Positions 1 through 64,000 of a DNA stretch of 64,000 nucleotides are shown in pieces. Numbering within the stretch: the first letter of the stretch is position 1; each line of letters begins with the position of its first letter. This DNA comes from an uncultured Oscillospiraceae bacterium. Its GTDB lineage: Bacteria > Bacillota > Clostridia > Oscillospirales > Ruminococcaceae. The notes beneath the pieces were generated by a model, which saw nothing but the letters and a program-made list of their open reading frames with translations, made no database searches and was not told where the DNA came from. Position numbers and translations under genes: made by a program. The stretch is from NCBI GenBank assembly GCA_934481355.1, contig CAKSPH010000008.1:1-64000 (forward strand), in the 5' to 3' direction.

Positions 1-293
1 TGTATGTAGACGTTCGGCTCAGCCTTGAACATGAGATATTGATAATCGGTAGTGAGATTGAGGTCTACGTCTGCATACGCGTTCCCGACCAGACCGCAGA
101 GCTCCAGGTACTGACTGTACTTCATGCGTACCTTGCCATCATCTGATACAGTGATAGAGTAGTCATTAGTCCAGTCAGTGAGCTGATTATATATGACGTT
201 CCAGCCGTCAGCCCAGTGATCATCAATAGCTTTGATGGCGTTATCAACGCTATCCTTGCAGTCCTCGAACCATTTGCCCATCGCTTTTTTCAT
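1..293 (-). CDS. Hypothetical protein, 3' part beyond the window
   Basis: This open frame reads leftward from an ATG at 293 and leaves the window at base 1, so only about 97 N-terminal residues are visible. They begin MKKAMGKWFEDCKD and include an aromatic stretch around WADGWNVIYNQLTDW. Codon use is normal and there is no internal stop. No ribosome binding site precedes the ATG, so the start may be a nearby TTG or the frame may be part of a rearranged gene. I do not recognise a family. Its place at the edge of an Rhs toxin graveyard suggests a toxin- or phage-related protein, but nothing in the sequence shows that. Confidence 0.4.
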   Translation of the reverse strand, partial: MKKAMGKWFEDCKDSVDNAIKAIDDHWADGWNVIYNQLTDWTNDYSITVSDDGKVRMKYSQYLELCGLVGNAYADVDLNLTTDYQYLMFKAEPNVYI

Positions 294-502
294 TATCTTG
301 ATCAAGAATAATTGTCAGTAGCTTCTCTTGAGCGCGATTAGCCTTTGCTAAATTCTGCTTTTTGATTGATAACATATCGCCGTTCTGGTGCTGCTCGTAG
401 AGATTTACTGTGCTTGTTTTCCAGAAAGGCTCACCCTTGCGAGTGAGCCTAATATCGGATTGTCTATTGTGAGAAGTCTTTTTGGTAAGAGAGGGTGCAA
501 AT

Positions 503-916
503 ATGTCACAGATTTTTATATCGGTTGAGGCACATATAAGTGTTGCAGGTATTATTTCAGATGCAATAAAAAAAATAGAATGTGCCACAGGAGTGCTTGA
601 GACAACTGATTATACCAATGTGTTAGATAATATTGGGATAATAATTAACAGCTTTGATGCAAAATGGATGTCGTGGGGATATGGAAAGTCCCGAAAATAT
701 ATCAGTTATAAAAATCGATATGCTGATATACGGTTAAACATTCCATCAGAGGATTTAATTGCGGCAGATACTAAAACAAGGTTTTTTATGGTAAGAAACA
801 ATATCATAGAATCTATACAGATTATTGATAATCGTCTTAATAAAAAGCAACGCTTTTCTTTTGATGGTCAACGACTTATTAACTTGATTCAAACAAAGAC
901 CTCTGATTTAGTTTAG
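503..916 (+). CDS. Putative immunity protein, orphan
   Basis: This encodes 137 residues starting MSQIFISVEAHISVAG, with an AGAGAGG ribosome binding site seven bases before the ATG. It is AT-rich, unlike the Rhs core beside it, has no signal peptide and no obvious membrane segment. The gene ends where the YD-repeat frame of the next toxin fragment begins, which is the usual position of an immunity gene left behind when an Rhs toxin tip was replaced. I do not recognise the family. The immunity role is inferred from position only; the cognate toxin is not visible. Confidence 0.6.
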   Translation: MSQIFISVEAHISVAGIISDAIKKIECATGVLETTDYTNVLDNIGIIINSFDAKWMSWGYGKSRKYISYKNRYADIRLNIPSEDLIAADTKTRFFMVRNNIIESIQIIDNRLNKKQRFSFDGQRLINLIQTKTSDLV

Positions 917-1145
917 CATTACCGACCATATCACAATCAAGGATAATCGAAGTTTACCAGATCATGACGGCGCTGACAGGCTGACGTCAGTCACTGACGC
1001 GCTCGGAAATGTATGGAGCTACGAGTATAATTCTGTCGGCGAGCTTGTTTCCATAACGGACGCAAACGGCAATGTCACCCGTTATGAGTACGACAACGCA
1101 GGCAGAGTAATAAAGACCACAAATGCTGCGGGAAGCTCTGCGACC

Positions 1146-3614
1146 GTGGTTTATGATGAGGCGGGGAACGTCATGAAATCCACGGATTACGCGGGAAATG
1201 TTACCACCTACACCTATGACGATTTTGACAGAGTAATTGCAAAGGCGGTTGGCGGCGATACTATTCGCTACGCCTATACCGCTGATGGCATGCTTTCCAG
1301 CGTAACAGACAAAAACGGCACGATAAGCTATAACTACGATGTAATGAACGGTCTTACCTCGGTAACGCTGTATGACGGCAAAACCATTGATTACACCTAC
1401 GATGAGACTTGCAGACTTACATCTGTGGAAACTCCGTTCGGGGCAACGCAGTATGAGTTCGACCTCATGGACAGGATCGTGCGCGTTGTGGCTCACGACG
1501 GTACGGCTACGCTCTACGAATATGACGCGAACGGCAACAGAACAGCCGTCCGCTATGCCAACGGACTTGTCGTAACCTATGAGTACGACGAGGTCAACCG
1601 TCTTGTCCGTGAGAAAATACTTGACAAGAACGGTGCGCCTGTGGTAGAATATACCTATACCCTTGGAGCTGCCGGAGAGCGCATAAAGGTTGAAGAAACC
1701 GGAGCTGCTTCCGACCGCACCGTTGAGTATGAGTACGACGCACTTTACCGACTGGTAAAGGAAACCGTGACCGATGATAACGGCACGACCGTCACCGAGT
1801 ACACCTATGACCACAACAGCAATCGCCTGACAAAAACAGTAGACGGCGAGGTCATCAGCTATGCCTACAACGAGCTGAACCAGCTTGTTTCGGAAACTGG
1901 CATTACTTACGAGTACGACCTCAACGGAAATCTCATCAAGAAAACCGAAGCCGCCCAGACCACGACCTACACCTACAACGCTCAGAACCGACTCATCAGA
2001 GCTACCGTTCAGAGCGGACAGCAGGTGAATGTTGAGGAATATCTGTACGACTATGCGGGCAACCGTATCGCGAAGATCGACGAACTCAGCGCGACATACT
2101 ATCTTGTCGATACCAACGGAGTGCTTTCGCAGGTGCTTGCGGAGTATGACGAGAATGGCTCTTTGACAACCTTATACACCCGTGGCGATGAGCTTATTTC
2201 GCAGGAGCGAAACGGCGTAAAGTCGTATTATCTCTATGATGGCTTTGATTCCGTGAGAATGCTGACGGACGAGGGCGGTTCTGTAACCGATACCTACACC
2301 TTTGACGCATTCGGCAACCTTACCAATTCTACCGGCGACACTGAGAACAGCTATCTCTACCGCGGCGGGCAGTTCGATAGCTTTACGGGCTTGTATTACC
2401 TCCGCGCGAGGTATATGAACCCCTCCACAGGCACGTTCATCACTATGGACGAGTACGCAGGAAGCGTGTTTGAGCCTGTGAGTCTGCATAAGTATCTTTA
2501 TGCGAATGCAAATCCAGTCATGAATTCTGATCCTACGGGATACGTCACATTAATGGACTGCACGGTGGCAAATGCGATTTCCGACACTCTCAACAAGATA
2601 TACACGTCAAATATGACGGGTATATTGAACGGAATGCTGAATGCGCTGATGGCAAGTCTGGCGGGCTGCACACAGGAAGAGGTTCAGGATGCGTTCAACC
2701 GGGGCTTCTTTGATGGCTTTATGATGGGCGGCGGTTATGCGGCATTAGCCCAGATCGCGGGATGCGTGCCATTTCTAAAGCTTGTGGTAACTGCGTTTGA
2801 CATTTATTCGGCGGCAGGCGATTTACAGGCTTCTATAAGGGCTATTGAAGATGAGGATTATCTTTTAGCCGCATTGTATGGAGCAGCGTTTGTTTCGGGA
2901 ATATTCAGCGCAGTAAAAACGGCGGGGCAAACCTGTTTTACGGGTGATACGCTTGTAGCGGTTAACGGCGGACAGAAACGCATTGATGAGATTGAGATTG
3001 GTGACAAGGTTTGGGCATATAATGTTGAAACCGGAGAAACCGAGCTAAAGGCAGTCACAAAGGTTTACATTCATTCGGTTGACGAGATATTGCATCTGTA
3101 TACCGACGAGGGCAATATAGACACAACTGCTAACCACCCGTTCTATGTGATTGGAAAGGGTTGGGTTGCCGCAGGTGATCTAGCAGTCGGTGATGTGGTT
3201 TATAATCTTGACGGAACGACTTCCGTTATTCTCGCTTCCAAGACCGAAAAACTTGATGAGCCCGTGCTTGTCTATAACCTTGAGGTTGAGGATTTCCATT
3301 CCTACTTTGTGGGTTGTGTGCCGGTTTTGGTGCATAACAAATGCCACGGCCATCATTCCGATCCTAAATATTTAGGTGGTGATCCAAAACAACCTTTGAC
3401 ATATATTGATAGTACGGATCATAATAAGATTCACTCCCTAATTGACGAAGTATTTCCCAGAAGGAAAGGCACAGCATATTACAACCATCTACGGCAAGCC
3501 AATTCTGATTTTGATAACAAGGTGTACAGTACATTGATTGACATATATCAGAAATATAATGACAAATACCCAACGTTGGTAAGCGATTTTGTGAATAACT
3601 TTAACCGAAGATGA
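1146..3614 (+). CDS. Rhs/YD-repeat toxin module with Hint domain and GHH nuclease tip
   Basis: The frame is open from 912 but has no ATG, GTG or TTG before the GTG at 1146. It is therefore probably a 5'-truncated, displaced C-terminal piece of an Rhs protein rather than an intact secreted toxin. YD repeats (motifs such as YEYDALYRLVKE and YEYDLNGNLIKK) fill roughly residues 1-390 and end in the Rhs core signature YLRARYMNPSTGTFITMDEY. A hydrophobic linker follows, then a Hint (intein-like) pretoxin domain running from CFTGDTLVAVNGGQ to FHSYFVGCVPVLVHNKC. The last 90 residues begin HGHHSDPKYLGGDPKQP, matching the GHH-signature HNH/endonuclease VII toxin group, so a nuclease activity is likely. 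Typical of a recombination-generated toxin cassette; followed by a candidate immunity gene. Confidence 0.8.
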   Translation: MVYDEAGNVMKSTDYAGNVTTYTYDDFDRVIAKAVGGDTIRYAYTADGMLSSVTDKNGTISYNYDVMNGLTSVTLYDGKTIDYTYDETCRLTSVETPFGATQYEFDLMDRIVRVVAHDGTATLYEYDANGNRTAVRYANGLVVTYEYDEVNRLVREKILDKNGAPVVEYTYTLGAAGERIKVEETGAASDRTVEYEYDALYRLVKETVTDDNGTTVTEYTYDHNSNRLTKTVDGEVISYAYNELNQLVSETGITYEYDLNGNLIKKTEAAQTTTYTYNAQNRLIRATVQSGQQVNVEEYLYDYAGNRIAKIDELSATYYLVDTNGVLSQVLAEYDENGSLTTLYTRGDELISQERNGVKSYYLYDGFDSVRMLTDEGGSVTDTYTFDAFGNLTNSTGDTENSYLYRGGQFDSFTGLYYLRARYMNPSTGTFITMDEYAGSVFEPVSLHKYLYANANPVMNSDPTGYVTLMDCTVANAISDTLNKIYTSNMTGILNGMLNALMASLAGCTQEEVQDAFNRGFFDGFMMGGGYAALAQIAGCVPFLKLVVTAFDIYSAAGDLQASIRAIEDEDYLLAALYGAAFVSGIFSAVKTAGQTCFTGDTLVAVNGGQKRIDEIEIGDKVWAYNVETGETELKAVTKVYIHSVDEILHLYTDEGNIDTTANHPFYVIGKGWVAAGDLAVGDVVYNLDGTTSVILASKTEKLDEPVLVYNLEVEDFHSYFVGCVPVLVHNKCHGHHSDPKYLGGDPKQPLTYIDSTDHNKIHSLIDEVFPRRKGTAYYNHLRQANSDFDNKVYSTLIDIYQKYNDKYPTLVSDFVNNFNRR

Positions 3615-3646
3615 TTTGTTTGAAGCCAATCTTTTAGTTTGTTGAT

Positions 3647-3693
3647 GAAATGGAGCGGGTGTTTGTATCATAATCACACAACCGCTCTATTTC
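3647..3693. other. Hairpin downstream of the GHH toxin
   Basis: Twelve-base arms GAAATGGAGCGG and CCGCTCTATTTC (one G-U pair) flank a loop of about 23 bases just after the toxin stop. There is no T-run, so it is a weak terminator candidate or a transcript-stabilising hairpin. Confidence 0.4.
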
Positions 3694-3763
3694 ACAAATT
3701 CTTAAAATAGAGGCTTAATTGATAGAAAGGCGATTTGATTTTTCATATCGTATAGGGTGTTTT

Positions 3764-4354
3764 ATGGTCACAATATTTGCATATAATTCTAACCTTTTGT
3801 TGGAAAAAAGAAACTTATCTATTTCCGAATACTATGATGGCGAAAATCCTTTGATTGATGATAATGAATATAGAAAAAAGAACGGTATAAACAAAATAAA
3901 GGGTATTATTTATAATGATGGTTCTAGCGATATTTTGGAACAGTTTGTAAACTATTTTGATAGCGACGGCAGACTGGTCGGTTCCAATGGGTATGATGCC
4001 CATTTCATCTTAACCGATACATCTCAGATATTTTATGATTATAACCAATATATTGGCTATTGCGAAATAAATATCACATTGCAAGATCATAAATTGAATA
4101 TGGATATTTCCTTAGAGCCTCAAAAATTGCTGAGATTTGTTTTGAACAAAAAGTTAATGAGATTTCACAACGGTGATTATGAGCTTGCGGATGAGTTCAT
4201 AACTACTCAGATATCAGAAAAATTTTTTATATCGTGCTCTACCTTTGATACGAGGTCTGATGAAAAATACAGGGTTGATGTTGTGGTTAGATTTTACGAT
4301 GGTAATGTGTTACTTGGTAAATCAACAATAGTTTCTGAAGTACTATCTGATTAG
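3764..4354 (+). CDS. Putative immunity protein for the GHH toxin
   Basis: This is an AT-rich gene of 196 residues beginning MVTIFAYNSNLLLEKRN. An ATAGGG sequence lies ten bases before the chosen ATG; a longer version from a TTG at 3719 with AGAGG upstream is equally open. The protein has no signal peptide or membrane segment and is rich in charged and aromatic residues. It sits directly after the GHH nuclease tip, the standard position of the partner immunity gene. I do not recognise the family; the function is inferred from gene order. Confidence 0.6.
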   Translation: MVTIFAYNSNLLLEKRNLSISEYYDGENPLIDDNEYRKKNGINKIKGIIYNDGSSDILEQFVNYFDSDGRLVGSNGYDAHFILTDTSQIFYDYNQYIGYCEINITLQDHKLNMDISLEPQKLLRFVLNKKLMRFHNGDYELADEFITTQISEKFFISCSTFDTRSDEKYRVDVVVRFYDGNVLLGKSTIVSEVLSD

Positions 4355-4386
4355 TTTGATGATTCATTCTGCAAATAATTCTAAAA

Positions 4387-4542
4387 ATGAAGTCAACCGA
4401 ATATATGCTATATAAGAGTGTCAACTTGTTTGGCGGGTTGGTTATACGGGTTGTTCCATATTATGTTGAGGATAATGGTGTGCCATCATATATAACATAT
4501 AGTTTGTTAGGCTATTGTTATAGAATAGATAATACCCCATAA
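4387..4542 (+). CDS. Possible 51-residue protein or immunity remnant
   Basis: A short open frame begins MKSTEYMLYKSVNLFGG and ends DNTP between two candidate immunity genes. It contains many aromatic residues (YMLYK, VPYYVED, YSLLGYCYR) but has no clear ribosome binding site. It could be the surviving piece of a larger immunity protein. It is the only coding-like content in the 260 bases between 4355 and 4614. Confidence 0.3.
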   Translation: MKSTEYMLYKSVNLFGGLVIRVVPYYVEDNGVPSYITYSLLGYCYRIDNTP

Positions 4543-4614
4543 TCTAATTTTTTAGTTGTACTGCAATTCTTCTTTGTACTGCATGGTGTCTGCAAAAGAT
4601 CAAACATATTCTTC

Positions 4615-5196
4615 GTGGAGGTAATTACGTTTGTCAAGTTAATCAAACAGATTATCCCATCTCCGAATTTAAACGTCAGTTTTGACCGCAATGAGATCAA
4701 TGCTAAGTTAGGTATTAACCTTCCCGATGTTTATTATGATCTTGTTGCAATATACGGAGCAGGAACATTTGCTAATTTTATAAAAATTCTAGTTCCATTT
4801 TCCAATGAATTTGAGTACAGCCTTTTTCAGTTTATGGAAATTGACAGAGAGGATTATTCTTATGGGCGTGACTTTCTGGAACTTGATGTCAATAACGAAG
4901 ATTTTGATGATCCTCGTTTACAAAAAGGCTGGAAAGTAGGTGAACCATTTGGTTATTATCCAGAGAAGGGAGGACTTATTCCTTGGGGCAAATCTCCCTA
5001 TGGAAATGAATATACATTCTATTGGAATACATCTAATGAACAATGGTCAGTTGTAGTATATGATGACTTGTATGGGTATAAAGAGTTTTCTATGACCATG
5101 ACAGAGTTTTTGTATAACCTATTGTCGAATAAAATTGGTTTAGGAAACACATTTACAGAGGACGGTTTGTTGTTTGTTCCCTTCACGGAGCAGTAA
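4615..5196 (+). CDS. SUKH-superfamily (SMI1/KNR4) immunity protein
   Basis: The 193-residue product carries the SUKH pattern: an N-terminal LGINLPDVYYDLVAIYGAG segment, FYPEKGGLIPWGKS-like core (here GYYPEKGGLIPWGKS), an FYWNTSNEQWSVVVYDD strand pair and an FSMTMTEFLYNLL helix. SUKH proteins neutralise many different nuclease and deaminase toxins. The start is uncertain: the GTG at 4615 overlaps a GGAGG motif that could itself be the ribosome binding site for a rare downstream start near 4624. It shares its fold and much sequence with the gene at 7024. Its own toxin is not next to it; upstream is another immunity gene, so it may be an orphan kept from an earlier cassette. The family is confident, the partner unknown. 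Confidence 0.75.
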   Translation: MEVITFVKLIKQIIPSPNLNVSFDRNEINAKLGINLPDVYYDLVAIYGAGTFANFIKILVPFSNEFEYSLFQFMEIDREDYSYGRDFLELDVNNEDFDDPRLQKGWKVGEPFGYYPEKGGLIPWGKSPYGNEYTFYWNTSNEQWSVVVYDDLYGYKEFSMTMTEFLYNLLSNKIGLGNTFTEDGLLFVPFTEQ

Positions 5197-5267
5197 TTTA
5201 TAATGTCCTGAGATCTACGAATCACGCAGGAAATGTAACCTCCTACATCTATGATGATTTCGACAGA

Positions 5268-7010
5268 GTGATCGCAAAGACCGTTGGCGGCGATACTATT
5301 CGCTATACCAACGGACTTGTCGTAACCTATGAGTACGACGAGGTCAACCGCCTTGTCCGCGAGAAAATACTTGACAAGAACGGTGCGCCTGTGGTAGAAT
5401 ATACCTATACCCTTGGGGCAGCCGGAGAGCGCGTAAAGGTTGAGGAAACCGGAGCTGCTTCCGACCGCACCGTTGAGTATGAGTACGACGCGCTTTACCG
5501 ACTGGTAAAGGAGACCGTGACCGACGATAACGGCACGACCGTCACCGAATACACCTACGACCGCAACAGCAATCGCCTGACAAAAACAGTGGACGGCGAG
5601 GTCATCAGCTATGCCTACAACGAGCTGAACCAGCTTGTTTCGGAAACTGGCATTACTTACGAGTACGACCTCAACGGAAATCTCATCAAGAAAACCGAAG
5701 CCGACCAGACCACGACCTACACCTACAACGCTCAGAACCGGCTCATACGAGTAACGATTCAAAGTGGACAGCAGGTGAATGTTGAGGAATATCTGTACGA
5801 CTATGCGGGCAACCGTATAGCAAAGGTAACCGAACTCGGTTCGACTTATTATCTCGTTGACACCAACGGAGCGCTTTCGCAGGTGCTTGCGGAGTATGAC
5901 GAGAATGGCTCTTTGACAACTTTATACACCCGTGGCGATGAGCTTATCTCGCAGGAGAGAAACGGCGTAAAGTCGTACTATCTCTATGACGGATTTGATT
6001 CCGTAAGAATGCTGACGGACGAGGGCGGTTCTGTAACCGATACCTACACCTTTGACGCATTCGGCAACCTGACTGATTCTACGGGCGATACCGAGAACAG
6101 CTATCTCTACCGCGGCGAGCAGTACGATAGCTTTACTGGGTTGTATTATCTCCGTGCGAGATATATGAACCCGTTTACCGGCACGTTCATCACAATGGAC
6201 GAGTACGCGGGAAGCGTGTTTGAGCCAGTGAGCCTGCATAAGTATCTTTATGCGAATGCGAATCCGGTGATGTTTAGCGATCCGAGCGGATATAATTCAT
6301 TAGCCGATGTCGAAACATCAAGTGCGGGAATGGCAATTGTCTCAGAGGCATATTCATCAGCTTGTATGACTGCTGCAAGAGCAGGCGCTAGGATTCTCGC
6401 CCTGCTTAGAACCAGCATTACAATAAGTGTGATGACTGCACCGTTTTTCTTTCCTTTGGCTTCGGCTTTAGGTGATATATGCGGTGGCTTGTTAGATGGT
6501 ATGGAATCTTCGGCTTCTATTTGTGATGATGTTAGGGATAATGTAGTTGATGATGCATTGTCAAAAGCTGATGACAAAACTAAACGCAAAAAGAAAGGGT
6601 GGATTAAATATCTAGACCTTGATGAATATGGTCGTGCAACAGGTGCTGACGCATATATAACGCCGGACATGATTGGAACAGGAAGTCCAGCTAATCACAA
6701 TATTATTCCAAAAGATTATGTTCCAAACAAGGGTTATGCTCGTGGCCATTTGATTGCCAAGAACCTTGGAGGAAGCGGAAATGAGAAATGTAATTTAGTA
6801 ACAATTTATCAAAACCCGGTTAATACTCCAATTATGAGGGGCTATGAAATGGCAATTGCTGCGAGAGTTTTAGCAGGTGAAGGAATACGTCTTACTGTAA
6901 GACCTGTTTATGGTTCTAATAATAAAAGTGGCATTCCCCGAGGGATATCTATGATAGCTGTTGGGGATAGCGGGTATAAATTAGAAATATTTATCCCCAA
7001 TAAAAAATAA
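5268..7010 (+). CDS. Rhs/YD-repeat toxin module with NUC-type DNA/RNA endonuclease tip
   Basis: This second displaced Rhs piece matches the core of the gene at 1146 almost base for base from about 5202. It lacks the stretch between GGDTIRY and NGLVVTYEYDE present in the first copy, so an internal deletion has occurred. It has no proper start; GTG 5268 is the first possible one. YD repeats run to the YLRARYMNPFTGTFITMDEY signature near residue 310. A hydrophobic region follows and then a nuclease domain with YARGHLIAKNLGG, NEKCNLVTIYQNPVN and MRGYEMAI. This is the pattern of the non-specific DNA/RNA endonuclease toxin family (Endonuclease_NS_2 type, with the RGH catalytic motif). It has no Hint domain. 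A SUKH immunity gene follows 13 bases later. Confidence 0.8.
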   Translation: MIAKTVGGDTIRYTNGLVVTYEYDEVNRLVREKILDKNGAPVVEYTYTLGAAGERVKVEETGAASDRTVEYEYDALYRLVKETVTDDNGTTVTEYTYDRNSNRLTKTVDGEVISYAYNELNQLVSETGITYEYDLNGNLIKKTEADQTTTYTYNAQNRLIRVTIQSGQQVNVEEYLYDYAGNRIAKVTELGSTYYLVDTNGALSQVLAEYDENGSLTTLYTRGDELISQERNGVKSYYLYDGFDSVRMLTDEGGSVTDTYTFDAFGNLTDSTGDTENSYLYRGEQYDSFTGLYYLRARYMNPFTGTFITMDEYAGSVFEPVSLHKYLYANANPVMFSDPSGYNSLADVETSSAGMAIVSEAYSSACMTAARAGARILALLRTSITISVMTAPFFFPLASALGDICGGLLDGMESSASICDDVRDNVVDDALSKADDKTKRKKKGWIKYLDLDEYGRATGADAYITPDMIGTGSPANHNIIPKDYVPNKGYARGHLIAKNLGGSGNEKCNLVTIYQNPVNTPIMRGYEMAIAARVLAGEGIRLTVRPVYGSNNKSGIPRGISMIAVGDSGYKLEIFIPNKK

Positions 7011-7023
7011 GTTAGGAGGTATT

Positions 7024-7569
7024 ATGTATTTAGAAAAACTTATTGAATTGGTGCCAGCCCCAGCTAATCCTGTTGGAAATGATGCTTCTTCAATAGTTCA
7101 TAAAAAATTGGGGATTTATCTTCCAGAAGATTATTTTAATTTTTTGCATGTTTACGGGGCAGGTATGTTTGGAAATTCACTAGAAGTGTTCTCACCATTT
7201 ATTAAAAATCCATACATGAATTTTTTTAATCAAATTGTGATATTAAGAGATTCATATAATTCCATGAAGCAACTGTGGATTGGTTTGAATCTCAGTAGTG
7301 TTTTTCCAACAGGGTCAGGATATCCATTTGATTTTTACCCTGCTGAGGGTGGACTAATTCCATGGGGATGCATTGAAGGATGTGGAACTTTTTTCTATTG
7401 GAAACCCAATTATTCTGGATGGGAAATTGTTGCATACAATGATGATGAATATCAGGTTTTTCAAATGTCAATGACGGAATTTATATACAACGTGTTTTCA
7501 TCTAGCATTGATTTTGCAGGGCTTTCTGAAATAACAAAGAAAGATCTTTGTTTTACAACGTACCAGTAA
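7024..7569 (+). CDS. SUKH-superfamily immunity protein for the NUC-type toxin
   Basis: The 181-residue protein starts at an ATG preceded by a strong TTAGGAGG site. It shows the SUKH motifs LGIYLPEDYFNFLHVYGAG, DFYPAEGGLIPWG, FFYWKPNYSGWEIVAYNDD and FQMSMTEFIYNVF. It follows the endonuclease toxin with a 13-base gap, so the two are very probably one toxin-immunity unit. It is related to the SUKH gene at 4615 (same length and motif order), which suggests duplication and divergence of immunity genes in this locus. Confidence 0.8.
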   Translation: MYLEKLIELVPAPANPVGNDASSIVHKKLGIYLPEDYFNFLHVYGAGMFGNSLEVFSPFIKNPYMNFFNQIVILRDSYNSMKQLWIGLNLSSVFPTGSGYPFDFYPAEGGLIPWGCIEGCGTFFYWKPNYSGWEIVAYNDDEYQVFQMSMTEFIYNVFSSSIDFAGLSEITKKDLCFTTYQ

Positions 7570-7763
7570 TATTATGTTCCTTTAGCCTGTGCTCAATCAC
7601 GGGCACTTGAACAAACACTAATGGTTTATTATCATACTCGAAATTGGCTTCAGGAAGACGGCAACAATAGTATAAACGGCATTTCTGAAAAGAATGGCAA
7701 TAAGAAATCGTATTTTAATGCTTTAAAAGATTTGCTTGAAAATGAAGCCGATAACGAGTTATT

Positions 7764-8441
7764 GTGTTTCAGGGAAGATATGAACCTATTGACGAAATCG
7801 AGGTCGGCGACAAGGTATGGGCATTTAATGTTGAAACCGGAGAATCCGAGCTTAAGACAGTCACAAAGGTTTACGTCCATGCGGTTGATGAGATTCTGCA
7901 CCTTTACACCGACGAGGGCGATATCGACACAACTGCTAACCATCCGTTCTATGTGATCGGCAAGGGTTGGGTTGCCGCAGGCGACCTTGTTGTCGGCGAC
8001 GAGGTTTTCAATCTCGACGGGACGACTTCCGTTGTGCTTGGTTCGGCGATTGAAAAACTTGACGAGCCTGTTCTTGTCTATAACCTTGAGGTTGAGGATT
8101 TCCATTCCTACTTTGTGGGTCGTGTGCCGGTTTTGGTGCATAATAGATGCAAATTGGGTAATAACATGATTAATTCAGGAAATACACCACCTCAAGATGG
8201 AAATAATTATCATGCTCATCATATCTTTCCGCAAAAATTTAGAAAGTTTTTTAAATCAATAGGAATAGATGTTGATGATCCCCAATTTGGCATATGGGTT
8301 GAAGAGCACGAACATCTTACAAACGCAAGGTCATATAATAAGCTTTGGGAAGATGAAATTGCCAAGCTAATGCCCTTGATTGGAACGGCACGCGATACAG
8401 AATTTTTAGAATTTGTAAGTCAATTAACAAGGTTATGGTGA
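7764..8441 (+). CDS. Truncated Hint domain with HH-type nuclease toxin tip (SitA6-like)
   Basis: The frame enters inside a Hint domain: the first recognisable residues are IDEIEVGDKVWAFN, so the N-terminal catalytic cysteine block seen at 2936 in the first cassette is missing. The Hint part then continues to VPVLVHNRC, nearly identical to the first cassette. The tip of about 95 residues contains YHAHHIFPQKFRKFF, GIDVDDPQFGIWV and EEHEHL, a histidine-rich nuclease motif of the AHH/HNH kind like that of Myxococcus SitA6-type toxins. The gene has no proper start and is likely a silent cassette. Its partner is the double-CXXCG gene that overlaps its end. Confidence 0.7.
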   Translation: MFQGRYEPIDEIEVGDKVWAFNVETGESELKTVTKVYVHAVDEILHLYTDEGDIDTTANHPFYVIGKGWVAAGDLVVGDEVFNLDGTTSVVLGSAIEKLDEPVLVYNLEVEDFHSYFVGRVPVLVHNRCKLGNNMINSGNTPPQDGNNYHAHHIFPQKFRKFFKSIGIDVDDPQFGIWVEEHEHLTNARSYNKLWEDEIAKLMPLIGTARDTEFLEFVSQLTRLW

Positions 8442-8446
8442 GTATT

Positions 8447-9127
8447 ATGAAGTTTTATGTTTTCAGCCCTGTGATTTTATCAAAATATGTGAGTGCTCAA
8501 GATATCATTCTTCCCGATAATATCAGATACCATACTTGTGAACAATGTGGTGCTGATAATCAGTTGATTTGGGATGAGTTCGTGCCTTGCTTTGAATGTG
8601 AAACGATAACATCGCGAAGGCGATTGCCTGATTTAATGCTATATGGTGGAAGAATAGTGAACGCCTTTGGAAGTTGGTTTATTGTTTCAAAAAGGTTTAA
8701 GGATTTCTTTGAAGGCAACGGATTTAAGGGGGCAGAGTTTTATTCCGCAAAGCTGTGCTTTTGTCGTAGAAATAAGTTTTTTGATATCCAAAATACATAT
8801 TTTGTCATGGATATTACCGGACGCGCTGATTATGATTTCAAGGGAATGAATATGGAGATTTCAATGTGCAGAAATTGCGGTATGTATCATTTTGATACTC
8901 CTCATATTCCTTTGGCATACAGTAGAGGAACATATCCGTCATTGCTTAGTGAAAAGTCATGGGATGGTTCTGATGTGTTCAACCAAGGTGAGTGCACTGA
9001 GCAGTTCGCCAGAAGTGTTTTGGAGTCTGACTTAACGGGTTTCGAGTTTTTGCGCTTTGAGCAAAAGTTTGATAAGTTTGAAAACAAACAATATATAGAA
9101 AGGTTATCAGATTTAGTAGATAAATAA
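8447..9127 (+). CDS. Double-CXXCG immunity protein (SitI6-like)
   Basis: The 226-residue protein starting MKFYVFSPV contains two CXXCG motifs, CEQCG near residue 30 and CRNCG near residue 144, the hallmark of the double-CXXCG family. Members of this family are paired with SitA6-type HH-nuclease toxins in Myxococcus, and here the gene follows exactly such a tip. The cysteines probably bind zinc. An alternative ATG at 8435 overlaps the toxin stop; the ATG at 8447 was chosen because the protein begins with a typical beta-strand there. The pairing, known from Myxococcus, supports the toxin assignment independently. Confidence 0.7.
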   Translation: MKFYVFSPVILSKYVSAQDIILPDNIRYHTCEQCGADNQLIWDEFVPCFECETITSRRRLPDLMLYGGRIVNAFGSWFIVSKRFKDFFEGNGFKGAEFYSAKLCFCRRNKFFDIQNTYFVMDITGRADYDFKGMNMEISMCRNCGMYHFDTPHIPLAYSRGTYPSLLSEKSWDGSDVFNQGECTEQFARSVLESDLTGFEFLRFEQKFDKFENKQYIERLSDLVDK

Positions 9128-9162
9128 TTTATCGCCGTTTCGGTTAAGAGTAGGAAGTAGGC

Positions 9163-9470
9163 ACACTTACGAGTACGACCTCAACGGAAATCTCATCAAG
9201 AAAACCGAAGCCGCCCAGACCACGGTCTACACCTACAACGCGCAGAACAATCTCATAAGAGTAACAGTTCAGGGCGGACAGAGTGTCAACGTTGAGGAAT
9301 ATCTGTACGACTATGCGGGCAACCGTATAGCGAAGATTTGAGAACTCAGCACGATAAATTATCTTGTCGACACCAACGGAGCGCTTTCACAGGTGCTTGC
9401 GGAGTACGATAGTAGCGAGGTCACCGATATCTACATATTTGATATTTGACGTGTTCGGAATCCTAATCTA
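9163..9470 (+). pseudogene. Decayed Rhs core remnant
   Basis: Bases from about 9163 repeat the YD-repeat core found at 1900 and 5660 (YEYDLNGNLIKKTEA onward) but contain an in-frame TGA near 9339, small deletions and a truncated end near 9470. No toxin tip follows. It is the last and most degraded copy of the core in this array of cassettes. Confidence 0.8.
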
Positions 9471-9510
9471 TTCCATGGGCTAAACCGAGAATTGCCAATG
9501 AATTTCTCTC

Positions 9511-9547
9511 AAATCCCCTGTTTCCAAGAAGCAGGGGATTTTTTTCA
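9511..9547 (+). terminator. Intrinsic terminator closing the Rhs region
   Basis: Stem arms AAATCCCCTG and CAGGGGATTT with an 11-base loop are followed by a run of seven T. Confidence 0.85.
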
Positions 9548-9655
9548 AAAACAGAATTAAAAAAATGTTTAACTATATCTTAATCTTGCTGCGCTTGCGG
9601 AAGTGGCGGCAACCAATATTTCACACATAGAACGAGGTGTAGCAAAGGTCAGCCT

Positions 9656-9691
9656 AAACAAACAGCGCCCAACAGGACGCTGTTTGTTTTT
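9656..9691 (-). terminator. Hairpin at the 3' end of the ABC ATPase gene
   Basis: Near-perfect arms AAACAAACAGCG and CGCTGTTTGTTT surround a short loop; the T-rich flanks on both strands allow it to act for the minus-strand gene. Confidence 0.6.
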
Positions 9692-10358
9692 ATGAAGCCG
9701 CGATTTTTCCATCGGCTATTCTGATAAGTCTTTCGGCGCGGTGGGCGGCATTTTCATCGTGAGTTATCATAACGATGGTTTTTCCGCAGAGGTGCAGCGC
9801 CTCCAGAATTTCGCATATCACCCGCCCGGAGCGGCTGTCCAGATTCCCACAGGGTTCATCGGCAAGAATCATGGACGGACGCGCCGCGATCGCCCTTGCT
9901 ATTGCAGTGCGCTGCTGCTGACCTCCGCTCATTTCGCAGGGACGGTGACGCGTCCGGTTCTGGAGCCCTACCTGTTCCAGCGCTTCAAGGGCGGCTTCGC
10001 GGCGCTGCTTTCTGGGCATTCCTCGGTACATCAGCGGAAGCTCTACGTTTTCCAGTGCTGTCAGCGTGGGAATGAGGTTGAAGCTCTGGAATACAAACCC
10101 GATCTTACTGCCGCGGATACGGCTGAGACTGTTGTCGTCCAGCTCAGGAACGCTCTCCCCGTCAAGGTAATAGCTGCCGGAGGTTGGCACGTCCAGACAG
10201 CCGAGTATGTTCATCAGCGTGGATTTTCCGCTGCCGCTGGCTCCGCAGATCGTCACATATTCACCGTCCTGAATATCAAGGCTGACCCCGTCAAGCGCGC
10301 GGATAACTGTTCCGCCGGCGGTGTAATACCGGCAGAGATTTTCGGCTTTTATCGGCAT
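9690..10358 (-). CDS. ABC transporter ATP-binding protein, MacB/LolD type
   Basis: The 222-residue ATPase has all expected motifs: Walker A GASGSGKST near residue 39, the Q-loop FQSFNLIPTLTALENVELP, the signature MSGGQQQR, Walker B MILADEPCGNLD and the switch histidine in MITHDE. The sequence is of the MacB/LolD/FtsE group that powers export of peptides, lipoproteins or antimicrobials through FtsX-like permeases. No permease is adjacent; the neighbours are a divergent amidase gene and a toxin graveyard, so it may be an orphan or may work with a permease elsewhere. The start is supported by a GGAGGG site just upstream on the minus strand. Confidence 0.9.
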   Translation of the reverse strand: MPIKAENLCRYYTAGGTVIRALDGVSLDIQDGEYVTICGASGSGKSTLMNILGCLDVPTSGSYYLDGESVPELDDNSLSRIRGSKIGFVFQSFNLIPTLTALENVELPLMYRGMPRKQRREAALEALEQVGLQNRTRHRPCEMSGGQQQRTAIARAIAARPSMILADEPCGNLDSRSGRVICEILEALHLCGKTIVMITHDENAAHRAERLIRIADGKIAAS

Positions 10359-10419
10359 AAATATTCCCTCCTGTTCGGTAAATAGTCTTTGCAGAATACA
10401 GGAAATTTATACAGACGCA

Positions 10420-10457
10420 TTCACGGCTCCGATTTTATGGCATATAATGCCATAAAA
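10420..10457 (+). promoter_or_regulatory. Promoter with palindromic operator for the amidase gene
   Basis: A perfect inverted repeat with arms TTTTATGGCA and TGCCATAAAA (10433-10457) surrounds TATAA. Its centre forms a TATAAT -10 hexamer at 10443-10448, and TTCACG lies 17 bases upstream at 10420. A dimeric repressor binding here would block the polymerase. Confidence 0.55.
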
Positions 10458-10470
10458 GGGGGGCGGCATA

Positions 10471-10977
10471 ATGCTCATAGAATCGGGTTACAGCAGGCAG
10501 AGAGCGGTGAATTACGCGCTGAGATGGGCGCTTTCCAGGAATCCACGTTACTACGATTTTGAGGACATCGGCGGGGACTGTACAAATTTTGTATCTCAGT
10601 GTCTTTATGCAGGCTGCGGAGTTATGAACTACTCCGGGGACTATGGCTGGTACTACATAAGTCAGGACGACCGCGCGCCTGCGTGGACCGGCGTGGAGTA
10701 CCTTCAGAGATTCCTGCTGAACAATGATGGAACTGCGGTGTACGGCGAAAGAACCGAGCTTTCCGGACTCAGACCCGGAGATGTGATACAGCTTCGTAAT
10801 GACGAAGGCAGATTCTACCACACGATGCTGGTTTCATTCGTATTCTATCCTGCCAGACCGGAAAATATCTATACCTGCTCGCATACATACGATGCGCGCA
10901 ACCGCCTCCTGTCAAGCTACAACTACTCCGCCGCACAGGGCATAAGAATACTTGGTGCAAGGCGGGAGATGAATTAA
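10471..10977 (+). CDS. Amidase_6-type putative amidase (NlpC/CHAP-like cysteine fold)
   Basis: The 168-residue protein opens with YSRQRAVNYALRWALSRNPRYY-like sequence and then has GGDCTNFVSQCLYAG near residue 32, the catalytic cysteine motif of the Amidase_6 family. A histidine in FYHTMLVS near residue 117 and CSHTYD near 138 are candidate partners. Family members are found in Firmicutes, often near cell-wall or sporulation genes. There is no signal peptide, so an intracellular or spore-associated role is possible. The LysM-GH18 gene follows 12 bases later, so the two probably form one transcript driven by the palindrome-containing promoter upstream. Substrate unknown. Confidence 0.8.
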   Translation: MLIESGYSRQRAVNYALRWALSRNPRYYDFEDIGGDCTNFVSQCLYAGCGVMNYSGDYGWYYISQDDRAPAWTGVEYLQRFLLNNDGTAVYGERTELSGLRPGDVIQLRNDEGRFYHTMLVSFVFYPARPENIYTCSHTYDARNRLLSSYNYSAAQGIRILGARREMN

Positions 10978-10989
10978 GGGGGTAAAGAT

Positions 10990-11844
10990 ATGGTGATATA
11001 CACGGTACGTCCCGGCGATACGCTGGCGGTTATCTCACGGAAGTATGGACTTCCGCCAAACCGAATAGCCGCAGACAATGGACTCACGAATTTATCTTCG
11101 CTGGTCCCGGGGCAGAATCTGCTTATAAACACGGATACGGTGCGTTATATCCTGCCGGAGGGGCAGACGCTCTTTTCGGTTTCGCAGGAGTACGGAGTTC
11201 CGCTGAATGACCTGCTTTCCGCGAATCCCGGGCTGAATCCGCTGAATGTGATGGCGGGACAGACGGTTTATATTCCGGTAGGCTCTTCTGAGCCGCGCCG
11301 GACTATTCTGGTGAACGGCTATGCATATCCAGGCATAAATACGAATTCGCTGAACTGCGTGCTTCCATTTCTGACCTTTCTGAGCCCGTTCAGCTATCAG
11401 CTCACCACGACTGCGGAGCTTATCCCCCCTGACGACAGCGAGCTCATCTATCGCGCACAGCGTTCCGGAGTAATGCCGCTGATGGTGGTTACCAATATCA
11501 CTGGCGGGGGCTTCAGCACGGAGTCGCTGTCTGGAATCCTTGCTTCGCCGGAGCTAAGGGAGCGGCTCGTCGGCAATATCCTGTCAGAGCTTGAATCCAA
11601 GCAGTATTACGGCGTGAATATGGATATCGAGTACATTGCGCCGTCTGACCGGGAGAGCTATAACAGTTTTCTTGAGACGCTTGCTGAGCGGCTTCATTCA
11701 AATGGATATATCCTGATGACCGCCCTTGCGCCGAAAATATCTCCCGACCAGCAGGGCGTTCTGTATGAGGCGCACGACTACGCTGCACAGGGGAGAATAG
11801 CAGATTATATTATTATCATGACTTATGAGTGGGGATATACATGA
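10990..11844 (+). CDS. LysM-GH18 cell-wall hydrolase, 5' part interrupted by an integrated element
   Basis: The product has two LysM domains (VIYTVRPGDTLAVISRKYG at residues 1-45 and YILPEGQTLFSVSQEYG at about 49-95). A glycoside hydrolase family 18 barrel follows, with the strand INPGL-like region replaced by YGVNMDIEYIAPSD near residue 212; its D-x-E pattern is the GH18 active-site region. This is the architecture of the spore cortex hydrolases SleL/YaaH. The frame stops right after IIIMTYEWGYT, in the middle of the barrel. The missing remainder starts in frame at 48690 (TYGPPLAVSPINEVRRV). The two halves rejoin exactly at TATAC, so the gene was whole before insertion. The truncated product is unlikely to fold. 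Confidence 0.9.
   Translation: MVIYTVRPGDTLAVISRKYGLPPNRIAADNGLTNLSSLVPGQNLLINTDTVRYILPEGQTLFSVSQEYGVPLNDLLSANPGLNPLNVMAGQTVYIPVGSSEPRRTILVNGYAYPGINTNSLNCVLPFLTFLSPFSYQLTTTAELIPPDDSELIYRAQRSGVMPLMVVTNITGGGFSTESLSGILASPELRERLVGNILSELESKQYYGVNMDIEYIAPSDRESYNSFLETLAERLHSNGYILMTALAPKISPDQQGVLYEAHDYAAQGRIADYIIIMTYEWGYT
11836..11840. other. Left attachment core TATAC (attL) inside the GH18 gene
   Basis: The codons TGG GGA TAT AC end here and the foreign sequence begins; the same TATAC occurs at 48690. Joining the outer flanks restores the conserved reading WGYTYGPP. A five-base shared core fits a large serine integrase. Confidence 0.75.
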
Positions 11845-11986
11845 TACCATACATCATTATAGTAAACCAAAGACCGAGTATAAAAAAGGAAACCTCTGAA
11901 AACCGGTGCGAAAAGCAAAAATGGGCAGGGCGCAACGCCGCTGTTCGTCCTGGAGATAACGCTGGGATCCCAGATGATTTCATAGC

Positions 11987-12024
11987 AAAAAAGGCGGCTT
12001 CAGGAAAACCAAAGCCGCCTTTTA
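11987..12024 (-). terminator. Terminator of the dockerin protein gene
   Basis: Arms AAGGCGGCTT and AAGCCGCCTT flank an 11-base loop; on the minus strand the stem is followed by a T-run (plus-strand AAAAAA at 11987-11992). The remaining bases 11845-11986 show no gene. Confidence 0.85.
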
Positions 12025-12038
12025 TGACATAAGTTCAA

Positions 12039-15000
12039 TTACTCAGCCACTATCGCCCTGAGTATCGCGGAAGCGTCCAGCGCGTTCATCACGCCGTCGC
12101 CGTTGAAGTCCGCCATGCGTGGATTCTCGCCCCTGGAGAATCCCACGATATCCTTTAATATCATAGCTGCGTCCAGCGCGTTCGTTATGCCATCGTTGCT
12201 GAAATCTCCGGGCAGGTCGCTGTATTCGCACACCATAACGACATACTCGCCGCCAGTGTACGCACCGGGTATCGCCGCTGTTCCGTCCACGGATATCCGC
12301 GTGCAGCAACGGAATTCCAGACCGCCGTCCGTCAGACGGTACACGTTCGCGAACTGATCCGCAAACTCCCTGCGGAACGTCAGCTTTAGTTCAGCCGGGA
12401 TACCCGTGCCGCTTATTTTCAGGTCAGCGCCGAAAACTCCGCGCAGCCCGCTCCTGTCGGAGTTTCCGGGGAGCACGGTAAAATCTGCGGCAGAAGCAGA
12501 CTTTATCGCCGCGCCGTCAATGATCCAGCTCTTTATACTGTCGATAATGAATTCCGCCTTTATCCTGCTGTCGGCTATCGCCTTTATCACGTCCGCAGGG
12601 ACGGTGGTTTCGCCGTTGAGCGAGATCACCGCGTTCCCGCCGCCCTGCTTCATGAGGTCAGCAGCGATGTCCGCCCAGGACTTCTGAACGCCGTTTATGC
12701 CGGGCTGCGTTTCCGTGGCTGCCGCAGGTCTGGAGGGTCTTGCAGTTCCACCGGAGGAGCTACCGCCTGTGGAGGTTTTCCTCGGAGACATTTCGTAGCC
12801 GCAGACCGTGCACAGCTCTGGCTTTGCATAGGTCGCCGCGCCGCCGGAAACGTGATCTTCAATGTCTGATACCGCACCGCACACCTCGCAGATATGCCAG
12901 TGTCCCGACTTGTCGGATTCATATTTTTCCGACCATTTGTGTCCCGCCGCCGGAACAGTGCGGCGCTCTGTTGAGAGCTTCTCGCCGCAAACCGTGCAGT
13001 AGATCGCTTCGTCATAGGAGCCGTCCGCGGTGCAGGTAGCAGGAATCTCGTTCTCCCTGACCGCTTCGCCGGGAGTGTGCCCCGTTGCCGGAATAGTCTT
13101 GTGCTCGGTGGAGATTTTTTCACTGCAAACCGTGCAGTAGATCACCTCGTCATAGGAGCCGTCCGCGGTGCAGGACGCAGGAACCTCGTTCTCTCTGACC
13201 GCTTCGCCGGGAGTGTGCCCGGTCTTTGCAAGAACAACGTTTTGCAGCGCAGTTTCCTGGGTTCCGGCTTCGTCAAGGAAGTACCTTGTGCAAAGCCCGC
13301 ATTCCCAGTACTCGGCGTTGCCGTCGGAAATGCAGTCCGGCTCTGAGCGGCCGTGGCGCGTGAGCTCGCCGTGACCGCTTTTCAGCGTGAGCGAAACCGC
13401 CTGGCTCGGATTCAGGCTGTCGGTTTCGGCAAACCTGATATACCCCGTCACAAGCTCGTCATGCCCGACAGGAGCGGCATTTTCCGCGCCCCAGTCTGAG
13501 CCGTCAAAGCTGAACTCCACGCCGGAAAGCCCGGTCACTATTTCAGCGGTGATATCGCTTCCGGAGCTTGTCAGCTCAATCCTGAAATCAGACTGTAAGG
13601 GAGCCTGCTGGTCGCCCTTTTCGGCGAGGGTCACCGTGATTCTGAACGTGAAATCAGTATAGTTCTGCGTGGGGAGGGTCACGGTTATTTCTGCCGTGTT
13701 TCCGATGGATTCCGCCGTATTCCCGCCGAGGGTGAAGAACAGCTTTCCGTCAGAGTACCGCGCGCTGTCTGCGGCGAGTATTCCGTTAACGTCAGCGACC
13801 GCAATGGAAGCCGGGAAGATCTCCCCGGTGTTTTCGGGAAGCCCGCCGAGAGAAACGCTTTTTTCCTCCCTTGAACCCCAGTTGCAGGAGAGCGCGATAT
13901 CCGCAGCCGCCGGAGCCTGCGCCTTTGCTATATCCAGAGTTACGTCAGCGGTGAGCGGTATGTAGTACTCCGGGTGAACGTCGGCGGTGAACTCAGCCGT
14001 ATACTTTCCGGTATCGCCGGCGTTCGGTATATCGCCGCCGGAAAGCGCCCATCTGCCGGGAATTTCGTCAGTGCCGAGCATTGCTTTCAGCCCGGAAACG
14101 GACAGACTGCCCAGGCTGTCGCCGAACGTACCGGAGGCAGTTCCGGAGCCGCTTGCGGTGAGCGCCGCAGGGGTTATCGTAAACGTCCAGTCCGGGGAGG
14201 CCACGTCGCTGGATGCAAGGTAGCATTCGCCCTTGGCAACGTCTATTTTTACGGTGTAGGTTCCGGGGGCGATCGGCTCTGTTGGAACTCCGTCCAGATA
14301 GTACTTTACCGCCGTTATTTCGCCCATGCCTGTTTCTGAGCCGTCGCTGAACCTGCGCGCTTCAACGGCCGCAGCAAGCGGAAGCCCGGTGTACTCGGTG
14401 TCGGCAGGCGCGTGGAATATGAAGTCATCTACAGCGGGGGTGCCGTAGTATATCGTGTAAAGCCAGCCGCCGATCCCGCTTGCCGCATTGTAGTACTCGC
14501 CCTCTGCCACGTCAATGAGCACCTTTATCGTTTCCGGTTTTACGGGTACGGCTATTTCGCCGCTGGTGCTGCTTAAATAGTGCAGGGTTATTTCGCCGAC
14601 TCCTTCAGTTCCGTCGTTTACGGTGACGGAAACGGGTTTTCCCTCGCCGTCATATCTGCAATCCTCCGGGGCGGTGAATGTGAACAGGTCGGCGGTGATG
14701 TAGCCCTTTACGATAGTGAATTCCCAGCCGCCCGAGAGCACAGCCGCCTTGTAGTTTTCACCATCGGCGATGTCTGCCGTTACGGTGTATGTCCCGGGAA
14801 TAACCGGGTCTGATTCAGCGCCGTCACGGTAGTATTTAAGAGTGATATCTCCCGCGCCGGTGATCCCGGGCTTAACAGTGATTTCTGCTTCCTTTGCCGC
14901 GCCGTTGTATTTAAGGTAGGACGGCGGGGCAAATTCCAGGTCAGCCGCCGTGAGCGCCAGCTTTTCTACCTTAACGGTGCAGGCCGCAGAGGTATTGGCT

Positions 15001-18000
15001 ATGAACGAGGAATCCGCGCCGCTGTAATTCAGCACGAATCTGCAATCGTCACCCGCAGCGGGGAGCGCAGAGGTGGTGACATTAGTTTTCGCGCCGTCCG
15101 GGAGCGCTGTGGCGGCGACTACCTCCTTATCGTTCAGCGTTACCGTGAACGAGCCGCTGCCAGCGGTGAGCGCAGTCTTTGAATAAGCCTGCGGCATTCC
15201 GTCAAATTTCACCAGGGAATACACAGTGAGATCCGCCGTGCCCAGGTAAGCCGGGGAATCCGCAGAGCTGTTCTCAAGGATCACGCCGGATTTGTATCCG
15301 ATGGACGGCGCGCTGTCCTCCCGCAGCGAGGGATAATACGCGATCCCAGCCGCCTTGTCGTTCGCCTTTTTCGTCCAGAACGTGGAATCAAGCCCCATAG
15401 TCGTCAGCGCGTCCGCGGAGGTCATCCGGAGGGTCGTGAGCCCCTGCGCCGCTCCCTCGAGATCCGCTCCGGCGATTCCCTTTGCACCGCTTGTGTCGGA
15501 GTTGTACCAGCAGTTCTTCACGTTGTTATTTTCGCTTCCGCATATTGCACCAACATTGTCGGTTCCGGTCACGGTGCCGATATTTATGCAATCTATGGTT
15601 TGTGTTGAGCTTTCGCCGCATATACCGCCGACATTCCTGACGCCTCTTACCGCGTTTCCGTTAACGCACCGCCCCCTTGTACCTGACGCGTGACCAAAGA
15701 TACCGCCAACATTATTTCTGCCGGTAATACTTCCGTTTTCAGTGATAATATCATACACCCAGCCCGATACATAGCCGAAAAGTCCGACATTATCAGAATC
15801 AGGCTGATTAATTATCAGATTGGATATCTTATGTCCATCTCCGCTGAAAAACGCATAGAATGGCGTGACTTCGTTTCCTATCGGGGTGATATTTTTTCCT
15901 GAAAGGTCGATATCGCTTTGCAGGACGTAGTTTCTGCGCCACATTGCGCTGTTCTGTGTGAGCTTCTCAAATTCATCTGCCGTGGTTATGGGATTATAAT
16001 ATCGCCAGCTGTCACGATTCAGCGTGAAATAGTTGTACATACGCAGCTCGCCGGACTGCGCCTTTCCTACGCCTTTAAGGCTGATGAGCGTGTAGTTGTC
16101 CGAGCGGTATCTTCCGTTTGCCGTGCCCGTGGCGTAGCTTCCTGTTTCCCAGATGTCGCTGGAAAAGTCGGATTGCCGACTGGTCAGGTCTTTGGTTTCA
16201 ACAGGACCGCCAAAATCCTCCACCAAGAAAAGATCCTTGGAGTAATAGCACTTTGTCGAGGGACCGGTACCGACAATACCGCCGACATTACTGTTGCCGC
16301 ATATCTCAGCCATGCTGAAGCTGTAGAAAACGTCGGCGCTGTATTCCACTGAGCCGCAGATACCGCCGACAAAGGAATCGCCGACCAGCATTCCGGTGTT
16401 GTAGCAGTTCGCTAAGGTGCTTCCGTCTGTGCTTTCGCCGCAGACGCCGCCGGTTTTGAGGATTCCCGTGACGGCTCCGGTGTTGTAGGACATCTGTACG
16501 GTGCCGCTGTTCTTGCCGCAGACGCCGCCTGCCGATTCCTTTCCGGTGACGGGAGCGTTGTTGTAGCAGCCGGTGATGGTTCCCGCGTTCAGGCCGCAGA
16601 TGGAGCCGGTGCAGTTCCCGCCGGATATTTCGCCGCTTTCAATGCCAACGTATGTTATGGTACCGGTGTTATAGCCGAAAAGACCAGAATAGTCGGAATT
16701 CCCAGAGATTTTAACATTGTTCAGGACGTGGCCGTTGCCGCTGAATTTCCCGCTGAACGGCACGGTTTCAGTGCCTATCGGGGAGAACGATCCTCCCGTA
16801 AGCTGGATATCTCCGGCAAGGACGTAATTTCCGCCCCACTTCGTATTGTCCCCGGCGAGAGCAAGCAGCTCCCGCTCGGTGCTTATTTCGGTGTAGGAGT
16901 CCCATTCGGGGGAGGCTTCCGTGCCGAAGTTGTAGTATTCAAGCCTTGTTTCTTCCTGCTTCGCTCCGGCGGGGACAGGGTCTGCGCGGAGAATTGTTTT
17001 CTTTCTGCCGGCAACAGTTTCCCTGGCGTATCCCTCCGTCCAGCTTTCCGGCTTGAAAGAGTTTATTACCTCCTCAGCCGGGGCGCTGCTGGCAGAGCCG
17101 CTGACGTCCGCCTTACCGCCTATTGCGGTAAGCCCGCTGCCGCTGCTGTATATGCAGTCTGTGAAAGAGGAATGGTCGCCGCCGTTTCCGCAGACGCTTC
17201 CAAGCGAGCCGCTGCCGCTAACCTTTCCGGTATTCGCGCAGCCGCTGACGCTGGAAACAATTTCATGACCATTGGATTCGTAGCCGCTTACCGAACCGCA
17301 GATACCGCCGATATTTCCGGTTCCGGTGACTTCACCGGAGTTGAAGCAGCCGCTCAACGAGTTAGAATTTCCTGTGCCGCAGATACCGCCGACGTTTTTC
17401 GTGCCGCTGACCGCGCCGGAGTTATAGCAGTTCTCGATTTCACCGCCAGAAGAGCTGCCGCACACTCCGCCCGCCTGTTTCGGGCTTTCAACAGTGCCTG
17501 AGTTATAGCAGCCGCTTATCTTACCATAACTATAACCGCATACTCCGCCTGTTGTGCGGCCTTCATCATGTGTTCCCGCAGTGCAGCTTACGCTTCCGGT
17601 GTTTCGGCAGGAGATCAGCGTACCTTCGCTGTAAGCGCACACGCCGCCGATTAATCCGATATCTCCGATATCACCGCTTACCGAGCAGGAATTCGTGCAG
17701 TTTATAAGACTGCCGTTATTTACAACAGCAATTCCGGCAACGCTTTCCTTGCCGTATATTGAGCCGCCGTCCAGCGTGAGATCTCTGATAACGCTGCCGC
17801 TGTTGACCTCGCCGAAAAGCGCCACTTGGGACTTTTCAGGCTCGTTTATGTAAACGTTCTTTATGGAATGTCCGTTTCCGCTGAATTTGCCGTAATAGTT
17901 CTCTATTATCTTAACGTCCGTCCGGCTTTCAAGGTCGATATCGTTACCGAGGACGTAGTTTTGGTTCCACTTTGCTTTGTCCGCGCCGATATCTACGAAC

Positions 18001-19256
18001 TGCTGGGCTTCTGTTATAAGCGTGTAGGTGTCCCAGTCCGGATCGGATTCCGTGCCGAAATTGAACACCTTGCGCTCCATTGCGGCGGGCGCCGCCGGAA
18101 TGTTCTTAAGCCTTACATAGGTCATCTGAGCCTTGCCGCTGCCGTCCTGGGTTATGCTGCCGGATTCCCATATGTTTTCGTCAAATCCGTTGTATTTATC
18201 AATGCTGCCGCACAGAGCTCCGGTGGGAATACCTTTTGCCTTGTTATCACCGCCGGCGGGGCTGAATACGTCGCTGTTGTAATAGCTGTTTGCTATTCTG
18301 GCGTACATATTTCTTACATCATCCGAATGACTGACAGCATAAACCGATTTTTCTCCGGTAAGCTCCCCGGCATTTATGCAGAACGTTATGTAATTGAGGT
18401 TTATCCCCGCGATACCGCCTATCTGTTCTTTACCCGTGATACTGCCGCTGTTGAAGCAGTTGCTGATCCGGGTGCCCTGGGCGGTGTTTCCGCAGATACC
18501 GCCGATGAACGAATTTGCGGTTATATTCCCCATATTCAGGCAGCCGGAAATCGTTCCGGTGCTGTACCCGCAGATACCGCCGACATATTTTCCGCCCTCG
18601 GTGCTTCCGGTAATGTCCGCCGAGTTCCAGCAGTTTTCGATGGTTCCGGTGCTGTACCCGCAGATACCGCCGACATATTTTCCGCCCTCGGTGCTTCCTG
18701 TAATGTCCGCCGAGTTCCAGCAGTTTTCGATGGTTCCGGTGCTGTATCCGCATATAGCGCCGGTTCTTTCAGCGCTGCCAACGCTGATGTTTCCGCTAAC
18801 TGTGCCGAGATTCCTAATCGTGCCGGAGGAACAGCCGAAAAGTCCCTGACCGTCCAGTCCGGCGGTAAGGGTCAGCCCGGATATTTTGTGATTCTTTCCG
18901 TCAAATGTTCCGGCGAAAGGCTTAGTAACAGTGCTGCCGCCTGTCTCGCGCTCTCCTATGCCTATGGGAGCCCACTCGCTGCTCGACAGGTCAAGATCGG
19001 CCTCAAGCTGGAAATACTTCCCCTGATATGTTTCACCGCCGTTCACCCGCTCCGCCAGTAACGCAAGCTGCTCCGCCGTTTTTATGATGTACGGGTTGGA
19101 GCTGTCTCCGTTACCGCCTTCAAAGCTCTCGGCGGCTGTTCCGTCCCACGCTGCGGCAGCCGATCTTCCGAGCCCTGGATTTATGACGAACAGCGCCGCT
19201 ATCAGCGCTATAATTGCAAGACCCGCGGTCAGCAGCCGCATTCTTTTTGCTGTCAT
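12039..19256 (-). CDS. Giant secreted GLUG-repeat protein with type I dockerin
   Basis: The 2,405-residue protein starts at the ATG at 19256 behind ACAGGAGG. Residues 1-37 form a signal peptide (KRMRLLTAGLAIIALIAALF). From about 60 to 1180 there are dozens of GLUG-type repeats such as VGGICGYSTGTIENCWN, in blocks separated by strands like FSGNGHSIKNVYI; this fold is a beta-helix seen in surface adhesins and protease-linked proteins. MBG-like modules (PGTYTVTADIADGENYKA) follow at about 1330-1640. CxxC repeats of the TVCGEKLSTE type come at about 1950-2080. The last 55 residues are two dockerin repeats, DFSNDGITNALDAAMILKDI and DFNGDGVMNALDASAILRAI, which bind calcium and cohesin. It should be exported and attached to a cellulosome scaffold or cell-surface cohesin. 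Confidence 0.9.
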   Translation of the reverse strand: MTAKRMRLLTAGLAIIALIAALFVINPGLGRSAAAAWDGTAAESFEGGNGDSSNPYIIKTAEQLALLAERVNGGETYQGKYFQLEADLDLSSSEWAPIGIGERETGGSTVTKPFAGTFDGKNHKISGLTLTAGLDGQGLFGCSSGTIRNLGTVSGNISVGSAERTGAICGYSTGTIENCWNSADITGSTEGGKYVGGICGYSTGTIENCWNSADITGSTEGGKYVGGICGYSTGTISGCLNMGNITANSFIGGICGNTAQGTRISNCFNSGSITGKEQIGGIAGINLNYITFCINAGELTGEKSVYAVSHSDDVRNMYARIANSYYNSDVFSPAGGDNKAKGIPTGALCGSIDKYNGFDENIWESGSITQDGSGKAQMTYVRLKNIPAAPAAMERKVFNFGTESDPDWDTYTLITEAQQFVDIGADKAKWNQNYVLGNDIDLESRTDVKIIENYYGKFSGNGHSIKNVYINEPEKSQVALFGEVNSGSVIRDLTLDGGSIYGKESVAGIAVVNNGSLINCTNSCSVSGDIGDIGLIGGVCAYSEGTLISCRNTGSVSCTAGTHDEGRTTGGVCGYSYGKISGCYNSGTVESPKQAGGVCGSSSGGEIENCYNSGAVSGTKNVGGICGTGNSNSLSGCFNSGEVTGTGNIGGICGSVSGYESNGHEIVSSVSGCANTGKVSGSGSLGSVCGNGGDHSSFTDCIYSSGSGLTAIGGKADVSGSASSAPAEEVINSFKPESWTEGYARETVAGRKKTILRADPVPAGAKQEETRLEYYNFGTEASPEWDSYTEISTERELLALAGDNTKWGGNYVLAGDIQLTGGSFSPIGTETVPFSGKFSGNGHVLNNVKISGNSDYSGLFGYNTGTITYVGIESGEISGGNCTGSICGLNAGTITGCYNNAPVTGKESAGGVCGKNSGTVQMSYNTGAVTGILKTGGVCGESTDGSTLANCYNTGMLVGDSFVGGICGSVEYSADVFYSFSMAEICGNSNVGGIVGTGPSTKCYYSKDLFLVEDFGGPVETKDLTSRQSDFSSDIWETGSYATGTANGRYRSDNYTLISLKGVGKAQSGELRMYNYFTLNRDSWRYYNPITTADEFEKLTQNSAMWRRNYVLQSDIDLSGKNITPIGNEVTPFYAFFSGDGHKISNLIINQPDSDNVGLFGYVSGWVYDIITENGSITGRNNVGGIFGHASGTRGRCVNGNAVRGVRNVGGICGESSTQTIDCINIGTVTGTDNVGAICGSENNNVKNCWYNSDTSGAKGIAGADLEGAAQGLTTLRMTSADALTTMGLDSTFWTKKANDKAAGIAYYPSLREDSAPSIGYKSGVILENSSADSPAYLGTADLTVYSLVKFDGMPQAYSKTALTAGSGSFTVTLNDKEVVAATALPDGAKTNVTTSALPAAGDDCRFVLNYSGADSSFIANTSAACTVKVEKLALTAADLEFAPPSYLKYNGAAKEAEITVKPGITGAGDITLKYYRDGAESDPVIPGTYTVTADIADGENYKAAVLSGGWEFTIVKGYITADLFTFTAPEDCRYDGEGKPVSVTVNDGTEGVGEITLHYLSSTSGEIAVPVKPETIKVLIDVAEGEYYNAASGIGGWLYTIYYGTPAVDDFIFHAPADTEYTGLPLAAAVEARRFSDGSETGMGEITAVKYYLDGVPTEPIAPGTYTVKIDVAKGECYLASSDVASPDWTFTITPAALTASGSGTASGTFGDSLGSLSVSGLKAMLGTDEIPGRWALSGGDIPNAGDTGKYTAEFTADVHPEYYIPLTADVTLDIAKAQAPAAADIALSCNWGSREEKSVSLGGLPENTGEIFPASIAVADVNGILAADSARYSDGKLFFTLGGNTAESIGNTAEITVTLPTQNYTDFTFRITVTLAEKGDQQAPLQSDFRIELTSSGSDITAEIVTGLSGVEFSFDGSDWGAENAAPVGHDELVTGYIRFAETDSLNPSQAVSLTLKSGHGELTRHGRSEPDCISDGNAEYWECGLCTRYFLDEAGTQETALQNVVLAKTGHTPGEAVRENEVPASCTADGSYDEVIYCTVCSEKISTEHKTIPATGHTPGEAVRENEIPATCTADGSYDEAIYCTVCGEKLSTERRTVPAAGHKWSEKYESDKSGHWHICEVCGAVSDIEDHVSGGAATYAKPELCTVCGYEMSPRKTSTGGSSSGGTARPSRPAAATETQPGINGVQKSWADIAADLMKQGGGNAVISLNGETTVPADVIKAIADSRIKAEFIIDSIKSWIIDGAAIKSASAADFTVLPGNSDRSGLRGVFGADLKISGTGIPAELKLTFRREFADQFANVYRLTDGGLEFRCCTRISVDGTAAIPGAYTGGEYVVMVCEYSDLPGDFSNDGITNALDAAMILKDIVGFSRGENPRMADFNGDGVMNALDASAILRAIVAE

Positions 19257-19325
19257 GAGATTACCTCCTGTAAATTGTTCTTCTGTCTCTGCACGGATAT
19301 TCACCGCCAAACCAATATTATGCAA

Positions 19326-19647
19326 TACTACTATTATTATAGTTTAGGAATCATGATTTGTCAATAGAACTGATCTGCCTTTCCGGGCATATGTCCTGAA
19401 TTATTAAAGGGCAACACCGCACAATTAACGGATAGCGCCTTTGCCAGGCGACGCTTACACGGCGCTTGCCTTTGGTGCATAATAACACATAATTCCCTTT
19501 AAAAACCTCATGTGAGCGAAAATGTACAGTGCGCCGAATGCGATGAAAGCCGATGAAGTAGTGGTATGTACTGCCATTGCGATTGGAGTAGATCCGACAA
19601 CTCCGTGGAGATCTGCGGAGTTGTCGTGAAATGTCTGTGTGCTAGCA
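19326..19647. other. Non-coding stretch with a perfect hairpin before the recombinase remnant
   Basis: No gene is visible. A 10-base perfect inverted repeat GACAACTCCG / CGGAGTTGTC lies at 19596-19625; its core also precedes the intact recombinase at about 45494. It may be an operator or translational control element of the recombinase genes. Confidence 0.5.
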
Positions 19648-20138
19648 ATGTACGCTGTTTACCTGCGGAAATCCCGGGCAGACCTTGACGCGGAAGCATG
19701 ATGACAAGGCTCGGACGGGCAGCAGGAATCACAGCGACACACTCCGCTGCCCGAACCGGAATTGCGGCAACGTATCCGCAAAGCTGGAGCTTGTTGAAAG
19801 CGTTCTCGTTGAGAGAGTGGCACGGTGGCTCAGCGACTGCCGCGTGAATGTCAGCCGGAAGCCTGCCGCAGATACTGCGATAGCGGAGCGGACGACAGCC
19901 GAAAAGGTACGTTCTGAACTTGCTAAATTGGACATCCGGCGCGAGAGAATATATTTGTTACTGGAACAGGGAGTGCATTCCGCCGGGGAATTCCGGGAGC
20001 GCATGGAAGCGCTCGAAAAGCGAAAAGCGCAGCTTTCGGATAATCTGCGGCAGGCTGAGCAGGCGGTAAGCGAGGCTGAGGGTATTCGTCAGCTTTATGC
20101 GCAGATAATCACCAGGGCGGAGCGTGTGATGGTAATTT
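19648..20138 (+). pseudogene. Large serine recombinase remnant with an internal deletion of about 895 bp
   Basis: From the ATG at 19648 the sequence matches the intact recombinase at 45542 through LRKSRADLDAEA. It then jumps at an AGC microhomology to the zinc-ribbon region (about 46487 in the intact copy) and continues as GTGSRNHSDTLRCPNRNC. One further G is lost. Everything between, including most of the catalytic domain and the DNA-binding domain, is gone, so it is inactive. Similarity ends near 20138, where new sequence with the CRISPR region starts. Confidence 0.9.
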
Positions 20139-20155
20139 TGATACTGAGTATAAAA

Positions 20156-20196
20156 AACTTAAAACCGCATATAAATTCAGTATATAAAGTATAAGC
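20156..20196 (+). promoter_or_regulatory. Diverged copy of the P2 promoter-like motif
   Basis: AACTTAAAA at 20156 is followed at exactly the same 23-base offset by AGTATATAAAGTATAAGC, matching 13 of 18 positions of the consensus GGTATANATAGTGAAAGG. The gene at 20220 starts 24 bases later. Confidence 0.45.
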
Positions 20197-20219
20197 CGTT
20201 GACCCGAAGGAGGTAATAA

Positions 20220-20591
20220 ATGTTCATTAACTTTTCAAATCACCCGTCTGCCAGATGGTCGGCAGAGCAGACTGCCGCCGCAATGAAGTTCGGCGATATC
20301 GTCGATCTGCCATTCCCTGACGTACCTGCCGACGCGGATACTGCTGCCGTTTCTGCACTTGCCGATGAATACTGCGCCCGGATACTTTCCCTGGGGGCTG
20401 ACGCGATTCTTGTGCAGGGCGAGATGTCGCTTTCGTTTGCGGTCGCGGGCAGGCTCCAGAGGAACGGCGTTGCTGTTCTGTGCGCGTGCAGCGAGCGGGT
20501 CTGCGAGACTTCCGTGCTTGACGATGGTTCCACGGAGCGGCGTTCTGTTTTCAGGTTCGTGCGGTTCCGCAGGTATCCTCTTCTGGTATGA
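20220..20591 (+). CDS. Small CRISPR-locus protein, Csx15/Csx20-like (possible ring nuclease)
   Basis: The 123-residue protein follows a strong GAAGGAGG site. It opens FINFSNHPSARWSAEQ, followed by GDIVDLPFPDV and a central ILVQGEMSLSFAVAGRLQ segment, and ends in a basic FRFVRFRRY. The opening resembles Csx15 and Csx20, small Rossmann-like proteins of type III systems proposed or shown to degrade cyclic oligoadenylate; I cannot confirm membership without a profile search. It precedes the first CRISPR leader and follows a diverged copy of the P2 motif. If it is a ring nuclease, it would give negative feedback on the signalling pathway. Function uncertain. Confidence 0.6.
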   Translation: MFINFSNHPSARWSAEQTAAAMKFGDIVDLPFPDVPADADTAAVSALADEYCARILSLGADAILVQGEMSLSFAVAGRLQRNGVAVLCACSERVCETSVLDDGSTERRSVFRFVRFRRYPLLV

Positions 20592-20618
20592 TTTTCGCAT
20601 AATAATTCTTTCAGGGTA

Positions 20619-20744
20619 TTGACACGGACGAAATTATGTGGTAAAATCATAGTATAAAGGGTGGTAAAAATGAAGCATAATAAATGTTTTCCAAAAATTC
20701 AAATCCCGGTTTGCAGCATAACCATGCGGGCTCGTGGGTTTGCA
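20619..20744 (+). promoter_or_regulatory. CRISPR leader 1 with P1 promoter and 26-codon ORF
   Basis: TTGACA (20619), 17 bases, then TAAAAT (20642) with extended TGTG. A GGTGG-type binding site precedes ATG 20670, which opens a 26-codon frame (MKHNKCFPKIQI...) closed by the TGA inside the first repeat (20748-20750). The leader ends with a CCATG/CGTGG hairpin. Three other leaders share this layout. Confidence 0.75.
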
Positions 20745-20852
20745 GTCTGAACTACCCCCTCACCGAGAGGTGATTGAAACATCATCTCCGAAAGTATCTG
20801 AGAAGCGTCCGGGTCAGTCTGAACTCCCCCCTCACCGCAAGGTGTTTGAACC
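20745..20852 (+). CRISPR. CRISPR array 1, two repeats and one spacer
   Basis: The first 36-base repeat (20745-20780) starts GTCTGAACTACCCC and ends ATTGAAAC, the 8-base tag of type III crRNAs; its stem TCACC/GGTGA closes a GAGA tetraloop. One 36-base spacer follows. The second repeat (20817-20852) is degenerate (GCAA loop, TTTGAACC end), as expected at the distal end. Confidence 0.9.
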
Positions 20853-20856
20853 AAAT

Positions 20857-20889
20857 CCCCGATATCCTAAAAAGATATCGGGGATTTTT
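20857..20889 (+). terminator. Terminator of CRISPR array 1
   Basis: Arms CCCCGATATC and GATATCGGGG, then ATTTTT, directly after the terminal repeat. All four arrays end with a hairpin of this type. Confidence 0.85.
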
Positions 20890-20899
20890 CTATGCAAAA

Positions 20900-20940
20900 A
20901 ACTTAAAAACACAGCTTGTCCGGGTATACATAGTGAAAGG
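20900..20940 (+). promoter_or_regulatory. P2 motif copy 1
   Basis: AACTTAAAA, then GGTATACATAGTGAAAGG starting 23 bases after the first A. No ORF follows before copy 2; a small CTGAGA/TCTCAG hairpin lies between them. Confidence 0.6.
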
Positions 20941-20979
20941 AAAAGCTCCTGAGAAAATCTCAGAAAAAAGTTTCCGAAA

Positions 20980-21020
20980 AACTTAAAAAACCTGCTTGTC
21001 CTGGTATATATAGTGAAAGG
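20980..21020 (+). promoter_or_regulatory. P2 motif copy 2
   Basis: AACTTAAAA at 20980 and GGTATATATAGTGAAAGG at 21003. It precedes the 12- and 37-residue ORFs. Confidence 0.65.
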
Positions 21021-21030
21021 AGATGATCAC

Positions 21031-21069
21031 ATGGTAAAGAACTTCTGCGATGTTCCTATGTTCCGCTGA
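21031..21069 (+). CDS. Micro-ORF A, 12 residues
   Basis: ATG follows AAAGGAGATGATCAC; the peptide is MVKNFCDVPMFR. It is the first ORF after P2 copy 2. It may be a leader peptide for ORF B. Confidence 0.4.
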   Translation: MVKNFCDVPMFR

Positions 21070-21103
21070 TTTTCCGACATTCACTCTTCAAGGGGGTATT
21101 CAC

Positions 21104-21217
21104 ATGAACAGATATTTTCAGTACTTTGTTTCGGCGTTCCTTTATGAAATGTGGCTCGGCTATCTTTATTCACCGTTTGCCGGCGAGCCTGACTGCTCCT
21201 CTGATTTTTACAAATAA
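21104..21217 (+). CDS. Small ORF B, 37 residues, aromatic
   Basis: It starts after an AAGGGGGT site. The N-terminal half (NRYFQYFVSAFLYEMWLGYL) is strongly hydrophobic and aromatic and could insert into a membrane; the C-terminal part is acidic with one cysteine. The stop codon touches P2 copy 3. Confidence 0.6.
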   Translation: MNRYFQYFVSAFLYEMWLGYLYSPFAGEPDCSSDFYK

Positions 21218-21258
21218 AACTTAAAAAACCGGATATTCCGGGTATAGATAGTGAAAGG
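21218..21258 (+). promoter_or_regulatory. P2 motif copy 3
   Basis: AACTTAAAA at 21218 and GGTATAGATAGTGAAAGG at 21241. It heads the run of ORFs C to F. Confidence 0.65.
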
Positions 21259-21269
21259 TGGTGATCCCC

Positions 21270-21344
21270 ATGCCGGTACCTATTATAGTTGCCATCATCA
21301 GCGGCGTTTCTTCCATTATTGTCGCAGCGATCAATGCTGACTGA
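21270..21344 (+). CDS. Small ORF C, 24 residues, hydrophobic family 1
   Basis: It is preceded by AAAGGTGGTGATCCCC. The body IIVAIISGVSSIIVAAIN is one hydrophobic helix and the end is NAD. It is related to ORFs H, J and L (start M-P/S-V, helix, end with N). Confidence 0.65.
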   Translation: MPVPIIVAIISGVSSIIVAAINAD

Positions 21345-21381
21345 CTTCCTGTTACATTCCGATATGAAAGGCGGTGATATA

Positions 21382-21456
21382 ATGGCTGGCGTTATAATGC
21401 CCAGACACGACCTGTTCGGCGGCTCCCGCCGCAGGCGTCTGTTTATCCTTTACTGA
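21382..21456 (+). CDS. Small ORF D, 24 residues, basic
   Basis: It is preceded by AAAGGCGGTGATATA. The peptide starts MAGVIMPRHDLFGGS and has a run of four arginines before a hydrophobic LFILY end, so it is cationic and amphipathic. Confidence 0.55.
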   Translation: MAGVIMPRHDLFGGSRRRRLFILY

Positions 21457-21486
21457 TTTCTGATGTTCCGAAGGGAGGTGATATCC

Positions 21487-21555
21487 ATGGCTGATCGTGA
21501 CAGCTTCATTCTTGGCGTTCTGGCTGGCATTCTTCTGGGCGGTGAGGACGACTGA
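21487..21555 (+). CDS. Small ORF E, 22 residues, hydrophobic core
   Basis: It is preceded by AAGGGAGGTGATATCC. The core FILGVLAGILLGG lies between charged ends MADRD and EDD, a plausible single short membrane helix. Confidence 0.6.
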   Translation: MADRDSFILGVLAGILLGGEDD

Positions 21556-21590
21556 TCCGCACTTGATTTCAATTTAAGGGGGTGATATTC

Positions 21591-21662
21591 ATGGGTTCTG
21601 TTCTTGGCACCATTATCCGCGCTATCCTTGACGCTGCCGCCGACCCTGTATGCCGTGACTGA
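21591..21662 (+). CDS. Small ORF F, 23 residues
   Basis: It is preceded by AAGGGGGTGATATTC. The helix-prone sequence MGSVLGTIIRAILDAAADP is amphipathic; the end is CRD. Confidence 0.55.
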   Translation: MGSVLGTIIRAILDAAADPVCRD

Positions 21663-21693
21663 TCCGGCTTATTTCCACGAAAGGAAGTGATAA

Positions 21694-21734
21694 AACTTAA
21701 AAAGTTCAGTTTCTTGGGTATATATAGTGAAAGG
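21694..21734 (+). promoter_or_regulatory. P2 motif copy 4
   Basis: AACTTAAAA at 21694 and GGTATATATAGTGAAAGG at 21717. It heads ORFs G to K. Confidence 0.65.
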
Positions 21735-21744
21735 TGGTGATACC

Positions 21745-21813
21745 ATGGATGAGTTCATGAATCCCGGTTCTCAGCGCGACGATTCCCCGTTCGGCCGTTC
21801 TATCTGCTGGTGA
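21745..21813 (+). CDS. Small ORF G, 22 residues, family 2
   Basis: It starts after AAAGGTGGTGATACC. The pattern NP-x-x-x-RDDSP then a C-terminal tryptophan (ending GRSICW) is shared with ORF I. G and H form a pair repeated as I and J. Confidence 0.6.
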   Translation: MDEFMNPGSQRDDSPFGRSICW

Positions 21814-21847
21814 TTTTCTCTTATTCCACGTTAAGGAGGTGAATGTA

Positions 21848-21925
21848 ATGCCTGTTGCTGTTATTACCGCCATCATCGGCGCTGCCGCTTCCATTGCTAT
21901 TGCGGCTGTCAATTCTCAGGAGTAA
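21848..21925 (+). CDS. Small ORF H, 25 residues, hydrophobic family 1
   Basis: It follows CCACGTTAAGGAGGTGA, a sequence repeated before ORF J. The body VAVITAIIGAAASIAIAAVN is a membrane-type helix of the same family as C, J and L. Confidence 0.65.
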   Translation: MPVAVITAIIGAAASIAIAAVNSQE

Positions 21926-21964
21926 TTCCTGATCCCCTGATTTTATATGAAAGGTGGTGATACC

Positions 21965-22033
21965 ATGAGCAAGATCATAAATCCCGATCCCCTGCGCGAC
22001 GATTCTCCGCTCCGTTGGCTCATTTTCTGGTGA
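21965..22033 (+). CDS. Small ORF I, 22 residues, family 2
   Basis: It starts after AAAGGTGGTGATACC. It shares NP, RDDSP and the final tryptophan with ORF G, and ends more hydrophobic (WLIFW). Confidence 0.6.
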   Translation: MSKIINPDPLRDDSPLRWLIFW

Positions 22034-22068
22034 TTTTTCTCTGATTCCACGTTAAGGAGGTGATTTAC

Positions 22069-22152
22069 ATGAGTGCAGGTGTACTTACTGCCATTATCGG
22101 CGCTGCTGCTACTGTCGCTACCGCGATCGTCAATTCCAATTCCGATGACTGA
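22069..22152 (+). CDS. Small ORF J, 27 residues, hydrophobic family 1
   Basis: It follows the same CCACGTTAAGGAGGTGA as ORF H. The helix VLTAIIGAAATVATAIVN is closely similar to that of H, with the acidic end SDD. Confidence 0.65.
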   Translation: MSAGVLTAIIGAAATVATAIVNSNSDD

Positions 22153-22184
22153 ACGCCCGTTTAGGGCAGGGGGAGGTGATAATC

Positions 22185-22214
22185 ATGCGGCTTTTTTCGC
22201 CGGAAAACGGTTGA
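22185..22214 (+). CDS. Micro-ORF K, 9 residues
   Basis: It is preceded by AGGGGGAGGTGATAATC, so it has a full ribosome binding site. The peptide is MRLFSPENG. Its stop overlaps the -35 of leader 2, so it may be a truncated gene cut off by the leader. Confidence 0.35.
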   Translation: MRLFSPENG

Positions 22215-22336
22215 CATTTCGGGACAAATGTGCTAAACTATACTTATAGGAGTGGTAAAAAATGAAGCATAATAAATGTTTTTCAGAAATTCAAATCCCG
22301 TTTTGCAGCATAACCATGCGGACTCGTGGGTTTGCA
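22211..22336 (+). promoter_or_regulatory. CRISPR leader 2 with P1 promoter and 26-codon ORF
   Basis: TTGACA (22211), 17 bases, TAAACT (22234). ATG 22262 opens the 26-codon frame MKHNKCFSEIQI..., ended by the TGA of the first repeat (22340-22342). Confidence 0.75.
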
Positions 22337-22523
22337 GTCTGAACTACCCCCTCACCGAGAGGTGATTGAAACTTCGATTTCGGCTAGTTTTTTCATAATA
22401 ATATCCTCCTAGTCTGAACTACCCCCTCACCGAGAGGTGATTGAAACCTTTCATATTTCGGCAAATTAATGTGTAACTTATGAAGTTGTCTGAACCACCC
22501 CCACACCGCGAGGTGATTGAACC
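22337..22523 (+). CRISPR. CRISPR array 2, three repeats and two spacers
   Basis: Repeats lie at 22337, 22412 and 22488 (36 bases each; the last is degenerate with a TTGAACC end). Spacers are 39 and 40 bases. The first spacer, read as its reverse complement, contains AGGAGGATATTATTATG, that is, a ribosome binding site and start codon, so its crRNA would be antisense to an mRNA start. Confidence 0.95.
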
Positions 22524-22526
22524 CCA

Positions 22527-22568
22527 CCCCGATATTCGGCAAATGTAACGAACATCGGGGGATTTTTT
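22527..22568 (+). terminator. Terminator of CRISPR array 2
   Basis: Outer arms CCCCGAT and ATCGGGG with inner pairing, then GATTTTTT. Confidence 0.75.
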
Positions 22569-22598
22569 ATCCATTTCCCACAACATTCCACAAAAATA

Positions 22599-22627
22599 TT
22601 GACAAAAATTGCCGAATGTGATAAAAT
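22599..22627 (+). promoter_or_regulatory. P1 promoter of the cas operon
   Basis: TTGACA, 17 bases, TAAAAT with the extended TGTGA preceding the -10, the same class as the four leaders. The untranslated leader contains a CCGGAATTATTCCGG hairpin near 22658. Confidence 0.8.
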
Positions 22628-22693
22628 AAATGTTGACAAGAACAATGATTCACCGCCCGGAATTATTCCGGCGCGGAAAAGAACGGAGTTGAT

Positions 22694-24145
22694 ATGATGG
22701 CAGAAACCGGATACGGCTGCGTGACTGCGCTTTACGACTGCCGCAGCAAACAGGAATACATCTACCGCACCAACAGGATACGCGAGATCTCCGGCGGTTC
22801 GGAGCTTCTTGCAAACGTCTACGGAATGTTCTTCAGAGCCGCAGAAAAGAAGGGACTCCGCATAAATTCAGACTGGCGCAGCGGCGCGGAATTTTCCGTG
22901 AAAGCATTTGCGGAAAGCGGCTTCGACGGCGAAGTGATATATGAGGGCGGAGGAAATCTCTTTATCATGTACAAAAGCCGTGAGACCTATATCCGTGCTA
23001 ACCGCATTTTCTCCCGCATGCTGCTGGAAAAGACCTACACCATATCAGTGATAGCCGCCTGCGTTGAAACCACCGATAATTTCAAGGAGGACCGAACGCG
23101 CCTTTATAAGGAAAACAGCCGGATAAAGTCCACCGACTGGATATCTGTTCCCTGCAATACCCTGCCGATAACGCAGGTAGACAGGGATAATTTTATGCCC
23201 ATCGTAAAGAAAGAGGACAACTGCTCCCTTTCGCGGGAAAGCGTACTGAAACGCAAGGCGTTTGAGAAGTCTGCGGAAATCGGCGAGATGTTCCTTGACT
23301 ATATCTCCGGCGAGGAAAATAAGGGCACCGAAAGTCTGCTTGCCGTTATCTATGTTGACGGCAACGCAATGGGCAAAAAGTCGAAGGCGTGCACCGAGAA
23401 TATCAGCGGCTACACGGAATGCGCTGCCGCGCTCCGTAAGTTCTCGTTAGGCACGGACAAGTCGTTCGTGGAACGTCCGATAAGCGCTATAAAGGCAAAG
23501 CTCGCCGAACGAACCGATGGCAGGCACAAGTTCCGCAGAGTCATCGCCGGCGGCGACGAGATAACCCTGATATGCAACGCAAGAGCGGCGCTCGATGTCG
23601 TAACTGCATATTTCAGCGCGCTCGACGAGGAAAACCGCTCCCTGCCTGACGACCAGAAAAATTACGCCTGCGCAGGCATTGCAATAGCGCACAGCCATGC
23701 GCCGTTCTCCGATGTTTATGAGATCGCGGAACAGTGCTGCGAATCCGGAAAAAAGAAGTCAAGAGCGCTGGACAGCCGTGTGAATTACGTGGATTTCCAC
23801 TTCTGTCGTTCTGGTATCACCAACGATATGGAAACTATCCGGGAAACACAGGAAAAGGGACTGACCGCGCGCCCGTATGAGGTTTCGGCTGAACTGAGTG
23901 AGTTTATCAGCTCCGGACAGCGCCTGAGTGAAATAGGCAGAGCAAATATAAAGGATCTGGCGGCGGCAATGATAAAGGGCGATTCCTACTACCGCTTCGA
24001 GGTCGAGAGGATAAAGTCCAGATACCCCGACGCCGGGCTTGACAGCAGCGATGAAAAGCTCCGCAGGCTGATTTTTGATATCGCGCAGGTGTATGATATC
24101 TGGTTTGCAAAGCCGGAGTCCGATGAACAGGAGGCGTCCGAATGA
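22694..24145 (+). CDS. cas10: Cas10, large subunit of the type III-D complex
   Basis: The 483-residue protein is short for Cas10 and has no N-terminal HD nuclease domain. Two palm domains are visible: the first with IYVDGNAMGKK near residue 218 and the second with RVIAGGDEITLIC, a GGDE at residues 286-289 in place of the usual GGDD. An early GGSELLANVYG resembles the first palm's ligand region. Cas10 makes cyclic oligoadenylate from ATP when target RNA is bound; the retained GGDE suggests this activity is kept, while absence of HD argues against DNA cleavage by Cas10. It starts the operon behind the P1 promoter and overlaps the next gene by four bases. An alternative ATG lies at 22697. Confidence 0.93.
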   Translation: MMAETGYGCVTALYDCRSKQEYIYRTNRIREISGGSELLANVYGMFFRAAEKKGLRINSDWRSGAEFSVKAFAESGFDGEVIYEGGGNLFIMYKSRETYIRANRIFSRMLLEKTYTISVIAACVETTDNFKEDRTRLYKENSRIKSTDWISVPCNTLPITQVDRDNFMPIVKKEDNCSLSRESVLKRKAFEKSAEIGEMFLDYISGEENKGTESLLAVIYVDGNAMGKKSKACTENISGYTECAAALRKFSLGTDKSFVERPISAIKAKLAERTDGRHKFRRVIAGGDEITLICNARAALDVVTAYFSALDEENRSLPDDQKNYACAGIAIAHSHAPFSDVYEIAEQCCESGKKKSRALDSRVNYVDFHFCRSGITNDMETIRETQEKGLTARPYEVSAELSEFISSGQRLSEIGRANIKDLAAAMIKGDSYYRFEVERIKSRYPDAGLDSSDEKLRRLIFDIAQVYDIWFAKPESDEQEASE

Positions 24146-26088
24146 AATGTGAATTAAGAATAACGCTGAAGTCGGATATGTGCTCCGCAAGCGGAGACGG
24201 TTTTTCGCTGTCGATAGATACCGATGTCAGCTATGACAGCCACGGCTTTCCGGTGATACCTTCGAGGCGCATAAAGGGCTGTATGCTGGAGTCCGCAAAG
24301 TACATAGGCGCACAGAATATCGGTGAGATATTCGGCGTTTCCGGTACCAGCCGCGGTTCGCTGAGAATAGGGAACGCAGTCCCGGAGGGCTACGCTTCCC
24401 TCTGCGCGGAGGCTGAAAATTCCGGGAAGAACGCGCAGCAGATACTTGCGCTGTTCACTTCCGTGAAAGCCTCGACCGCCATCGAGGACGACACGGCGAA
24501 GAATGAGAGTCTGCGCTTTATGCGCGCGGTGAACCACTATTCGCCGTTTGACGGGTCGGAGATGGTTTTCACCGCGCCGGTCGAGATAGATGAACAGTAT
24601 TTTGACGAACTTTCGAGAATATGCAGGGCTGTCCGGAATATCGGCTACAAGCGCACCCGCGGATTCGGCGCGGTCAGGTGCGGGCTTTTAAGGTCAGAGC
24701 AGTCCTGCGTAAGTACCGTTTCCGGAAAGATAACAGATGATGAAGCGGTCTACGAGCTTCGCTATTCAATACGCAACGAATCCACGCTTATGCTCCCGGG
24801 AAGCAATTCTTCCGAAACGGGCGACTATATCAGCGGAACTTCCATTATGGGTTTCTTTGCAAATCAGTATCTGAAAAATCACTCTGACGACAGCGATTTT
24901 GAGGAAATGTTCCTCCGGCATGGTGTGATTTTCTCGAATCTGTATATCACCTCTCCGGAGGGAACCGCCGCTTATCCCGCGCCTGCCGCCATCGCAAAGG
25001 ACAAGACTCAGTCCGTTGAAAGCGGTAAGACAGAATATGCGAATCTTCTGACGGCTGACGAAGATCCAGGCAGGATACTGAAACCGTTGAAAAGCGGATA
25101 TTTCGCCGCCGGGTCGGAAATCAAAGTTCAGACCGAGACCGTATATCATCACAGTACGGGTAATGACAGTACTCTCTATACGCAGACCTGTATCTGTCCC
25201 GGTCAGGTGTTCAGCGGAACTGTTACCGGAAAGGGAAAATACCTGCGGAATATCGCAGAAGCTCTCTCCGGCGGCATTGTGACCGTCGGCAGGAGCAAGA
25301 CCGCACAGTACGCGGAATGCAGCGTTCTGTACGCTGAGCTTAAACCGCAGGAGCAGAAACAGCTTTCTGTCTCCGGAGGAGAAAAGATAGCGGCGGTGTT
25401 CTGTTCTGACGCTCTTTTCACCGAAGACTGCGGAGTATATACGACTGACTTCAGCGAGGTTTGCGGTCAGCTCGGAATAAAGAACGCCGATACCGCTAAG
25501 TCGTTCATGAAGTATAAGACGATCATGGGTTATATGTCCGCTGGAAACTACAAGAAACCGCATATCCGTGCGGTCGCCGCAGGAAGCACGATATGCTTCA
25601 CGGCTGAGAGTGCCTGCACACTGTCGGAGTTCGCGTATTTCGGCGCAAAGAACGGCGAGGGCTTCGGAATGGTTCGTTTTGTAAAGGCGGACGAGCTTAT
25701 GAAACTCGGGGAAAGCGGATTTGTTTCCGGAAAGGTAAATGCGGAGACAGACGGCAGGCTCACTGAACTCCTCAAAAAGAACAATACGACCGAAGAAATG
25801 CGCAGTTCCGCCATAGACTATGCGTTCAGCAACAGAAGCGCGCTTGTCGTGTTGACTTCATCGTTTGTCGGCAGAGTGCTGCTGATGATACGTCAGGCGA
25901 GCGATTTTAGCGATCTTATAAAGCGGATAGACTCCGTCAAGACAGAGGAAAAAAAGAAAAAGGCGCACGATATTGCTATGACCGCCGAAAAATACAAATA
26001 CGGCAGGGACTGGCGCGAGTATCTTGAAACCGTATTCCTGCTGGGTAAATACTTCCTCAGAACAGCTGACAGGAAGGAGGAAGAATAA
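24142..26088 (+). CDS. Cas7-Csx10 fusion with a helical C-terminal extension
   Basis: This 648-residue protein joins two RAMP units. Residues 1-180 are Cas7/Csm3-like, with IDTDVSYDSHGFPVIPSRRIKG (the first Asp is the candidate target-RNA cleavage residue) and the glycine-rich YKRTRGFGAVRC. Residues about 210-545 match Csx10, the Cas5-group subunit of type III-D, with DYISGTSIMGFFANQYL, TLYTQTCICPGQVFSGTV and GGIVTVGRSKTAQY. The last 95 residues are alpha-helical and charged with no RAMP motif. Since no separate cas11 is seen, this tail could act as the small subunit; that is inference. It overlaps cas10 (ATGA) and is followed three bases later by the next RAMP gene. Confidence 0.85.
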   Translation: MKCELRITLKSDMCSASGDGFSLSIDTDVSYDSHGFPVIPSRRIKGCMLESAKYIGAQNIGEIFGVSGTSRGSLRIGNAVPEGYASLCAEAENSGKNAQQILALFTSVKASTAIEDDTAKNESLRFMRAVNHYSPFDGSEMVFTAPVEIDEQYFDELSRICRAVRNIGYKRTRGFGAVRCGLLRSEQSCVSTVSGKITDDEAVYELRYSIRNESTLMLPGSNSSETGDYISGTSIMGFFANQYLKNHSDDSDFEEMFLRHGVIFSNLYITSPEGTAAYPAPAAIAKDKTQSVESGKTEYANLLTADEDPGRILKPLKSGYFAAGSEIKVQTETVYHHSTGNDSTLYTQTCICPGQVFSGTVTGKGKYLRNIAEALSGGIVTVGRSKTAQYAECSVLYAELKPQEQKQLSVSGGEKIAAVFCSDALFTEDCGVYTTDFSEVCGQLGIKNADTAKSFMKYKTIMGYMSAGNYKKPHIRAVAAGSTICFTAESACTLSEFAYFGAKNGEGFGMVRFVKADELMKLGESGFVSGKVNAETDGRLTELLKKNNTTEEMRSSAIDYAFSNRSALVVLTSSFVGRVLLMIRQASDFSDLIKRIDSVKTEEKKKKAHDIAMTAEKYKYGRDWREYLETVFLLGKYFLRTADRKEEE

Positions 26089-26090
26089 CA

Positions 26091-27299
26091 ATGGAGCGTG
26101 TATATTACAGGTACATTTTCAGACTGAAAAGCCCTCTGGCGCTCGGTTCCGGGATAAGCGACAATACCGATTCTGACGTTCTCCTGGACAGCCGCGGGGT
26201 GCCGTATATCCCGGCTACCTCTATTGCCGGAGTTATCCGTCACAGCGTTGACACTGATACTGCCGAAAAGCTTTTCGGAACTATCCAGAACGGCAGCGGC
26301 GAGATGAGCAAAGTGCTGACCTACGACGCAGTCTGCACCGGAGAAAATACCATATCTGTCCGCGACAGCGTAAGGCTGAAAGACAAGGTGGCGGAGGATA
26401 CAGGAAAGTTCGATTTTGAGGCGGTCGAGACCGGAGCGGAGTTCAGAGGCTATATCGAGCTTGCGGACTGCGGAGCTGACGGCGACAGCGTAATGACCGA
26501 AGCGTTCCAGAAGATAAACGCAGGATTGCTGAGATTCGGACATAAAACGACAAGAGGGTACGGAACGGTCGCTGTTGAAGGACTCCAGCGCATAGAATTC
26601 AGCAATGTTGACGACTGGCTGGATTTCGATATGTTCGACGATGAGTGCTGGAAAAACGCTCAGGCTGTGGAACTGACGAAGCCCTCCGACCTCACAAGAA
26701 TAACGCTTTCGCTGAAACAGCAGGGCGGAATTTCAATACGCAGGTATTCGACCTCCGTTTCTGACGGAGAGAATGCAGCGCCGGACTATGAGCAGCTTTC
26801 CCTGCGCAGCGGAGTTCCGGTGATACCCGGTACAAGCTGGGCGGGCGCATTCCGGGCAAGATTCTGCGAGTTCGCAGGAGAAGAAAAAGTAGATGAGCTT
26901 TTCGGCCATATCGAGAAAAATATCAAGCAGGCGAGGAATAAGAAGTCGGCGGTATATTTCAGCGAAAGTATGCTTAACGGCGGTTACTACAAGACCGTTA
27001 CGAGAAATTCCATTGACAGATTCACTAGCGGCACGAACGACGGCGCACTGTATACAGAGAAAACCTATTACGGCGGAGGCACCGAGCTTGAGCTGCTGTT
27101 CACGGAAAAGCAGCACACTGACGTACAGCGTGCTGTCCTCGCAGTAATAGCCGACCTTGACAACGGCTTCCTGTCCGTTGGCGGACTGACTTCGGTAGGG
27201 CGCGGGATATTCTCGGTAGAAAAGCTCTGCATCAACGGTCAGGACATGACTGAAAGCTTCAGGAATTACGATTTTGACAAGCTGCTGGAGGTGTGGTGA
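26091..27299 (+). CDS. Double Cas7 (RAMP-RAMP) backbone subunit
   Basis: The 402-residue protein contains two Cas7-like domains. The first (1-165) has DTDSDVLLDSRGVPYIPATS and ends in LLRFGHKTTRGYGTV; the second (about 200-385) has SGVPVIPGTSWAGAFRARF and ends in FLSVGGLTSVGRGIF. Such fused Cas7 proteins form part of the crRNA-binding backbone in type III-D. The Asp in the first domain lies where Csm3 has its target RNA nuclease residue. It begins at an ATG after GGAGGAAGAATAAC and overlaps csx19 by one base (TGATG). Confidence 0.88.
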   Translation: MERVYYRYIFRLKSPLALGSGISDNTDSDVLLDSRGVPYIPATSIAGVIRHSVDTDTAEKLFGTIQNGSGEMSKVLTYDAVCTGENTISVRDSVRLKDKVAEDTGKFDFEAVETGAEFRGYIELADCGADGDSVMTEAFQKINAGLLRFGHKTTRGYGTVAVEGLQRIEFSNVDDWLDFDMFDDECWKNAQAVELTKPSDLTRITLSLKQQGGISIRRYSTSVSDGENAAPDYEQLSLRSGVPVIPGTSWAGAFRARFCEFAGEEKVDELFGHIEKNIKQARNKKSAVYFSESMLNGGYYKTVTRNSIDRFTSGTNDGALYTEKTYYGGGTELELLFTEKQHTDVQRAVLAVIADLDNGFLSVGGLTSVGRGIFSVEKLCINGQDMTESFRNYDFDKLLEVW

Positions 27300-27802
27300 T
27301 GTACGATTTTATCTGTGAAAACGGCAGGGTTGAGGAATCCGGACTTGAGGCGCTTTTTAACTTGAAGGCGCAGTCCGGAATGATATCCTACCGCCAGTAT
27401 ACCACCGGGATATTCTGCGATGAATTCAGCGGCAATGTCGGTGACGCGGCGCATCTTCTTGAGATCCGGCTGTTCAATGAAAATGCGGAGATAAGGGCTT
27501 TCCGCCCTGAGCTGGGAATTCCGTTCACATGGCGGATTATCGATGACAGCAGATTTCGCAAAGCGCTTTCCGGTGACGAAACATTTGAGGACAGAACATA
27601 CACCGAACAGCAGTATCTTGACATCGACTCTATTAAATCGTCCGGCAGAAATTATACTGCGACAGGCGGCGGGCATTACACGCTTCCGGTGGAGAACGCC
27701 GAAAAGCTGGAGATACGGAATTACTGCATTTATGACGATAACGGCATACTGAAAATAGTGGATTTCAGGATAGTACGTATCCTTGCGAAAGGAGAACAGT
27801 AA
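27299..27802 (+). CDS. csx19: Csx19, type III-D accessory subunit
   Basis: The protein of 167 residues has the Csx19 pattern: a strand pair HLLEIRLFNENAEIRAFRP, then RIIDDS, a TATGGGHYTLP turn and a C-terminal IRNYCIYDDNGILKIVDFRI. Csx19 is diagnostic for type III-D operons; its role in the complex is not well defined. ATG 27299 shares its A with the upstream stop; two GTG codons just before are less likely starts. It ends one base into the next start (AATGG). Confidence 0.85.
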   Translation: MYDFICENGRVEESGLEALFNLKAQSGMISYRQYTTGIFCDEFSGNVGDAAHLLEIRLFNENAEIRAFRPELGIPFTWRIIDDSRFRKALSGDETFEDRTYTEQQYLDIDSIKSSGRNYTATGGGHYTLPVENAEKLEIRNYCIYDDNGILKIVDFRIVRILAKGEQ

Positions 27803-29589
27803 TGGACGACAGATTTGTTAATCCTTACACCTTTGTCCCGCTTCCGAAAGGCGGCGTTAAACGCAGCGACTGCACCGCAGTGAGAGAGCCGGTTTTCAGC
27901 GGGGAGATAAAGTGCAGGCTCATCACAAAAACGCAGATAGCCGTGCCGGATATCCTGAAAAATCCCGTTCCGGACAACGTGGAAAGAACCGAGCCGAAGA
28001 AATACGACTTCTTCACGCTTGACGGAAAAGCGGCTATCCCCGGCAGCGGAATACGCGGAGTTATCCGCAGCGTATACGAGGTGCTGACGGATTCCTGTAT
28101 GCATCTTAACGACAAGGATCATTTATACACCAGATTGTATAAAGAAAAGCCGGGAATAATAACTTACGACCGCAATCAGAATAAATATATACTTCACGAA
28201 TCTGTTCGCTTGCGTGACAAGACTGGAAAAGTACACAGAACTGGTGAAAAGGTAAGTTATTTTCTTTACGATGCAGAAGAAAAAAAGCCAAAAGACCTGA
28301 TCAAAGGTTATTCTCTTGACGGTGAAAAGAATGGTGTATATATTCATGCGGGTCCCTTTGAAAACTCTCCTAGTCCGAGCGTTTTTAAATATATTTCTTC
28401 CGGGAAAGAGATAGATGAAAAATATATTTACTGCCTGATAGAAAATGTCAGAATGTATGAGGGAAAAAACGCGAAAGATCATAAGAATACCATCAAGGAA
28501 GAATATGAATCTGCAATCAGAGAAATGAAGACGAACGAAGGCTGGCTTCCCGTGTGGTATTTCTATGATCGGTATACTCAAAAATACTATTTTGCGCCGT
28601 CGCAGCGTTCAAGAGCAGTGTTTGTAAATAGTCTTGGTTATGTTGTTGAAAAAGCGGGAATGATGGCTTGCAGCAAATCAAATCTATGTTGTGCTGCTTG
28701 CGCACTGTTTGGGTTCATTGGGAATAAATCAGGTGACTCGGATACTCGTGTCAGCCATGTCAGATTTACAGACGCGATATGTGAGAACCCGGATTGCTTT
28801 GACGGATCATATATTCTTCCTATACTCGGCGAACCTAAACATTCCGCGTTTGAATTTTATCTCACAGGGCATAACGACAGATCATTCTGTCCTGATAATC
28901 CTGATGTCACTATCGCTGGCAGAAAATTTTACTGGCACGCTCCGCAGAATGTCATCACCAGTGATGATGAGAAAGCAAAAGAACAGCCCGCGATGGCAAA
29001 CAGAATGCAACTTGTCAGAAATGGTGAAGAGTTCACATTCAGTGTGTTCTTTGATAACATAACGGACGACCAGCTGAAGAAACTGGTGTTCGCGCTGAAT
29101 CTCGGCGAAAATTACGCGGGCTCTGCACGCTGCCACAAGATAGGTCACGGAAAGCCGATCGGTCTTGGTTCGGTCAAGATAACTGTGAGCAGCATAACAA
29201 AACGCAGCTATGAAAACGGTATATATTCCGTGAACGATGTTACCGAAGAGATCATAGGTGCTGCGAATACTGGAATGTTCCCGCCGACTCCGGAATTTAT
29301 CGCATTTCTTACAAAGGCAGTCAACCTTAATTACGTTGCAAAAAAGAATGTGCATTATCCACGGACGAGCCAAAGTGCGGATATATTTGCATGGTTTCAG
29401 AAAAACAGGGACTTAAAACGCAGTAGTAATTACATTACTATCTACAATCATTTGCCAAGAATAACTGATGCTGACCAGACTCTGCCAGTCGATCCTGTTC
29501 CGATTCAGAAATACAGCTCAGGCAGGAATCATGGCGGCGGTTTCAATAAAAGTCATAGCGGCTTTCAACACAAAGATTACAGACGATAA
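27802..29589 (+). CDS. TIGR03986-family RAMP protein of type III-D
   Basis: The 595-residue protein begins with FVNPYTFVPLPKGG and continues with AAIPGSGIRGVIRSVYEVLTDSC-like sequence, the characteristic start of the TIGR03986 RAMP family. A cysteine group near residue 300 (ACSKSNLCCAACALFGF) and a late KIGHGKPIGLGSVKI glycine-rich segment are typical. The C-terminus is basic and glycine-rich. The middle third (about 28.1-29.0 kb) is clearly more AT-rich than the flanking cas genes, which suggests replacement of an internal segment by recombination. It lies between csx19 and cas6 in the same operon. Confidence 0.88.
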   Translation: MDDRFVNPYTFVPLPKGGVKRSDCTAVREPVFSGEIKCRLITKTQIAVPDILKNPVPDNVERTEPKKYDFFTLDGKAAIPGSGIRGVIRSVYEVLTDSCMHLNDKDHLYTRLYKEKPGIITYDRNQNKYILHESVRLRDKTGKVHRTGEKVSYFLYDAEEKKPKDLIKGYSLDGEKNGVYIHAGPFENSPSPSVFKYISSGKEIDEKYIYCLIENVRMYEGKNAKDHKNTIKEEYESAIREMKTNEGWLPVWYFYDRYTQKYYFAPSQRSRAVFVNSLGYVVEKAGMMACSKSNLCCAACALFGFIGNKSGDSDTRVSHVRFTDAICENPDCFDGSYILPILGEPKHSAFEFYLTGHNDRSFCPDNPDVTIAGRKFYWHAPQNVITSDDEKAKEQPAMANRMQLVRNGEEFTFSVFFDNITDDQLKKLVFALNLGENYAGSARCHKIGHGKPIGLGSVKITVSSITKRSYENGIYSVNDVTEEIIGAANTGMFPPTPEFIAFLTKAVNLNYVAKKNVHYPRTSQSADIFAWFQKNRDLKRSSNYITIYNHLPRITDADQTLPVDPVPIQKYSSGRNHGGGFNKSHSGFQHKDYRR

Positions 29590-29607
29590 GCAGACGGGGG
29601 TGTCCTT

Positions 29608-30321
29608 TTGATATATCAGTCGGATTTTATAACGGACGATATAGACGCGTCAGAGCTGTATTCCGGGCTTGGGGTGAAGCTCCACGGCGCCGCCATGAAG
29701 CTGATAAAAAGCAGCTACGCTGAATTCCTCCATCAGAAGGAACACCACCCATTCTCTATTTACACAGTACCGGACGGAGGCAGTTTTATCATCAGGGTAT
29801 CCGCGCTGAACGACGAGGCTGCGTGTATTATCGAAGGCTTCCGGAAAGCGAAGCAGCTCAGAATCTACGGCATTGAACAGCCGGTGCGTATCGCAGGGGA
29901 AAATCCTGCTCCGGCGATATGCGCCGACAGCGCCGGGGAGCTTATCCGGAGGAATTCCTGCCGGATGGTGTTTGCTACTCCGGCTATGTTCAAGTCGCAG
30001 GGTCGGGTGTGCTGTTTCCCGGAGATAGAGCGGTATTTCTATTCCGTGATATGCAAATTCAACAAGTTTGAGGGCGTGGAGCTTTCCTATGACGAATTCT
30101 GCGAAGCATTCGCCGCCGGGGAGACCGGGGATTATCAGCTTCGCCGTGAAGATTACAACGTCAGCGGGAATATATTCCACGGCATGGCCGGATATGTTGA
30201 CTACCGCTTTCCGAAAGACCAGGAGCAGTCGCGGCTTCTGAAAACCGTGTTTGCCTACGCGACCTACTGCGGAGTCGGCGGCAAGACCGGCATGGGTATG
30301 GGCGGGTTCATTATTGCCTAG
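29608..30321 (+). CDS. cas6: Cas6 crRNA-processing endoribonuclease
   Basis: This 237-residue RAMP-fold protein starts at a TTG behind CGGGGGTG. It ends with the Cas6 glycine-rich loop GVGGKTGMGMGGF. An early H in KLHGAAMKLI and the FATPAMFKSQGR segment fit the fold. Cas6 cuts the CRISPR transcript within each repeat, leaving the ATTGAAAC tag. It is the last cas gene before the long array. No cas1 or cas2 follows, so new spacers would need adaptation genes from elsewhere. Confidence 0.9.
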   Translation: MIYQSDFITDDIDASELYSGLGVKLHGAAMKLIKSSYAEFLHQKEHHPFSIYTVPDGGSFIIRVSALNDEAACIIEGFRKAKQLRIYGIEQPVRIAGENPAPAICADSAGELIRRNSCRMVFATPAMFKSQGRVCCFPEIERYFYSVICKFNKFEGVELSYDEFCEAFAAGETGDYQLRREDYNVSGNIFHGMAGYVDYRFPKDQEQSRLLKTVFAYATYCGVGGKTGMGMGGFIIA

Positions 30322-30327
30322 AAGTAC

Positions 30328-30452
30328 TTGACAAATCATCAGCAATGTGCTAAAATATAGTCAAAAGGGTGGCTAAAATGAAACAAGATAAATGTTTTTT
30401 TAAAATTCAAATCCGAGTTTGCCGCATAACCATGCAGGCTCGTGGGTTTGCA
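30328..30452 (+). promoter_or_regulatory. CRISPR leader 3 with P1 promoter and 26-codon ORF
   Basis: TTGACA (30328), 17 bases, TAAAAT (30351) with TGTGC. ATG 30378 opens the 26-codon frame MKQDKCFFKIQI..., stopped by the TGA in the first repeat at 30456. Confidence 0.75.
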
Positions 30453-31386
30453 GTCTGAACCACCCCTACACCGCTAGGTGATTGAAACTCATGCAAGTAC
30501 CTGTATGTAAGGCTGCGTGGACTCACCCAGTCTGAACCACCCCTACACCGCTAGGTGATTGAAACACCTTAGTAAGATTCTCTATGCGAGTAATTTCGCT
30601 CGCGTCTGAACCACCCCTACACCGCTAGGTGATTGAAACCTCGATAGCGGCTCTTGCCTGTTCGTCCGCGCCCGAGCCGGTCTGAACTACCCCTACACCG
30701 CTAGGTGATTGAAACTTGTAACTGCTGCTGTAGTGTTCAGCTCTGATGCGATAGTCTGAACTACCCCTACACCGCTAGGTGATTGAAACTTTCTAGTAAC
30801 GTTCATGTAATACCTCTTTCCGCCGTGTTGTCTGAACTACCCCTACACCGCTAGGTGATTGAAACAGCATTAACCGGAATAGGACCTGCGGAAATATTAT
30901 TGAGTGTCTGAACTACCCCTACACCGCTAGGTGATTGAAACCGGACGGAAACGAATCCGCAGTGACTCTTACCGGGGTGGAGTCTGAACTACCCCTACAC
31001 CGCTAGGTGATTGAAACGCTCCGCTCTTCTTGCCTCAAAAGTAGTTGCGTTTGCCAGTCTGAACTACCCCTACACCGCTAGGTGATTGAAACGTTAAGAA
31101 AGGTGACTTTGTTGCTGCGGGAAAAAAGAGTCTGAACCACCCCTACACCGCTAGGTGATTGAAACTCAAGATAACTTTCCGCCTCTGCGTCGCTTATCTC
31201 CGGCAGTCTGAACCACCCCTACACCGCTAGGTGATTGAAACACCGAATTAGGGATAACAACTCGTTGATTGAATGTCTGAACTACCCCTACACCGCTAGG
31301 TGATTGAAACAGCATTAACCGGAATAGGACCTGCGGAAATATTATTGAGTGTCTGAACTACCCCTACACCGCTAGGTGATTGAACA
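30453..31386 (+). CRISPR. CRISPR array 3, thirteen repeats and twelve spacers
   Basis: The 36-base repeat starts GTCTGAAC, carries CACC-GCTA-GGTG and ends ATTGAAAC. Position 9 varies between C and T in blocks (CCC TTTTTT CC TT along the array). Spacers are 33-41 bases. Spacer 6 (30866-30905) and spacer 12 (31311-31350) are identical over 40 bases. The last repeat is degenerate (TTGAACA). The fifth spacer's reverse complement reads GAAAGAGGTATTACATG, again a ribosome binding site with a start codon. Confidence 0.98.
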
Positions 31387-31390
31387 GGAA

Positions 31391-31423
31391 ATCCCGATAT
31401 CTGAAAAGATACCGGGATTTTTT
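31391..31423 (+). terminator. Terminator of CRISPR array 3
   Basis: Arms ATCCCGATATC and GATACCGGGAT (one mismatch), followed by TTTTTT. Confidence 0.8.
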
Positions 31424-31429
31424 CTATAA

Positions 31430-31470
31430 AACTTAAAAATTCAGCACAGCCGGGTATATATAGTGAAAGG
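31430..31470 (+). promoter_or_regulatory. P2 motif copy 5
   Basis: AACTTAAAA at 31430 and GGTATATATAGTGAAAGG at 31453, directly after the array terminator. It heads ORF L and the GIY-YIG gene. Confidence 0.65.
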
Positions 31471-31481
31471 TGGTGATAGAA

Positions 31482-31568
31482 ATGTCCGTTCCTGCATGTA
31501 TTATTGCTGCTGGTATTTCTGGTGCGTGTGCGATCACTGCCGCCATCATCAACAACGCCGGCAAGTGA
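31482..31568 (+). CDS. Small ORF L, 28 residues, hydrophobic family 1
   Basis: It follows AAAGGTGGTGATAGAA. The body ACIIAAGISGACAITAAIIN is a membrane-type helix with two cysteines, and the end is NAGK. It is a member of the same family as C, H and J although it lies 9 kb away beyond the cas operon. Confidence 0.65.
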   Translation: MSVPACIIAAGISGACAITAAIINNAGK

Positions 31569-31611
31569 TTCAATGTTCCATCATCGTTCCTCAATGTGAA
31601 AGGAGTTCAAT

Positions 31612-31947
31612 ATGTCTCTTTACAAGCCCGGCAGACCTACCGAGGTCAAGCCCCTTGACCCCTCCAATACCCGCAAGGTTCCCTCGGCAAAGGGCGAATA
31701 CCGCATTATCAATTCCAACACCCGTGAGATCGTTTATGTCGGCGTCAGCAAGGATCTCAACCGCCGTATGCACGATCACATCAGATCCGGCAAGCTGAGC
31801 GGCGACAATTCCATTTTTGCCTACAAGCAGGCGGACGGCAGGGCTTCTCAGGCGCGCATCAACGACCACGAGCGCTCCAAAATCGAGCAGCACAAGCCGG
31901 AGCTGAATCAGCGCGCAGGCGGCGCCGGCAGACCCTACAAGCGCTGA
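31612..31947 (+). CDS. GIY-YIG domain protein
   Basis: The 111-residue protein has KGEYRIINSNTREIVYVGVS (GIY-like and YIG-like strands), then DLNRRMHDHIRSG with the conserved arginine and histidine, and a late KIEQHKPELNQRAGG in the place of the catalytic glutamate and substrate asparagine. This is the GIY-YIG nuclease core with little else, so DNA or RNA cleavage is plausible. It starts after GAAAGGAGTTCAAT and shares a transcript with ORF L behind P2 copy 5. It could be a nuclease effector of the regulon. Confidence 0.8.
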   Translation: MSLYKPGRPTEVKPLDPSNTRKVPSAKGEYRIINSNTREIVYVGVSKDLNRRMHDHIRSGKLSGDNSIFAYKQADGRASQARINDHERSKIEQHKPELNQRAGGAGRPYKR

Positions 31948-31955
31948 ATAAGGTA

Positions 31956-32080
31956 TTGACTTTCGGTCGATTTTGTGCTAAAATAAATATATAAGGGTGG
32001 TATATATGAACTGTTGTAAATGTTTTTTAAAAATTCAAATCCCGGTTTGCCGCATAGCCATGCGGGCTCGTGGGTTTGCA
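31956..32080 (+). promoter_or_regulatory. CRISPR leader 4 with P1 promoter and 26-codon ORF
   Basis: TTGACT (31956), 17 bases, TAAAAT (31979) with TGTGC. ATG 32006 opens the 26-codon frame MNCCKCFLKIQI..., ended by TGA 32084-32086 in the first repeat. Confidence 0.75.
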
Positions 32081-32263
32081 GTCTGAACCACCCCCTCACC
32101 GCGAGGTGATTGAAACTCACTTTCCGCCAAGCCCCCTCAGAATTCTGTCTATTTCAGTCTGAACCACCCCCTCACCGCGAGGTGATTGAAACTTATATAA
32201 AAGTAAACTTGGTAAAAATGACATTAAGTCTGAACCACCCCCTCACCGCGAGGCGCTTGAACA
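32081..32263 (+). CRISPR. CRISPR array 4, three repeats and two spacers
   Basis: Repeats lie at 32081, 32157 and 32228 with a GCGA tetraloop version of the stem (TCACC-GCGA-GGTGA). Spacers are 40 and 35 bases. The last repeat is degenerate (GGCGCTTGAACA). Confidence 0.95.
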
Positions 32264-32268
32264 GAAAA

Positions 32269-32300
32269 TCCCGATATCCGAAAGGATACCGGGATTTTTT
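32269..32300 (+). terminator. Terminator of CRISPR array 4
   Basis: Arms CCCGATATCC and GGATACCGGG around GAAA, followed by ATTTTTT. Confidence 0.85.
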
Positions 32301-32308
32301 CTATAAAA

Positions 32309-32349
32309 AACTTAAAAATCGCAGGGGAACTGGTATATATAGTGAAAGG
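32309..32349 (+). promoter_or_regulatory. P2 motif copy 6, upstream of the CARF/sigma operon
   Basis: AACTTAAAA at 32309 and GGTATATATAGTGAAAGG at 32332. It lies 126 bases before the CARF-HEPN gene, so the operon that encodes the sigma factor could be autoregulated. Confidence 0.65.
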
Positions 32350-32354
32350 CAAAG

Positions 32355-32405
32355 ATGTCATCCGGAAGTTCAACGGCTCTAAAAAACGTGTTGACACTTG
32401 TCTGA
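32355..32405 (+). CDS. Micro-ORF M, 16 residues
   Basis: It opens six bases after P2 copy 6 with an AAAGG site. The peptide MSSGSSTALKNVLTLV ends inside the P1 promoter of the next gene. Possibly fortuitous. Confidence 0.25.
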   Translation: MSSGSSTALKNVLTLV

Positions 32406-32419
32406 TTTTGTGGTAAAAT
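32391..32419 (+). promoter_or_regulatory. P1 promoter of the CARF/sigma operon
   Basis: TTGACA, 17 bases, TAAAAT with TGTGG; the same class as the leaders and the cas promoter, so basal expression would match them. Confidence 0.8.
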
Positions 32420-32474
32420 CAATTCAGAGTGGCATGACGTCAGCAGTACTTCATGCGGCAGAAAGGAATACCAG

Positions 32475-33965
32475 ATGAAGAACATTCTCATTTCCTGCAT
32501 AAGCAAATTCGACAGAAATAAACTTGATCAGGGCGCATATACCTACCAGAACCACGATCTTACAGTCACCGCATTCCAGACCAACGAAGCCTGCCTGAAA
32601 TACCTGCTGAGCAGGTTGGGCGCAGACAATAAGCTTGACGTACATATCCGCGTGCAGAGCAACGACGTAGCCGCTCCCGGGGATTTTACAATGGAGTACC
32701 TCAACGGCGAGATAGGCCGTTTCTGCGGGGAAAACGGATTTACAGTCCCGCAGTACTTTGATGTGTTCCTCGGCGAGGACGAGCAGTACCACAGGTTCGA
32801 CAGGGTGCTAAGCGAGATATCTAAGGAGGTCCAGCGAATTGCCGCAGACGACCCTGATATCACGATTCATCTCGATATGGCGGGCGGAAAGCGTGATAAC
32901 TTCATCTTCATTCAGCTTCTGACGAAGCTGCTGTCCTATTACGGCTACTCGATACACGCTTATTACGCTGACGCAGATTTCAGAACAAAAAGCGGCACTA
33001 TCGTGAATACGGACCGCTCATTTCAGCATATGGAAGTGCTGGACGCAGTGAACGATTTCGTACAGCACGGCTCCGCTACTGCGCTGAGAGCGGCGTTCAG
33101 CAAAGTAGAAAGTCCGTCGGTCAAAGCGCTGCTGAAAACCATGGAGGAATTCAGCGATTCTATCCAGCTTTGTGCAACGGATCTTTCAAATAAGCTGAAA
33201 CAGCTCGATCAGCAGCTTGAACAGGTCGAGAAATATGTCGAGGACGACAGCAACGGTCTGTTCATGATAAAGGCGATGATACCGCTGATACGCAGCAAGT
33301 TCCATATCTCGCATGATTCCGGCAGCCGCGGTATTATAGGTATCGTCCGCTGGTGCCTTGAAAACGGACTGGTTCAGCAGGCGCTCACCATCTACAATGA
33401 GAATATCGCAGATATCATCTATTATGAGAAGCTGATCTCAATAGATATGAAGGTGCATGGCACTGAGATAAACCGCATGATGAAGGACCGCCACCCGTCA
33501 GAGGAAAATAATACGCGTCTGCTTTATATCCTCGGAAAAACGTTTGACAATATGTTCGATTCGCCGGACGAGGCCGACAAGGAACTATGCTCAACGCTCG
33601 GCAGATACAGGAAGAAATCCAAGGAGCGCACCGACAGGTACGGTAACCGGAAATACAACAACTATGAGTGGACGATCGCCGCTATCTTTTTCGATGAGAA
33701 GTACCTTCCTGACGGAGTAAGGCTGAATGTCCCGTCAGAGTTAATGCAGCGCATATTCAGCGACAGCAGGTTTGCGGTTTGCGCAAGGAACCGTGTGAAT
33801 CACGCTTCAAACATGGACACCTATGAGAATCTTATCATTTCGCTGTTCAATGAGAAGCGATATCCGTTTTCGTCTTACCCGAATACGTTTACCCCTAAGA
33901 ATGTGACCAAGGATATGAAGCGTGCGCTTGATAATCTCGAAAAAGCGCTTAATGGAAAGGAATGA
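32475..33965 (+). CDS. CARF-HEPN ribonuclease, Csx1/Csm6-like
   Basis: The 496-residue protein has an N-terminal CARF domain (MKNILISCISKFDRNK, then ITIHLDMAGGKRDNFIFIQL near residue 140) that should bind cyclic oligoadenylate. A helical region follows, and the C-terminal HEPN domain carries the R-x4-H active site in RNRVNH (R438 to H443). Proteins of this class become RNases when Cas10 supplies the ligand, causing dormancy or death. It begins the three-gene operon behind P2 copy 6 and a P1 promoter, with an AGAAAGG site before the ATG. The next gene's ATG at 33962 overlaps its stop. Confidence 0.88.
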   Translation: MKNILISCISKFDRNKLDQGAYTYQNHDLTVTAFQTNEACLKYLLSRLGADNKLDVHIRVQSNDVAAPGDFTMEYLNGEIGRFCGENGFTVPQYFDVFLGEDEQYHRFDRVLSEISKEVQRIAADDPDITIHLDMAGGKRDNFIFIQLLTKLLSYYGYSIHAYYADADFRTKSGTIVNTDRSFQHMEVLDAVNDFVQHGSATALRAAFSKVESPSVKALLKTMEEFSDSIQLCATDLSNKLKQLDQQLEQVEKYVEDDSNGLFMIKAMIPLIRSKFHISHDSGSRGIIGIVRWCLENGLVQQALTIYNENIADIIYYEKLISIDMKVHGTEINRMMKDRHPSEENNTRLLYILGKTFDNMFDSPDEADKELCSTLGRYRKKSKERTDRYGNRKYNNYEWTIAAIFFDEKYLPDGVRLNVPSELMQRIFSDSRFAVCARNRVNHASNMDTYENLIISLFNEKRYPFSSYPNTFTPKNVTKDMKRALDNLEKALNGKE

Positions 33966-33970
33966 TATTT

Positions 33971-34609
33971 ATGAAGCATTTTATTACTACGATAAGCCTT
34001 GCAAAGGATCTGAAAACTACGATATATAAAAACGCTGAAAGCGTTGAATTCCTTGAAACTGACCGGGAATATTCCAATCCAATACTTGTTCCGATACAGA
34101 ATCTATCGGAGAGCGGTGAGAAAATCAAAGTGACCGTGATCCTCACCAGCAAGACCAGTCCGTTTGTAAAGCAGAATTACGAGCATTTCGTGGGTGAACT
34201 CAACAGACTGCGCGATGAGATAGGCTTTGATTACGGTGAGATAAACGTCATAGAAGCAAGCTATGACGAGTCCTCCTCCAAGCACTTGAAGCTTTTTGAG
34301 AGCATAATAAACAGTATCGGAAGCGATGAGCTTATCATCGCCGACATCACTTACGGCAACAAGCCAACTTCGATGGCGCTCCAGCTTGCACTGACATACT
34401 CGTACCTTTACGGCGACAACACCGCTGTAAAGGCGCTGGTTTACGGTGAGTACAACCACGATACCAACTGTTCAAATATTTTCGATGTTTCCGCGCTGTT
34501 TTACATCAACAATATTATGGGCAGGATCTCTTACGCAAAGCCCAGGGATCCCCTTGCATTCATCAGACCGCTTCTGAACCACGGAGAGGACGGCGATAAG
34601 AATGAGTAA
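33971..34609 (+). CDS. CARF-only protein, candidate sensor for the sigma factor
   Basis: The 212-residue protein starts at ATG 33971, ten bases after GGAAAGG; ATG 33962 is too close to that site. It starts HFITTISLAKDLKTTIY and has DELIIADITYGNKPTSMALQ near residue 120, a CARF-type ligand loop, followed by YLYGDNTAVKALVYGEY. No HEPN, nuclease, protease or HTH domain follows: the protein is a bare CARF domain. Its last codons overlap the sigma-like gene by eight bases, implying coupled translation and a stable ratio. A sensor or anti-sigma role is inference; a ring nuclease is an alternative. Confidence 0.75.
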   Translation: MKHFITTISLAKDLKTTIYKNAESVEFLETDREYSNPILVPIQNLSESGEKIKVTVILTSKTSPFVKQNYEHFVGELNRLRDEIGFDYGEINVIEASYDESSSKHLKLFESIINSIGSDELIIADITYGNKPTSMALQLALTYSYLYGDNTAVKALVYGEYNHDTNCSNIFDVSALFYINNIMGRISYAKPRDPLAFIRPLLNHGEDGDKNE

Positions 34610-35528
34610 CGTTCAGACTATCAACCATCTGGCGAAATATATTGTTGAAAAATGCGGCAATAATATAGACGTGGCTGGTAAAAAAGCCAAGCGTGAATTC
34701 GATCAGCTGTATATTAATATTATTTCAGAAGTGGCCATAACTTTCCGCAACAATCCGGATTTTTATTACTTTGAAGATGCAATAACTGACACATTCTTGA
34801 AAGTGTTTGAAAAATACGATCCGCAGTATGATTTCTGGAACTTCTTTGTCAGCTCGCTCAGGAAAAAGGCTATATCCCGTATAGAAAAGCGTAATCGTGA
34901 GAGATACGAAAAGTCCCATAGCAACGACGAAGAAAAATGCATACAGAACGTCAGAAAAATAGAATACAGCTTAGACGAAGCAATATCCGGTGATACTGAA
35001 GGTCTGACTGTTAAAGATTCCGTAGAAGATACGACTGATCAGACAGACAGGGTGATTAATGATGTCGCATATGAGGTGTTCTATCTTGCTCTGGTCGATT
35101 ACTGCCTCGGGCGGAAAGCTGTTTATTCAAAGAAAAAGACGTTCAACTACACGCCTCTGTTTTTTACCGATAAGGTGGCTTTTGATATCTTCGCCGAACG
35201 CGATGGTAAGATGATAGGTCTTATCAGGCGCAACAATATCAAATTCAACGAGGCGTCCGACATTGACTTTCTGAATACGTTCGTTAACAAGCACTGCGAT
35301 GAGCTTTCCGACGCAGACGGGGCAGATTATCTTCCGCTTTCGCTTTTCACAGGAAAGGAAAAGGACGCCGACAAGCCCTGTCGTACAAAGGGGAAGCTTC
35401 CGTATGCGGTTATAGAAAAATACCTTGAATCTGCATTTGGTAAGCATGTTTCAGATTCCGCCGTGAAGCAAAAAAAGGACGAATTTGACGCTGCTTGTAA
35501 GTCTGTTGGAGAAAGATGGGTATTATAA
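34602..35528 (+). CDS. Sigma-70-like factor in a type III CRISPR operon
   Basis: The 308-residue protein has a sigma region 2 signature at about residues 57-100: FEDAITDTFLKVFEKYDP, then WNFFVSSLRKKAISRIEKRN, matching the helices that bind core polymerase and the -10 element. YSLDEAISGDTEGLTVKDS at 122-140 resembles the linker that follows region 3 in primary-type sigma factors. The C-terminal 130 residues are unusual; a helix-turn-helix-like SDSAVKQKKDEFDAA near 285 may replace region 4. It is AT-richer than the cas genes. The overlap with the CARF gene and the presence of a non-standard promoter motif nearby suggest that it reads P2. Not previously recognised by me in this combination. Confidence 0.72.
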   Translation: MSNVQTINHLAKYIVEKCGNNIDVAGKKAKREFDQLYINIISEVAITFRNNPDFYYFEDAITDTFLKVFEKYDPQYDFWNFFVSSLRKKAISRIEKRNRERYEKSHSNDEEKCIQNVRKIEYSLDEAISGDTEGLTVKDSVEDTTDQTDRVINDVAYEVFYLALVDYCLGRKAVYSKKKTFNYTPLFFTDKVAFDIFAERDGKMIGLIRRNNIKFNEASDIDFLNTFVNKHCDELSDADGADYLPLSLFTGKEKDADKPCRTKGKLPYAVIEKYLESAFGKHVSDSAVKQKKDEFDAACKSVGERWVL

Positions 35529-35541
35529 GTACATAATAGCA

Positions 35542-35715
35542 TTATTGTCCTTTTAAATATCGGATAATATTTTCTCTTACTATTCTCCACTGTTTTCCCA
35601 CCCTGAACGCCTTAATCTCATCGCTCTGCACCAATCGCAGAGCGGTGTTTTTTCCTATGTGCAGAAGCTCCTGCAATTCTTTAAGAGTTAAAATATCTTT
35701 AGTATTATTTAGCAT
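35542..35715 (-). CDS. Excisionase-like helix-turn-helix protein
   Basis: The 57-residue protein starts with an AGGAG site and reads DILTLKELQELLHIGKNTAL, followed by VQSDEIKAFRVGKQWRIVRE. This is the MerR-like winged helix of the excisionase family (HTH_17). Such proteins bind element ends and direct excision. It is convergent with the sigma-like gene, separated by 13 bases, and is the best excisionase candidate for the element, although it is 10 kb from the integrase. Confidence 0.85.
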   Translation of the reverse strand: MLNNTKDILTLKELQELLHIGKNTALRLVQSDEIKAFRVGKQWRIVRENIIRYLKGQ

Positions 35716-35810
35716 TACAACACGCTCCTTTTTGGTTTATTTAATCCCATGTTCGCCCGCAAAGCCGCTCCACACAGAGGTATATTATACCGTTGTGAGG
35801 AGGTGATCCG

Positions 35811-35998
35811 ATGAAGGAATAAGCGCACAGACGCTCGCAGCGATAGCCGAAGCCAGCATACTGGTTATATCCGGAATAATCGGCTTAGCGACCGAGCGCC
35901 GCAAGGACGAGAAGCGCAGTCAGCTTCAGCAGAAAATCGACGACGCAGAACGTGAAATGAAACGTCTCGACAGCACGGACTTCCGGCTGAAGAAGTAA
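35811..35998 (+). pseudogene. Frameshifted small membrane protein
   Basis: A strong GAGGAGGTGATCC site precedes ATG 35811, but the frame stops at once (M-K-E-stop). Adding one A in the GGAAT run gives a 62-residue frame: MKEISAQTLAAIAEASILVI, then a glycine-rich membrane helix and a basic, charged tail ending DFRLKK. The single missing base indicates recent inactivation or a sequencing error. It is reminiscent of small phage or plasmid membrane proteins. Confidence 0.6.
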
Positions 35999-36041
35999 GT
36001 TTATTTCGGTTTATCCTGCACCCGATTTTCACAACAGAACA

Positions 36042-36085
36042 CAGCCCTGTTATCGTGATGAAAAATCACGGTGACGGGGCTTTTG
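36042..36085 (+). terminator. Terminator after the frameshifted small gene
   Basis: A long stem (AGCCCTGTTATCGTGAT with ATCACGGTGACGGGGCT) is followed by TTTTGTTTTG. Confidence 0.8.
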
Positions 36086-36131
36086 TTTTGCTCACAAACC
36101 GCATAACTGAGCCACACAGGAGGTAACAGCA

Positions 36132-36416
36132 ATGTTCAGCAATCCAAGATACAGCACCAGAGGAATCAGTGAAACAGTCCCTATACTGACACAAATAATT
36201 CTCTGGAACTGCATCGACAACATGAAAACCGAAAAGGATTATCTTCAGGTTTTCAAACTCACGGCAAAGGACCATACCCAGCACGTCACGCACAGTCAGG
36301 AGGAACCCGCTTATGAATACACATTTGAGTTCCGGACTGACGAACCCATCACAGCAAAAATCTTCGTCATAGATGACGAAACTCACACCACCATGCTTTT
36401 GGCAGAAGAATATTGA
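36132..36416 (+). CDS. DUF960 family protein
   Basis: The 94-residue protein starts behind CAGGAGGTAACAGCA. FSNPRYSTRGISETVPILTQ, LWNCIDNM, DYLQVFKL, HSQEEPAYEYTF and the end HTTMLLAEEY are the conserved blocks of DUF960, a family common on plasmids, conjugative elements and phages of Firmicutes. Its function is unknown. It stands 12 bases before the amidoligase gene and probably shares its transcript. Confidence 0.85.
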   Translation: MFSNPRYSTRGISETVPILTQIILWNCIDNMKTEKDYLQVFKLTAKDHTQHVTHSQEEPAYEYTFEFRTDEPITAKIFVIDDETHTTMLLAEEY

Positions 36417-36428
36417 GGAGGACACACT

Positions 36429-37547
36429 ATGGACAACAACGAAACCACCCGCCCCGTCTGCAGCTGCTGCGGAGCAACAATCGAAACCGATGATTACTAC
36501 ACATTTGAAGGCAGCATTTTATGCGATGAATGCTACCACAGCGAGACAGTCGTTTGTGAGCACTGCGGCGACAGAATCTGGGCGGACGATAATGCAGGCA
36601 CTGATGGTATGCCGCTCTGCAATTCCTGCTACGACGATTACTACACGACCTGCGAATGCTGCGGGCGCATTATCCACCGTGATTACGCCAATTACGATGA
36701 TGACGATGATTACGCCTACTGCGACCGCTGCTACGAGGAACGTCAGAACAGCTCCATTCACGAGTACAGCTACAAGCCCGACCCGATATTTTACGGTGAC
36801 AGCAAGCGTTATTTCGGCGTGGAACTTGAAATCGACGAGGGCGGCAAAAACGGTGACAATGCTGATACGCTTCTGGGTATCGACAACCGGCTTGCGGAGC
36901 ATATCTACATCAAGTCCGACGGAAGCCTTTCGGACGGAATGGAAATCGTAACTTACCCTATGTCGCTCCGCTATCACAAGGACAAAATGCCTTGGGCGGA
37001 AATCATGCGTTCCGCAATCCGCATGGATTATCGCAGCCACAAAACCTCGACTTGCGGATTACATATTCACGTCAACAGAACAGCCTTCGGCAGTACCCGG
37101 GAAGCACAGGACGAGTGCATTTCCCGGGTGCTATATTTTGTAGAGCACCATTGGCTGGAGTTGCTGAAATTCAGCCGCAGGACAGAGTACCAGATGAACC
37201 GCTGGGCAGCGAGATATGGTTACAAGAACAGCCCTAAAGAAATACTGGAGGACGCTAAAAAGGGTTGCAATGGTCGCTATGCTTGCGTGAATATTACGAA
37301 TTATCATACGATAGAGTTTCGTATGTTCCGCGGCACGCTCAAGTACAACACGCTGATTGCAACGCTGGAACTCGTGGACAAGATTTGTGAGCTTGCAATA
37401 GACCTGACAGACAGCGAACTGAAATCAGTAAGCTGGTCTGACTTTGTAGGCTCACTGGACGACAGCACTGAACCGGAGCTGATAACCTATCTCAAGGAGC
37501 GCCAGCTCTACATAAATACACCGATAACGGCTGAGGAGGACGAATAA
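36429..37547 (+). CDS. Amidoligase-family protein with zinc-ribbon N-terminus
   Basis: Residues 1-105 contain repeated CxxC pairs (CSCCG, CDECY, CEHCG, CNSCY, CECCG, CDRCY), forming two or three zinc ribbons. The rest is amidoligase-like: YFGVELEIDEGG, SDGSLSDGMEIVTYPMS, TCGLHIHVNRTAFG and NYHTIEFRMFRGTL are the ATP-grasp-related COOH-NH2 ligase motifs with the conserved E, H and R residues. Such enzymes are predicted to join amine groups to peptides or cell-wall components. The class II glutamine amidotransferase two bases downstream could supply ammonia, so the pair is a probable functional unit. Substrate unknown. Confidence 0.85.
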   Translation: MDNNETTRPVCSCCGATIETDDYYTFEGSILCDECYHSETVVCEHCGDRIWADDNAGTDGMPLCNSCYDDYYTTCECCGRIIHRDYANYDDDDDYAYCDRCYEERQNSSIHEYSYKPDPIFYGDSKRYFGVELEIDEGGKNGDNADTLLGIDNRLAEHIYIKSDGSLSDGMEIVTYPMSLRYHKDKMPWAEIMRSAIRMDYRSHKTSTCGLHIHVNRTAFGSTREAQDECISRVLYFVEHHWLELLKFSRRTEYQMNRWAARYGYKNSPKEILEDAKKGCNGRYACVNITNYHTIEFRMFRGTLKYNTLIATLELVDKICELAIDLTDSELKSVSWSDFVGSLDDSTEPELITYLKERQLYINTPITAEEDE

Positions 37548-37549
37548 TT

Positions 37550-38533
37550 ATGTGTGCAATTTTCGGCTTGATAGATTACAATCACACTTTAAGCGCAAAA
37601 CAGCGTGAGAAACTGCTCCGTGTTCTTTCCGAAGAATGCGAGGAGCGAGGAACCGACGCAACTGGTTACGCCTTTAATCACAATGGCAAACTCTCAATTT
37701 ACAAGCGCCCTTATGCTGCTCACAAGGTACACCTTAAACTACACGAGGACAGCAATGTTATCATGGGACACACCAGAATGGCAACGCATGGCAACAAGCT
37801 TGACAACCGCAACAACCACCCGTTCCCCGGAATAGTGAACGGAACTCATTTTGCACTTGCGCACAACGGAGTGCTTCACAATGATGTGAGGTTACGCAAG
37901 CAGATGTCGCTTCCGAGCACGCCAGTCAAGACAGACAGCTACATTGCGGTACAGCTTTTGGAACAGCAGAAATCCCTTGACATACAGTCCATTTCTGAAA
38001 TGGCTGAGCTTGTCGAGGGTTCTTTTGTATTCACAGTTCTGGACGAGCATAATAACGTCTATTTCGTCAAGGGCGATAATCCGCTTGCACTCTATCATTA
38101 TGAAACCTGCGGGCTTTACATATATGCCAGCACGGAAGCAATACTTGACCGAGCACTTACACGCCTCGAAATTCTCAACATCGAGCACCAGAAAATCAAT
38201 ACGAGCTGTGGCGATATTCTGAAAATCGACAGCACAGGAGCAATGGAACAGGGAATGTTCGATACCACAAATCTGATGATGTACGACTATCGTTATTTCC
38301 GTCGTGATTGGTGGAATGTCCCGGAATCATGCGAAAGTGAACCGCAGGACGTGAAACAGTTGAAAGACTTCGCAAGCTCCATAGGTGTGTCCCGTGAGGA
38401 CATCGACCTGCTCCTGAGTTACGGCTATTTCGTTGAGGAAATCGAAGAAATGCTTTACCAGCCCGGAGTGATAGAGGAAGCGCTGTGCGAAATTCTGAAC
38501 GAGTGCGCATACGACTACTGCGGCGAGTTCTGA
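37550..38533 (+). CDS. Class II glutamine amidotransferase
   Basis: The 327-residue protein begins MCAIFGLIDYN, so Cys2 becomes the N-terminal nucleophile after methionine removal. MGHTRMATHGNK near 70, FPGIVNGTHFALAHNGVLHN near 92 and TDSYIAVQLLEQ near 125 are the glutaminase motifs. No synthetase domain follows; the C-terminal hundred residues are helical. It is the partner of the amidoligase gene (gap of two bases) and is likely to hydrolyse glutamine for that enzyme. GATase II with amidoligase is a pairing seen on plasmids and phages. Confidence 0.88.
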   Translation: MCAIFGLIDYNHTLSAKQREKLLRVLSEECEERGTDATGYAFNHNGKLSIYKRPYAAHKVHLKLHEDSNVIMGHTRMATHGNKLDNRNNHPFPGIVNGTHFALAHNGVLHNDVRLRKQMSLPSTPVKTDSYIAVQLLEQQKSLDIQSISEMAELVEGSFVFTVLDEHNNVYFVKGDNPLALYHYETCGLYIYASTEAILDRALTRLEILNIEHQKINTSCGDILKIDSTGAMEQGMFDTTNLMMYDYRYFRRDWWNVPESCESEPQDVKQLKDFASSIGVSREDIDLLLSYGYFVEEIEEMLYQPGVIEEALCEILNECAYDYCGEF

Positions 38534-38655
38534 GCGTTCGGAAATCTCACCCACATTGCGAACATATCCGGAAAGCGCCAAACGAACATTTGCGAACGCA
38601 GAATCAAGGTACTTTCCGGTTTCCGCAAAAGTATACTTTATCGAACGGAGGAATC

Positions 38656-39255
38656 ATGGGAAGAACATACGGATACGCCAGGGTTTCCAGCACGGAGCAG
38701 AACCTCGACCGACAGGTTGAAGCACTCCTTGAATACGGCGTTGAAGACCGTGACATTGTTACGGACAAGCAGTCCGGCAAGGATTTTCAGCGCAAAGGCT
38801 ACCTCGCCTTGAAGAACCAGATGCTTCGCCCCGGCGACACGCTGGTAATCAAGGAGATGGACAGGCTCGGCAGGGATTACAGCGCAATCAAGGACGAATG
38901 GCTCGACATTCAGCGCATGGGCGTAGACATCGTGATAATCGACACGCCGATACTGAACACGAAAGAGAAATCCAACCTTGAGAAAAATCTGATTTGCAGC
39001 ATTGTTTTTGAGCTGCTGGCTTACACCGCCGAAAAGGAACGTCGTAAAATCCGCTTACGCCAATCTGAGGGAATTCGGCTTGCGCTCGACAAGGGCGTGA
39101 AATTCGGCAGACCCGAAACAACGCTCCCCGATAATTACGCCGAGGTGATTGACCTGTGGCAGTCCGGCAGCATTACAGCCGTAGAGGCAATGAAACACTT
39201 GGGCATGAAGAAAACCACATTCTACAAGCTGGCTCGCAGGCTGACGAACAAATGA
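38656..39255 (+). CDS. Small serine recombinase (resolvase/invertase)
   Basis: The 199-residue protein starts at ATG 38656 behind AACGGAGG. It has the catalytic start TYGYARVSSTEQNLDRQ with Ser10-type nucleophile, LVIKEMDRLGRDY, the E-helix region AEKERRKIRLRQSEGI and a C-terminal helix-turn-helix ITAVEAMKHLGMKKTTFYKL. It is of the Tn3 resolvase/Hin size, so it most likely resolves multimers or acts on local inversion sites rather than integrating the element. Confidence 0.92.
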   Translation: MGRTYGYARVSSTEQNLDRQVEALLEYGVEDRDIVTDKQSGKDFQRKGYLALKNQMLRPGDTLVIKEMDRLGRDYSAIKDEWLDIQRMGVDIVIIDTPILNTKEKSNLEKNLICSIVFELLAYTAEKERRKIRLRQSEGIRLALDKGVKFGRPETTLPDNYAEVIDLWQSGSITAVEAMKHLGMKKTTFYKLARRLTNK

Positions 39256-39286
39256 TTATCAGCGGCGAGCCGCTTTTATATAGATC

Positions 39287-39319
39287 AACCGGTGCTTCGT
39301 AAATGGAGCACCGGTTTTT
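39287..39319 (+). terminator. Terminator of the resolvase gene
   Basis: Arms ACCGGTGCT and AGCACCGGT with a loop of about ten bases, then TTTTTG. Confidence 0.85.
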
Positions 39320-39322
39320 GTA

Positions 39323-39351
39323 TTGACAATGGATAGATTTTGTAATATAAT
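39323..39351 (+). promoter_or_regulatory. Sigma-A promoter for the gene at 39409
   Basis: TTGACA, 17 bases, TATAAT. Confidence 0.75.
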
Positions 39352-39408
39352 CAATATAGAGTTGTGATATTTCATTATGGCTGGAAAATAATAAGGAGAA
39401 CAAATAGC

Positions 39409-41445
39409 ATGAAGAAAAATAATAATACCTCCGAACTTGATGATCTCCTTGCAAATGTAGAAGATATTGATTTTGTCTTTGAAGACGATACTATATCTGA
39501 TACAGATGAATCGGATGAGAGCGAAGAAGATGACTTACCGGAAGATTTTTTTGACGATGATTCTGAAGAAAATGATCTGTATGAACCAGATGGTATACCG
39601 AAGAAACATTCCTTTGTGGTCGGTGACAAGGTAATGACATCTATCTTTCCGGAGCGCTTTTTCGATTCCGATTATGAAATGAACACGAATGAGAAATTAT
39701 ATATCATTGATTGTTCAAAAGAGTGGGCGCAGGCACGTCAGGAATATGATAATTTAATGGAAGAGTACTACCTCCGGACTGAAAAAGCAAACCAGCTTAC
39801 TGAGAGCAATAATCCTCCATGTTTTGAAGTCAGAGATGAGCCTGCTGATAAAGTGGCTAGGATAAAGTACCGCTTTTCGAGCATACTGGGCGATTTTGAC
39901 AAAAGCAACACTGATACTATCTTTAAGGACTATCCGGTGGATATCAGCCGGGAATGTGTCAGCAATGTGATTTTTGATAAAATTAAGAGCAGGGATATCA
40001 AGATAAGAAATCCTCTGAAGATAACCGGTTTTATCGAAGATATTGCCTTTTCCTATTGGGCGGTAAAACCTATTATATATCATCGTAAGGTCAATGGCAG
40101 AGATGAATTATTCAACTATTATGAGATTTACACCAGGAATAACGTACGTTGTGTGATATGTCCTCCACAGAGTCTGAAAAAGGTCCTGGAATCAAGCGGC
40201 ATCGACTATGATTATTCCATAATTTCAAGGCAGATAATCGAGAGTGAAAAAATACTCCAGCCTGAATCAGTCGAACGCTCGTTTGCTTTCCGGTGGTTCA
40301 GAGATATGCTGCCGATAAATGAAACGACCGCACTCTCTAACGCTGAAACAAAAAAACTCGTCGGGCTGCCCTGTGGAACTCAGAAGCTCATTTTTTCGAT
40401 TTTGGGATATTCCGTGCTGTCTCTGTTTGTTCCGGATATGGGTGAATATGATGAGCCGCCTAAGGTAGTTGCGGGAAACATAGTTGCGCAGATTTCTCAG
40501 GTAAAGGATATCATTTCGGCTGTTTCTGCTTGTTTTGTATCAGCCGGAGGTAGCGACCTCATTAAGCCAAAGTACCTTTCTCTCAAACCGGACGAGTCCC
40601 TGAATTTCCAGAATTGCGAGCGCCGTCTTATCGTAATCAATACGACAGGTATGCGTGGCAGGGATAAGGAGCAGAAACTCTTTCAGACGATACTTGACGA
40701 TTATATACGATATGCGGAGCAGAAGATCGTTCCGGTTGCATATCCGGATATAGGGTGGCTGCCTCTGGTGATCAGTACCGATGAACGTGACGAGCGATTC
40801 TACAATATTGATATTCAAAGCGCAGATTTATCAATGGTTACAGAGGTTACAACAGTGTTACGAAAGCTGTACCGCAACGCCCTTGTGGGGATATCCGAAA
40901 GCGGTTTTGCCAGGCTGCGTGAAACTGTAATTGCATGGGCTGATGAGAAAGTGACCGAGCGGAATGCCACTGGCGCATACAGCTCCAGATACAAGAGTAT
41001 GCCGGATTTCCTGTATGCCTGCTGCAGGTATTGCGCTGCCGGTGATGATGAATTGATTCAGACGGTTCATAATGTCATGTATGATATTACAGGGGATTTG
41101 CCTGAGCATATGGGCGGTTCTTCTCGGAAAGATGAGAGGTATCTCAAAGTTGCTGATTTGATCAACGAACAACTTCAGAATGGCATTATTCCCGATGAGC
41201 AAAAAGGTGATGATTGCAAAGATGCCGCATTCCGTTATTTGCATAAGGGAACACCGTGTGTATGCCTGGGAGAGCAGTATATTGACGGTCTGATTAAGCA
41301 TTTGAATATATCCGGTTATCAGGCAGGAGATTTCATTCAGCACTGCGCCGAATATAATATACTGAAAGACGGGCAGCGGAGTATTACCGTGAAATTCAAC
41401 GGAAAATCCAGCCGATTCACAGCAATTGATATTTCTAAGATGTAA
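39409..41445 (+). CDS. Unknown 678-residue element protein with acidic N-terminus
   Basis: The start at ATG 39409 follows AATAAGGAGAACAAATAGC. Residues 15-65 are extremely acidic (blocks of DESEEDD and DDDSEEND). The remainder is globular with FRWFRDMLPINETTALSNAE, KLVGLPCGTQKLIFSILGYS and RRLIVINTTGMRGRDKE, but no Walker A, metal-binding or known polymerase motif that I can name. It lies next to the Rep/NicK-like gene (convergent) and may belong to the element's replication or maintenance module; this rests on position. Acidic tails are common in DNA-mimic or single-strand-binding partner proteins. Confidence 0.75.
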   Translation: MKKNNNTSELDDLLANVEDIDFVFEDDTISDTDESDESEEDDLPEDFFDDDSEENDLYEPDGIPKKHSFVVGDKVMTSIFPERFFDSDYEMNTNEKLYIIDCSKEWAQARQEYDNLMEEYYLRTEKANQLTESNNPPCFEVRDEPADKVARIKYRFSSILGDFDKSNTDTIFKDYPVDISRECVSNVIFDKIKSRDIKIRNPLKITGFIEDIAFSYWAVKPIIYHRKVNGRDELFNYYEIYTRNNVRCVICPPQSLKKVLESSGIDYDYSIISRQIIESEKILQPESVERSFAFRWFRDMLPINETTALSNAETKKLVGLPCGTQKLIFSILGYSVLSLFVPDMGEYDEPPKVVAGNIVAQISQVKDIISAVSACFVSAGGSDLIKPKYLSLKPDESLNFQNCERRLIVINTTGMRGRDKEQKLFQTILDDYIRYAEQKIVPVAYPDIGWLPLVISTDERDERFYNIDIQSADLSMVTEVTTVLRKLYRNALVGISESGFARLRETVIAWADEKVTERNATGAYSSRYKSMPDFLYACCRYCAAGDDELIQTVHNVMYDITGDLPEHMGGSSRKDERYLKVADLINEQLQNGIIPDEQKGDDCKDAAFRYLHKGTPCVCLGEQYIDGLIKHLNISGYQAGDFIQHCAEYNILKDGQRSITVKFNGKSSRFTAIDISKM

Positions 41446-41451
41446 TCAATT

Positions 41452-41485
41452 CTGGCATTACCGATGATGGTAATGCCAGTTTTTG
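41452..41485 (+). terminator. Terminator after the 678-residue protein gene
   Basis: Perfect arms CTGGCATTACC and GGTAATGCCAG with a six-base loop, then TTTTTG. Confidence 0.9.
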
Positions 41486-41861
41486 TTGTATCATTCGGTA
41501 AATAGCACACTGTAACCGACGCTGTGACCGAATGTGTTTCGTAGTATGCAATACAAGCAATAATGCGGAGTTACACGGTTACAAGGTTGTAGCTATTTTT
41601 TGAAATGCATATATCCAGAATATGAATATCAACCTGCCTTTAGGGAGATTCCCAGAGTGAGATTTCAATTTGTTGCTTGCCTTTGTGCCCGGGGTTACGG
41701 GATAGCTGTCTGTAATAATATTCTATGTGAGTATGAACACTGTATGTAGCCTCTGTTATGTGCGTCTCATTCCGGGTATTCTGATTTCCTGCTGCCTATT
41801 AATTATGTAAGGCGCACTATAAATTATAATTCGGGCTGCTTTTCGTGAACCTCTGCGTTTG
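41486..41861. other. Non-coding region beside the Rep/NicK-like gene
   Basis: No open frame with a start and ribosome site is seen in these 376 bases. The position at the 3' side of a replication/relaxase gene makes it a place to look for an origin, but I see no clear nick site or iterons. Confidence 0.4.
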
Positions 41862-42911
41862 TCAGAGCCATTCAAACAGACTGGGCAGATCACAAATGGC
41901 TTTCTTTGCCGGGAGCGGCACCGGGTTTACCCCGATATTTTCAAACTTGTCTATCATTTTATGATAGGCTCTGCTGTCCAGCTTTGGATCCTCCTGCTCC
42001 ATGGCACGACGTGCACTGAACATTCCGTGCTTCTGTGCAACGAGTTCGGAAAACCTGCACATTCTGTTCCGCATCTTTTTCCTGTTCACCTGTTCGCATA
42101 TGAGGCGGTTGACCTCGCTTAGCTTATAGCTTGCTCCGTCAACTATAAACTTAGACAATATCTCATAAATCAGGTCGTCGCTGTTATTTATGAACCAGAG
42201 CAGCGTATCTGAATTCGTCAGGGTAATTTCATGCTTACGCTTAATTGTATTTACATTGAGAATGCGGTATTCTGCCCGCAGTATTCCGTGAGCTTCATCG
42301 CTTGGGTGACCGATTTTTTCAAGCTGCCGCTCTTTGTCATATAAGGATAGTTCAGCAACGCCGCTTCTGGATCTGGCAGTAAATCCGGCGACCTTGTCAA
42401 ACCTTTTTCCGTATTCTTTTTTACCATAGACCTTATAAGACTTTGTCGCGCCAGCACGATACATCTGCCGGATATACGCTGATACCAGTTCTGCGCTCCC
42501 TACGTCTATATTACTGCAGATATCAACTCTGGACAGCCTTAGCCTGTCTATTTCAAATTCATCGCCCAGCCAGCTGCTTAGCTGCCAGTTTACCATTTCG
42601 ATAGCTTCCTGGGCGTTGCTTTCGTTGATTATTTTTACAAGCCCGTCTGCTACCAGTACTTTTTGAAGATTTACTATGAATTTTATATAATAATCATTGT
42701 GGTTTGCTATGAGGTGAACCTGGATTCCAAGCCCCATAAATTTAAGCAGCCTATGGCATTTATAGCCTGGATTATTGCTCCTGTCGTAGAATATCTTATA
42801 TCCTCCTTTCTGGCAATCGGTTTGTGCACGGTCCAGGAACTCCTGATATTTCAGGTATCCGTTTTCGCCTTTGCCAAATGATTTGCTGAGTTCAAATGTG
42901 TGTATGCTCAT
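41862..42911 (-). CDS. Rep_trans/NicK-like replication initiator or relaxase
   Basis: The 349-residue protein starts at the ATG at 42911 after GAGGAGAAAGAAA. The motifs RLRLSRVDICSNIDV near 150, ELSLYDKERQLEKIG near 208 and GILRAEYRILN near 230 fit the Rep_trans group, which covers rolling-circle plasmid initiators and the NicK relaxase of ICEBs1. In that family the acidic residues of the RVD motif bind metal and a tyrosine nicks DNA. It would allow the element to be replicated as a circle or mobilised by a helper. There is no coupling protein or type IV secretion gene in the window. Confidence 0.75.
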   Translation of the reverse strand: MSIHTFELSKSFGKGENGYLKYQEFLDRAQTDCQKGGYKIFYDRSNNPGYKCHRLLKFMGLGIQVHLIANHNDYYIKFIVNLQKVLVADGLVKIINESNAQEAIEMVNWQLSSWLGDEFEIDRLRLSRVDICSNIDVGSAELVSAYIRQMYRAGATKSYKVYGKKEYGKRFDKVAGFTARSRSGVAELSLYDKERQLEKIGHPSDEAHGILRAEYRILNVNTIKRKHEITLTNSDTLLWFINNSDDLIYEILSKFIVDGASYKLSEVNRLICEQVNRKKMRNRMCRFSELVAQKHGMFSARRAMEQEDPKLDSRAYHKMIDKFENIGVNPVPLPAKKAICDLPSLFEWL

Positions 42912-43065
42912 TTTCTTTCTCCTCAATATATAGTAGTAAAAATATACACTTTAGTGGAAGAACGCCCGCTTATGACACGGCGGTGCCGCACTCATAGGCA
43001 TGTTGTCTTGAAACCACCTGTGCATTTACTACGATGTATGGAGGAGAATATTTTTATATAGGATA

Positions 43066-43100
43066 GAAAAATCCGCCCTGTTTAATATCAGAGCGGATAG
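43066..43100 (-). terminator. Terminator of the gene at 43121
   Basis: On the minus strand, ATCCGCTCTGA and CAGGGCGGAT pair and are followed by TTTTTC. Confidence 0.7.
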
Positions 43101-43120
43101 TGTTTTGGATTCAGGAGTTC

Positions 43121-44677
43121 TTATTTTCGCTCCAGGCTCAGAAGAGTTTTGTATTCGTCTGAATTGAGCCTTGCCGGGCGTGGCAGAACTGCCGGAATCA
43201 GGTAAGAGGGAAATTTCATCGGACTGTCGGCGCTGTAAAAGGTCTTTAAGAAGTAGTCGGTGTATGGGCTGGTATTTCTGTAATATCTGCGCTTGATAAT
43301 ATAGAGGCTCTCGGAAAATAACCTGTTGATCGTTTCTGTATTCCTGGATAAAGGGTTTATTGGCTTGCTTGCGGGTTTGGATAAGTTTATGGTATCCATC
43401 ATTTCTTTATATGGAGCGTGCGCGGATAACTTACCCAGAAAGCCAGCAAGCTCGCCAAATGAAACATTATTTTGAACCAGACTATATGATAATGTGAAAA
43501 TGACCGGATAGTAAATATAGTTGAGCAGGTCAACGCTTTCACGACACGCCATAAAGCTTGAATCATAATTCGTCATTTGAGATGAGATTCCTTCGTTATG
43601 CAACGGTGTGTGGTAAAGCGTGGTAGCTTGATCTTTCTTTTTTACATAATTGAATAGCTTGTCTGTATAGAACACATTGTCAAGAGTGGCAATGCTCAGC
43701 AGCTGATTATAATCCAGCTCATACTCCTCTGGAGCACTGTCAATAAGATCAAAGAACTCCCGGTAAAAATTAGAATGATATATTCTTTCTGATAAATAAT
43801 CGTTTATCAGCCTGATCCCTTTCATTTTATTTGTATCGAGTTCTGATTCTGGACTGATTTTATCCAGGTTATCAAAAATCTTCTTGTAGGTGTTGCAATA
43901 TTTTGTATAAAACGTATTGAAATTAGCTGAAGAATAGCCATTGGAGTAATTTGTAATAGTTGCCTGGTCGGAATTACCTTTTGCCTTATAGCTTTCGTTC
44001 ATCCGTTCCATCATGGAGCGGGCTGTTTCGTTATCTGACACGCTTTTTAGCATGATGAACCGTGCGTCCTTGTTGATATCGGGGCAATCGTAGATATTTT
44101 TATATGGACTGATATTAATGGTTTTAAGCGAGGAAAACTGAACTGGTGCGAACATCACTCTGACCGGGAGCGATACATTCTGAGGGAGTGTATCTGTCAC
44201 AGTAAAAATTCTGTGCAGGAAACTTTTCTTAAACAGTCTGGTGTTCGTTTTGCTGTCTATATTTATATTCGTTGCATTTTCTATCAGAGAGCAGCGTACT
44301 GTGAAGTTCGAAAGTTCTTCTGCTGCTTTCTGAAGCAGCAGTTTGACTATGAGATATAGCAGGTCTGCATTGATCTCTTGAATTTCATAGAGCTTGTCGG
44401 AGTTTTTTCCACAGATGATTTTCCGGGAATCCACGATGATGTTTTTGAGTATCATCAGGAGAACATATTCATTATGGCTCAGAACGTCTATATTAAAAAA
44501 CATTGACAGCTCATCTTCTATAAGATGAATATTACCCGGATCGTTCACTATGTCAGAATACAAATTCAGATACCTCTGAGGGTCAAGCCCGTATCGGTAT
44601 CTTGCTGTATTGAGAGCTTCGTTAAAAACGCAGTTGTCTTTGAAAAGGCTGAAGAAATAATAGAAATCTTCGTTCAT
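43121..44677 (-). CDS. Unknown 518-residue element protein
   Basis: It begins at the ATG at 44677 behind AAGGAGC, reading MNEDFYYFFSLFKDN. The protein is mostly helical, rich in Leu, Asn, Tyr and Lys, and has no signal peptide, membrane segment or nucleotide-binding motif. Notable segments are SLPVRVMFAPVQFSSLKTIN near 175 and SSQMTNYDSSFMACRESVD near 360. I do not recognise the family. It is transcribed in the same direction as the Rep/NicK-like gene, with its own terminator. Confidence 0.75.
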   Translation of the reverse strand: MNEDFYYFFSLFKDNCVFNEALNTARYRYGLDPQRYLNLYSDIVNDPGNIHLIEDELSMFFNIDVLSHNEYVLLMILKNIIVDSRKIICGKNSDKLYEIQEINADLLYLIVKLLLQKAAEELSNFTVRCSLIENATNINIDSKTNTRLFKKSFLHRIFTVTDTLPQNVSLPVRVMFAPVQFSSLKTINISPYKNIYDCPDINKDARFIMLKSVSDNETARSMMERMNESYKAKGNSDQATITNYSNGYSSANFNTFYTKYCNTYKKIFDNLDKISPESELDTNKMKGIRLINDYLSERIYHSNFYREFFDLIDSAPEEYELDYNQLLSIATLDNVFYTDKLFNYVKKKDQATTLYHTPLHNEGISSQMTNYDSSFMACRESVDLLNYIYYPVIFTLSYSLVQNNVSFGELAGFLGKLSAHAPYKEMMDTINLSKPASKPINPLSRNTETINRLFSESLYIIKRRYYRNTSPYTDYFLKTFYSADSPMKFPSYLIPAVLPRPARLNSDEYKTLLSLERK

Positions 44678-44895
44678 AAATGCTCCTTGGAAAAATTGAC
44701 TGAAAATGCTTTGCTAATAATCCTTTATTCGTTGTTAAATATACTGAATATAATTTGAATCTGATTGAATAAAGGAAAATAGCTGTGGCGAAAACATTTA
44801 TTCCGTTTGCTGAAAATCCTTTATTCTTGTGATACAATATTTGTAGAGCAGATACATAACGAGCTGCTCACAAATATACAGGAGGAATTCAATAT

Positions 44896-45057
44896 GGTAA
44901 CCTCTAAAAACCTCCTTCACGGCAGATTTCTATGACTTATATCATCTGCTGCGTTACCAAACCTTGAAATACATACAGTATTACTGCGGTTTGGTGCCTT
45001 GCATCTGATATAAGTCATATACGAAATCTGCTCGTGTCCCGGTTTTTAGAGGTTACC
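44896..45057. mobile_element. MITE-like inverted repeat between a ribosome site and its gene
   Basis: The 162-base unit has perfect 17-base ends, GGTAACCTCTAAAAACC and its complement, and further paired inner blocks (GCAGATTTC, ATGACTTATATCA), so nearly its whole length folds into one hairpin. ATAT flanks both sides. Removing the unit and one ATAT leaves AGGAGGAATTCAATATG, a normal ribosome site spaced eight bases from the start codon of the 66-residue gene. The left side creates a new 13-codon frame MVTSKNLLHGRFL. It is too short to encode a transposase. A regulatory hairpin is an alternative. Confidence 0.6.
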
Positions 45058-45059
45058 AT

Positions 45060-45260
45060 ATGAAAACAACAAACAGACAGGTTGAAAACACAACAAAGCT
45101 CCACGCAGCAGCAAAGGAGCTTTCATGCGAGAAAAAGTCAGATTCGGATAACGAATTTGTTGTTCAGAGATTTGTAGGTAACGGCAATGTAGTTACAAGA
45201 ATCAGAAGCCGTAAAGCGATGAGCGCGATCTTTGAAAACCGGGAAAACGGCAATGAATAA
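45060..45260 (+). CDS. Small 66-residue protein, separated from its ribosome site
   Basis: The protein starts MKTTNRQVENTTKLHAAAKE and is hydrophilic, with FVVQRFVGNGNVVTRIRSRK in the middle. No family is recognised. The only good ribosome site, GGAGG at 44881, is now 175 bases away because of the inverted-repeat unit. Expression may therefore be lost or depend on hairpin folding that brings the site close to the start. It precedes two recombinase-linked genes in the same direction. Confidence 0.5.
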   Translation: MKTTNRQVENTTKLHAAAKELSCEKKSDSDNEFVVQRFVGNGNVVTRIRSRKAMSAIFENRENGNE

Positions 45261-45338
45261 ATGTATATTATTTATAAGTGTCCAGGAAAGGAGATACTGT
45301 ACAACCAATCCACCATATAATCAGGCGAGGTGATAAAT

Positions 45339-45539
45339 ATGGGCATGATATTATCATACACCGCTTCTTGCGGTGCCGCCGTGAATTTCAGCGATGAGGG
45401 ATATATTAACTCCAGCGAGCAGGAGCTTGCCTTTCGGCGTGAGAACATGAGGAGCACTGCCGAGCAGATAGCGCAGGAATTGCAGCTCCGAAAACTCCGT
45501 GGAGATCTGCGGAGTTGTCGTGAAATGTCTGTGTGCTAG
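45339..45539 (+). CDS. Small protein upstream of the serine integrase
   Basis: The 66-residue protein starts at ATG 45339 behind GCGAGGTGATAA and reads MGMILSYTASCGAAVNFSDE; its C-terminal half is a charged helix (LAFRRENMRSTAEQIAQELQ). It ends three bases before the integrase ATG, so the two genes are probably coupled. It could be a recombination directionality factor or another accessory protein; there is no sequence motif to prove that. Confidence 0.6.
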   Translation: MGMILSYTASCGAAVNFSDEGYINSSEQELAFRRENMRSTAEQIAQELQLRKLRGDLRSCREMSVC

Positions 45540-45541
45540 CA

Positions 45542-47080
45542 ATGTACGCTGTTTACCTGCGGAAATCCCGGGCAGACCTTGACGCGGAAGCCATGGGACA
45601 GGGCGAAACACTGGCAAGGCACCGGGCGGCGCTCCTTGACTATGCGGCTTGTCACGGACTGGAAATAGGCGCTGTTTACGAAGAGATCATATCCGGCGAA
45701 AGCATTGATGCACGTCCGAAAATGAAACAGCTTCTGCGGGAGGTGGAGCAGGGTCGCTGGGCGGGAGTACTCTGCATGGATATAGACCGCCTGGCAAGAG
45801 GAAACAGCGCGGACCAGGCGAGGGTATCGAACACGTTCCGTATCTCCGGGACGCTGATAATCACGCCGTCAAAGGTGTACGACCAGAGCCGTGAAAGCGA
45901 TGAGGAATACGTTGATTTTGAGCTGTTCATGGCTCGCCGGGAATACAAGGCGATTTCCCGGCGGATAATGCGCGGGCGTATCGCTTCCGTAAAGGAGGGG
46001 CATTTTATCGGAAGCACGCCGCCATACGGTTACGATAAAGTCAAAGTTGAAAAGGGACGGGGATTTACTCTGTCGCCGAATTTTGAAAGCGATACGGTGA
46101 AGCAGATATACTCCATGTGTATCAGCGGAATGGGCTGTAACGCCATCGCAGGACGGCTCGATATGATGGGCGTGACCACGCGAAAGGGCAGCTCATGGAG
46201 CAGCGCTTCAATTCAGGATATCCTGAGAAATCCGGTTTACTGCGGCAAGATACGCTGGCAGTACCGGAGGGAGGAAAAGCGCCTGGCAGACGGTATCGTC
46301 ACGACCCATCGGCGGGAAAATCCCGACTGCATAATCGCGCAGGGTCTGCACCCGGCGCTGATAAGCGAGGAGGAATTCGACCAGGCGCAGCAATTTCTGA
46401 ACAGCCGCAGGATACCGCACAAAAAGGAAAACACGGAGCTGCGAAATCCCTTGTCCGGGCTGGTGTACTGCGGCATATGCGGCAGCATGATGACAAGGCT
46501 CGGGACGGGCAGCAGGAATCACAGCGACACGCTCCGCTGCCCGAATCGGAATTGCGGCAACGTATCCGCAAAGCTTGAGCTTGTTGAAAGCGCTCTCGTT
46601 GAGGGTGTGGCACGGTGGCTCAACGACTTCCGTGTGAATGTCAGCCGGAAGCCTGCCGCAGATACTGCGAAAGCGGAGCGGACAGCAGCCGAAAAGGTAC
46701 GTTCTGAACTGACTAAACTTGACAGCCAGCGTGAGAGAATATATTCGCTCCTGGAACAGGGGGTGTATTCTGCCGGAGAATTCCGGGAGCGCATGGAATC
46801 GCTCGAAAAGCGAAGAAAGCAGCTTTCGGAGAATCTGCGGCAGGCTGAGCAGGCAGTCAGCGAGGCAGAGGGTAATCGGCAGCTTTATGCGCAGATAATC
46901 CCCAGGGTAGAGCGCGTGATGGATATTTACGCGCAGTCCACACCGGAGGAGAAAAACCGCCTGCTAAAAACGATAATCAGCCGGGCTGAATACATAAAAA
47001 CGGAGCGCAACACCAGAGGAAACGCTGACCGCTGCAATTTCACGCTTAACGTGACGCCGCTTTTCCCGGAAACTAATTAA
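45542..47080 (+). CDS. Large serine recombinase, integrase of the element
   Basis: The 512-residue protein starts MYAVYLRKSRADLDAEAMGQ, with the catalytic serine in LRKSRAD, followed by GVLCMDIDRLARGNSADQ and the helix region. The Recombinase domain comes next (GSTPPYGYDKVKVEKGRGF), then a zinc ribbon (YCGICGSMMTRL to CPNRNC) and a long coiled coil (about residues 365-460). The start at 45542 was chosen because the first residues are the family's conserved beta-strand. Large serine integrases use short cores and leave attL/attR as seen in the GH18 gene. It is intact, unlike the deleted copy at 19648. Confidence 0.95.
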   Translation: MYAVYLRKSRADLDAEAMGQGETLARHRAALLDYAACHGLEIGAVYEEIISGESIDARPKMKQLLREVEQGRWAGVLCMDIDRLARGNSADQARVSNTFRISGTLIITPSKVYDQSRESDEEYVDFELFMARREYKAISRRIMRGRIASVKEGHFIGSTPPYGYDKVKVEKGRGFTLSPNFESDTVKQIYSMCISGMGCNAIAGRLDMMGVTTRKGSSWSSASIQDILRNPVYCGKIRWQYRREEKRLADGIVTTHRRENPDCIIAQGLHPALISEEEFDQAQQFLNSRRIPHKKENTELRNPLSGLVYCGICGSMMTRLGTGSRNHSDTLRCPNRNCGNVSAKLELVESALVEGVARWLNDFRVNVSRKPAADTAKAERTAAEKVRSELTKLDSQRERIYSLLEQGVYSAGEFRERMESLEKRRKQLSENLRQAEQAVSEAEGNRQLYAQIIPRVERVMDIYAQSTPEEKNRLLKTIISRAEYIKTERNTRGNADRCNFTLNVTPLFPETN

Positions 47081-47100
47081 AGACAGTCGGAAGGCTGCCT

Positions 47101-47212
47101 CAGGCTGTCGATAAACCCTCATCTTCGTCGTCACTCCGCACTGCGACAGGCACAAAGCCTAGTCGCAGTGTGGGTTCCTAGAATCTGAGGGCTTCTCGAC
47201 AGCCTGATTTTT
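47101..47212 (+). repeat. Multi-stem hairpin acting as integrase terminator
   Basis: An outer stem (CAGGCTGTCGA with TCGACAGCCTG) encloses CCCTCA/TGAGGG and an inner arm CTGCGAC-AGGC...GCCT-A-GTCGCAG. It is followed by ATTTTTTAC. Both the nested structure and its length exceed those of a normal terminator, and it looks like a dispersed repeat unit. Confidence 0.65.
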
Positions 47213-47258
47213 TACTTTTTCTGTCGAAATCTGATTCTTAATTTTATAATGAAAAACC

Positions 47259-47287
47259 TTGACTATTCGTTACGAATATGATAAAAT
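47259..47287 (+). promoter_or_regulatory. Promoter with palindromic operator for the AbrB/HipA-like pair
   Basis: TTGACT, 17 bases, TAAAAT. The spacer contains the palindrome ATTCGT-T-ACGAAT centre (47265-47277), positioned for autorepression by the AbrB-like protein. Confidence 0.65.
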
Positions 47288-47306
47288 AATTGAGAGGTGA
47301 TTCTGT

Positions 47307-47846
47307 ATGGAAACAAGAACAGCAAGGCTCAGCGTGGGGCATTCCGGGGGAACTGCCGGAGCCGGGAGCCATAATTATAAAGTCGCACTGCCGACTAAAT
47401 GGATCGAGCGGCTCGGACTAGGGGTGAACAACCGTGAAATGGAGCTTGCCCTTGACGGCGACAGGATCATTATAACTCCCCGGCTGACTGCGGAGGAGTT
47501 TGCAGAAAATGCCATAAAGCACGGACACAGCGTGTATAAGTTCAGTTTTTTTGACGGCGACAGGCTGTGCAGCGTAATTTACGCCGATTTCACCGAAAAG
47601 CAGGTTCGTGCGGACAACTACACGGAAAACATCGTCAAAACGGCTTTTGGCAGGAATTCCACGCCGTCATGGGAAGACTTCCGGGAATTCCTTAAGGAGC
47701 GCTGTATTCCCGGAAGCAGGAGCGGTCTGAACGAATATCTTGAAACTATCGGAGCAGACAGCAGCGACCCGCTTGACATTCTCCCTATAACCAAGGGTAG
47801 AATGGCAGGGGACGATCAGAGGCTGATAATGGAGAAATTAAAATGA
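47307..47846 (+). CDS. AbrB/SpoVT-type DNA-binding protein, antitoxin-like
   Basis: The 179-residue protein starts after TGAGAGGTGATTCTGT. Its N-terminal 55 residues (YKVALPTKWIERLGLGVNN and MELALDGDRIIITPR) form a swapped-hairpin AbrB domain. The remainder (aa 60-179) is a partner-binding region with KFSFFDGDRLCSVIYADF and ending in MAGDDQRLIMEKLK. It overlaps the HipA-like gene by four bases (ATGA). It would repress its own promoter through the palindrome between the -35 and -10 boxes and may neutralise the kinase-like partner. Confidence 0.75.
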   Translation: METRTARLSVGHSGGTAGAGSHNYKVALPTKWIERLGLGVNNREMELALDGDRIIITPRLTAEEFAENAIKHGHSVYKFSFFDGDRLCSVIYADFTEKQVRADNYTENIVKTAFGRNSTPSWEDFREFLKERCIPGSRSGLNEYLETIGADSSDPLDILPITKGRMAGDDQRLIMEKLK

Positions 47847-48655
47847 GCGTGAAACTTGTGAGCGATGAAAAAATCGCAGAAACTTCCTCAAAGGGGAATC
47901 AGGAGAAATGGCTTGACAACGGCGTCTGGTACAAGCTGGATCAGTTCGGTTACGAAGCGCTTGCGGAAACGCTGGTTTCGCAGCTTCTGTGCCGGAGCAA
48001 TATTGAACGGGACACGCCGTTTACATTCGTGCGGTACGACATCAGCCGTGTTATTGCGCACGGTCAGGAGCGGGTGTGCTGTGCCAGTGCGGATTTTCTG
48101 AAAGAGGGTCAGTCTATTATCACGCTTGCCCATCTTCTGAAAAGAGAAGTGGGAGAGAGCCTGAAGCAGCAGCTTGGGAAGCTCCCGAGCGACAAGGCGA
48201 GAATACGCTATATTGCAGAGCAGACCGCGGAAATAACAGGTCTGCATGATTTCCCGCAGTACCTGACGCTGCTGTTTGAGATAGATTCCCTGATACTGAA
48301 CGACGACCGCCATCTGAATAACATCGCGGTTCTGGAGCAGGGCGGCGCGTACGATTACTGCCCAATTTTCGATAACGGAGCAGGGCTCCTGTCGAATATG
48401 CAGGTGTATAATATGGGGATAGAGCCGGGAGGGCTGATCCCGTCTGTCATGTCAAGACCGTTCAATATCAGCTTCAACCGGCAGATGGGCACAGCCCGGC
48501 GGCTGTATGGAAATCAACTGAGCCTCCCGAAGTTTACAAGAGCCGATATCGGGCAACTGCTTGCGCCGCTGCTGGAGTATTACCCGAAGCCCCTGCGCGG
48601 ATATATCTCCGACCGGGTAATGTGCTGTATACTCACAAGGCAGAAATTCCTGTAA
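47843..48655 (+). CDS. HipA-like kinase domain protein
   Basis: The 270-residue protein has the HipA-C-type kinase signature: EIDSLILNDDRHLNNIAVLE near residue 150 (catalytic Asp and Asn) and CPIFDNGAGLL near 175 (metal-binding Asp). The opening WLDNGVWYKLDQFGYEALAE contributes the nucleotide lysine. It lacks the N-terminal HipA subdomain, so it is shorter than E. coli HipA. Paired with an AbrB-type protein, it looks like a toxin-antitoxin unit that may stabilise the element at its right end. Kinase targets unknown. Confidence 0.8.
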   Translation: MSVKLVSDEKIAETSSKGNQEKWLDNGVWYKLDQFGYEALAETLVSQLLCRSNIERDTPFTFVRYDISRVIAHGQERVCCASADFLKEGQSIITLAHLLKREVGESLKQQLGKLPSDKARIRYIAEQTAEITGLHDFPQYLTLLFEIDSLILNDDRHLNNIAVLEQGGAYDYCPIFDNGAGLLSNMQVYNMGIEPGGLIPSVMSRPFNISFNRQMGTARRLYGNQLSLPKFTRADIGQLLAPLLEYYPKPLRGYISDRVMCCILTRQKFL

Positions 48656-48689
48656 ACCGATTGCCGAATGACTATAATGACGCCGGACG

Positions 48690-48694
48690 TATAC
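48690..48694. other. Right attachment core TATAC (attR)
   Basis: TATAC is followed by T TAC GGC CCG, which continues the GH18 reading frame from 11840. An in-frame TGA four codons upstream (48678) confirms that bases to the left are foreign. Confidence 0.75.
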
Positions 48695-48740
48695 TTACGG
48701 CCCGCCGCTTGCAGTATCCCCGATAAACGAGGTAAGGCGT

Positions 48741-49115
48741 GTGCTTGGTTATGCTGTGACTGAGATACCGCCCGAAAAGATATTGATGGGAATGCCTAAT
48801 TACGGCTACGACTGGACGCTGCCGTTCATGCGAGGGACAGCGGCGCGCAGCGTTGGATTGAACGAGGCGGTTCAGCTCGCGATAAATTACGGGGTGGAAA
48901 TACAGTATGATGAGCAGGCGCAGGCTCCGTTTTTCTACTACACAGAAAACGGAATGCAGCACATCGTCTGGTTTGACGACCCGCGCAGCATATCTGCCAA
49001 ATACGGTCTGGCAGACGAGTACAGCCTTGCCGGAGTCAGTTGGTGGACCGTCAATCGGTGCTATGTTCCCGGCTGGCTGGTTCAGCAGGATATGTTTGAT
49101 ACTGTAAAATTATAG
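48741..49115 (+). CDS. LysM-GH18 hydrolase, 3' part displaced by the element
   Basis: The visible GH18 frame starts at 48690 with TYGPPLAVSPINEVRRVLG; the first usable start is GTG 48741. It continues with EIPPEKILMGMPNYGYDWTL, RSVGLNEAVQLAINYG, the substrate region FFYYTENGMQHIVWFDD, and ends with GVSWWTVNRC and WLVQQDMFDTVKL. These are the C-terminal strands of the same SleL/YaaH-like barrel whose N-terminal part lies at 10990. Alone it has no LysM and no catalytic acid, so no function is expected. If the element excises, the full protein of about 425 residues would be restored. Confidence 0.9.
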   Translation: MLGYAVTEIPPEKILMGMPNYGYDWTLPFMRGTAARSVGLNEAVQLAINYGVEIQYDEQAQAPFFYYTENGMQHIVWFDDPRSISAKYGLADEYSLAGVSWWTVNRCYVPGWLVQQDMFDTVKL

Positions 49116-49124
49116 GAATAACTT

Positions 49125-49148
49125 ACCGGCGCATAAGCGCCGGTTTTT
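49125..49148 (+). terminator. Terminator of the GH18 gene
   Basis: Arms CCGGCGC and GCGCCGG around ATAA, followed by TTTTT. Confidence 0.9.
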
Positions 49149-49226
49149 GCAATTGAATTACAGGTAAATGTGTAAATAGAAATAATGATAGTTAATACAA
49201 CAATTTAACAAAAGTTCTAAAAACTA

Positions 49227-49255
49227 TTGAAATTCTGGCGGAAATGTAGTATAAT
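49227..49255 (+). promoter_or_regulatory. Promoter of the chemoreceptor gene
   Basis: TTGAAA, 17 bases, TATAAT; the gene starts 87 bases downstream. Confidence 0.75.
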
Positions 49256-49341
49256 TGATGAGGTGGTACACCAAATCTTACATTTGACCCGGCGGGCGTG
49301 ATGTATTTGGTCTGCTCGCGGTCATTTTAACGGAGGGTAAT

Positions 49342-51384
49342 ATGAATATTACTAAAAAGATCAGCCTGATGGTCGCCGTTTGTACAGTGGTATCATCAGC
49401 AGCAGTGGGCATCCTGTCGCTGACAAACTCAAGCGTTTTTATGACGGAAAAGTCGTCCGAAATAATGATGTCCGAGTGCGACAATGTGACCTCAGGGATA
49501 AATTCCTGCCTGAGCCGCGTGGCACAGTCCGTGGATACCGTTTGTGACATTGCAATGGCGGACCTCGATGATTTCAGCAAGTTCCAGACAGACAGCGCTT
49601 ATGTTGCTGAATTCACCGGAAAAATGGAGCAGGTGCTCCTTAACGCTTCAGCGAACACGGAGGGCGCGGTCTGCTCTTATCTCAGATATAATCCGGATTT
49701 CACCGAGCCTACATCCGGCTTGTTCCTCACCAGAAGCAGCACTGACGAGGCGTTCCAGAGCGTGACGCCGACCGATTTCAGCGTTTACGACAAGTCTGAT
49801 ATCGAGCACGTCGGCTGGTATTACACTCCGGTGAACAATGGCGAAGCCACATGGATGAGCCCGTATTACAACGCAAATGTGGGTATTTACATGATATCGT
49901 ATGTTGTGCCGCTGTTCCGCGACGGCGTCAACGTCGGCATTGTAGGCATGGATATTGATTTCACGATGGTTGAGAATGCTTCCGAGAACAGCGATACATA
50001 CAGCACGTATCTTCCGATAATCGTGGATTCCGGAAATAATGTAATGTACTGCCGCGACCTTGAGTTCGGCTCTGCGCTTTCCGACGCCGGAAATATGGGG
50101 GCGCTCATTTCACAGATAGAGAGCGGCACCAATAAGATGGTATCCGCCAGGATAGGAAACGTCAACAGACGTGCTGTGTTCACTCCTCTTGACAACGGAA
50201 TGAAGCTGATATTCACCGCCGACGGCATGGAGATATTCAGCGAGAACAATCAGCTCTTTATCCGCATTGTAGCTACAATCCTGATAATTTGCGCACTTGC
50301 GGTGACCGTCACAGTGCTGATGGTACGCAGGATGACGCGTCCGATAAAGTCCCTCAACGAGGCTGCCAGGCGCATTGCTGACGGCGAGCTCGACGTTTCC
50401 GTGGACTGCACCTCCAAAGATGATATCGGCGAACTTGCGAACAGCTTCAGCATGACTGCCACACAGCTTAAGAACTACGCAGGATATATAAGCGAGCTTT
50501 CCTCCGTGCTCAACGATATTGCAGACGGCAACATTGATATCAGCCTTACGCTTGATTATCAGGGCGAATTCGCAAAGCTGAGATCTGCGCTTGATAATAT
50601 TACTCAGTCCCTTAACAGCACTCTCGGCGAGCTTGACCTTGCGGCAGACCAGGTGGCTACCGGCGCAGACCAGGTATCCAGAGGGGCGCAGGCGCTTGCC
50701 TCCGGCTCTACCGAGCAGGCGGGCTCTATTGAGGAGCTTGTGGCTACCATCAGCGAGATATCCGGGCAGATAAAGAGTACCGCTTCCGAGGCCGAAAAGG
50801 CAAGCGAGAGCATGAACTCCATCGAGAAGGAAGCAAACCTCAGCAATCAGCGCATGGACAATATGCTTGAGGCAATGCAGGACATCACCAGGAATACCGA
50901 TGAGATAAGCGAGATAATCAAGACTATCGAGGATATCGCATTCCAGACGAATATACTGGCGCTCAACGCAGCCATTGAGGCTGCAAGGGCGGGCGAGGCC
51001 GGAAAGGGCTTCGCAGTTGTAGCTGACGAGGTGCGCAACCTTGCCTCCAAGTCGGCTGAGGCTTCGCAGAATACCGCCGCGCTTATCAGCAAGACGCTTG
51101 ACGCAGTCGGAAACGGCTCCGAGATAGCGAACGAAACTGCGGAATCCCTGCACACTGTTGTAAACAACATCGGCAGCATAGTGGACAGCATCAAGGGTAT
51201 CTCGAAGAATTCCCAGGACGAGTCCGAGGCGATAAATCAGGTAACTACCGGCGTGGAGCAGCTTTCGACTGTTACCCAGAACAATTCTGCGGCATCCGAG
51301 CAGAGCGCAGCCGCAGCCGAAGAGCTTGCAGGTCAGGCGAATACCATGAAGTCCCTCACAGGAAGATTCAAGCTCAAAAAGTAA
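49342..51384 (+). CDS. Methyl-accepting chemotaxis protein
   Basis: The 680-residue receptor has an N-terminal membrane helix ([20 protein letters not shown]), an extracellular double-Cache-like sensor of about 270 residues ([20 protein letters not shown]), and a second membrane helix near 310 ([20 protein letters not shown]). A HAMP domain follows, then the cytoplasmic signalling hairpin with the conserved tip [20 protein letters not shown] near residue 530. It signals to CheA and the flagellar or other Che system. The Cache ligand cannot be predicted. It is transcribed toward the eCIS operon and shares a bidirectional terminator with it. Confidence 0.95.
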
Positions 51385-51397
51385 ATAGAAGCACGAA

Positions 51398-51431
51398 AAT
51401 GCGGCGCTGTTTTTCAGCGCCGCATTTTTTA
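51398..51431. terminator. Bidirectional terminator between chemoreceptor and eCIS operon
   Basis: Arms AAATGCGGCGCTG and CAGCGCCGCATTT with a five-T loop; T-runs on both strands. Confidence 0.9.
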
Positions 51432-52268
51432 TTTAACGTGTATATCCCGTATGACTGTGCTGTCCGTATCCAGCGAGACCGTGCCGATGTGGTCTATCGG
51501 CGTATGCGCCGCTTCTGAGGACTGCTGTGAGGAACGCGTGATCATATTGTATACCACCACAGCCGCCGCAACAAGCACCGCCGCTGATACTACAATTCGC
51601 ACTATACCCTTGGTGCGCTCGTGAAATGCCTTTACCCGTGTGAGGAAATTTCCTCCCTGATCCAGCTTTTCAAGGAGCTGACCTATATCAAGATAGATCT
51701 CCATGAAGCTCTTGTAAATGCCGTTTGACAGCTTCTGGAGCACTATACTCAGGTATTTCAGCCGCTTGACGTCCGCCGGGGTAAAGCATCCGGAAAACAG
51801 CTCGCTGTACAACTCAAACGGAGTGCGTTTTTCCTGCGGATCAATGTAGCAGTTGAGCGTGATGTCCCCATGGGAGATGACAGCGCTCTGTTCCGTGAGC
51901 AGTCCTTTCAGGATAAGCTCCGGCATATCGGAGCACTCCACCAGACGGAACGTCATTTCCCGCAGGAGCTCCAGCCGGCGGCGCAGTTCCGTGTGCTGTG
52001 CTGCGAATGCAAGGCGCGCGTTTTCTCCGTCTGTGTAGCTGGTTATTATGTACAGGCAGGCGTTTTCTGTGAAGCAGATCACCCTGCCGGATTGCGCCGC
52101 CCGGTTTATCTCAGGAAGCCAGCGGTTTATCAGCGCAAGGCTTTTCAGTTCGCAGGCTATATACTGCTTCCCTGCGCGGTCGCGCACAAGGTAGGTGCAG
52201 TGCCCCTCGTGCTCGCCGGCAATGCTCAGTATAACGTAGCTCCCATTGTGAAAGCCGGTTCTTACCAT
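51429..52268 (-). CDS. Membrane-anchored protein with kinase-like N-terminal part, last gene of the eCIS operon
   Basis: The ATG at 52268 lies eight bases after AGGGGTG; a GTG at 52277 is too close to that site. The 279-residue protein has GSYVILSIAGEHEGHCTYLV and KQYIACELKSL, similar to the nucleotide-binding lobe of protein kinases, and AVISHGDITLNCYID, which recalls but does not match exactly the HxD...N catalytic loop. It may therefore be a pseudokinase. A single membrane helix (IVRIVVSAAVLVAAAVVVYN) lies near residue 230, followed by an outside tail. It follows the 2,575-residue protein by 13 bases, so both belong to the eCIS transcript. Function unknown. Confidence 0.6.
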   Translation of the reverse strand: MVRTGFHNGSYVILSIAGEHEGHCTYLVRDRAGKQYIACELKSLALINRWLPEINRAAQSGRVICFTENACLYIITSYTDGENARLAFAAQHTELRRRLELLREMTFRLVECSDMPELILKGLLTEQSAVISHGDITLNCYIDPQEKRTPFELYSELFSGCFTPADVKRLKYLSIVLQKLSNGIYKSFMEIYLDIGQLLEKLDQGGNFLTRVKAFHERTKGIVRIVVSAAVLVAAAVVVYNMITRSSQQSSEAAHTPIDHIGTVSLDTDSTVIRDIHVK

Positions 52269-52281
52269 TTGATTCACCCCT

Positions 52282-55200
52282 TTATGCTTGGTTTGCGGAG
52301 CTCTTAAGCTGATTTATATGCTCCCTTGACAGCGGACCTCCTGCCATCGTAAGTTCTATGTTGTCCTTAAGCGTATTGATGGCATTGGAATATCCGGCTG
52401 CCTGCCTGACATATGCCGCGGCATTGTCGTCCGTGGTGGAAAGCTCATTCTCAAAGTTTCCCGGCTGGATGTCCATGAGCCTGAGGTAAAGCCTTTCAGC
52501 CCTTATGTAGCTGTCGTTGGATTCGTACACAAGTTTTTCAATGGCGCTCATTTTGTCTTCCTGTTTTCCCGCTTCCTCGCGCATCTGCTCCACCTGTTCC
52601 TTGTTGGCGGCGCGCAGTTTCGCAAGGTCAACATTGTGGGATTCATCGGAAATTTCTGTATTCGTGACTTTAGCGTACGCCTGATTGGAATACATGGTTT
52701 TCAGCATCTGGTTGGAAACTGTTCCGTGGACTTCTCCGGCCTTGAATTTTATAACGCTTTTAACGAAGAGCGCGAGGTCGTTTTCGTTCTCATCGGCATT
52801 GTGCAGCAGCGCGGTCCATGCGGCGCGGCGGAACTCGTTCTTGGATACGAATTCCTGCTGTTCGCCAACGACATATTTTGCGCCGAGGAAAGGCTTCAGC
52901 CTGCTGATATTGTACCGCTGATCTGTGTATGGGGAGGTGTCGTCGTTCACGAATTCGCTGATATCAAGCAGCGAGCCGCCCTTCTTTGCGTCCTTGTGGG
53001 CATAGATATCGCGGGCCTCGCTCAGCTGACTGCGGGAGGATTTCAGCGATTCGTTCAGACCGTAGATCGTGTCTATCGCGTTTTGCCGCTTAAGACCGGA
53101 TGTCTTGGATATAGTCGCCCGAAGGTCGCTTATATCTTTTGTGAGCGTTTCTTTTTTCGCGGCAAGTTCCTCAAGCTTTTTGCTGCTTCCGGGTTCCTTG
53201 GCCTTGGCTTTTTCCCGCAATTTTCTGGTTTCTTCGTCCATTTCGCCCATTAGCTCCATAAGCTCCCGGTTCAGCTTGTCAAGCGAGTTATAGTCGCTTA
53301 TCGTCTCGCTGATTGTTTGCTTGTATTCCTGCATACTTGATGTTATACCGTTTTTCTGCGACTGGGTCGTATTTTTCAGGCTGTCGAGCGTGATGTTATA
53401 GGTCGTGAGTGCCGCCGTACCGGCGCCTTTCTCGACGGGATTACGGTAAACGCTGTTTATTGCTACCCTGACATTTATATAGCGCTTCATTTTATCTTCG
53501 ATCCATGCATTCTTGTCGCTGGTATTGAAGTAATTATCCTTGCTGAGCGCCGCGAGTATCGCCGCCGGAGATCTGAAACCGGGACGTCCGTTAAGATGAT
53601 CCCTTATTGCGGCAGTGTCCACTATGCCGGTATCTTTATCAGGCATGATAGTGGATTCTCTGTTGCGGAACTTGATACGGTCGTCAAGGATCTCTTTTGC
53701 CAGCGCTCTCAGATTTGTCGAGCCGCCCTGGAGTTCTGCGATAGTGGCGTCGGCGTCCTCGGCTGAAAGCTCCCGGGCGTCGGCGTCCTCCCATGAGTGG
53801 TTTTTTTCTGTGTAGTACTGGCGGTCGGCCTTTGCAAGCGCTTCGAACGAAGAGTCGGCAAGACTGCGCAGTTCCTCAAGGGCGGGGAATATCTCCGCCT
53901 GATATTTGGCGGCGGATTCCATGGCCTCTTCGGTGCCGAGCCTTCCTCCCAGCAGGGGGGCGCAGTTTTCCTGAATGTCGCCCAGCAGCGAGTTCAGCTC
54001 GCCCATTCTCAGATTTTTCTTGGTGGTATCTACGGTGATGCCCCTGTTCTTGAACAGGTCGGCAAGGTCGGAACTCATTTTCAGTCCCTCTGTGCTGAAT
54101 TTCCAGCCGTCCGGCGTGTACTTCGCACTGCCGGAGAAATCCACGTCCGCCAGATTGATCTGGCAGATATTGAACGATAAGAGATCCTTTCCGATCACCG
54201 CGAACAGCTTTCCGCCGACGAAAGCGCTGAGCTTTGCTTTAAGCCCCGCGTTGAATTTTACAGAGGCGCCCGTCCTGCCGTCCTTTGCAATGGAGAATTT
54301 CTTTTGTCCCTTGTCGTAGTTTATTCCTATGTTTCCAGTCAGCGCTGAGTTGTTCACCGAGCCCTCGATCGTTCCGCGGATACCCGCTTCTACCTGCGCC
54401 AGTCCGGGGATCCCCAGTACAAGCGCCGCCTTGACTCCGCCGCCTGCCTTCGCGCTGAGGGCTGCGGTGCCTGTCAGGTCAAAGGTGGTTGTCCCACCCT
54501 TGTCCCTAACGCCGTCAGGCGAGTCCGCGGAGTTTTCGCTGAGGCTGCCGAACATTGCCTTGAGCGACATCCTTGAACTCATACCTGCTCCTGCAAACGC
54601 GCTGCCCTTTACGAAAACACCGGGCAGTATAGGCGCGTAGACGGAAGCTGATATAAGCTCCGGGAAAGACGCGGTTTCCTTTTCATCATAGTCTTTAGGC
54701 AGGGTTATGCTGTATTCTATCGCGAGGCTTCTTTCCCCGAAATCAAGCGTTCCGCCGATCTTGTCGGCGATGTTCACTTTGATTTGCTTGCTTTCGAAAT
54801 CAAGAGTGGACATATCCGGGTGGAGTTCTCCGTCATAATATTTCATCAGACCGAGTTTGACGCCTATTTGATTCTTTCCGGCGATACTTTCGAGGAACGT
54901 GGCGTTTTCACCTTCGGGGTCGTATGCCCTGACTGTTATACCGGTGATATTAAGCTGTTTTTCGTTTTCCTCGTCCTGGGCGATGGAGCTGGCGGTAATG
55001 CTGCCTATCCTCTTGACTTTCAGTGCGATATCGTTCAGACTTTTTAATTTCGTGGACCATTCATCGTTAACCTTTCTGACGGAAACGGTGCCCCCCGCGG
55101 AGGCAGATACACCCCCGGCAGATATCCCCACGCTGCCCTTTACCGTGAAGCTGCTGAAATTATTGGCTGCTTCGAATTTAATGCCGGAGATACTCAGCAT

Positions 55201-58200
55201 ATCGTTGAAGAAAGTAAGCGCACCGTTGGTTTCCGCCTCCAGCGAGTCCATTCTGAACCCCTTGCCGATGGAGATATTCTTTCCGGTCATGCTGACGCTA
55301 GTGTCTTTCCCGAATCCGGGCAGCGGAAATTCGCCGCTGATGGTCTCAATATTGAGAGAATCGCCGGCAGCCGTGATATTTTCAGCTGAGAGCCTGTTGT
55401 CAAACACCGAAATGAACGCTGAGATGTTATTCATGCCGACGTTCAGCTTGTCGTCCCTGCTGTAATTCAGCGACAGTTTTCCCATGACGGCGGCTGCCAC
55501 ATTCGGTATGATCGTATGTTCCGTGCTGCCAAGGGCGGCGTCCGCTTCTGCCGTGAATCCCTCCGGGGTCACCTCGGCAGACAGGTCTCCGAAGCTGGCT
55601 TTCAGCAGGGAAATGTTATCCGCCGTGATGGTTATTCCGGAGCCGTCCTCAGTGGATATGCCATCGGCGGAGAAGCCTACCTTTTCTGCCGAAGCAGTCA
55701 GCCCGCTGAACTTTACAGCGCCGCCGAATAGCTCTTCTTTCAGCAGCTCCGCCTTTATTGAACTGAACGAAAGGACCTTGTCGCCGTATTCAAGGTCGGT
55801 GAGGGTCAGCGACAGAAGCTCTGCCAGGCCAAGCGTGATATCACCACTGGTGCCGACGGAAACTGTGCCGTTCTTGTAGGTCACGTCGCCGGATAGTTTG
55901 CTTGTTTTCAGCGAAAATGGCGTGAAGTTCATCTGGGATTCGATATTTTCTGCATGGGCGGTCACGGAGAAACCGTCCTGCTTTGTCTTGCTCATTGATA
56001 TCTCAGCGGAGTCTGCGGACAGGGATTCCCCGAGGGATATCTTCTGGCTTCCGAACGAAATTTTGTCGAAATATAATCCGGAGCTGTCGGCGGTCATGTT
56101 TATGATTTTTCCGGTGAGCGTGCCTGTTCCGAACAGGTCGTTTATGATGACGTCCGCGCTGCTTAGGGCAAATTTATCTCTTGAGGCGCTTCCGGTGATG
56201 CCGGATATGCATACCTTTTCATTTTTGCCGATGGAGAGCTTCTTAGCGCTGAAATCAAGCGCTTTCTCCCCGCTGTCCTGAACTCCGGAGAGCTTTGCAC
56301 CCTCAAGTCTGGAATCGCCTATTCCGAGCGAGAATTCGTCTATTCCGGTGATTGCGGGTAAGTAGTTCTTTTCCCTGGTGAATTCAAGCGCCGCACTGAC
56401 GGAGGCGGATACTTCGCCCGCGCTGAAGCCCGCACTTATGACGCCCTCGAACTTTTCCGGGGACTTTGCCGTAAATTGACCGTCATCGACAGAGAGCAGC
56501 CCGCCGAAAAGCTCAAATCCGCTGTATTCTGCGGTGAGCTCCGAGAATCCCGCGCCGTCCTTTCCGAGCTTTACGTCCTTTCCGGTCACGGATAGTATAT
56601 TATCAATACCGCCGTACATTTCCGAAGCGGTGAACTGCTTGTTTTCGCTGTCGATTCCGATGTCGTCTGCGGAGAGCTCCATCATACCGAACAGCTTTGC
56701 CTTTGCGCCGAATCCGTTGGTCTGGGGCGTGGTTTTCCCGGAATCATGTTCATGCTTGAAGCCCAGTTTTCCCGAAGCGGACAGGCTGAACGGGTCGGTG
56801 GAAATGAGCTCCGCGTTCTTTTCAAATTCGAATGTTCCGCGGAATCCGCTGTTGTCCAGCTCGAATTCCAGACCGCCCAGTTTTCTTTCAAGCAGGGAAA
56901 ACCCTGCGGAGAGCTTCAGCGACATATCGTTTCCGATTTTCAGTCCGTTCCGGGTTATAGAGCCGGCGGTGGTCTCCGCTGAGATGTCAGACAGCTCCGC
57001 CAGACCGAACAGTTTTATATTTTTTGTCTCTGCCTTAGCGCTGCCGAAATCCAGTGTGCCGTCAGAATATTTAAGGTTTGCAAGAGTGAGCCGCAGCACG
57101 TCGGACCCCGCGGAAACGCTGCCGCCTGTTATGTTCAGGGCAGGGGAGCCCTCCGGAAATTCAAGCTTTCCTGAGAGTTTTTCCGCAGAAAGCTCCAGCC
57201 CGCCGAGATTTGCTTCAATGGAGATATTGTTTGCCTCAACGGAGAAACCGTCCTGCTTTGTCTTGCTCATGGATATCTCAGCGGAGCCTGCGGACAGGGA
57301 TTCCCCGAGGGATATCTTCTGGCTTCCGAACGAAATTTTGTCGAAATATAATCCGGAGCTGTCGGCGGTCATGTTTATGATTTTTCCGGTGAGCGTGCCT
57401 GTTCCGAACAGGTCGTTTATGATGACGTCCGCGCTGCTTAGGGCAAATTTATCTCTTGAGGCGCTTCCGGTGATGCCGGATATGCATACCTTTTCATTTT
57501 TGCCGATGGAGAGCTTCTTAGCGCTGAAATCAAGCGCTTTCTCCCCGCTGTCCTGAACTCCGGAGAGCTTTGCACCCTCAAGTCTGGAATCGCCTATTCC
57601 GAGCGAGAATTCGTCTATTCCGGTGATTGCGGGTAAGTAGTTCTTTTCCCTGGTGAATTCAAGCGCCGCACTGACGGAGGCGGATACTTCGCCCGCGCTG
57701 AAGCCCGCACTTATGACGCCCTCGAACTTTTCCGGGGACTTTGCCGTAAATTGACCGTCATCGACAGAGAGCAGCCCGCCGAAAAGCTCAAATCCGCTGT
57801 ATTCTGCGGTGAGCTCCGAGAATCCCGCGCCGTCCTTTCCGAGCTTTACGTCCTTTCCGGTCACGGATAGTATATTATCAATACCGCCGTACATTTCCGA
57901 AGCGGTGAACTGCTTGTTTTCGCTGTCGATTCCGATGTCGTCTGCGGAGAGCTCCATCATACCGAACAGCTTTGCCTTTGCGCCGAATCCGTTGGTCTGG
58001 GGCGTGGTTTTCCCGGAATCATGTTCATGCTTGAAGCCCAGTTTTCCCGAAGCGGACAGGCTGAACGGGTCGGTGGAAATGAGCTCCGCGTTCTTTTCAA
58101 ATTCGAATGTTCCGCGGAATCCGCTGTTGTCCAGCTCGAATTCCAGACCGCCCAGTTTTCTTTCAAGCAGGGAAAACCCTGCGGAGAGCTTCAGCGACAT

Positions 58201-60009
58201 ATCGTTTCCGATTTTCAGTCCGTTCCGGGTTATAGAGCCGGCGGTGGTCTCCGCTGAGATGTCAGACAGCTCCGCCAGACCGAACAGTTTTATATTTTTT
58301 GTCTCTGCCTTAGCGCTGCCGAAATCCAGTGTGCCGTCAGAATATTTAAGGTTTGCAAGAGTGAGCCGCAGCACGTCGGACCCCGCGGAAACGCTGCCAT
58401 CTGTTATGTTCAGGGCAGGGGAGCCCTCCGGAAATTCAAGCTTTCCTGAGAGTTTTTCAGCAGAAAGCTCCAGTCCGCCGAGATTTGCTTCAATGGAGAT
58501 ATTGTTTGCCTCGGCGGAAACGGCGATACTTTCTTCTTTAGTGAGTTTCACGGCGGCGTTCTCCGCTTTCAGGAATCCGATATCGAAATCCCTGGCGCCG
58601 AGAGATATTTCCTTGAAGCTGACTCCGTCCTTGTCCACAGCTATCTCGCTGCCGGAAAGCTCCACGCTGCTGAGAAAGTCAAGCCCCTTGAATATCAGCG
58701 CGGTGGATTCCAGCACTGCCTTATTCGGCTGGCTTCCGCTGAGCTGGAGCGCCGCTTTCGTCCTGCCCAGCTCCAGAAAATCCACGTTGTCGATGGTGGC
58801 ACCATTCGCGCTGAATTTCACGTTAAGACCGTTTTCCAGATCAACGGAGCGCTTCACTCCGGTAAAGGTAACGGGACCGAGCTTCATGGTGATGCCGGCG
58901 TCTTCGCTGTCCGGTTCATTTCCGTTGGCGTTTTCATCTTCCGGGGTTTCGGCGGGCTTGCCTATTTCAACTATCTCTTCGCCGTTTTCGCCGTCTACAA
59001 CTACGCCCGCGCAGAGCCTTCCGTTTTCATCGCTTGTGAGCACGGGGCTTCCGTCTTTCGGGTGTGTTTCGGGCGGGATTATGCCTCTGTCCGTGAGGCA
59101 TATTTCGCTGTTTATCTCGGTTGTCTGGCGGAGTTTGGTTATGCTGAGAAGATTCTTGTCGGAAATAATGGTTTTTCCGTCCGTGGAGGAGGGCGCGTTC
59201 ATCTTTACTGTGAAATCCTTCGTGGACAGAGTAATGCTGCCGTCCTTGAATATTATCTTCGGGGCTGCGTTACCGTCACGCATGAAAAACGCGCCGGTGC
59301 TGACGTCAACGCCGCTGCGCGCGTCGCTGAAATCCGCCGAAGCTATCGCGCCGAATTTATCCGTGCCGGCGGTGTAGTTGTGCAGCAGCGTCATGCTGCC
59401 GTCGTTCAGCTTCAGGTCACGGAATTCTCCGAGCAGCCTGAGCTGAACCCTTTCAGAGGTATACGCAGCCGTACTGTCGCCGAGAATGCGGTGCTTGAAG
59501 TTCGCGTCGGCGTTGATGAGCCGCACGCGGTCGAAGTAGGTTACGTTGGTTGAAGCGTTGACAGACTGTCCCTCTTCGGTGCGGGTCTGATTTATGGCGG
59601 CGCTGTCGTTGCTGAAGCTTTTCTCCGCACCTTCTGTATAGCGCGAGAAGGTAAGCCCGTCGCCGGCGTCTTCATAGGCGGAGTTTCCGCTTGCCTGGTA
59701 GCTCAGCTTTGCAATAAGGAAGTCCTCGTAGCTTTTGCCGGAGCGCTTCTTGTTCTTTCCTCTGCTCATTTCCCCGGATTTGTACTTGCTGTTGAAGCTG
59801 AAAAAGCTGAGTATGCGCTCAAAGAAGCCGGGTCTGTCGCGCTGAGGCACGCGCTCATCCAGATCAGCCTGCTGCTTGATGCGCTGGAGCTCCGCCAGGT
59901 TTTCGGAGTCGGTCAGCGCGTCCTGAGCTGCATCGCGGTGTTCTTCCCTGATATCGCTTTCGAGCTTGTCAGCCTGATTTTTCACTTGTTCTGCCGTTGT
60001 TCCAGCCAT
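52282..60009 (-). CDS. Giant eCIS-linked protein of 2,575 residues with tandem duplication
   Basis: The ATG at 60009 is seven bases from GGAGG. The N-terminal 130 residues are charged and coiled (EQVKNQADKLESDIREEHRD). Residues about 170-1850 are beta-strand repeats rich in short patterns such as SLKLSAGFSLLERKLGGLEF and GIDSENKQFTASEMYGG, arranged like stacked strands. Within them a 425-residue unit occurs twice in tandem and is nearly identical. The C-terminal 600 residues are helical coiled coil (ELMGEMDEETRKLREKAKAK). There is no signal peptide. It lies directly after the AAA+ ATPase gene; a payload, a cage or a very long structural protein are possible. I do not recognise the family. Confidence 0.8.
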   Translation of the reverse strand: MAGTTAEQVKNQADKLESDIREEHRDAAQDALTDSENLAELQRIKQQADLDERVPQRDRPGFFERILSFFSFNSKYKSGEMSRGKNKKRSGKSYEDFLIAKLSYQASGNSAYEDAGDGLTFSRYTEGAEKSFSNDSAAINQTRTEEGQSVNASTNVTYFDRVRLINADANFKHRILGDSTAAYTSERVQLRLLGEFRDLKLNDGSMTLLHNYTAGTDKFGAIASADFSDARSGVDVSTGAFFMRDGNAAPKIIFKDGSITLSTKDFTVKMNAPSSTDGKTIISDKNLLSITKLRQTTEINSEICLTDRGIIPPETHPKDGSPVLTSDENGRLCAGVVVDGENGEEIVEIGKPAETPEDENANGNEPDSEDAGITMKLGPVTFTGVKRSVDLENGLNVKFSANGATIDNVDFLELGRTKAALQLSGSQPNKAVLESTALIFKGLDFLSSVELSGSEIAVDKDGVSFKEISLGARDFDIGFLKAENAAVKLTKEESIAVSAEANNISIEANLGGLELSAEKLSGKLEFPEGSPALNITDGSVSAGSDVLRLTLANLKYSDGTLDFGSAKAETKNIKLFGLAELSDISAETTAGSITRNGLKIGNDMSLKLSAGFSLLERKLGGLEFELDNSGFRGTFEFEKNAELISTDPFSLSASGKLGFKHEHDSGKTTPQTNGFGAKAKLFGMMELSADDIGIDSENKQFTASEMYGGIDNILSVTGKDVKLGKDGAGFSELTAEYSGFELFGGLLSVDDGQFTAKSPEKFEGVISAGFSAGEVSASVSAALEFTREKNYLPAITGIDEFSLGIGDSRLEGAKLSGVQDSGEKALDFSAKKLSIGKNEKVCISGITGSASRDKFALSSADVIINDLFGTGTLTGKIINMTADSSGLYFDKISFGSQKISLGESLSAGSAEISMSKTKQDGFSVEANNISIEANLGGLELSAEKLSGKLEFPEGSPALNITGGSVSAGSDVLRLTLANLKYSDGTLDFGSAKAETKNIKLFGLAELSDISAETTAGSITRNGLKIGNDMSLKLSAGFSLLERKLGGLEFELDNSGFRGTFEFEKNAELISTDPFSLSASGKLGFKHEHDSGKTTPQTNGFGAKAKLFGMMELSADDIGIDSENKQFTASEMYGGIDNILSVTGKDVKLGKDGAGFSELTAEYSGFELFGGLLSVDDGQFTAKSPEKFEGVISAGFSAGEVSASVSAALEFTREKNYLPAITGIDEFSLGIGDSRLEGAKLSGVQDSGEKALDFSAKKLSIGKNEKVCISGITGSASRDKFALSSADVIINDLFGTGTLTGKIINMTADSSGLYFDKISFGSQKISLGESLSADSAEISMSKTKQDGFSVTAHAENIESQMNFTPFSLKTSKLSGDVTYKNGTVSVGTSGDITLGLAELLSLTLTDLEYGDKVLSFSSIKAELLKEELFGGAVKFSGLTASAEKVGFSADGISTEDGSGITITADNISLLKASFGDLSAEVTPEGFTAEADAALGSTEHTIIPNVAAAVMGKLSLNYSRDDKLNVGMNNISAFISVFDNRLSAENITAAGDSLNIETISGEFPLPGFGKDTSVSMTGKNISIGKGFRMDSLEAETNGALTFFNDMLSISGIKFEAANNFSSFTVKGSVGISAGGVSASAGGTVSVRKVNDEWSTKLKSLNDIALKVKRIGSITASSIAQDEENEKQLNITGITVRAYDPEGENATFLESIAGKNQIGVKLGLMKYYDGELHPDMSTLDFESKQIKVNIADKIGGTLDFGERSLAIEYSITLPKDYDEKETASFPELISASVYAPILPGVFVKGSAFAGAGMSSRMSLKAMFGSLSENSADSPDGVRDKGGTTTFDLTGTAALSAKAGGGVKAALVLGIPGLAQVEAGIRGTIEGSVNNSALTGNIGINYDKGQKKFSIAKDGRTGASVKFNAGLKAKLSAFVGGKLFAVIGKDLLSFNICQINLADVDFSGSAKYTPDGWKFSTEGLKMSSDLADLFKNRGITVDTTKKNLRMGELNSLLGDIQENCAPLLGGRLGTEEAMESAAKYQAEIFPALEELRSLADSSFEALAKADRQYYTEKNHSWEDADARELSAEDADATIAELQGGSTNLRALAKEILDDRIKFRNRESTIMPDKDTGIVDTAAIRDHLNGRPGFRSPAAILAALSKDNYFNTSDKNAWIEDKMKRYINVRVAINSVYRNPVEKGAGTAALTTYNITLDSLKNTTQSQKNGITSSMQEYKQTISETISDYNSLDKLNRELMELMGEMDEETRKLREKAKAKEPGSSKKLEELAAKKETLTKDISDLRATISKTSGLKRQNAIDTIYGLNESLKSSRSQLSEARDIYAHKDAKKGGSLLDISEFVNDDTSPYTDQRYNISRLKPFLGAKYVVGEQQEFVSKNEFRRAAWTALLHNADENENDLALFVKSVIKFKAGEVHGTVSNQMLKTMYSNQAYAKVTNTEISDESHNVDLAKLRAANKEQVEQMREEAGKQEDKMSAIEKLVYESNDSYIRAERLYLRLMDIQPGNFENELSTTDDNAAAYVRQAAGYSNAINTLKDNIELTMAGGPLSREHINQLKSSANQA
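55963..58512. repeat. Tandem duplication of 1,275 bp inside the giant gene
   Basis: Bases 55963-57237 and 57238-58512 are nearly identical, with only a handful of substitutions (for example in the SADSAEIS/SAGSAEIS codon). The length is a multiple of three, so the frame is kept. The duplicated protein unit is 425 residues, about 500-924 and 925-1349. Confidence 0.9.
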
Positions 60010-60032
60010 TGCCATGCCTCCTTTTCAGCCTG

Positions 60033-62087
60033 TCAGAAGTAAACCGAGTATTTCCCGAAATCGTCCTTTAGCAGCACCTTTCCCTGCTTTGAGAGCTGCT
60101 GTTTCACCGCCCTGAGTATATGCGCCATGTTCACGGCGGAATCCTCCTCCGCGGCAAGGAACGCGGCGGACATCACAGCGTTCTTTATCGCGGCTCCGGA
60201 AATCTCGAACTGCTCCGCGAGATAATCGAAGTCTATGCCGGGGTCGCGCGGCATTTCGGCCGGGAACATACTGTGCCACAGCGAAAGTCTCTGCGCGGCG
60301 TCCGGCAGCGGGAAGTTCACAACGCAGCTTATGCGGCGTATAAACGCCTCGTCTATGTTCTGTATGAGGTTGGTCGCCATCAGCACTATCCCGTCGAAGC
60401 TCTCCAGCCTTTGCAGCAGGAACGATGTCTCAACGTTCGCGTATTTGTCGTGGCTGTCCTTTATTTCGCTGCGCTTTCCGAAAAGCGCGTCAGTTTCATC
60501 AAAGAAGAGTATCGCGCCGCATTTTTCCGCAGCATCGAAAATCTCGCCGAGGCTCTTTTCCGTTTCGCCGATGTACTTTGACATAACCTGCGAGATATCC
60601 ACCCGGTATGCGGGGAGCCCCAGCTCCCGTGCAACGATGGTCGCCGCCATGGTCTTACCTGTTCCTGGGGGGCCGGCGAACAGCATCGTAAGTCCCTTTC
60701 CGTAGGCAAGGCGGCTCTCGAAGTTCCACCTGTCGAATACGATGTGGCGGTACTTTATCCGGGCGCACGCCTCGCGTATCTGCTGCTTTTCCTCCTCAGG
60801 GAGTATCAGGTCGTCCAGCGTGAACCGGCTGGATATCAGCGAAGCCTTTCCGCCGAAAGCGTTTTCAGCGGTGCGTGAGCACACCTCGTCAAGGAGCTCC
60901 TCTGTGGGCTCCGTCATATCCCGGGCGGACATTTCCTCCCTGAGCCGCTTTGCGCTTCCGGCTATCCGTGCGGGCTCGAAGCGGAACTTGTTGGCGGCGG
61001 TCTGCGCCAGCTCCCCGCCGCATACCCCGGTTTCCAGCCACAGCCTGCGGCGGATGTCCCGGGGCAGCTCCTCAAGCTTAACGCATAGCTGCGGCTGTTC
61101 CGTTTCAGGAATATCGGCGGGGCTTTCTGCGCACAGGAATACCGTTTTAGCCGCCCGGAACAGCACCTTTATCAGCTCCTTCAGAATCCTGCTGTCGGAG
61201 TCACCGGTGATACCGGTCACGCAGACAAGGCACTGCTTCATCAGCAGTTCGCACACTATGTCAAGCTCAGCGGAGCCCCGGTCGCTGGCGGCGAACTCAC
61301 GGATATCCACGAACAGCACCGCCCTGCGGAGCTTCGCGCCAAGCTGCTGAACAAGGAATTTCCTGCCGCTGCCATTCTCGCCGCACACGCATATAATGCG
61401 CTCTCCGGGGAGCGTTACTGCGTGCTCCATCAGCGAGAGCTGCTGTTCGTAGCAGACCATTCCCGTTTCGGCGGGGTAGACCGTCCGCATAAGGCTGGTT
61501 TCCGGGAATCCCCCGCAGGATAGCAGCCGCCGGAAATACGGTCTGAATGCGAGCGGCGTGCGCAGTGGATTTCCCTCGAACGGCTGGAATACATATTTCA
61601 GGAGCTTTGCGGAAAGCGCGCCCACGCGGGAGGTATCCCCGCGGGCGAAAAGCTCCAGCGCCAGTCCGAGCGTAGGCGCGGTGGAGCGCACATTGTCGCA
61701 GATATAGCCGAAACTCCGTTCGTATTCCGGATTCACCAGCGGGAGCGCCGCAAGCGCGATGGTGAATCTCTCCAGCATACCGAAACCGAACGCCCTGCAA
61801 ACTCTGTCCAACGGCAGGGATACGCCGTTTTTCTCCGAGTCTGCGGAGCTTTCGGAGATTTCAGCCCATATTTCCGCAGCGCGCTGCTCACCCTGCTCCG
61901 AGAGGGAAAACGCGCGTGGCGAAAAGACGTTTTCCGCCTCCTCAAGGGAGATGACGAGCCCCTTGTATTTTTCGAACGGAGTGTCGGTAACGGACTTTGC
62001 CCTTACCACCGTGTCCATATATTCGCTGAGGTATACGCACAGCAGCCTTTCATAGTCCCGGAGCTGTCCGGAGGAATCGGAATACAT
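60033..62087 (-). CDS. AAA+ ATPase of the contractile injection system
   Basis: The 684-residue protein has a C-terminal AAA+ domain with Walker A FAGPPGTGKTMAATIVAREL near 465, Walker B AILFFDETDALFGKRSE, sensor 1 VLMATNLIQNIDEAFIRRI with the arginine finger, and a C-terminal lid. The N-terminal half contains a second, degenerate P-loop (ICVCGENGSGRKFLVQQLG near 230). This double organisation is that of the Afp15/Pvc15 ATPase found in nearly all eCIS loci, thought to help load or disassemble the particle. It lies between the DUF4280 and giant genes in one transcription unit. Confidence 0.9.
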   Translation of the reverse strand: MYSDSSGQLRDYERLLCVYLSEYMDTVVRAKSVTDTPFEKYKGLVISLEEAENVFSPRAFSLSEQGEQRAAEIWAEISESSADSEKNGVSLPLDRVCRAFGFGMLERFTIALAALPLVNPEYERSFGYICDNVRSTAPTLGLALELFARGDTSRVGALSAKLLKYVFQPFEGNPLRTPLAFRPYFRRLLSCGGFPETSLMRTVYPAETGMVCYEQQLSLMEHAVTLPGERIICVCGENGSGRKFLVQQLGAKLRRAVLFVDIREFAASDRGSAELDIVCELLMKQCLVCVTGITGDSDSRILKELIKVLFRAAKTVFLCAESPADIPETEQPQLCVKLEELPRDIRRRLWLETGVCGGELAQTAANKFRFEPARIAGSAKRLREEMSARDMTEPTEELLDEVCSRTAENAFGGKASLISSRFTLDDLILPEEEKQQIREACARIKYRHIVFDRWNFESRLAYGKGLTMLFAGPPGTGKTMAATIVARELGLPAYRVDISQVMSKYIGETEKSLGEIFDAAEKCGAILFFDETDALFGKRSEIKDSHDKYANVETSFLLQRLESFDGIVLMATNLIQNIDEAFIRRISCVVNFPLPDAAQRLSLWHSMFPAEMPRDPGIDFDYLAEQFEISGAAIKNAVMSAAFLAAEEDSAVNMAHILRAVKQQLSKQGKVLLKDDFGKYSVYF

Positions 62088-62104
62088 CTTTCACACCACG
62101 CTTT

Positions 62105-62494
62105 TCATGGAATAGTTATCGTTGTCTGTCCGGGGAATGTCACCGAGATGACCCCTCCCCACAGGCACATCAGCTTTGAGGAATTGCTGAGCGCCGGCTT
62201 GCCGCCGACAAGCACGGTCGGGCAGCCGGGAACCCACGGAGCCGCCACATTCGGCATACACGGCTGCGGAGTGAGCACACCCAGCGCTGCCGCCGTTGCC
62301 GCCGCCACCTGCGGATTTGCAAGGCTGGTGCACATTCCGAAGGGCATGATGTTGGTCGTGGGTTTGTTGTCCATTATCGTGGCGCAGGGCTTGCTGCACC
62401 CGAAAGCCTTGTTCTCCGGGAGCACCCCGAGCTGTGACGGAGCCAGTCCGAACGAGCAGGCGCACATCGCGCCCTGTACTACGAGAAGTGCCAT
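62105..62494 (-). CDS. DUF4280 PAAR-like spike tip protein
   Basis: The 129-residue protein starts MALLVVQGAMCACSFGLAPS behind AGGAG. The pattern of cysteines, NIMPFGMCTSLANP, WVPGCPTVLVGGKPALSNSS and CMPN is that of the DUF4280/PAAR-like family, whose members cap the spike of eCIS and type VI devices and sharpen it for membrane piercing. Its start overlaps the end of the upstream gene by 16 bases, so translation is coupled. It is a key marker that this operon encodes an injection system. Confidence 0.9.
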   Translation of the reverse strand: MALLVVQGAMCACSFGLAPSQLGVLPENKAFGCSKPCATIMDNKPTTNIMPFGMCTSLANPQVAAATAAALGVLTPQPCMPNVAAPWVPGCPTVLVGGKPALSNSSKLMCLWGGVISVTFPGQTTITIP

Positions 62495-62979
62495 TGTTGC
62501 TCCTGTTCTGCAAATACCGTGAGGGTCATTCCCCGGGGGACTGCCTTCTTCAGAGGCTGCTCCAGCTTCATCACCGAGGCTGCGCGGTCGTAGTGCTGTA
62601 TCTTCACCCTGCCGAAGCCGTAGTCCAGCGTGCAGCCGTCAAGCACCTGCGGCGCTGTCCCGGCGGGAGCCGCGATGAGTTCATCAGCCCCGGTTTCAGC
62701 GGTTATCGCGGTGATGAAGGCGAGCCGTACCGGAGCCGCGCCGTTCTGCCGGAGGTACACGTTCCCACTTCCGGAATCCCCCGCTTTTACCACAGCCGTG
62801 GAGTACCCCGGGCAGGAAACCGTTATTTCAGCGCCCGGCGGCAGGGGAGAGAGGAACACATAGAATCCTCCGTCCCGGTGGGAGGCGGTCAGCCCGCCGC
62901 AGGTGGCGTGCGCCTTTTCAAGCGGCGCGAAGCTCTGCGCTCCGGCGGCCCTGAGGACGTAATATGCATGGAATCTCAT
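62479..62979 (-). CDS. Small eCIS operon protein of 166 residues
   Basis: The start overlaps the DUF4255 gene by four bases, behind GGAGGGGG. GGFYVFLSPLPPGAEITVSC, PGYSTAVVKAG and SGNVYLRQN suggest a carboxypeptidase-regulatory or Ig-like beta-sandwich in the first hundred residues; the second part has VKIQHYDRAASVMKLEQPLK. I do not recognise a named family. Position between DUF4255 and the PAAR-like tip suggests a particle component such as a spike or baseplate accessory protein. Confidence 0.65.
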   Translation of the reverse strand: MRFHAYYVLRAAGAQSFAPLEKAHATCGGLTASHRDGGFYVFLSPLPPGAEITVSCPGYSTAVVKAGDSGSGNVYLRQNGAAPVRLAFITAITAETGADELIAAPAGTAPQVLDGCTLDYGFGRVKIQHYDRAASVMKLEQPLKKAVPRGMTLTVFAEQEQQWHFS

Positions 62980-63557
62980 CTTCGGGTCCCCCTCTGCCGG
63001 AGCGTGATATCAGCGGTTGTGACGCGCCTTACCTCGCGTATCTTCTCAGAGTCGATGAACACCGCCGACGCCTTGTAGAACAGCGCAGGCTTCGGGGATA
63101 CGCTGTACGCCGCCCATATCTTCAGCTTGTCCTCGTAGGCGATGTTTTCGAGATTTATGTTCAGCGCCTGCCCGGCTTCCGCAAGGGATCCGTACAGTCT
63201 GTCGGAAATTACGCGATTGTCTGAGAGCGTCTGGAACACCCTGCCGAGTATCCTCTGCTCGTCCTGCGCCCTCACCGAGATATCCGATTTCAGCGCCGTG
63301 AATATCATGTAGTGCAGGTTCACCGCGGACGGAGCCGCACGGACGTGCGTTTCATCAACGACTATCTCTCCCCTGTTCACGGAGGTACCCGCGTCCTCTG
63401 AGATATCGTAGAGGCACACGCCCAGACGGAAATTTCCCGGCTCGTCAGGGCTGCACATTCCTATGAACTCCGGTTTTTCCACCGGGGGAACGCAGTTCCG
63501 GCGCAGGAATTCCACTATCGTCCTGCCGGAATCTGAAATTGCCGTATAGCCTGCCAT
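62976..63557 (-). CDS. DUF4255 (Pvc16/Afp16-like) tail terminator protein
   Basis: The 193-residue protein follows AGGAGGAGCA. YTAISDSGRTIVEFLRRNC at the start, FRLGVCLYDISEDAG, NLHYMIFTALKSDISVRAQD-like and EDKLKIWAAYSVSPKPALFY are the DUF4255 pattern (NLHYMIF and KIWAAY are the core). In eCIS particles this protein caps the sheath and tube. It is the clearest evidence that the operon, which continues to the right of the window, encodes a contractile particle. Confidence 0.93.
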   Translation of the reverse strand: MAGYTAISDSGRTIVEFLRRNCVPPVEKPEFIGMCSPDEPGNFRLGVCLYDISEDAGTSVNRGEIVVDETHVRAAPSAVNLHYMIFTALKSDISVRAQDEQRILGRVFQTLSDNRVISDRLYGSLAEAGQALNINLENIAYEDKLKIWAAYSVSPKPALFYKASAVFIDSEKIREVRRVTTADITLRQRGTRR

Positions 63558-63565
63558 TGCTCCTC

Positions 63566-64000
63566 CTATCTCATAAACAGGGTGCCGTTTTCCGTTGTCT
63601 CCGTCAGCCCGAATCCCGCAGCGAAAAGCCCGCTCGGGATATACAGCGAATCCCCCGCCTGCATGGGGAGCTCCGCCAGAGCGAACAGTTTGTCGCCGAT
63701 ATACGCGGCGGTGTCGTCCGTCCGGAATTCTATCAGCACGTTGTCGTTCTTGATGACGTACACGCCGTTTGCCGTGATGAACTGTGAATCCGTAAGCTCC
63801 GCGAGTTTCACGGCGTTAACGAACACCGTCCCGTCAAGCTCGATCGTGAGCGTATCCGAATAGATATCGTACTTCGGGATAACCAGCTTGTATTGATACA
63901 GCTCGTCAAACGCGGAGGTCCCGCCCGGGACGCTTCCGGAGCCGCCGGAGCCGTCAGAACCCCCGGAGCCGCTGTCCGGCTTCATGTTTCCGGACTGAGC
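63566..64000 (-). CDS. Protein with copper-amine-oxidase-N-like repeats, 5' end beyond the window
   Basis: The frame stays open to base 64000, so the ATG at 63985 is probably internal. A glycine/serine-rich stretch (KPDSGSGGSDGSGGSGS) is followed by about 100 residues with VFVNAVKLAELTDSQFITAN, IEFRTDDTAAYIGDKLFALA and PMQAGDSLYIPSGLFAAGF. These resemble the short beta-rich copper amine oxidase N-terminal-like domain used for cell-wall attachment in Firmicutes. It is eight bases upstream of the DUF4255 gene and belongs to the eCIS operon; it could anchor the particle or be part of a baseplate protein. Confidence 0.6.
   Translation of the reverse strand, partial: AQSGNMKPDSGSGGSDGSGGSGSVPGGTSAFDELYQYKLVIPKYDIYSDTLTIELDGTVFVNAVKLAELTDSQFITANGVYVIKNDNVLIEFRTDDTAAYIGDKLFALAELPMQAGDSLYIPSGLFAAGFGLTETTENGTLFMR

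What the first reader, a model, noticed from the sequence alone, without database searches (positions are those of the whole stretch)
20156..35528. Candidate new system: a CRISPR-linked sigma factor and a dedicated regulon of tiny membrane peptides
Seen: the bipartite motif AACTTAAAA-N14-GGTATANATAGTGAAAGG occurs at 20900, 20980, 21218, 21694, 31430 and 32309 with an identical 23-base offset between the two halves, and a seventh, diverged copy (20156) keeps the same offset. Copies sit after array terminators or between small-ORF runs, before small ORFs, a GIY-YIG gene, the CARF/sigma operon and (diverged copy) a ring-nuclease-like gene. Arrays, cas10 and the CARF operon instead use TTGACA-N17-TAAAAT. 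The -35-like AACTT resembles the core of ECF-type promoters. Known: the CalpL/CalpT/CalpS pathway couples a type III signal to a sigma factor through a Lon protease. Inference: here a CARF-only protein controls the sigma factor directly and the output is a set of membrane peptides. I know of no description of this arrangement.
Basis: partly seen in the sequence, partly recalled or inferred. Interest (0 to 1): 0.97.

Follow-up and report, generated by a model that had tools for sequence, protein, structure and literature searches.

The report
CRISPR-linked sigma switch for micropeptides
Inside one bacterial CRISPR locus, seven copies of a fixed-spacing DNA motif stand in front of runs of very small open reading frames and of three other gene sets, and a sigma-factor-like protein encoded beside a predicted CRISPR signal sensor is likely the switch that would read this motif and turn the set on during virus attack.

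Summary
Observation confirmed. AACTTAAAA-N14-GGTATANATAGTGAAAGG occurs six times without mismatch (0 expected), and a seventh, diverged copy scores far above chance. All lie on one strand within 12 kb of a type III-D CRISPR locus, before micro-ORF runs, a micro-ORF/GIY-YIG pair, csx20 and the csx1/CARF/sigma operon. The motif reads as a promoter: constant spacing, variable spacer, no RNA fold, 26-27 nt from TATA to ATG in four copies. The micro-ORFs look real: ten with good ribosome sites in 1.5 kb, of 24 in the whole window on both strands. The 34602 protein has sigma region 2 homology (profile comparison E 1.1e-13); no region 4 was recognised. Its operon partner is CARF-only. Not shown: that the sigma-like protein reads the motif, that CARF controls it, or that the peptides defend. 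Five of 12 peptides are clearly hydrophobic, so 'membrane peptides' is partly right. Searches found neither motif nor sigma relatives in 84,980 species genomes or in viral contigs, and no sigma relatives in plasmids or phages, so co-occurrence could not be tested. It works like CalpL/T/S (CRISPR signal to sigma factor), but no Lon protease was found in the genes scanned.

The parts
20156..20196 (+). diverged motif copy before csx20
   Evidence: 25.6 bits against at most 18.7 in 40 simulated strands; TATA to ATG 39 nt
20220..20591 (+). csx20, predicted ring nuclease
   Evidence: PADLOC PDLC01397 E 4.1e-33 over residues 1-119; NCBIfam Csx20 35.9 bits, below its cut-off of 70
20745..20852 (+). 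array 1 (2 repeats, the second degenerate), followed by a terminator hairpin
20900..20940 (+). motif copy 1, directly behind the array 1 terminator; tandem with copy 2
   Evidence: 0 mismatches
20980..21020 (+). motif copy 2, before micro-ORFs 21031 and 21104
   Evidence: 0 mismatches
21031..21217 (+). micro-ORFs 21031-21069 (12 aa) and 21104-21217 (37 aa)
   Evidence: the second did not reach the ribosome-site threshold
21218..21258 (+). motif copy 3, before four micro-ORFs
   Evidence: 0 mismatches
21270..21662 (+). micro-ORFs at 21270 (24 aa, hydrophobic), 21382 (24 aa, RRRR), 21487 (22 aa, hydrophobic), 21591 (23 aa)
   Evidence: ribosome-site matches of 6-9 bases; hydropathy
21694..21734 (+). 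motif copy 4, before five micro-ORFs
   Evidence: 0 mismatches
21745..22214 (+). micro-ORFs at 21745, 21848, 21965, 22069, 22185: two duplicated DDSP/hydrophobic pairs and a 9-aa ORF
   Evidence: ribosome-site matches of 6-11 bases; silent/replacement differences
22337..22523 (+). array 2 (3 repeats)
22694..30321 (+). type III-D effector genes: cas10 (GGDE at residue 286; no HD or HH pair found), cas5/cas7 RAMPs, csx19, cas6
30453..31386 (+). array 3 (13 repeats), followed by a terminator hairpin
31430..31470 (+). motif copy 5, before a micro-ORF and the GIY-YIG gene
   Evidence: 0 mismatches
31482..31568 (+). micro-ORF, 28 aa, hydrophobic, alignable with 21270/21848/22069
31612..31947 (+). 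GIY-YIG nuclease-like gene
   Evidence: Pfam PF01541 E 2.2e-5, 25.1 bits against cut-off 22.6
32081..32263 (+). array 4 (3 repeats), followed by a terminator hairpin
32309..32349 (+). motif copy 6, upstream of the csx1/CARF/sigma operon, ahead of its sigma-A-like promoter (32391-32419)
32475..33965 (+). csx1-like CARF-HEPN gene (RNRVNH at residue 438)
   Evidence: PADLOC CARF_HEPN PDLC01829 E 3.2e-31
33962..34609 (+). CARF-only gene, predicted signal sensor (most aligned relatives begin at its fourth residue, 33971)
   Evidence: PADLOC CARF2--CARF PDLC01821, 234.7 bits over residues 4-207 of 215; 42 hits in the protein search
34602..35528 (+). sigma-like protein, 308 aa: region 2 and the linker behind it present, C-terminal half of unknown fold

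Best explanation
This type III-D CRISPR locus carries, in one operon, a CARF-only protein and a sigma-factor-like protein that together are predicted to switch on a private regulon from seven copies of a fixed-spacing promoter-like motif: a dozen micro-ORFs, a GIY-YIG nuclease-like gene, the csx20 gene and the switch's own operon. Shown: the motif copies, the micro-ORFs with strong ribosome sites, the sigma region 2 homology, and the overlapping genes. Inferred: on recognising virus RNA, Cas10 would make a cyclic oligoadenylate (likely cA4, since a Csx20 tested elsewhere degrades cA4). The CARF protein would bind it and free or activate the sigma-like protein. RNA polymerase would then start at the motif, with AACTT as the -35 and GGTATANATA as the -10 element. 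The micro-ORF products, about half of them hydrophobic, would act on the cell's own membrane to stop growth or block virus release. The copy before the operon would amplify the response, and the copy before csx20 would end it.
Against: No experiment. Sigma region 4, which should read the -35 element, was not recognised: the C-terminal half found no fold match and no family. The sigma70-ECF score (24.7) is under the curated cut-off (42.9); Pfam gave nothing at E 0.001 and only E 0.0029, under its cut-off, when relaxed, and in 2 of the 5 sigma-like proteins tested. The distant relative P0062 hit no family. Foldseek alone gave no match at E 0.001. CARF hits (42) outnumber sigma hits (19, one a chimera), so this CARF may also occur without this sigma-like protein. 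Copies 20900 and 32309 lack a small gene right behind them yet keep GTGAAAGG, which a plain promoter need not do. The co-occurrence test could not be run: neither motif nor sigma relatives were found in the genome collection. Seven of 12 peptides do not reach the hydrophobicity mark.
Confidence: 0.5

Rival explanations
1. The motif is a promoter of the housekeeping sigma factor with a poor -35, activated or repressed by another DNA-binding protein, and the sigma-like protein acts on other genes.
For: TATANA with CTTAAA 17 bases upstream is a weak sigma-A-like arrangement (read from the sequence); the -35 recognition part of the sigma-like protein is not identifiable. A small HTH_17 gene lies next to the operon.
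Against: None of the seven sites is called on the + strand by the sigma-70 scan. Invariance over 29 positions in two blocks, with the one variable base inside the TATA block, is unlike the TTGACA-N17-TAAAAT promoters of the same locus. Confinement, within the window, to the locus of a sigma-like gene is more simply explained by that gene.
Confidence: 0.25
2. The motif is not functional as a unit: it is left over from recent duplication of a micro-gene cassette.
For: The micro-ORF region holds real tandem duplications of 76-77% identity (families D12 and D15), and GAAAGGTGGTGAT also occurs at a micro-ORF without the motif (21965).
Against: No column between the two conserved blocks is invariant. 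The copies lie before unrelated genes up to 12 kb apart, and the 20156 copy is diverged elsewhere but keeps the two cores and the offset.
Confidence: 0.1
3. The micro-ORF transcripts, not the peptides, matter: a CreT-like RNA toxin held down by the CRISPR effector through the short flanking arrays, and the sigma-like protein is incidental.
For: Micro-ORFs with very strong ribosome sites lie between short arrays with a degenerate last repeat, a layout that recalls CreTA (search listing with starts of abstracts).
Against: Of the 17 spacers none had a match of 62% or more, among its three best ungapped places per strand, in the micro-ORF runs or at a motif copy. The effector genes found are type III, not the type I system that CreTA uses. 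Replacement changes are fewer than silent ones in the two pairs.
Confidence: 0.1
4. The regulon exists but is not under CRISPR signal control: the sigma-like protein is regulated otherwise and CARF acts only with Csx1.
For: CARF and sigma are linked only by operon position; more CARF than sigma relatives were found.
Against: The genes overlap by 8 bases; csx20, of a signal-degrading family, carries a motif copy, which makes sense if the signal drives the regulon.
Confidence: 0.2

Closest known systems
CalpL/CalpT/CalpS of type III CRISPR (PMC11417357, passages read; PMC11229360, passages read)
   Same: A type III signal is coupled to an alternative sigma factor, with a transcriptional response as the output.
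   Different: There the sensor is a SAVED-Lon protease that cuts an anti-sigma factor. Here no Lon protease or SAVED family was found in the genes scanned; the partner is a CARF-only protein; the sigma-like protein is 308 aa with an unrecognised C-terminal half; and a local regulon with its own motif is visible. The words regulon and promoter do not occur in the main text of PMC11417357.
CARF regulators with their own HTH such as Csa3, and RtcR (PMC4012209, passages read)
   Same: CARF proteins thought to act on transcription.
   Different: Those carry an HTH or act through sigma-54; this CARF has no second domain and pairs with a sigma-70-family relative.
CreTA addiction modules (search listing and starts of abstracts only)
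   Same: Tiny toxic genes beside short, degenerate repeats.
   Different: CreTA is repressed by a type I effector guided by CreA; here type III, no guide match found, and a dedicated promoter-like motif.
Membrane effectors of type III CRISPR such as Csx23 (search listing only)
   Same: The membrane as a target (here inferred).
   Different: Csx23 binds the signal itself, by its title; these peptides (9-37 aa) are likely too small to and would be switched on by transcription.

Membership tests
sigma-70 family (ECF-like) | Region 2 homology | tested here: met
   all under curated cut-offs; E 1.1e-13 against four proteins, 3 of which pass the sigma70-ECF cut-off; those were found with the same profile; rows
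sigma-70 family (ECF-like) | Region 4 helix-turn-helix for the -35 element | tested here: inconclusive
   No family and no clear fold for the C-terminal half; model confidence only 66.5
sigma-70 family (ECF-like) | Directs RNA polymerase to a promoter class | not testable with these tools
   Needs transcription assays
CalpL/T/S | SAVED-Lon protease sensor in the locus | tested here: not met
   No Lon or SAVED family at E 0.001 in Pfam for 10 locus genes and 20 further window ORFs, nor in PADLOC for the 10 locus genes (25 of 40 rows shown for one RAMP); the genome outside the window is not held
CalpL/T/S | Sigma factor partner | tested here: met
   A sigma-like gene is present; it was not compared with CalpS
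CARF-only protein | CARF domain and nothing else | tested here: met
   PDLC01821 spans residues 4-207 of 215; GNKPT invariant in 21 aligned sequences
Type III-D CRISPR | cas10d, csx19, cas5/cas7 of III-D | tested here: met
   PDLC02057, PDLC02091, PDLC02111, PDLC02109; TIGR03984 and TIGR03986 over cut-off
Csx20 ring nuclease | Csx20 family match | tested here: met
   PDLC01397 E 4.1e-33, residues 1-119 of 123; NCBIfam equivalog score below its cut-off; activity not testable here
CreTA | Guide partly complementary to the toxin promoter, with a type I effector | tested here: not met
   No such match for 17 spacers at 62% or more, three best places per strand; only type III effector genes found

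The most novel reading that the evidence does not exclude
A new arm of type III CRISPR immunity: a second-messenger-gated sigma factor, controlled directly by a CARF-only protein without proteolysis, that fires a private regulon of membrane-active micropeptides plus a nuclease, with positive feedback on itself and a ring nuclease gene in the same regulon as the brake.
Probability: 0.35. Interest if true: 0.93.

Novelty: new variant of a known kind. Interest (0 to 1): 0.8.

Why it matters
If true, CRISPR immunity would command a dedicated transcriptional programme whose genes and promoters can all be read from one 15-kb stretch, so signal, switch, output and brake can be tested together. It would also give a class of defence products (peptides of 9-37 residues) so small that gene callers commonly skip them, and it predicts that other CARF-only genes of unknown role partner sigma factors.

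Tried and rejected
Own genome: not held, so the motif could not be counted genome-wide. Motif with 21 fixed bases in genome contigs and viral contigs: 0 stretches each. Relatives of the sigma-like protein: none confirmed in viral contigs (8 and 78 candidate stretches), genome contigs (165 candidate stretches, only two short peptide patterns used), plasmids or phages. CARF-only in viral contigs: none (40 candidate stretches). Micro-ORF region by DNA in plasmids and phages: none. GIY-YIG protein in plasmids: none. Micro-ORF peptides against Pfam: 0 of 10. Against PHROGs: 3 of 10 with only weak hits, E 0.03-0.38. Rfam on the whole window: none. RNA fold of the motif: none. Solved structures by sequence: for the sigma profile only three chance Kelch-type hits, E 0.056-0.99; for the CARF profile none. 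Foldseek with the full model: 44 matches at E 10 or better, none at 0.001; the nine best rows are chains of transcription complexes, unrelated folds follow. The C-terminal half gave nothing usable. The Treponema 309-aa protein could not be shown to be a sigma factor (BLASTP E 0.099, hhalign probability 0.1%, no sigma family) and is used only as a hint; it and its CARF neighbour have no other relative in plasmids. Dropped rows: alignment A2 holds the window protein plus 8 of the 19 hits; left out were P0001, P0008 and P0010 (near-duplicates), P0004 (partial), P0012 and P0014-P0018 (truncated or frameshifted) and P0019 (chimera). Alignment A4 holds the window protein plus 20 of 42 CARF hits.
Full report
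What was checked first. The diverged copy at 20156 passes a matrix test in which the spacer does not count: 25.6 bits, against 9.3 for the next best place in the window and at most 18.7 in 40 simulated strands. Aligned, the six exact copies share AAAACTTAAAAA, thirteen variable bases, GGTATA, one variable base and ATAGTGAAAGG; RNAalifold predicts no pair. Constant spacing between two conserved blocks with a free spacer is what a promoter looks like, more than an RNA element or a copied cassette.

Where the copies lie. The locus is a type III-D CRISPR system: cas10, cas5/cas7 RAMPs, csx19 and cas6, and four arrays of 2, 3, 13 and 3 repeats. Cas10 has GGDE at residue 286, and no HD or HH pair was found. 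Three motif copies come directly behind array terminators that fold at -18.4 to -21.6 kcal/mol. Four copies (20980, 21218, 21694, 31430) place their TATA 26-27 nt before the ATG of a micro-ORF; the csx20 copy is 39 nt away; copies 20900 and 32309 are 106 and 141 nt from the next listed gene, with no small ORF in between that has a ribosome-site match of 5 or more bases. So the predicted regulon is: micro-ORFs 21031-22214, micro-ORF 31482 with the GIY-YIG gene, csx20, and the csx1/CARF/sigma operon itself. The arrays, cas10 and that operon also have TTGACA-type sites (in one search the scan found 4 sites where shuffles give 3.9, so only the near-consensus ones count). The operon would thus have a basal and an inducible promoter.

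Are the micro-ORFs genes? Ten ATG-started ORFs of 9-27 aa with six or more bases of ribosome-site match lie in 1.47 kb on one strand, while the whole window, these included, has 22 on + and 2 on -. With 21104 (37 aa, below that threshold) and 31482 (28 aa) the count is 12. Two duplicated pairs differ at 10 of 19.7 silent against 10 of 49.3 replacement sites, and at 6.5 of 13.2 against 14.5 of 52.8, which suggests that the peptide matters; the numbers are small. Four are alignable hydrophobic peptides (consensus MPVxIITAIISGAASIAxAAINS). Five of 12 reach a mean hydropathy of 1.8 or more over 15 residues; 21591 reaches 1.5; the others are lower. No Pfam family was hit by the 10 given.

The sensor. 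The neighbouring 215-aa protein is CARF from end to end (234.7 bits), with GNKPT invariant in 21 aligned sequences. By its first ATG its gene overlaps csx1 by 4 bases; most aligned relatives begin three residues later. The sigma-like gene starts 8 bases inside it. The protein search returned 42 CARF relatives and 19 sigma relatives, one a chimera, with five more distant ones from a profile search. So the CARF may occur elsewhere without this partner. One pair (P0025, P0006) has the same longest-contig length, 2197 bases, a hint of linkage. On a Treponema plasmid without RAMP genes, a CARF gene 26% identical is followed 18 bases later by a 309-aa gene whose best profile alignment with the sigma family falls on region 2, but with no significance.

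How it most likely works. Shown: parts, order, motif, micro-ORFs, region 2. Inferred: signal synthesis by Cas10, sensing by CARF, release or activation of the sigma-like protein, transcription from the motif, peptide action on the membrane, amplification and shut-off. The choice of cA4 rests on a Csx20 tested in PMC12409355 being a cA4-degrading enzyme, with cA3 degraded at higher enzyme concentration (passages read). Csx20 under the same motif would make the response self-limiting.

What is known. CalpL/T/S also joins a type III signal to a sigma factor, through a SAVED-Lon protease and an anti-sigma factor (PMC11417357 and PMC11229360, passages read); no Lon or SAVED family turned up in the genes scanned here. 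CARF regulators with their own HTH, or acting through sigma-54, are described in PMC4012209 (passages read). Ten full-text searches of the open PMC library showed no title or abstract start on a CARF-only protein with a sigma factor or on a CRISPR regulon of micropeptides. Four lists were cut: 20 of 49, 15 of 18, 6 of 9, 10 of 18. Preprints and most subscription journals are not held.

Limits. Absence of the exact motif from 84,980 species genomes is consistent with linkage but no proof of it. The host is perhaps Ruminococcus-like, judging only from the names of two CARF relatives at 50-51% identity.

Noticed in passing
20670, 22262, 30378, 32006: Each of the four array leaders holds a 26-codon ORF of conserved length and sequence (MxxxKCFxxIQIxxCxIxMxxRGFAV) that ends inside the first repeat. 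Whether it is translated, or the leader is conserved for another reason, is unknown.
   Followed up: partly
30866-30905 and 31311-31350: Array 3 holds the same 40-base spacer twice.
   Followed up: no
19685-20194: An ORF ahead of csx20 looks like the tail of a serine recombinase (recalled resemblance; Pfam gives no family); the diverged motif copy lies over its last codons.
   Followed up: no
L001:8004-9590: Treponema saccharophilum plasmid pTS2: a CARF (TM1812-type) gene directly followed by a 309-aa gene of unknown family, without RAMP genes on the plasmid.
   Followed up: partly
1146-8441: RHS-repeat genes with HINT and DNA/RNA nuclease ends, and a HINT gene with an AHH-like end under its cut-off: a polymorphic-toxin-like region.
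   Followed up: no
60033-63557: AAA ATPase with a WHD domain and a Pvc16_N gene, suggesting part of a contractile injection system.
   Followed up: no
36429-38533: Amidoligase-like and class II glutamine amidotransferase-like genes side by side.
   Followed up: no
20946-20966: Between motif copies 1 and 2 lies a hairpin that the scan reads as a terminator on the minus strand.
   Followed up: no
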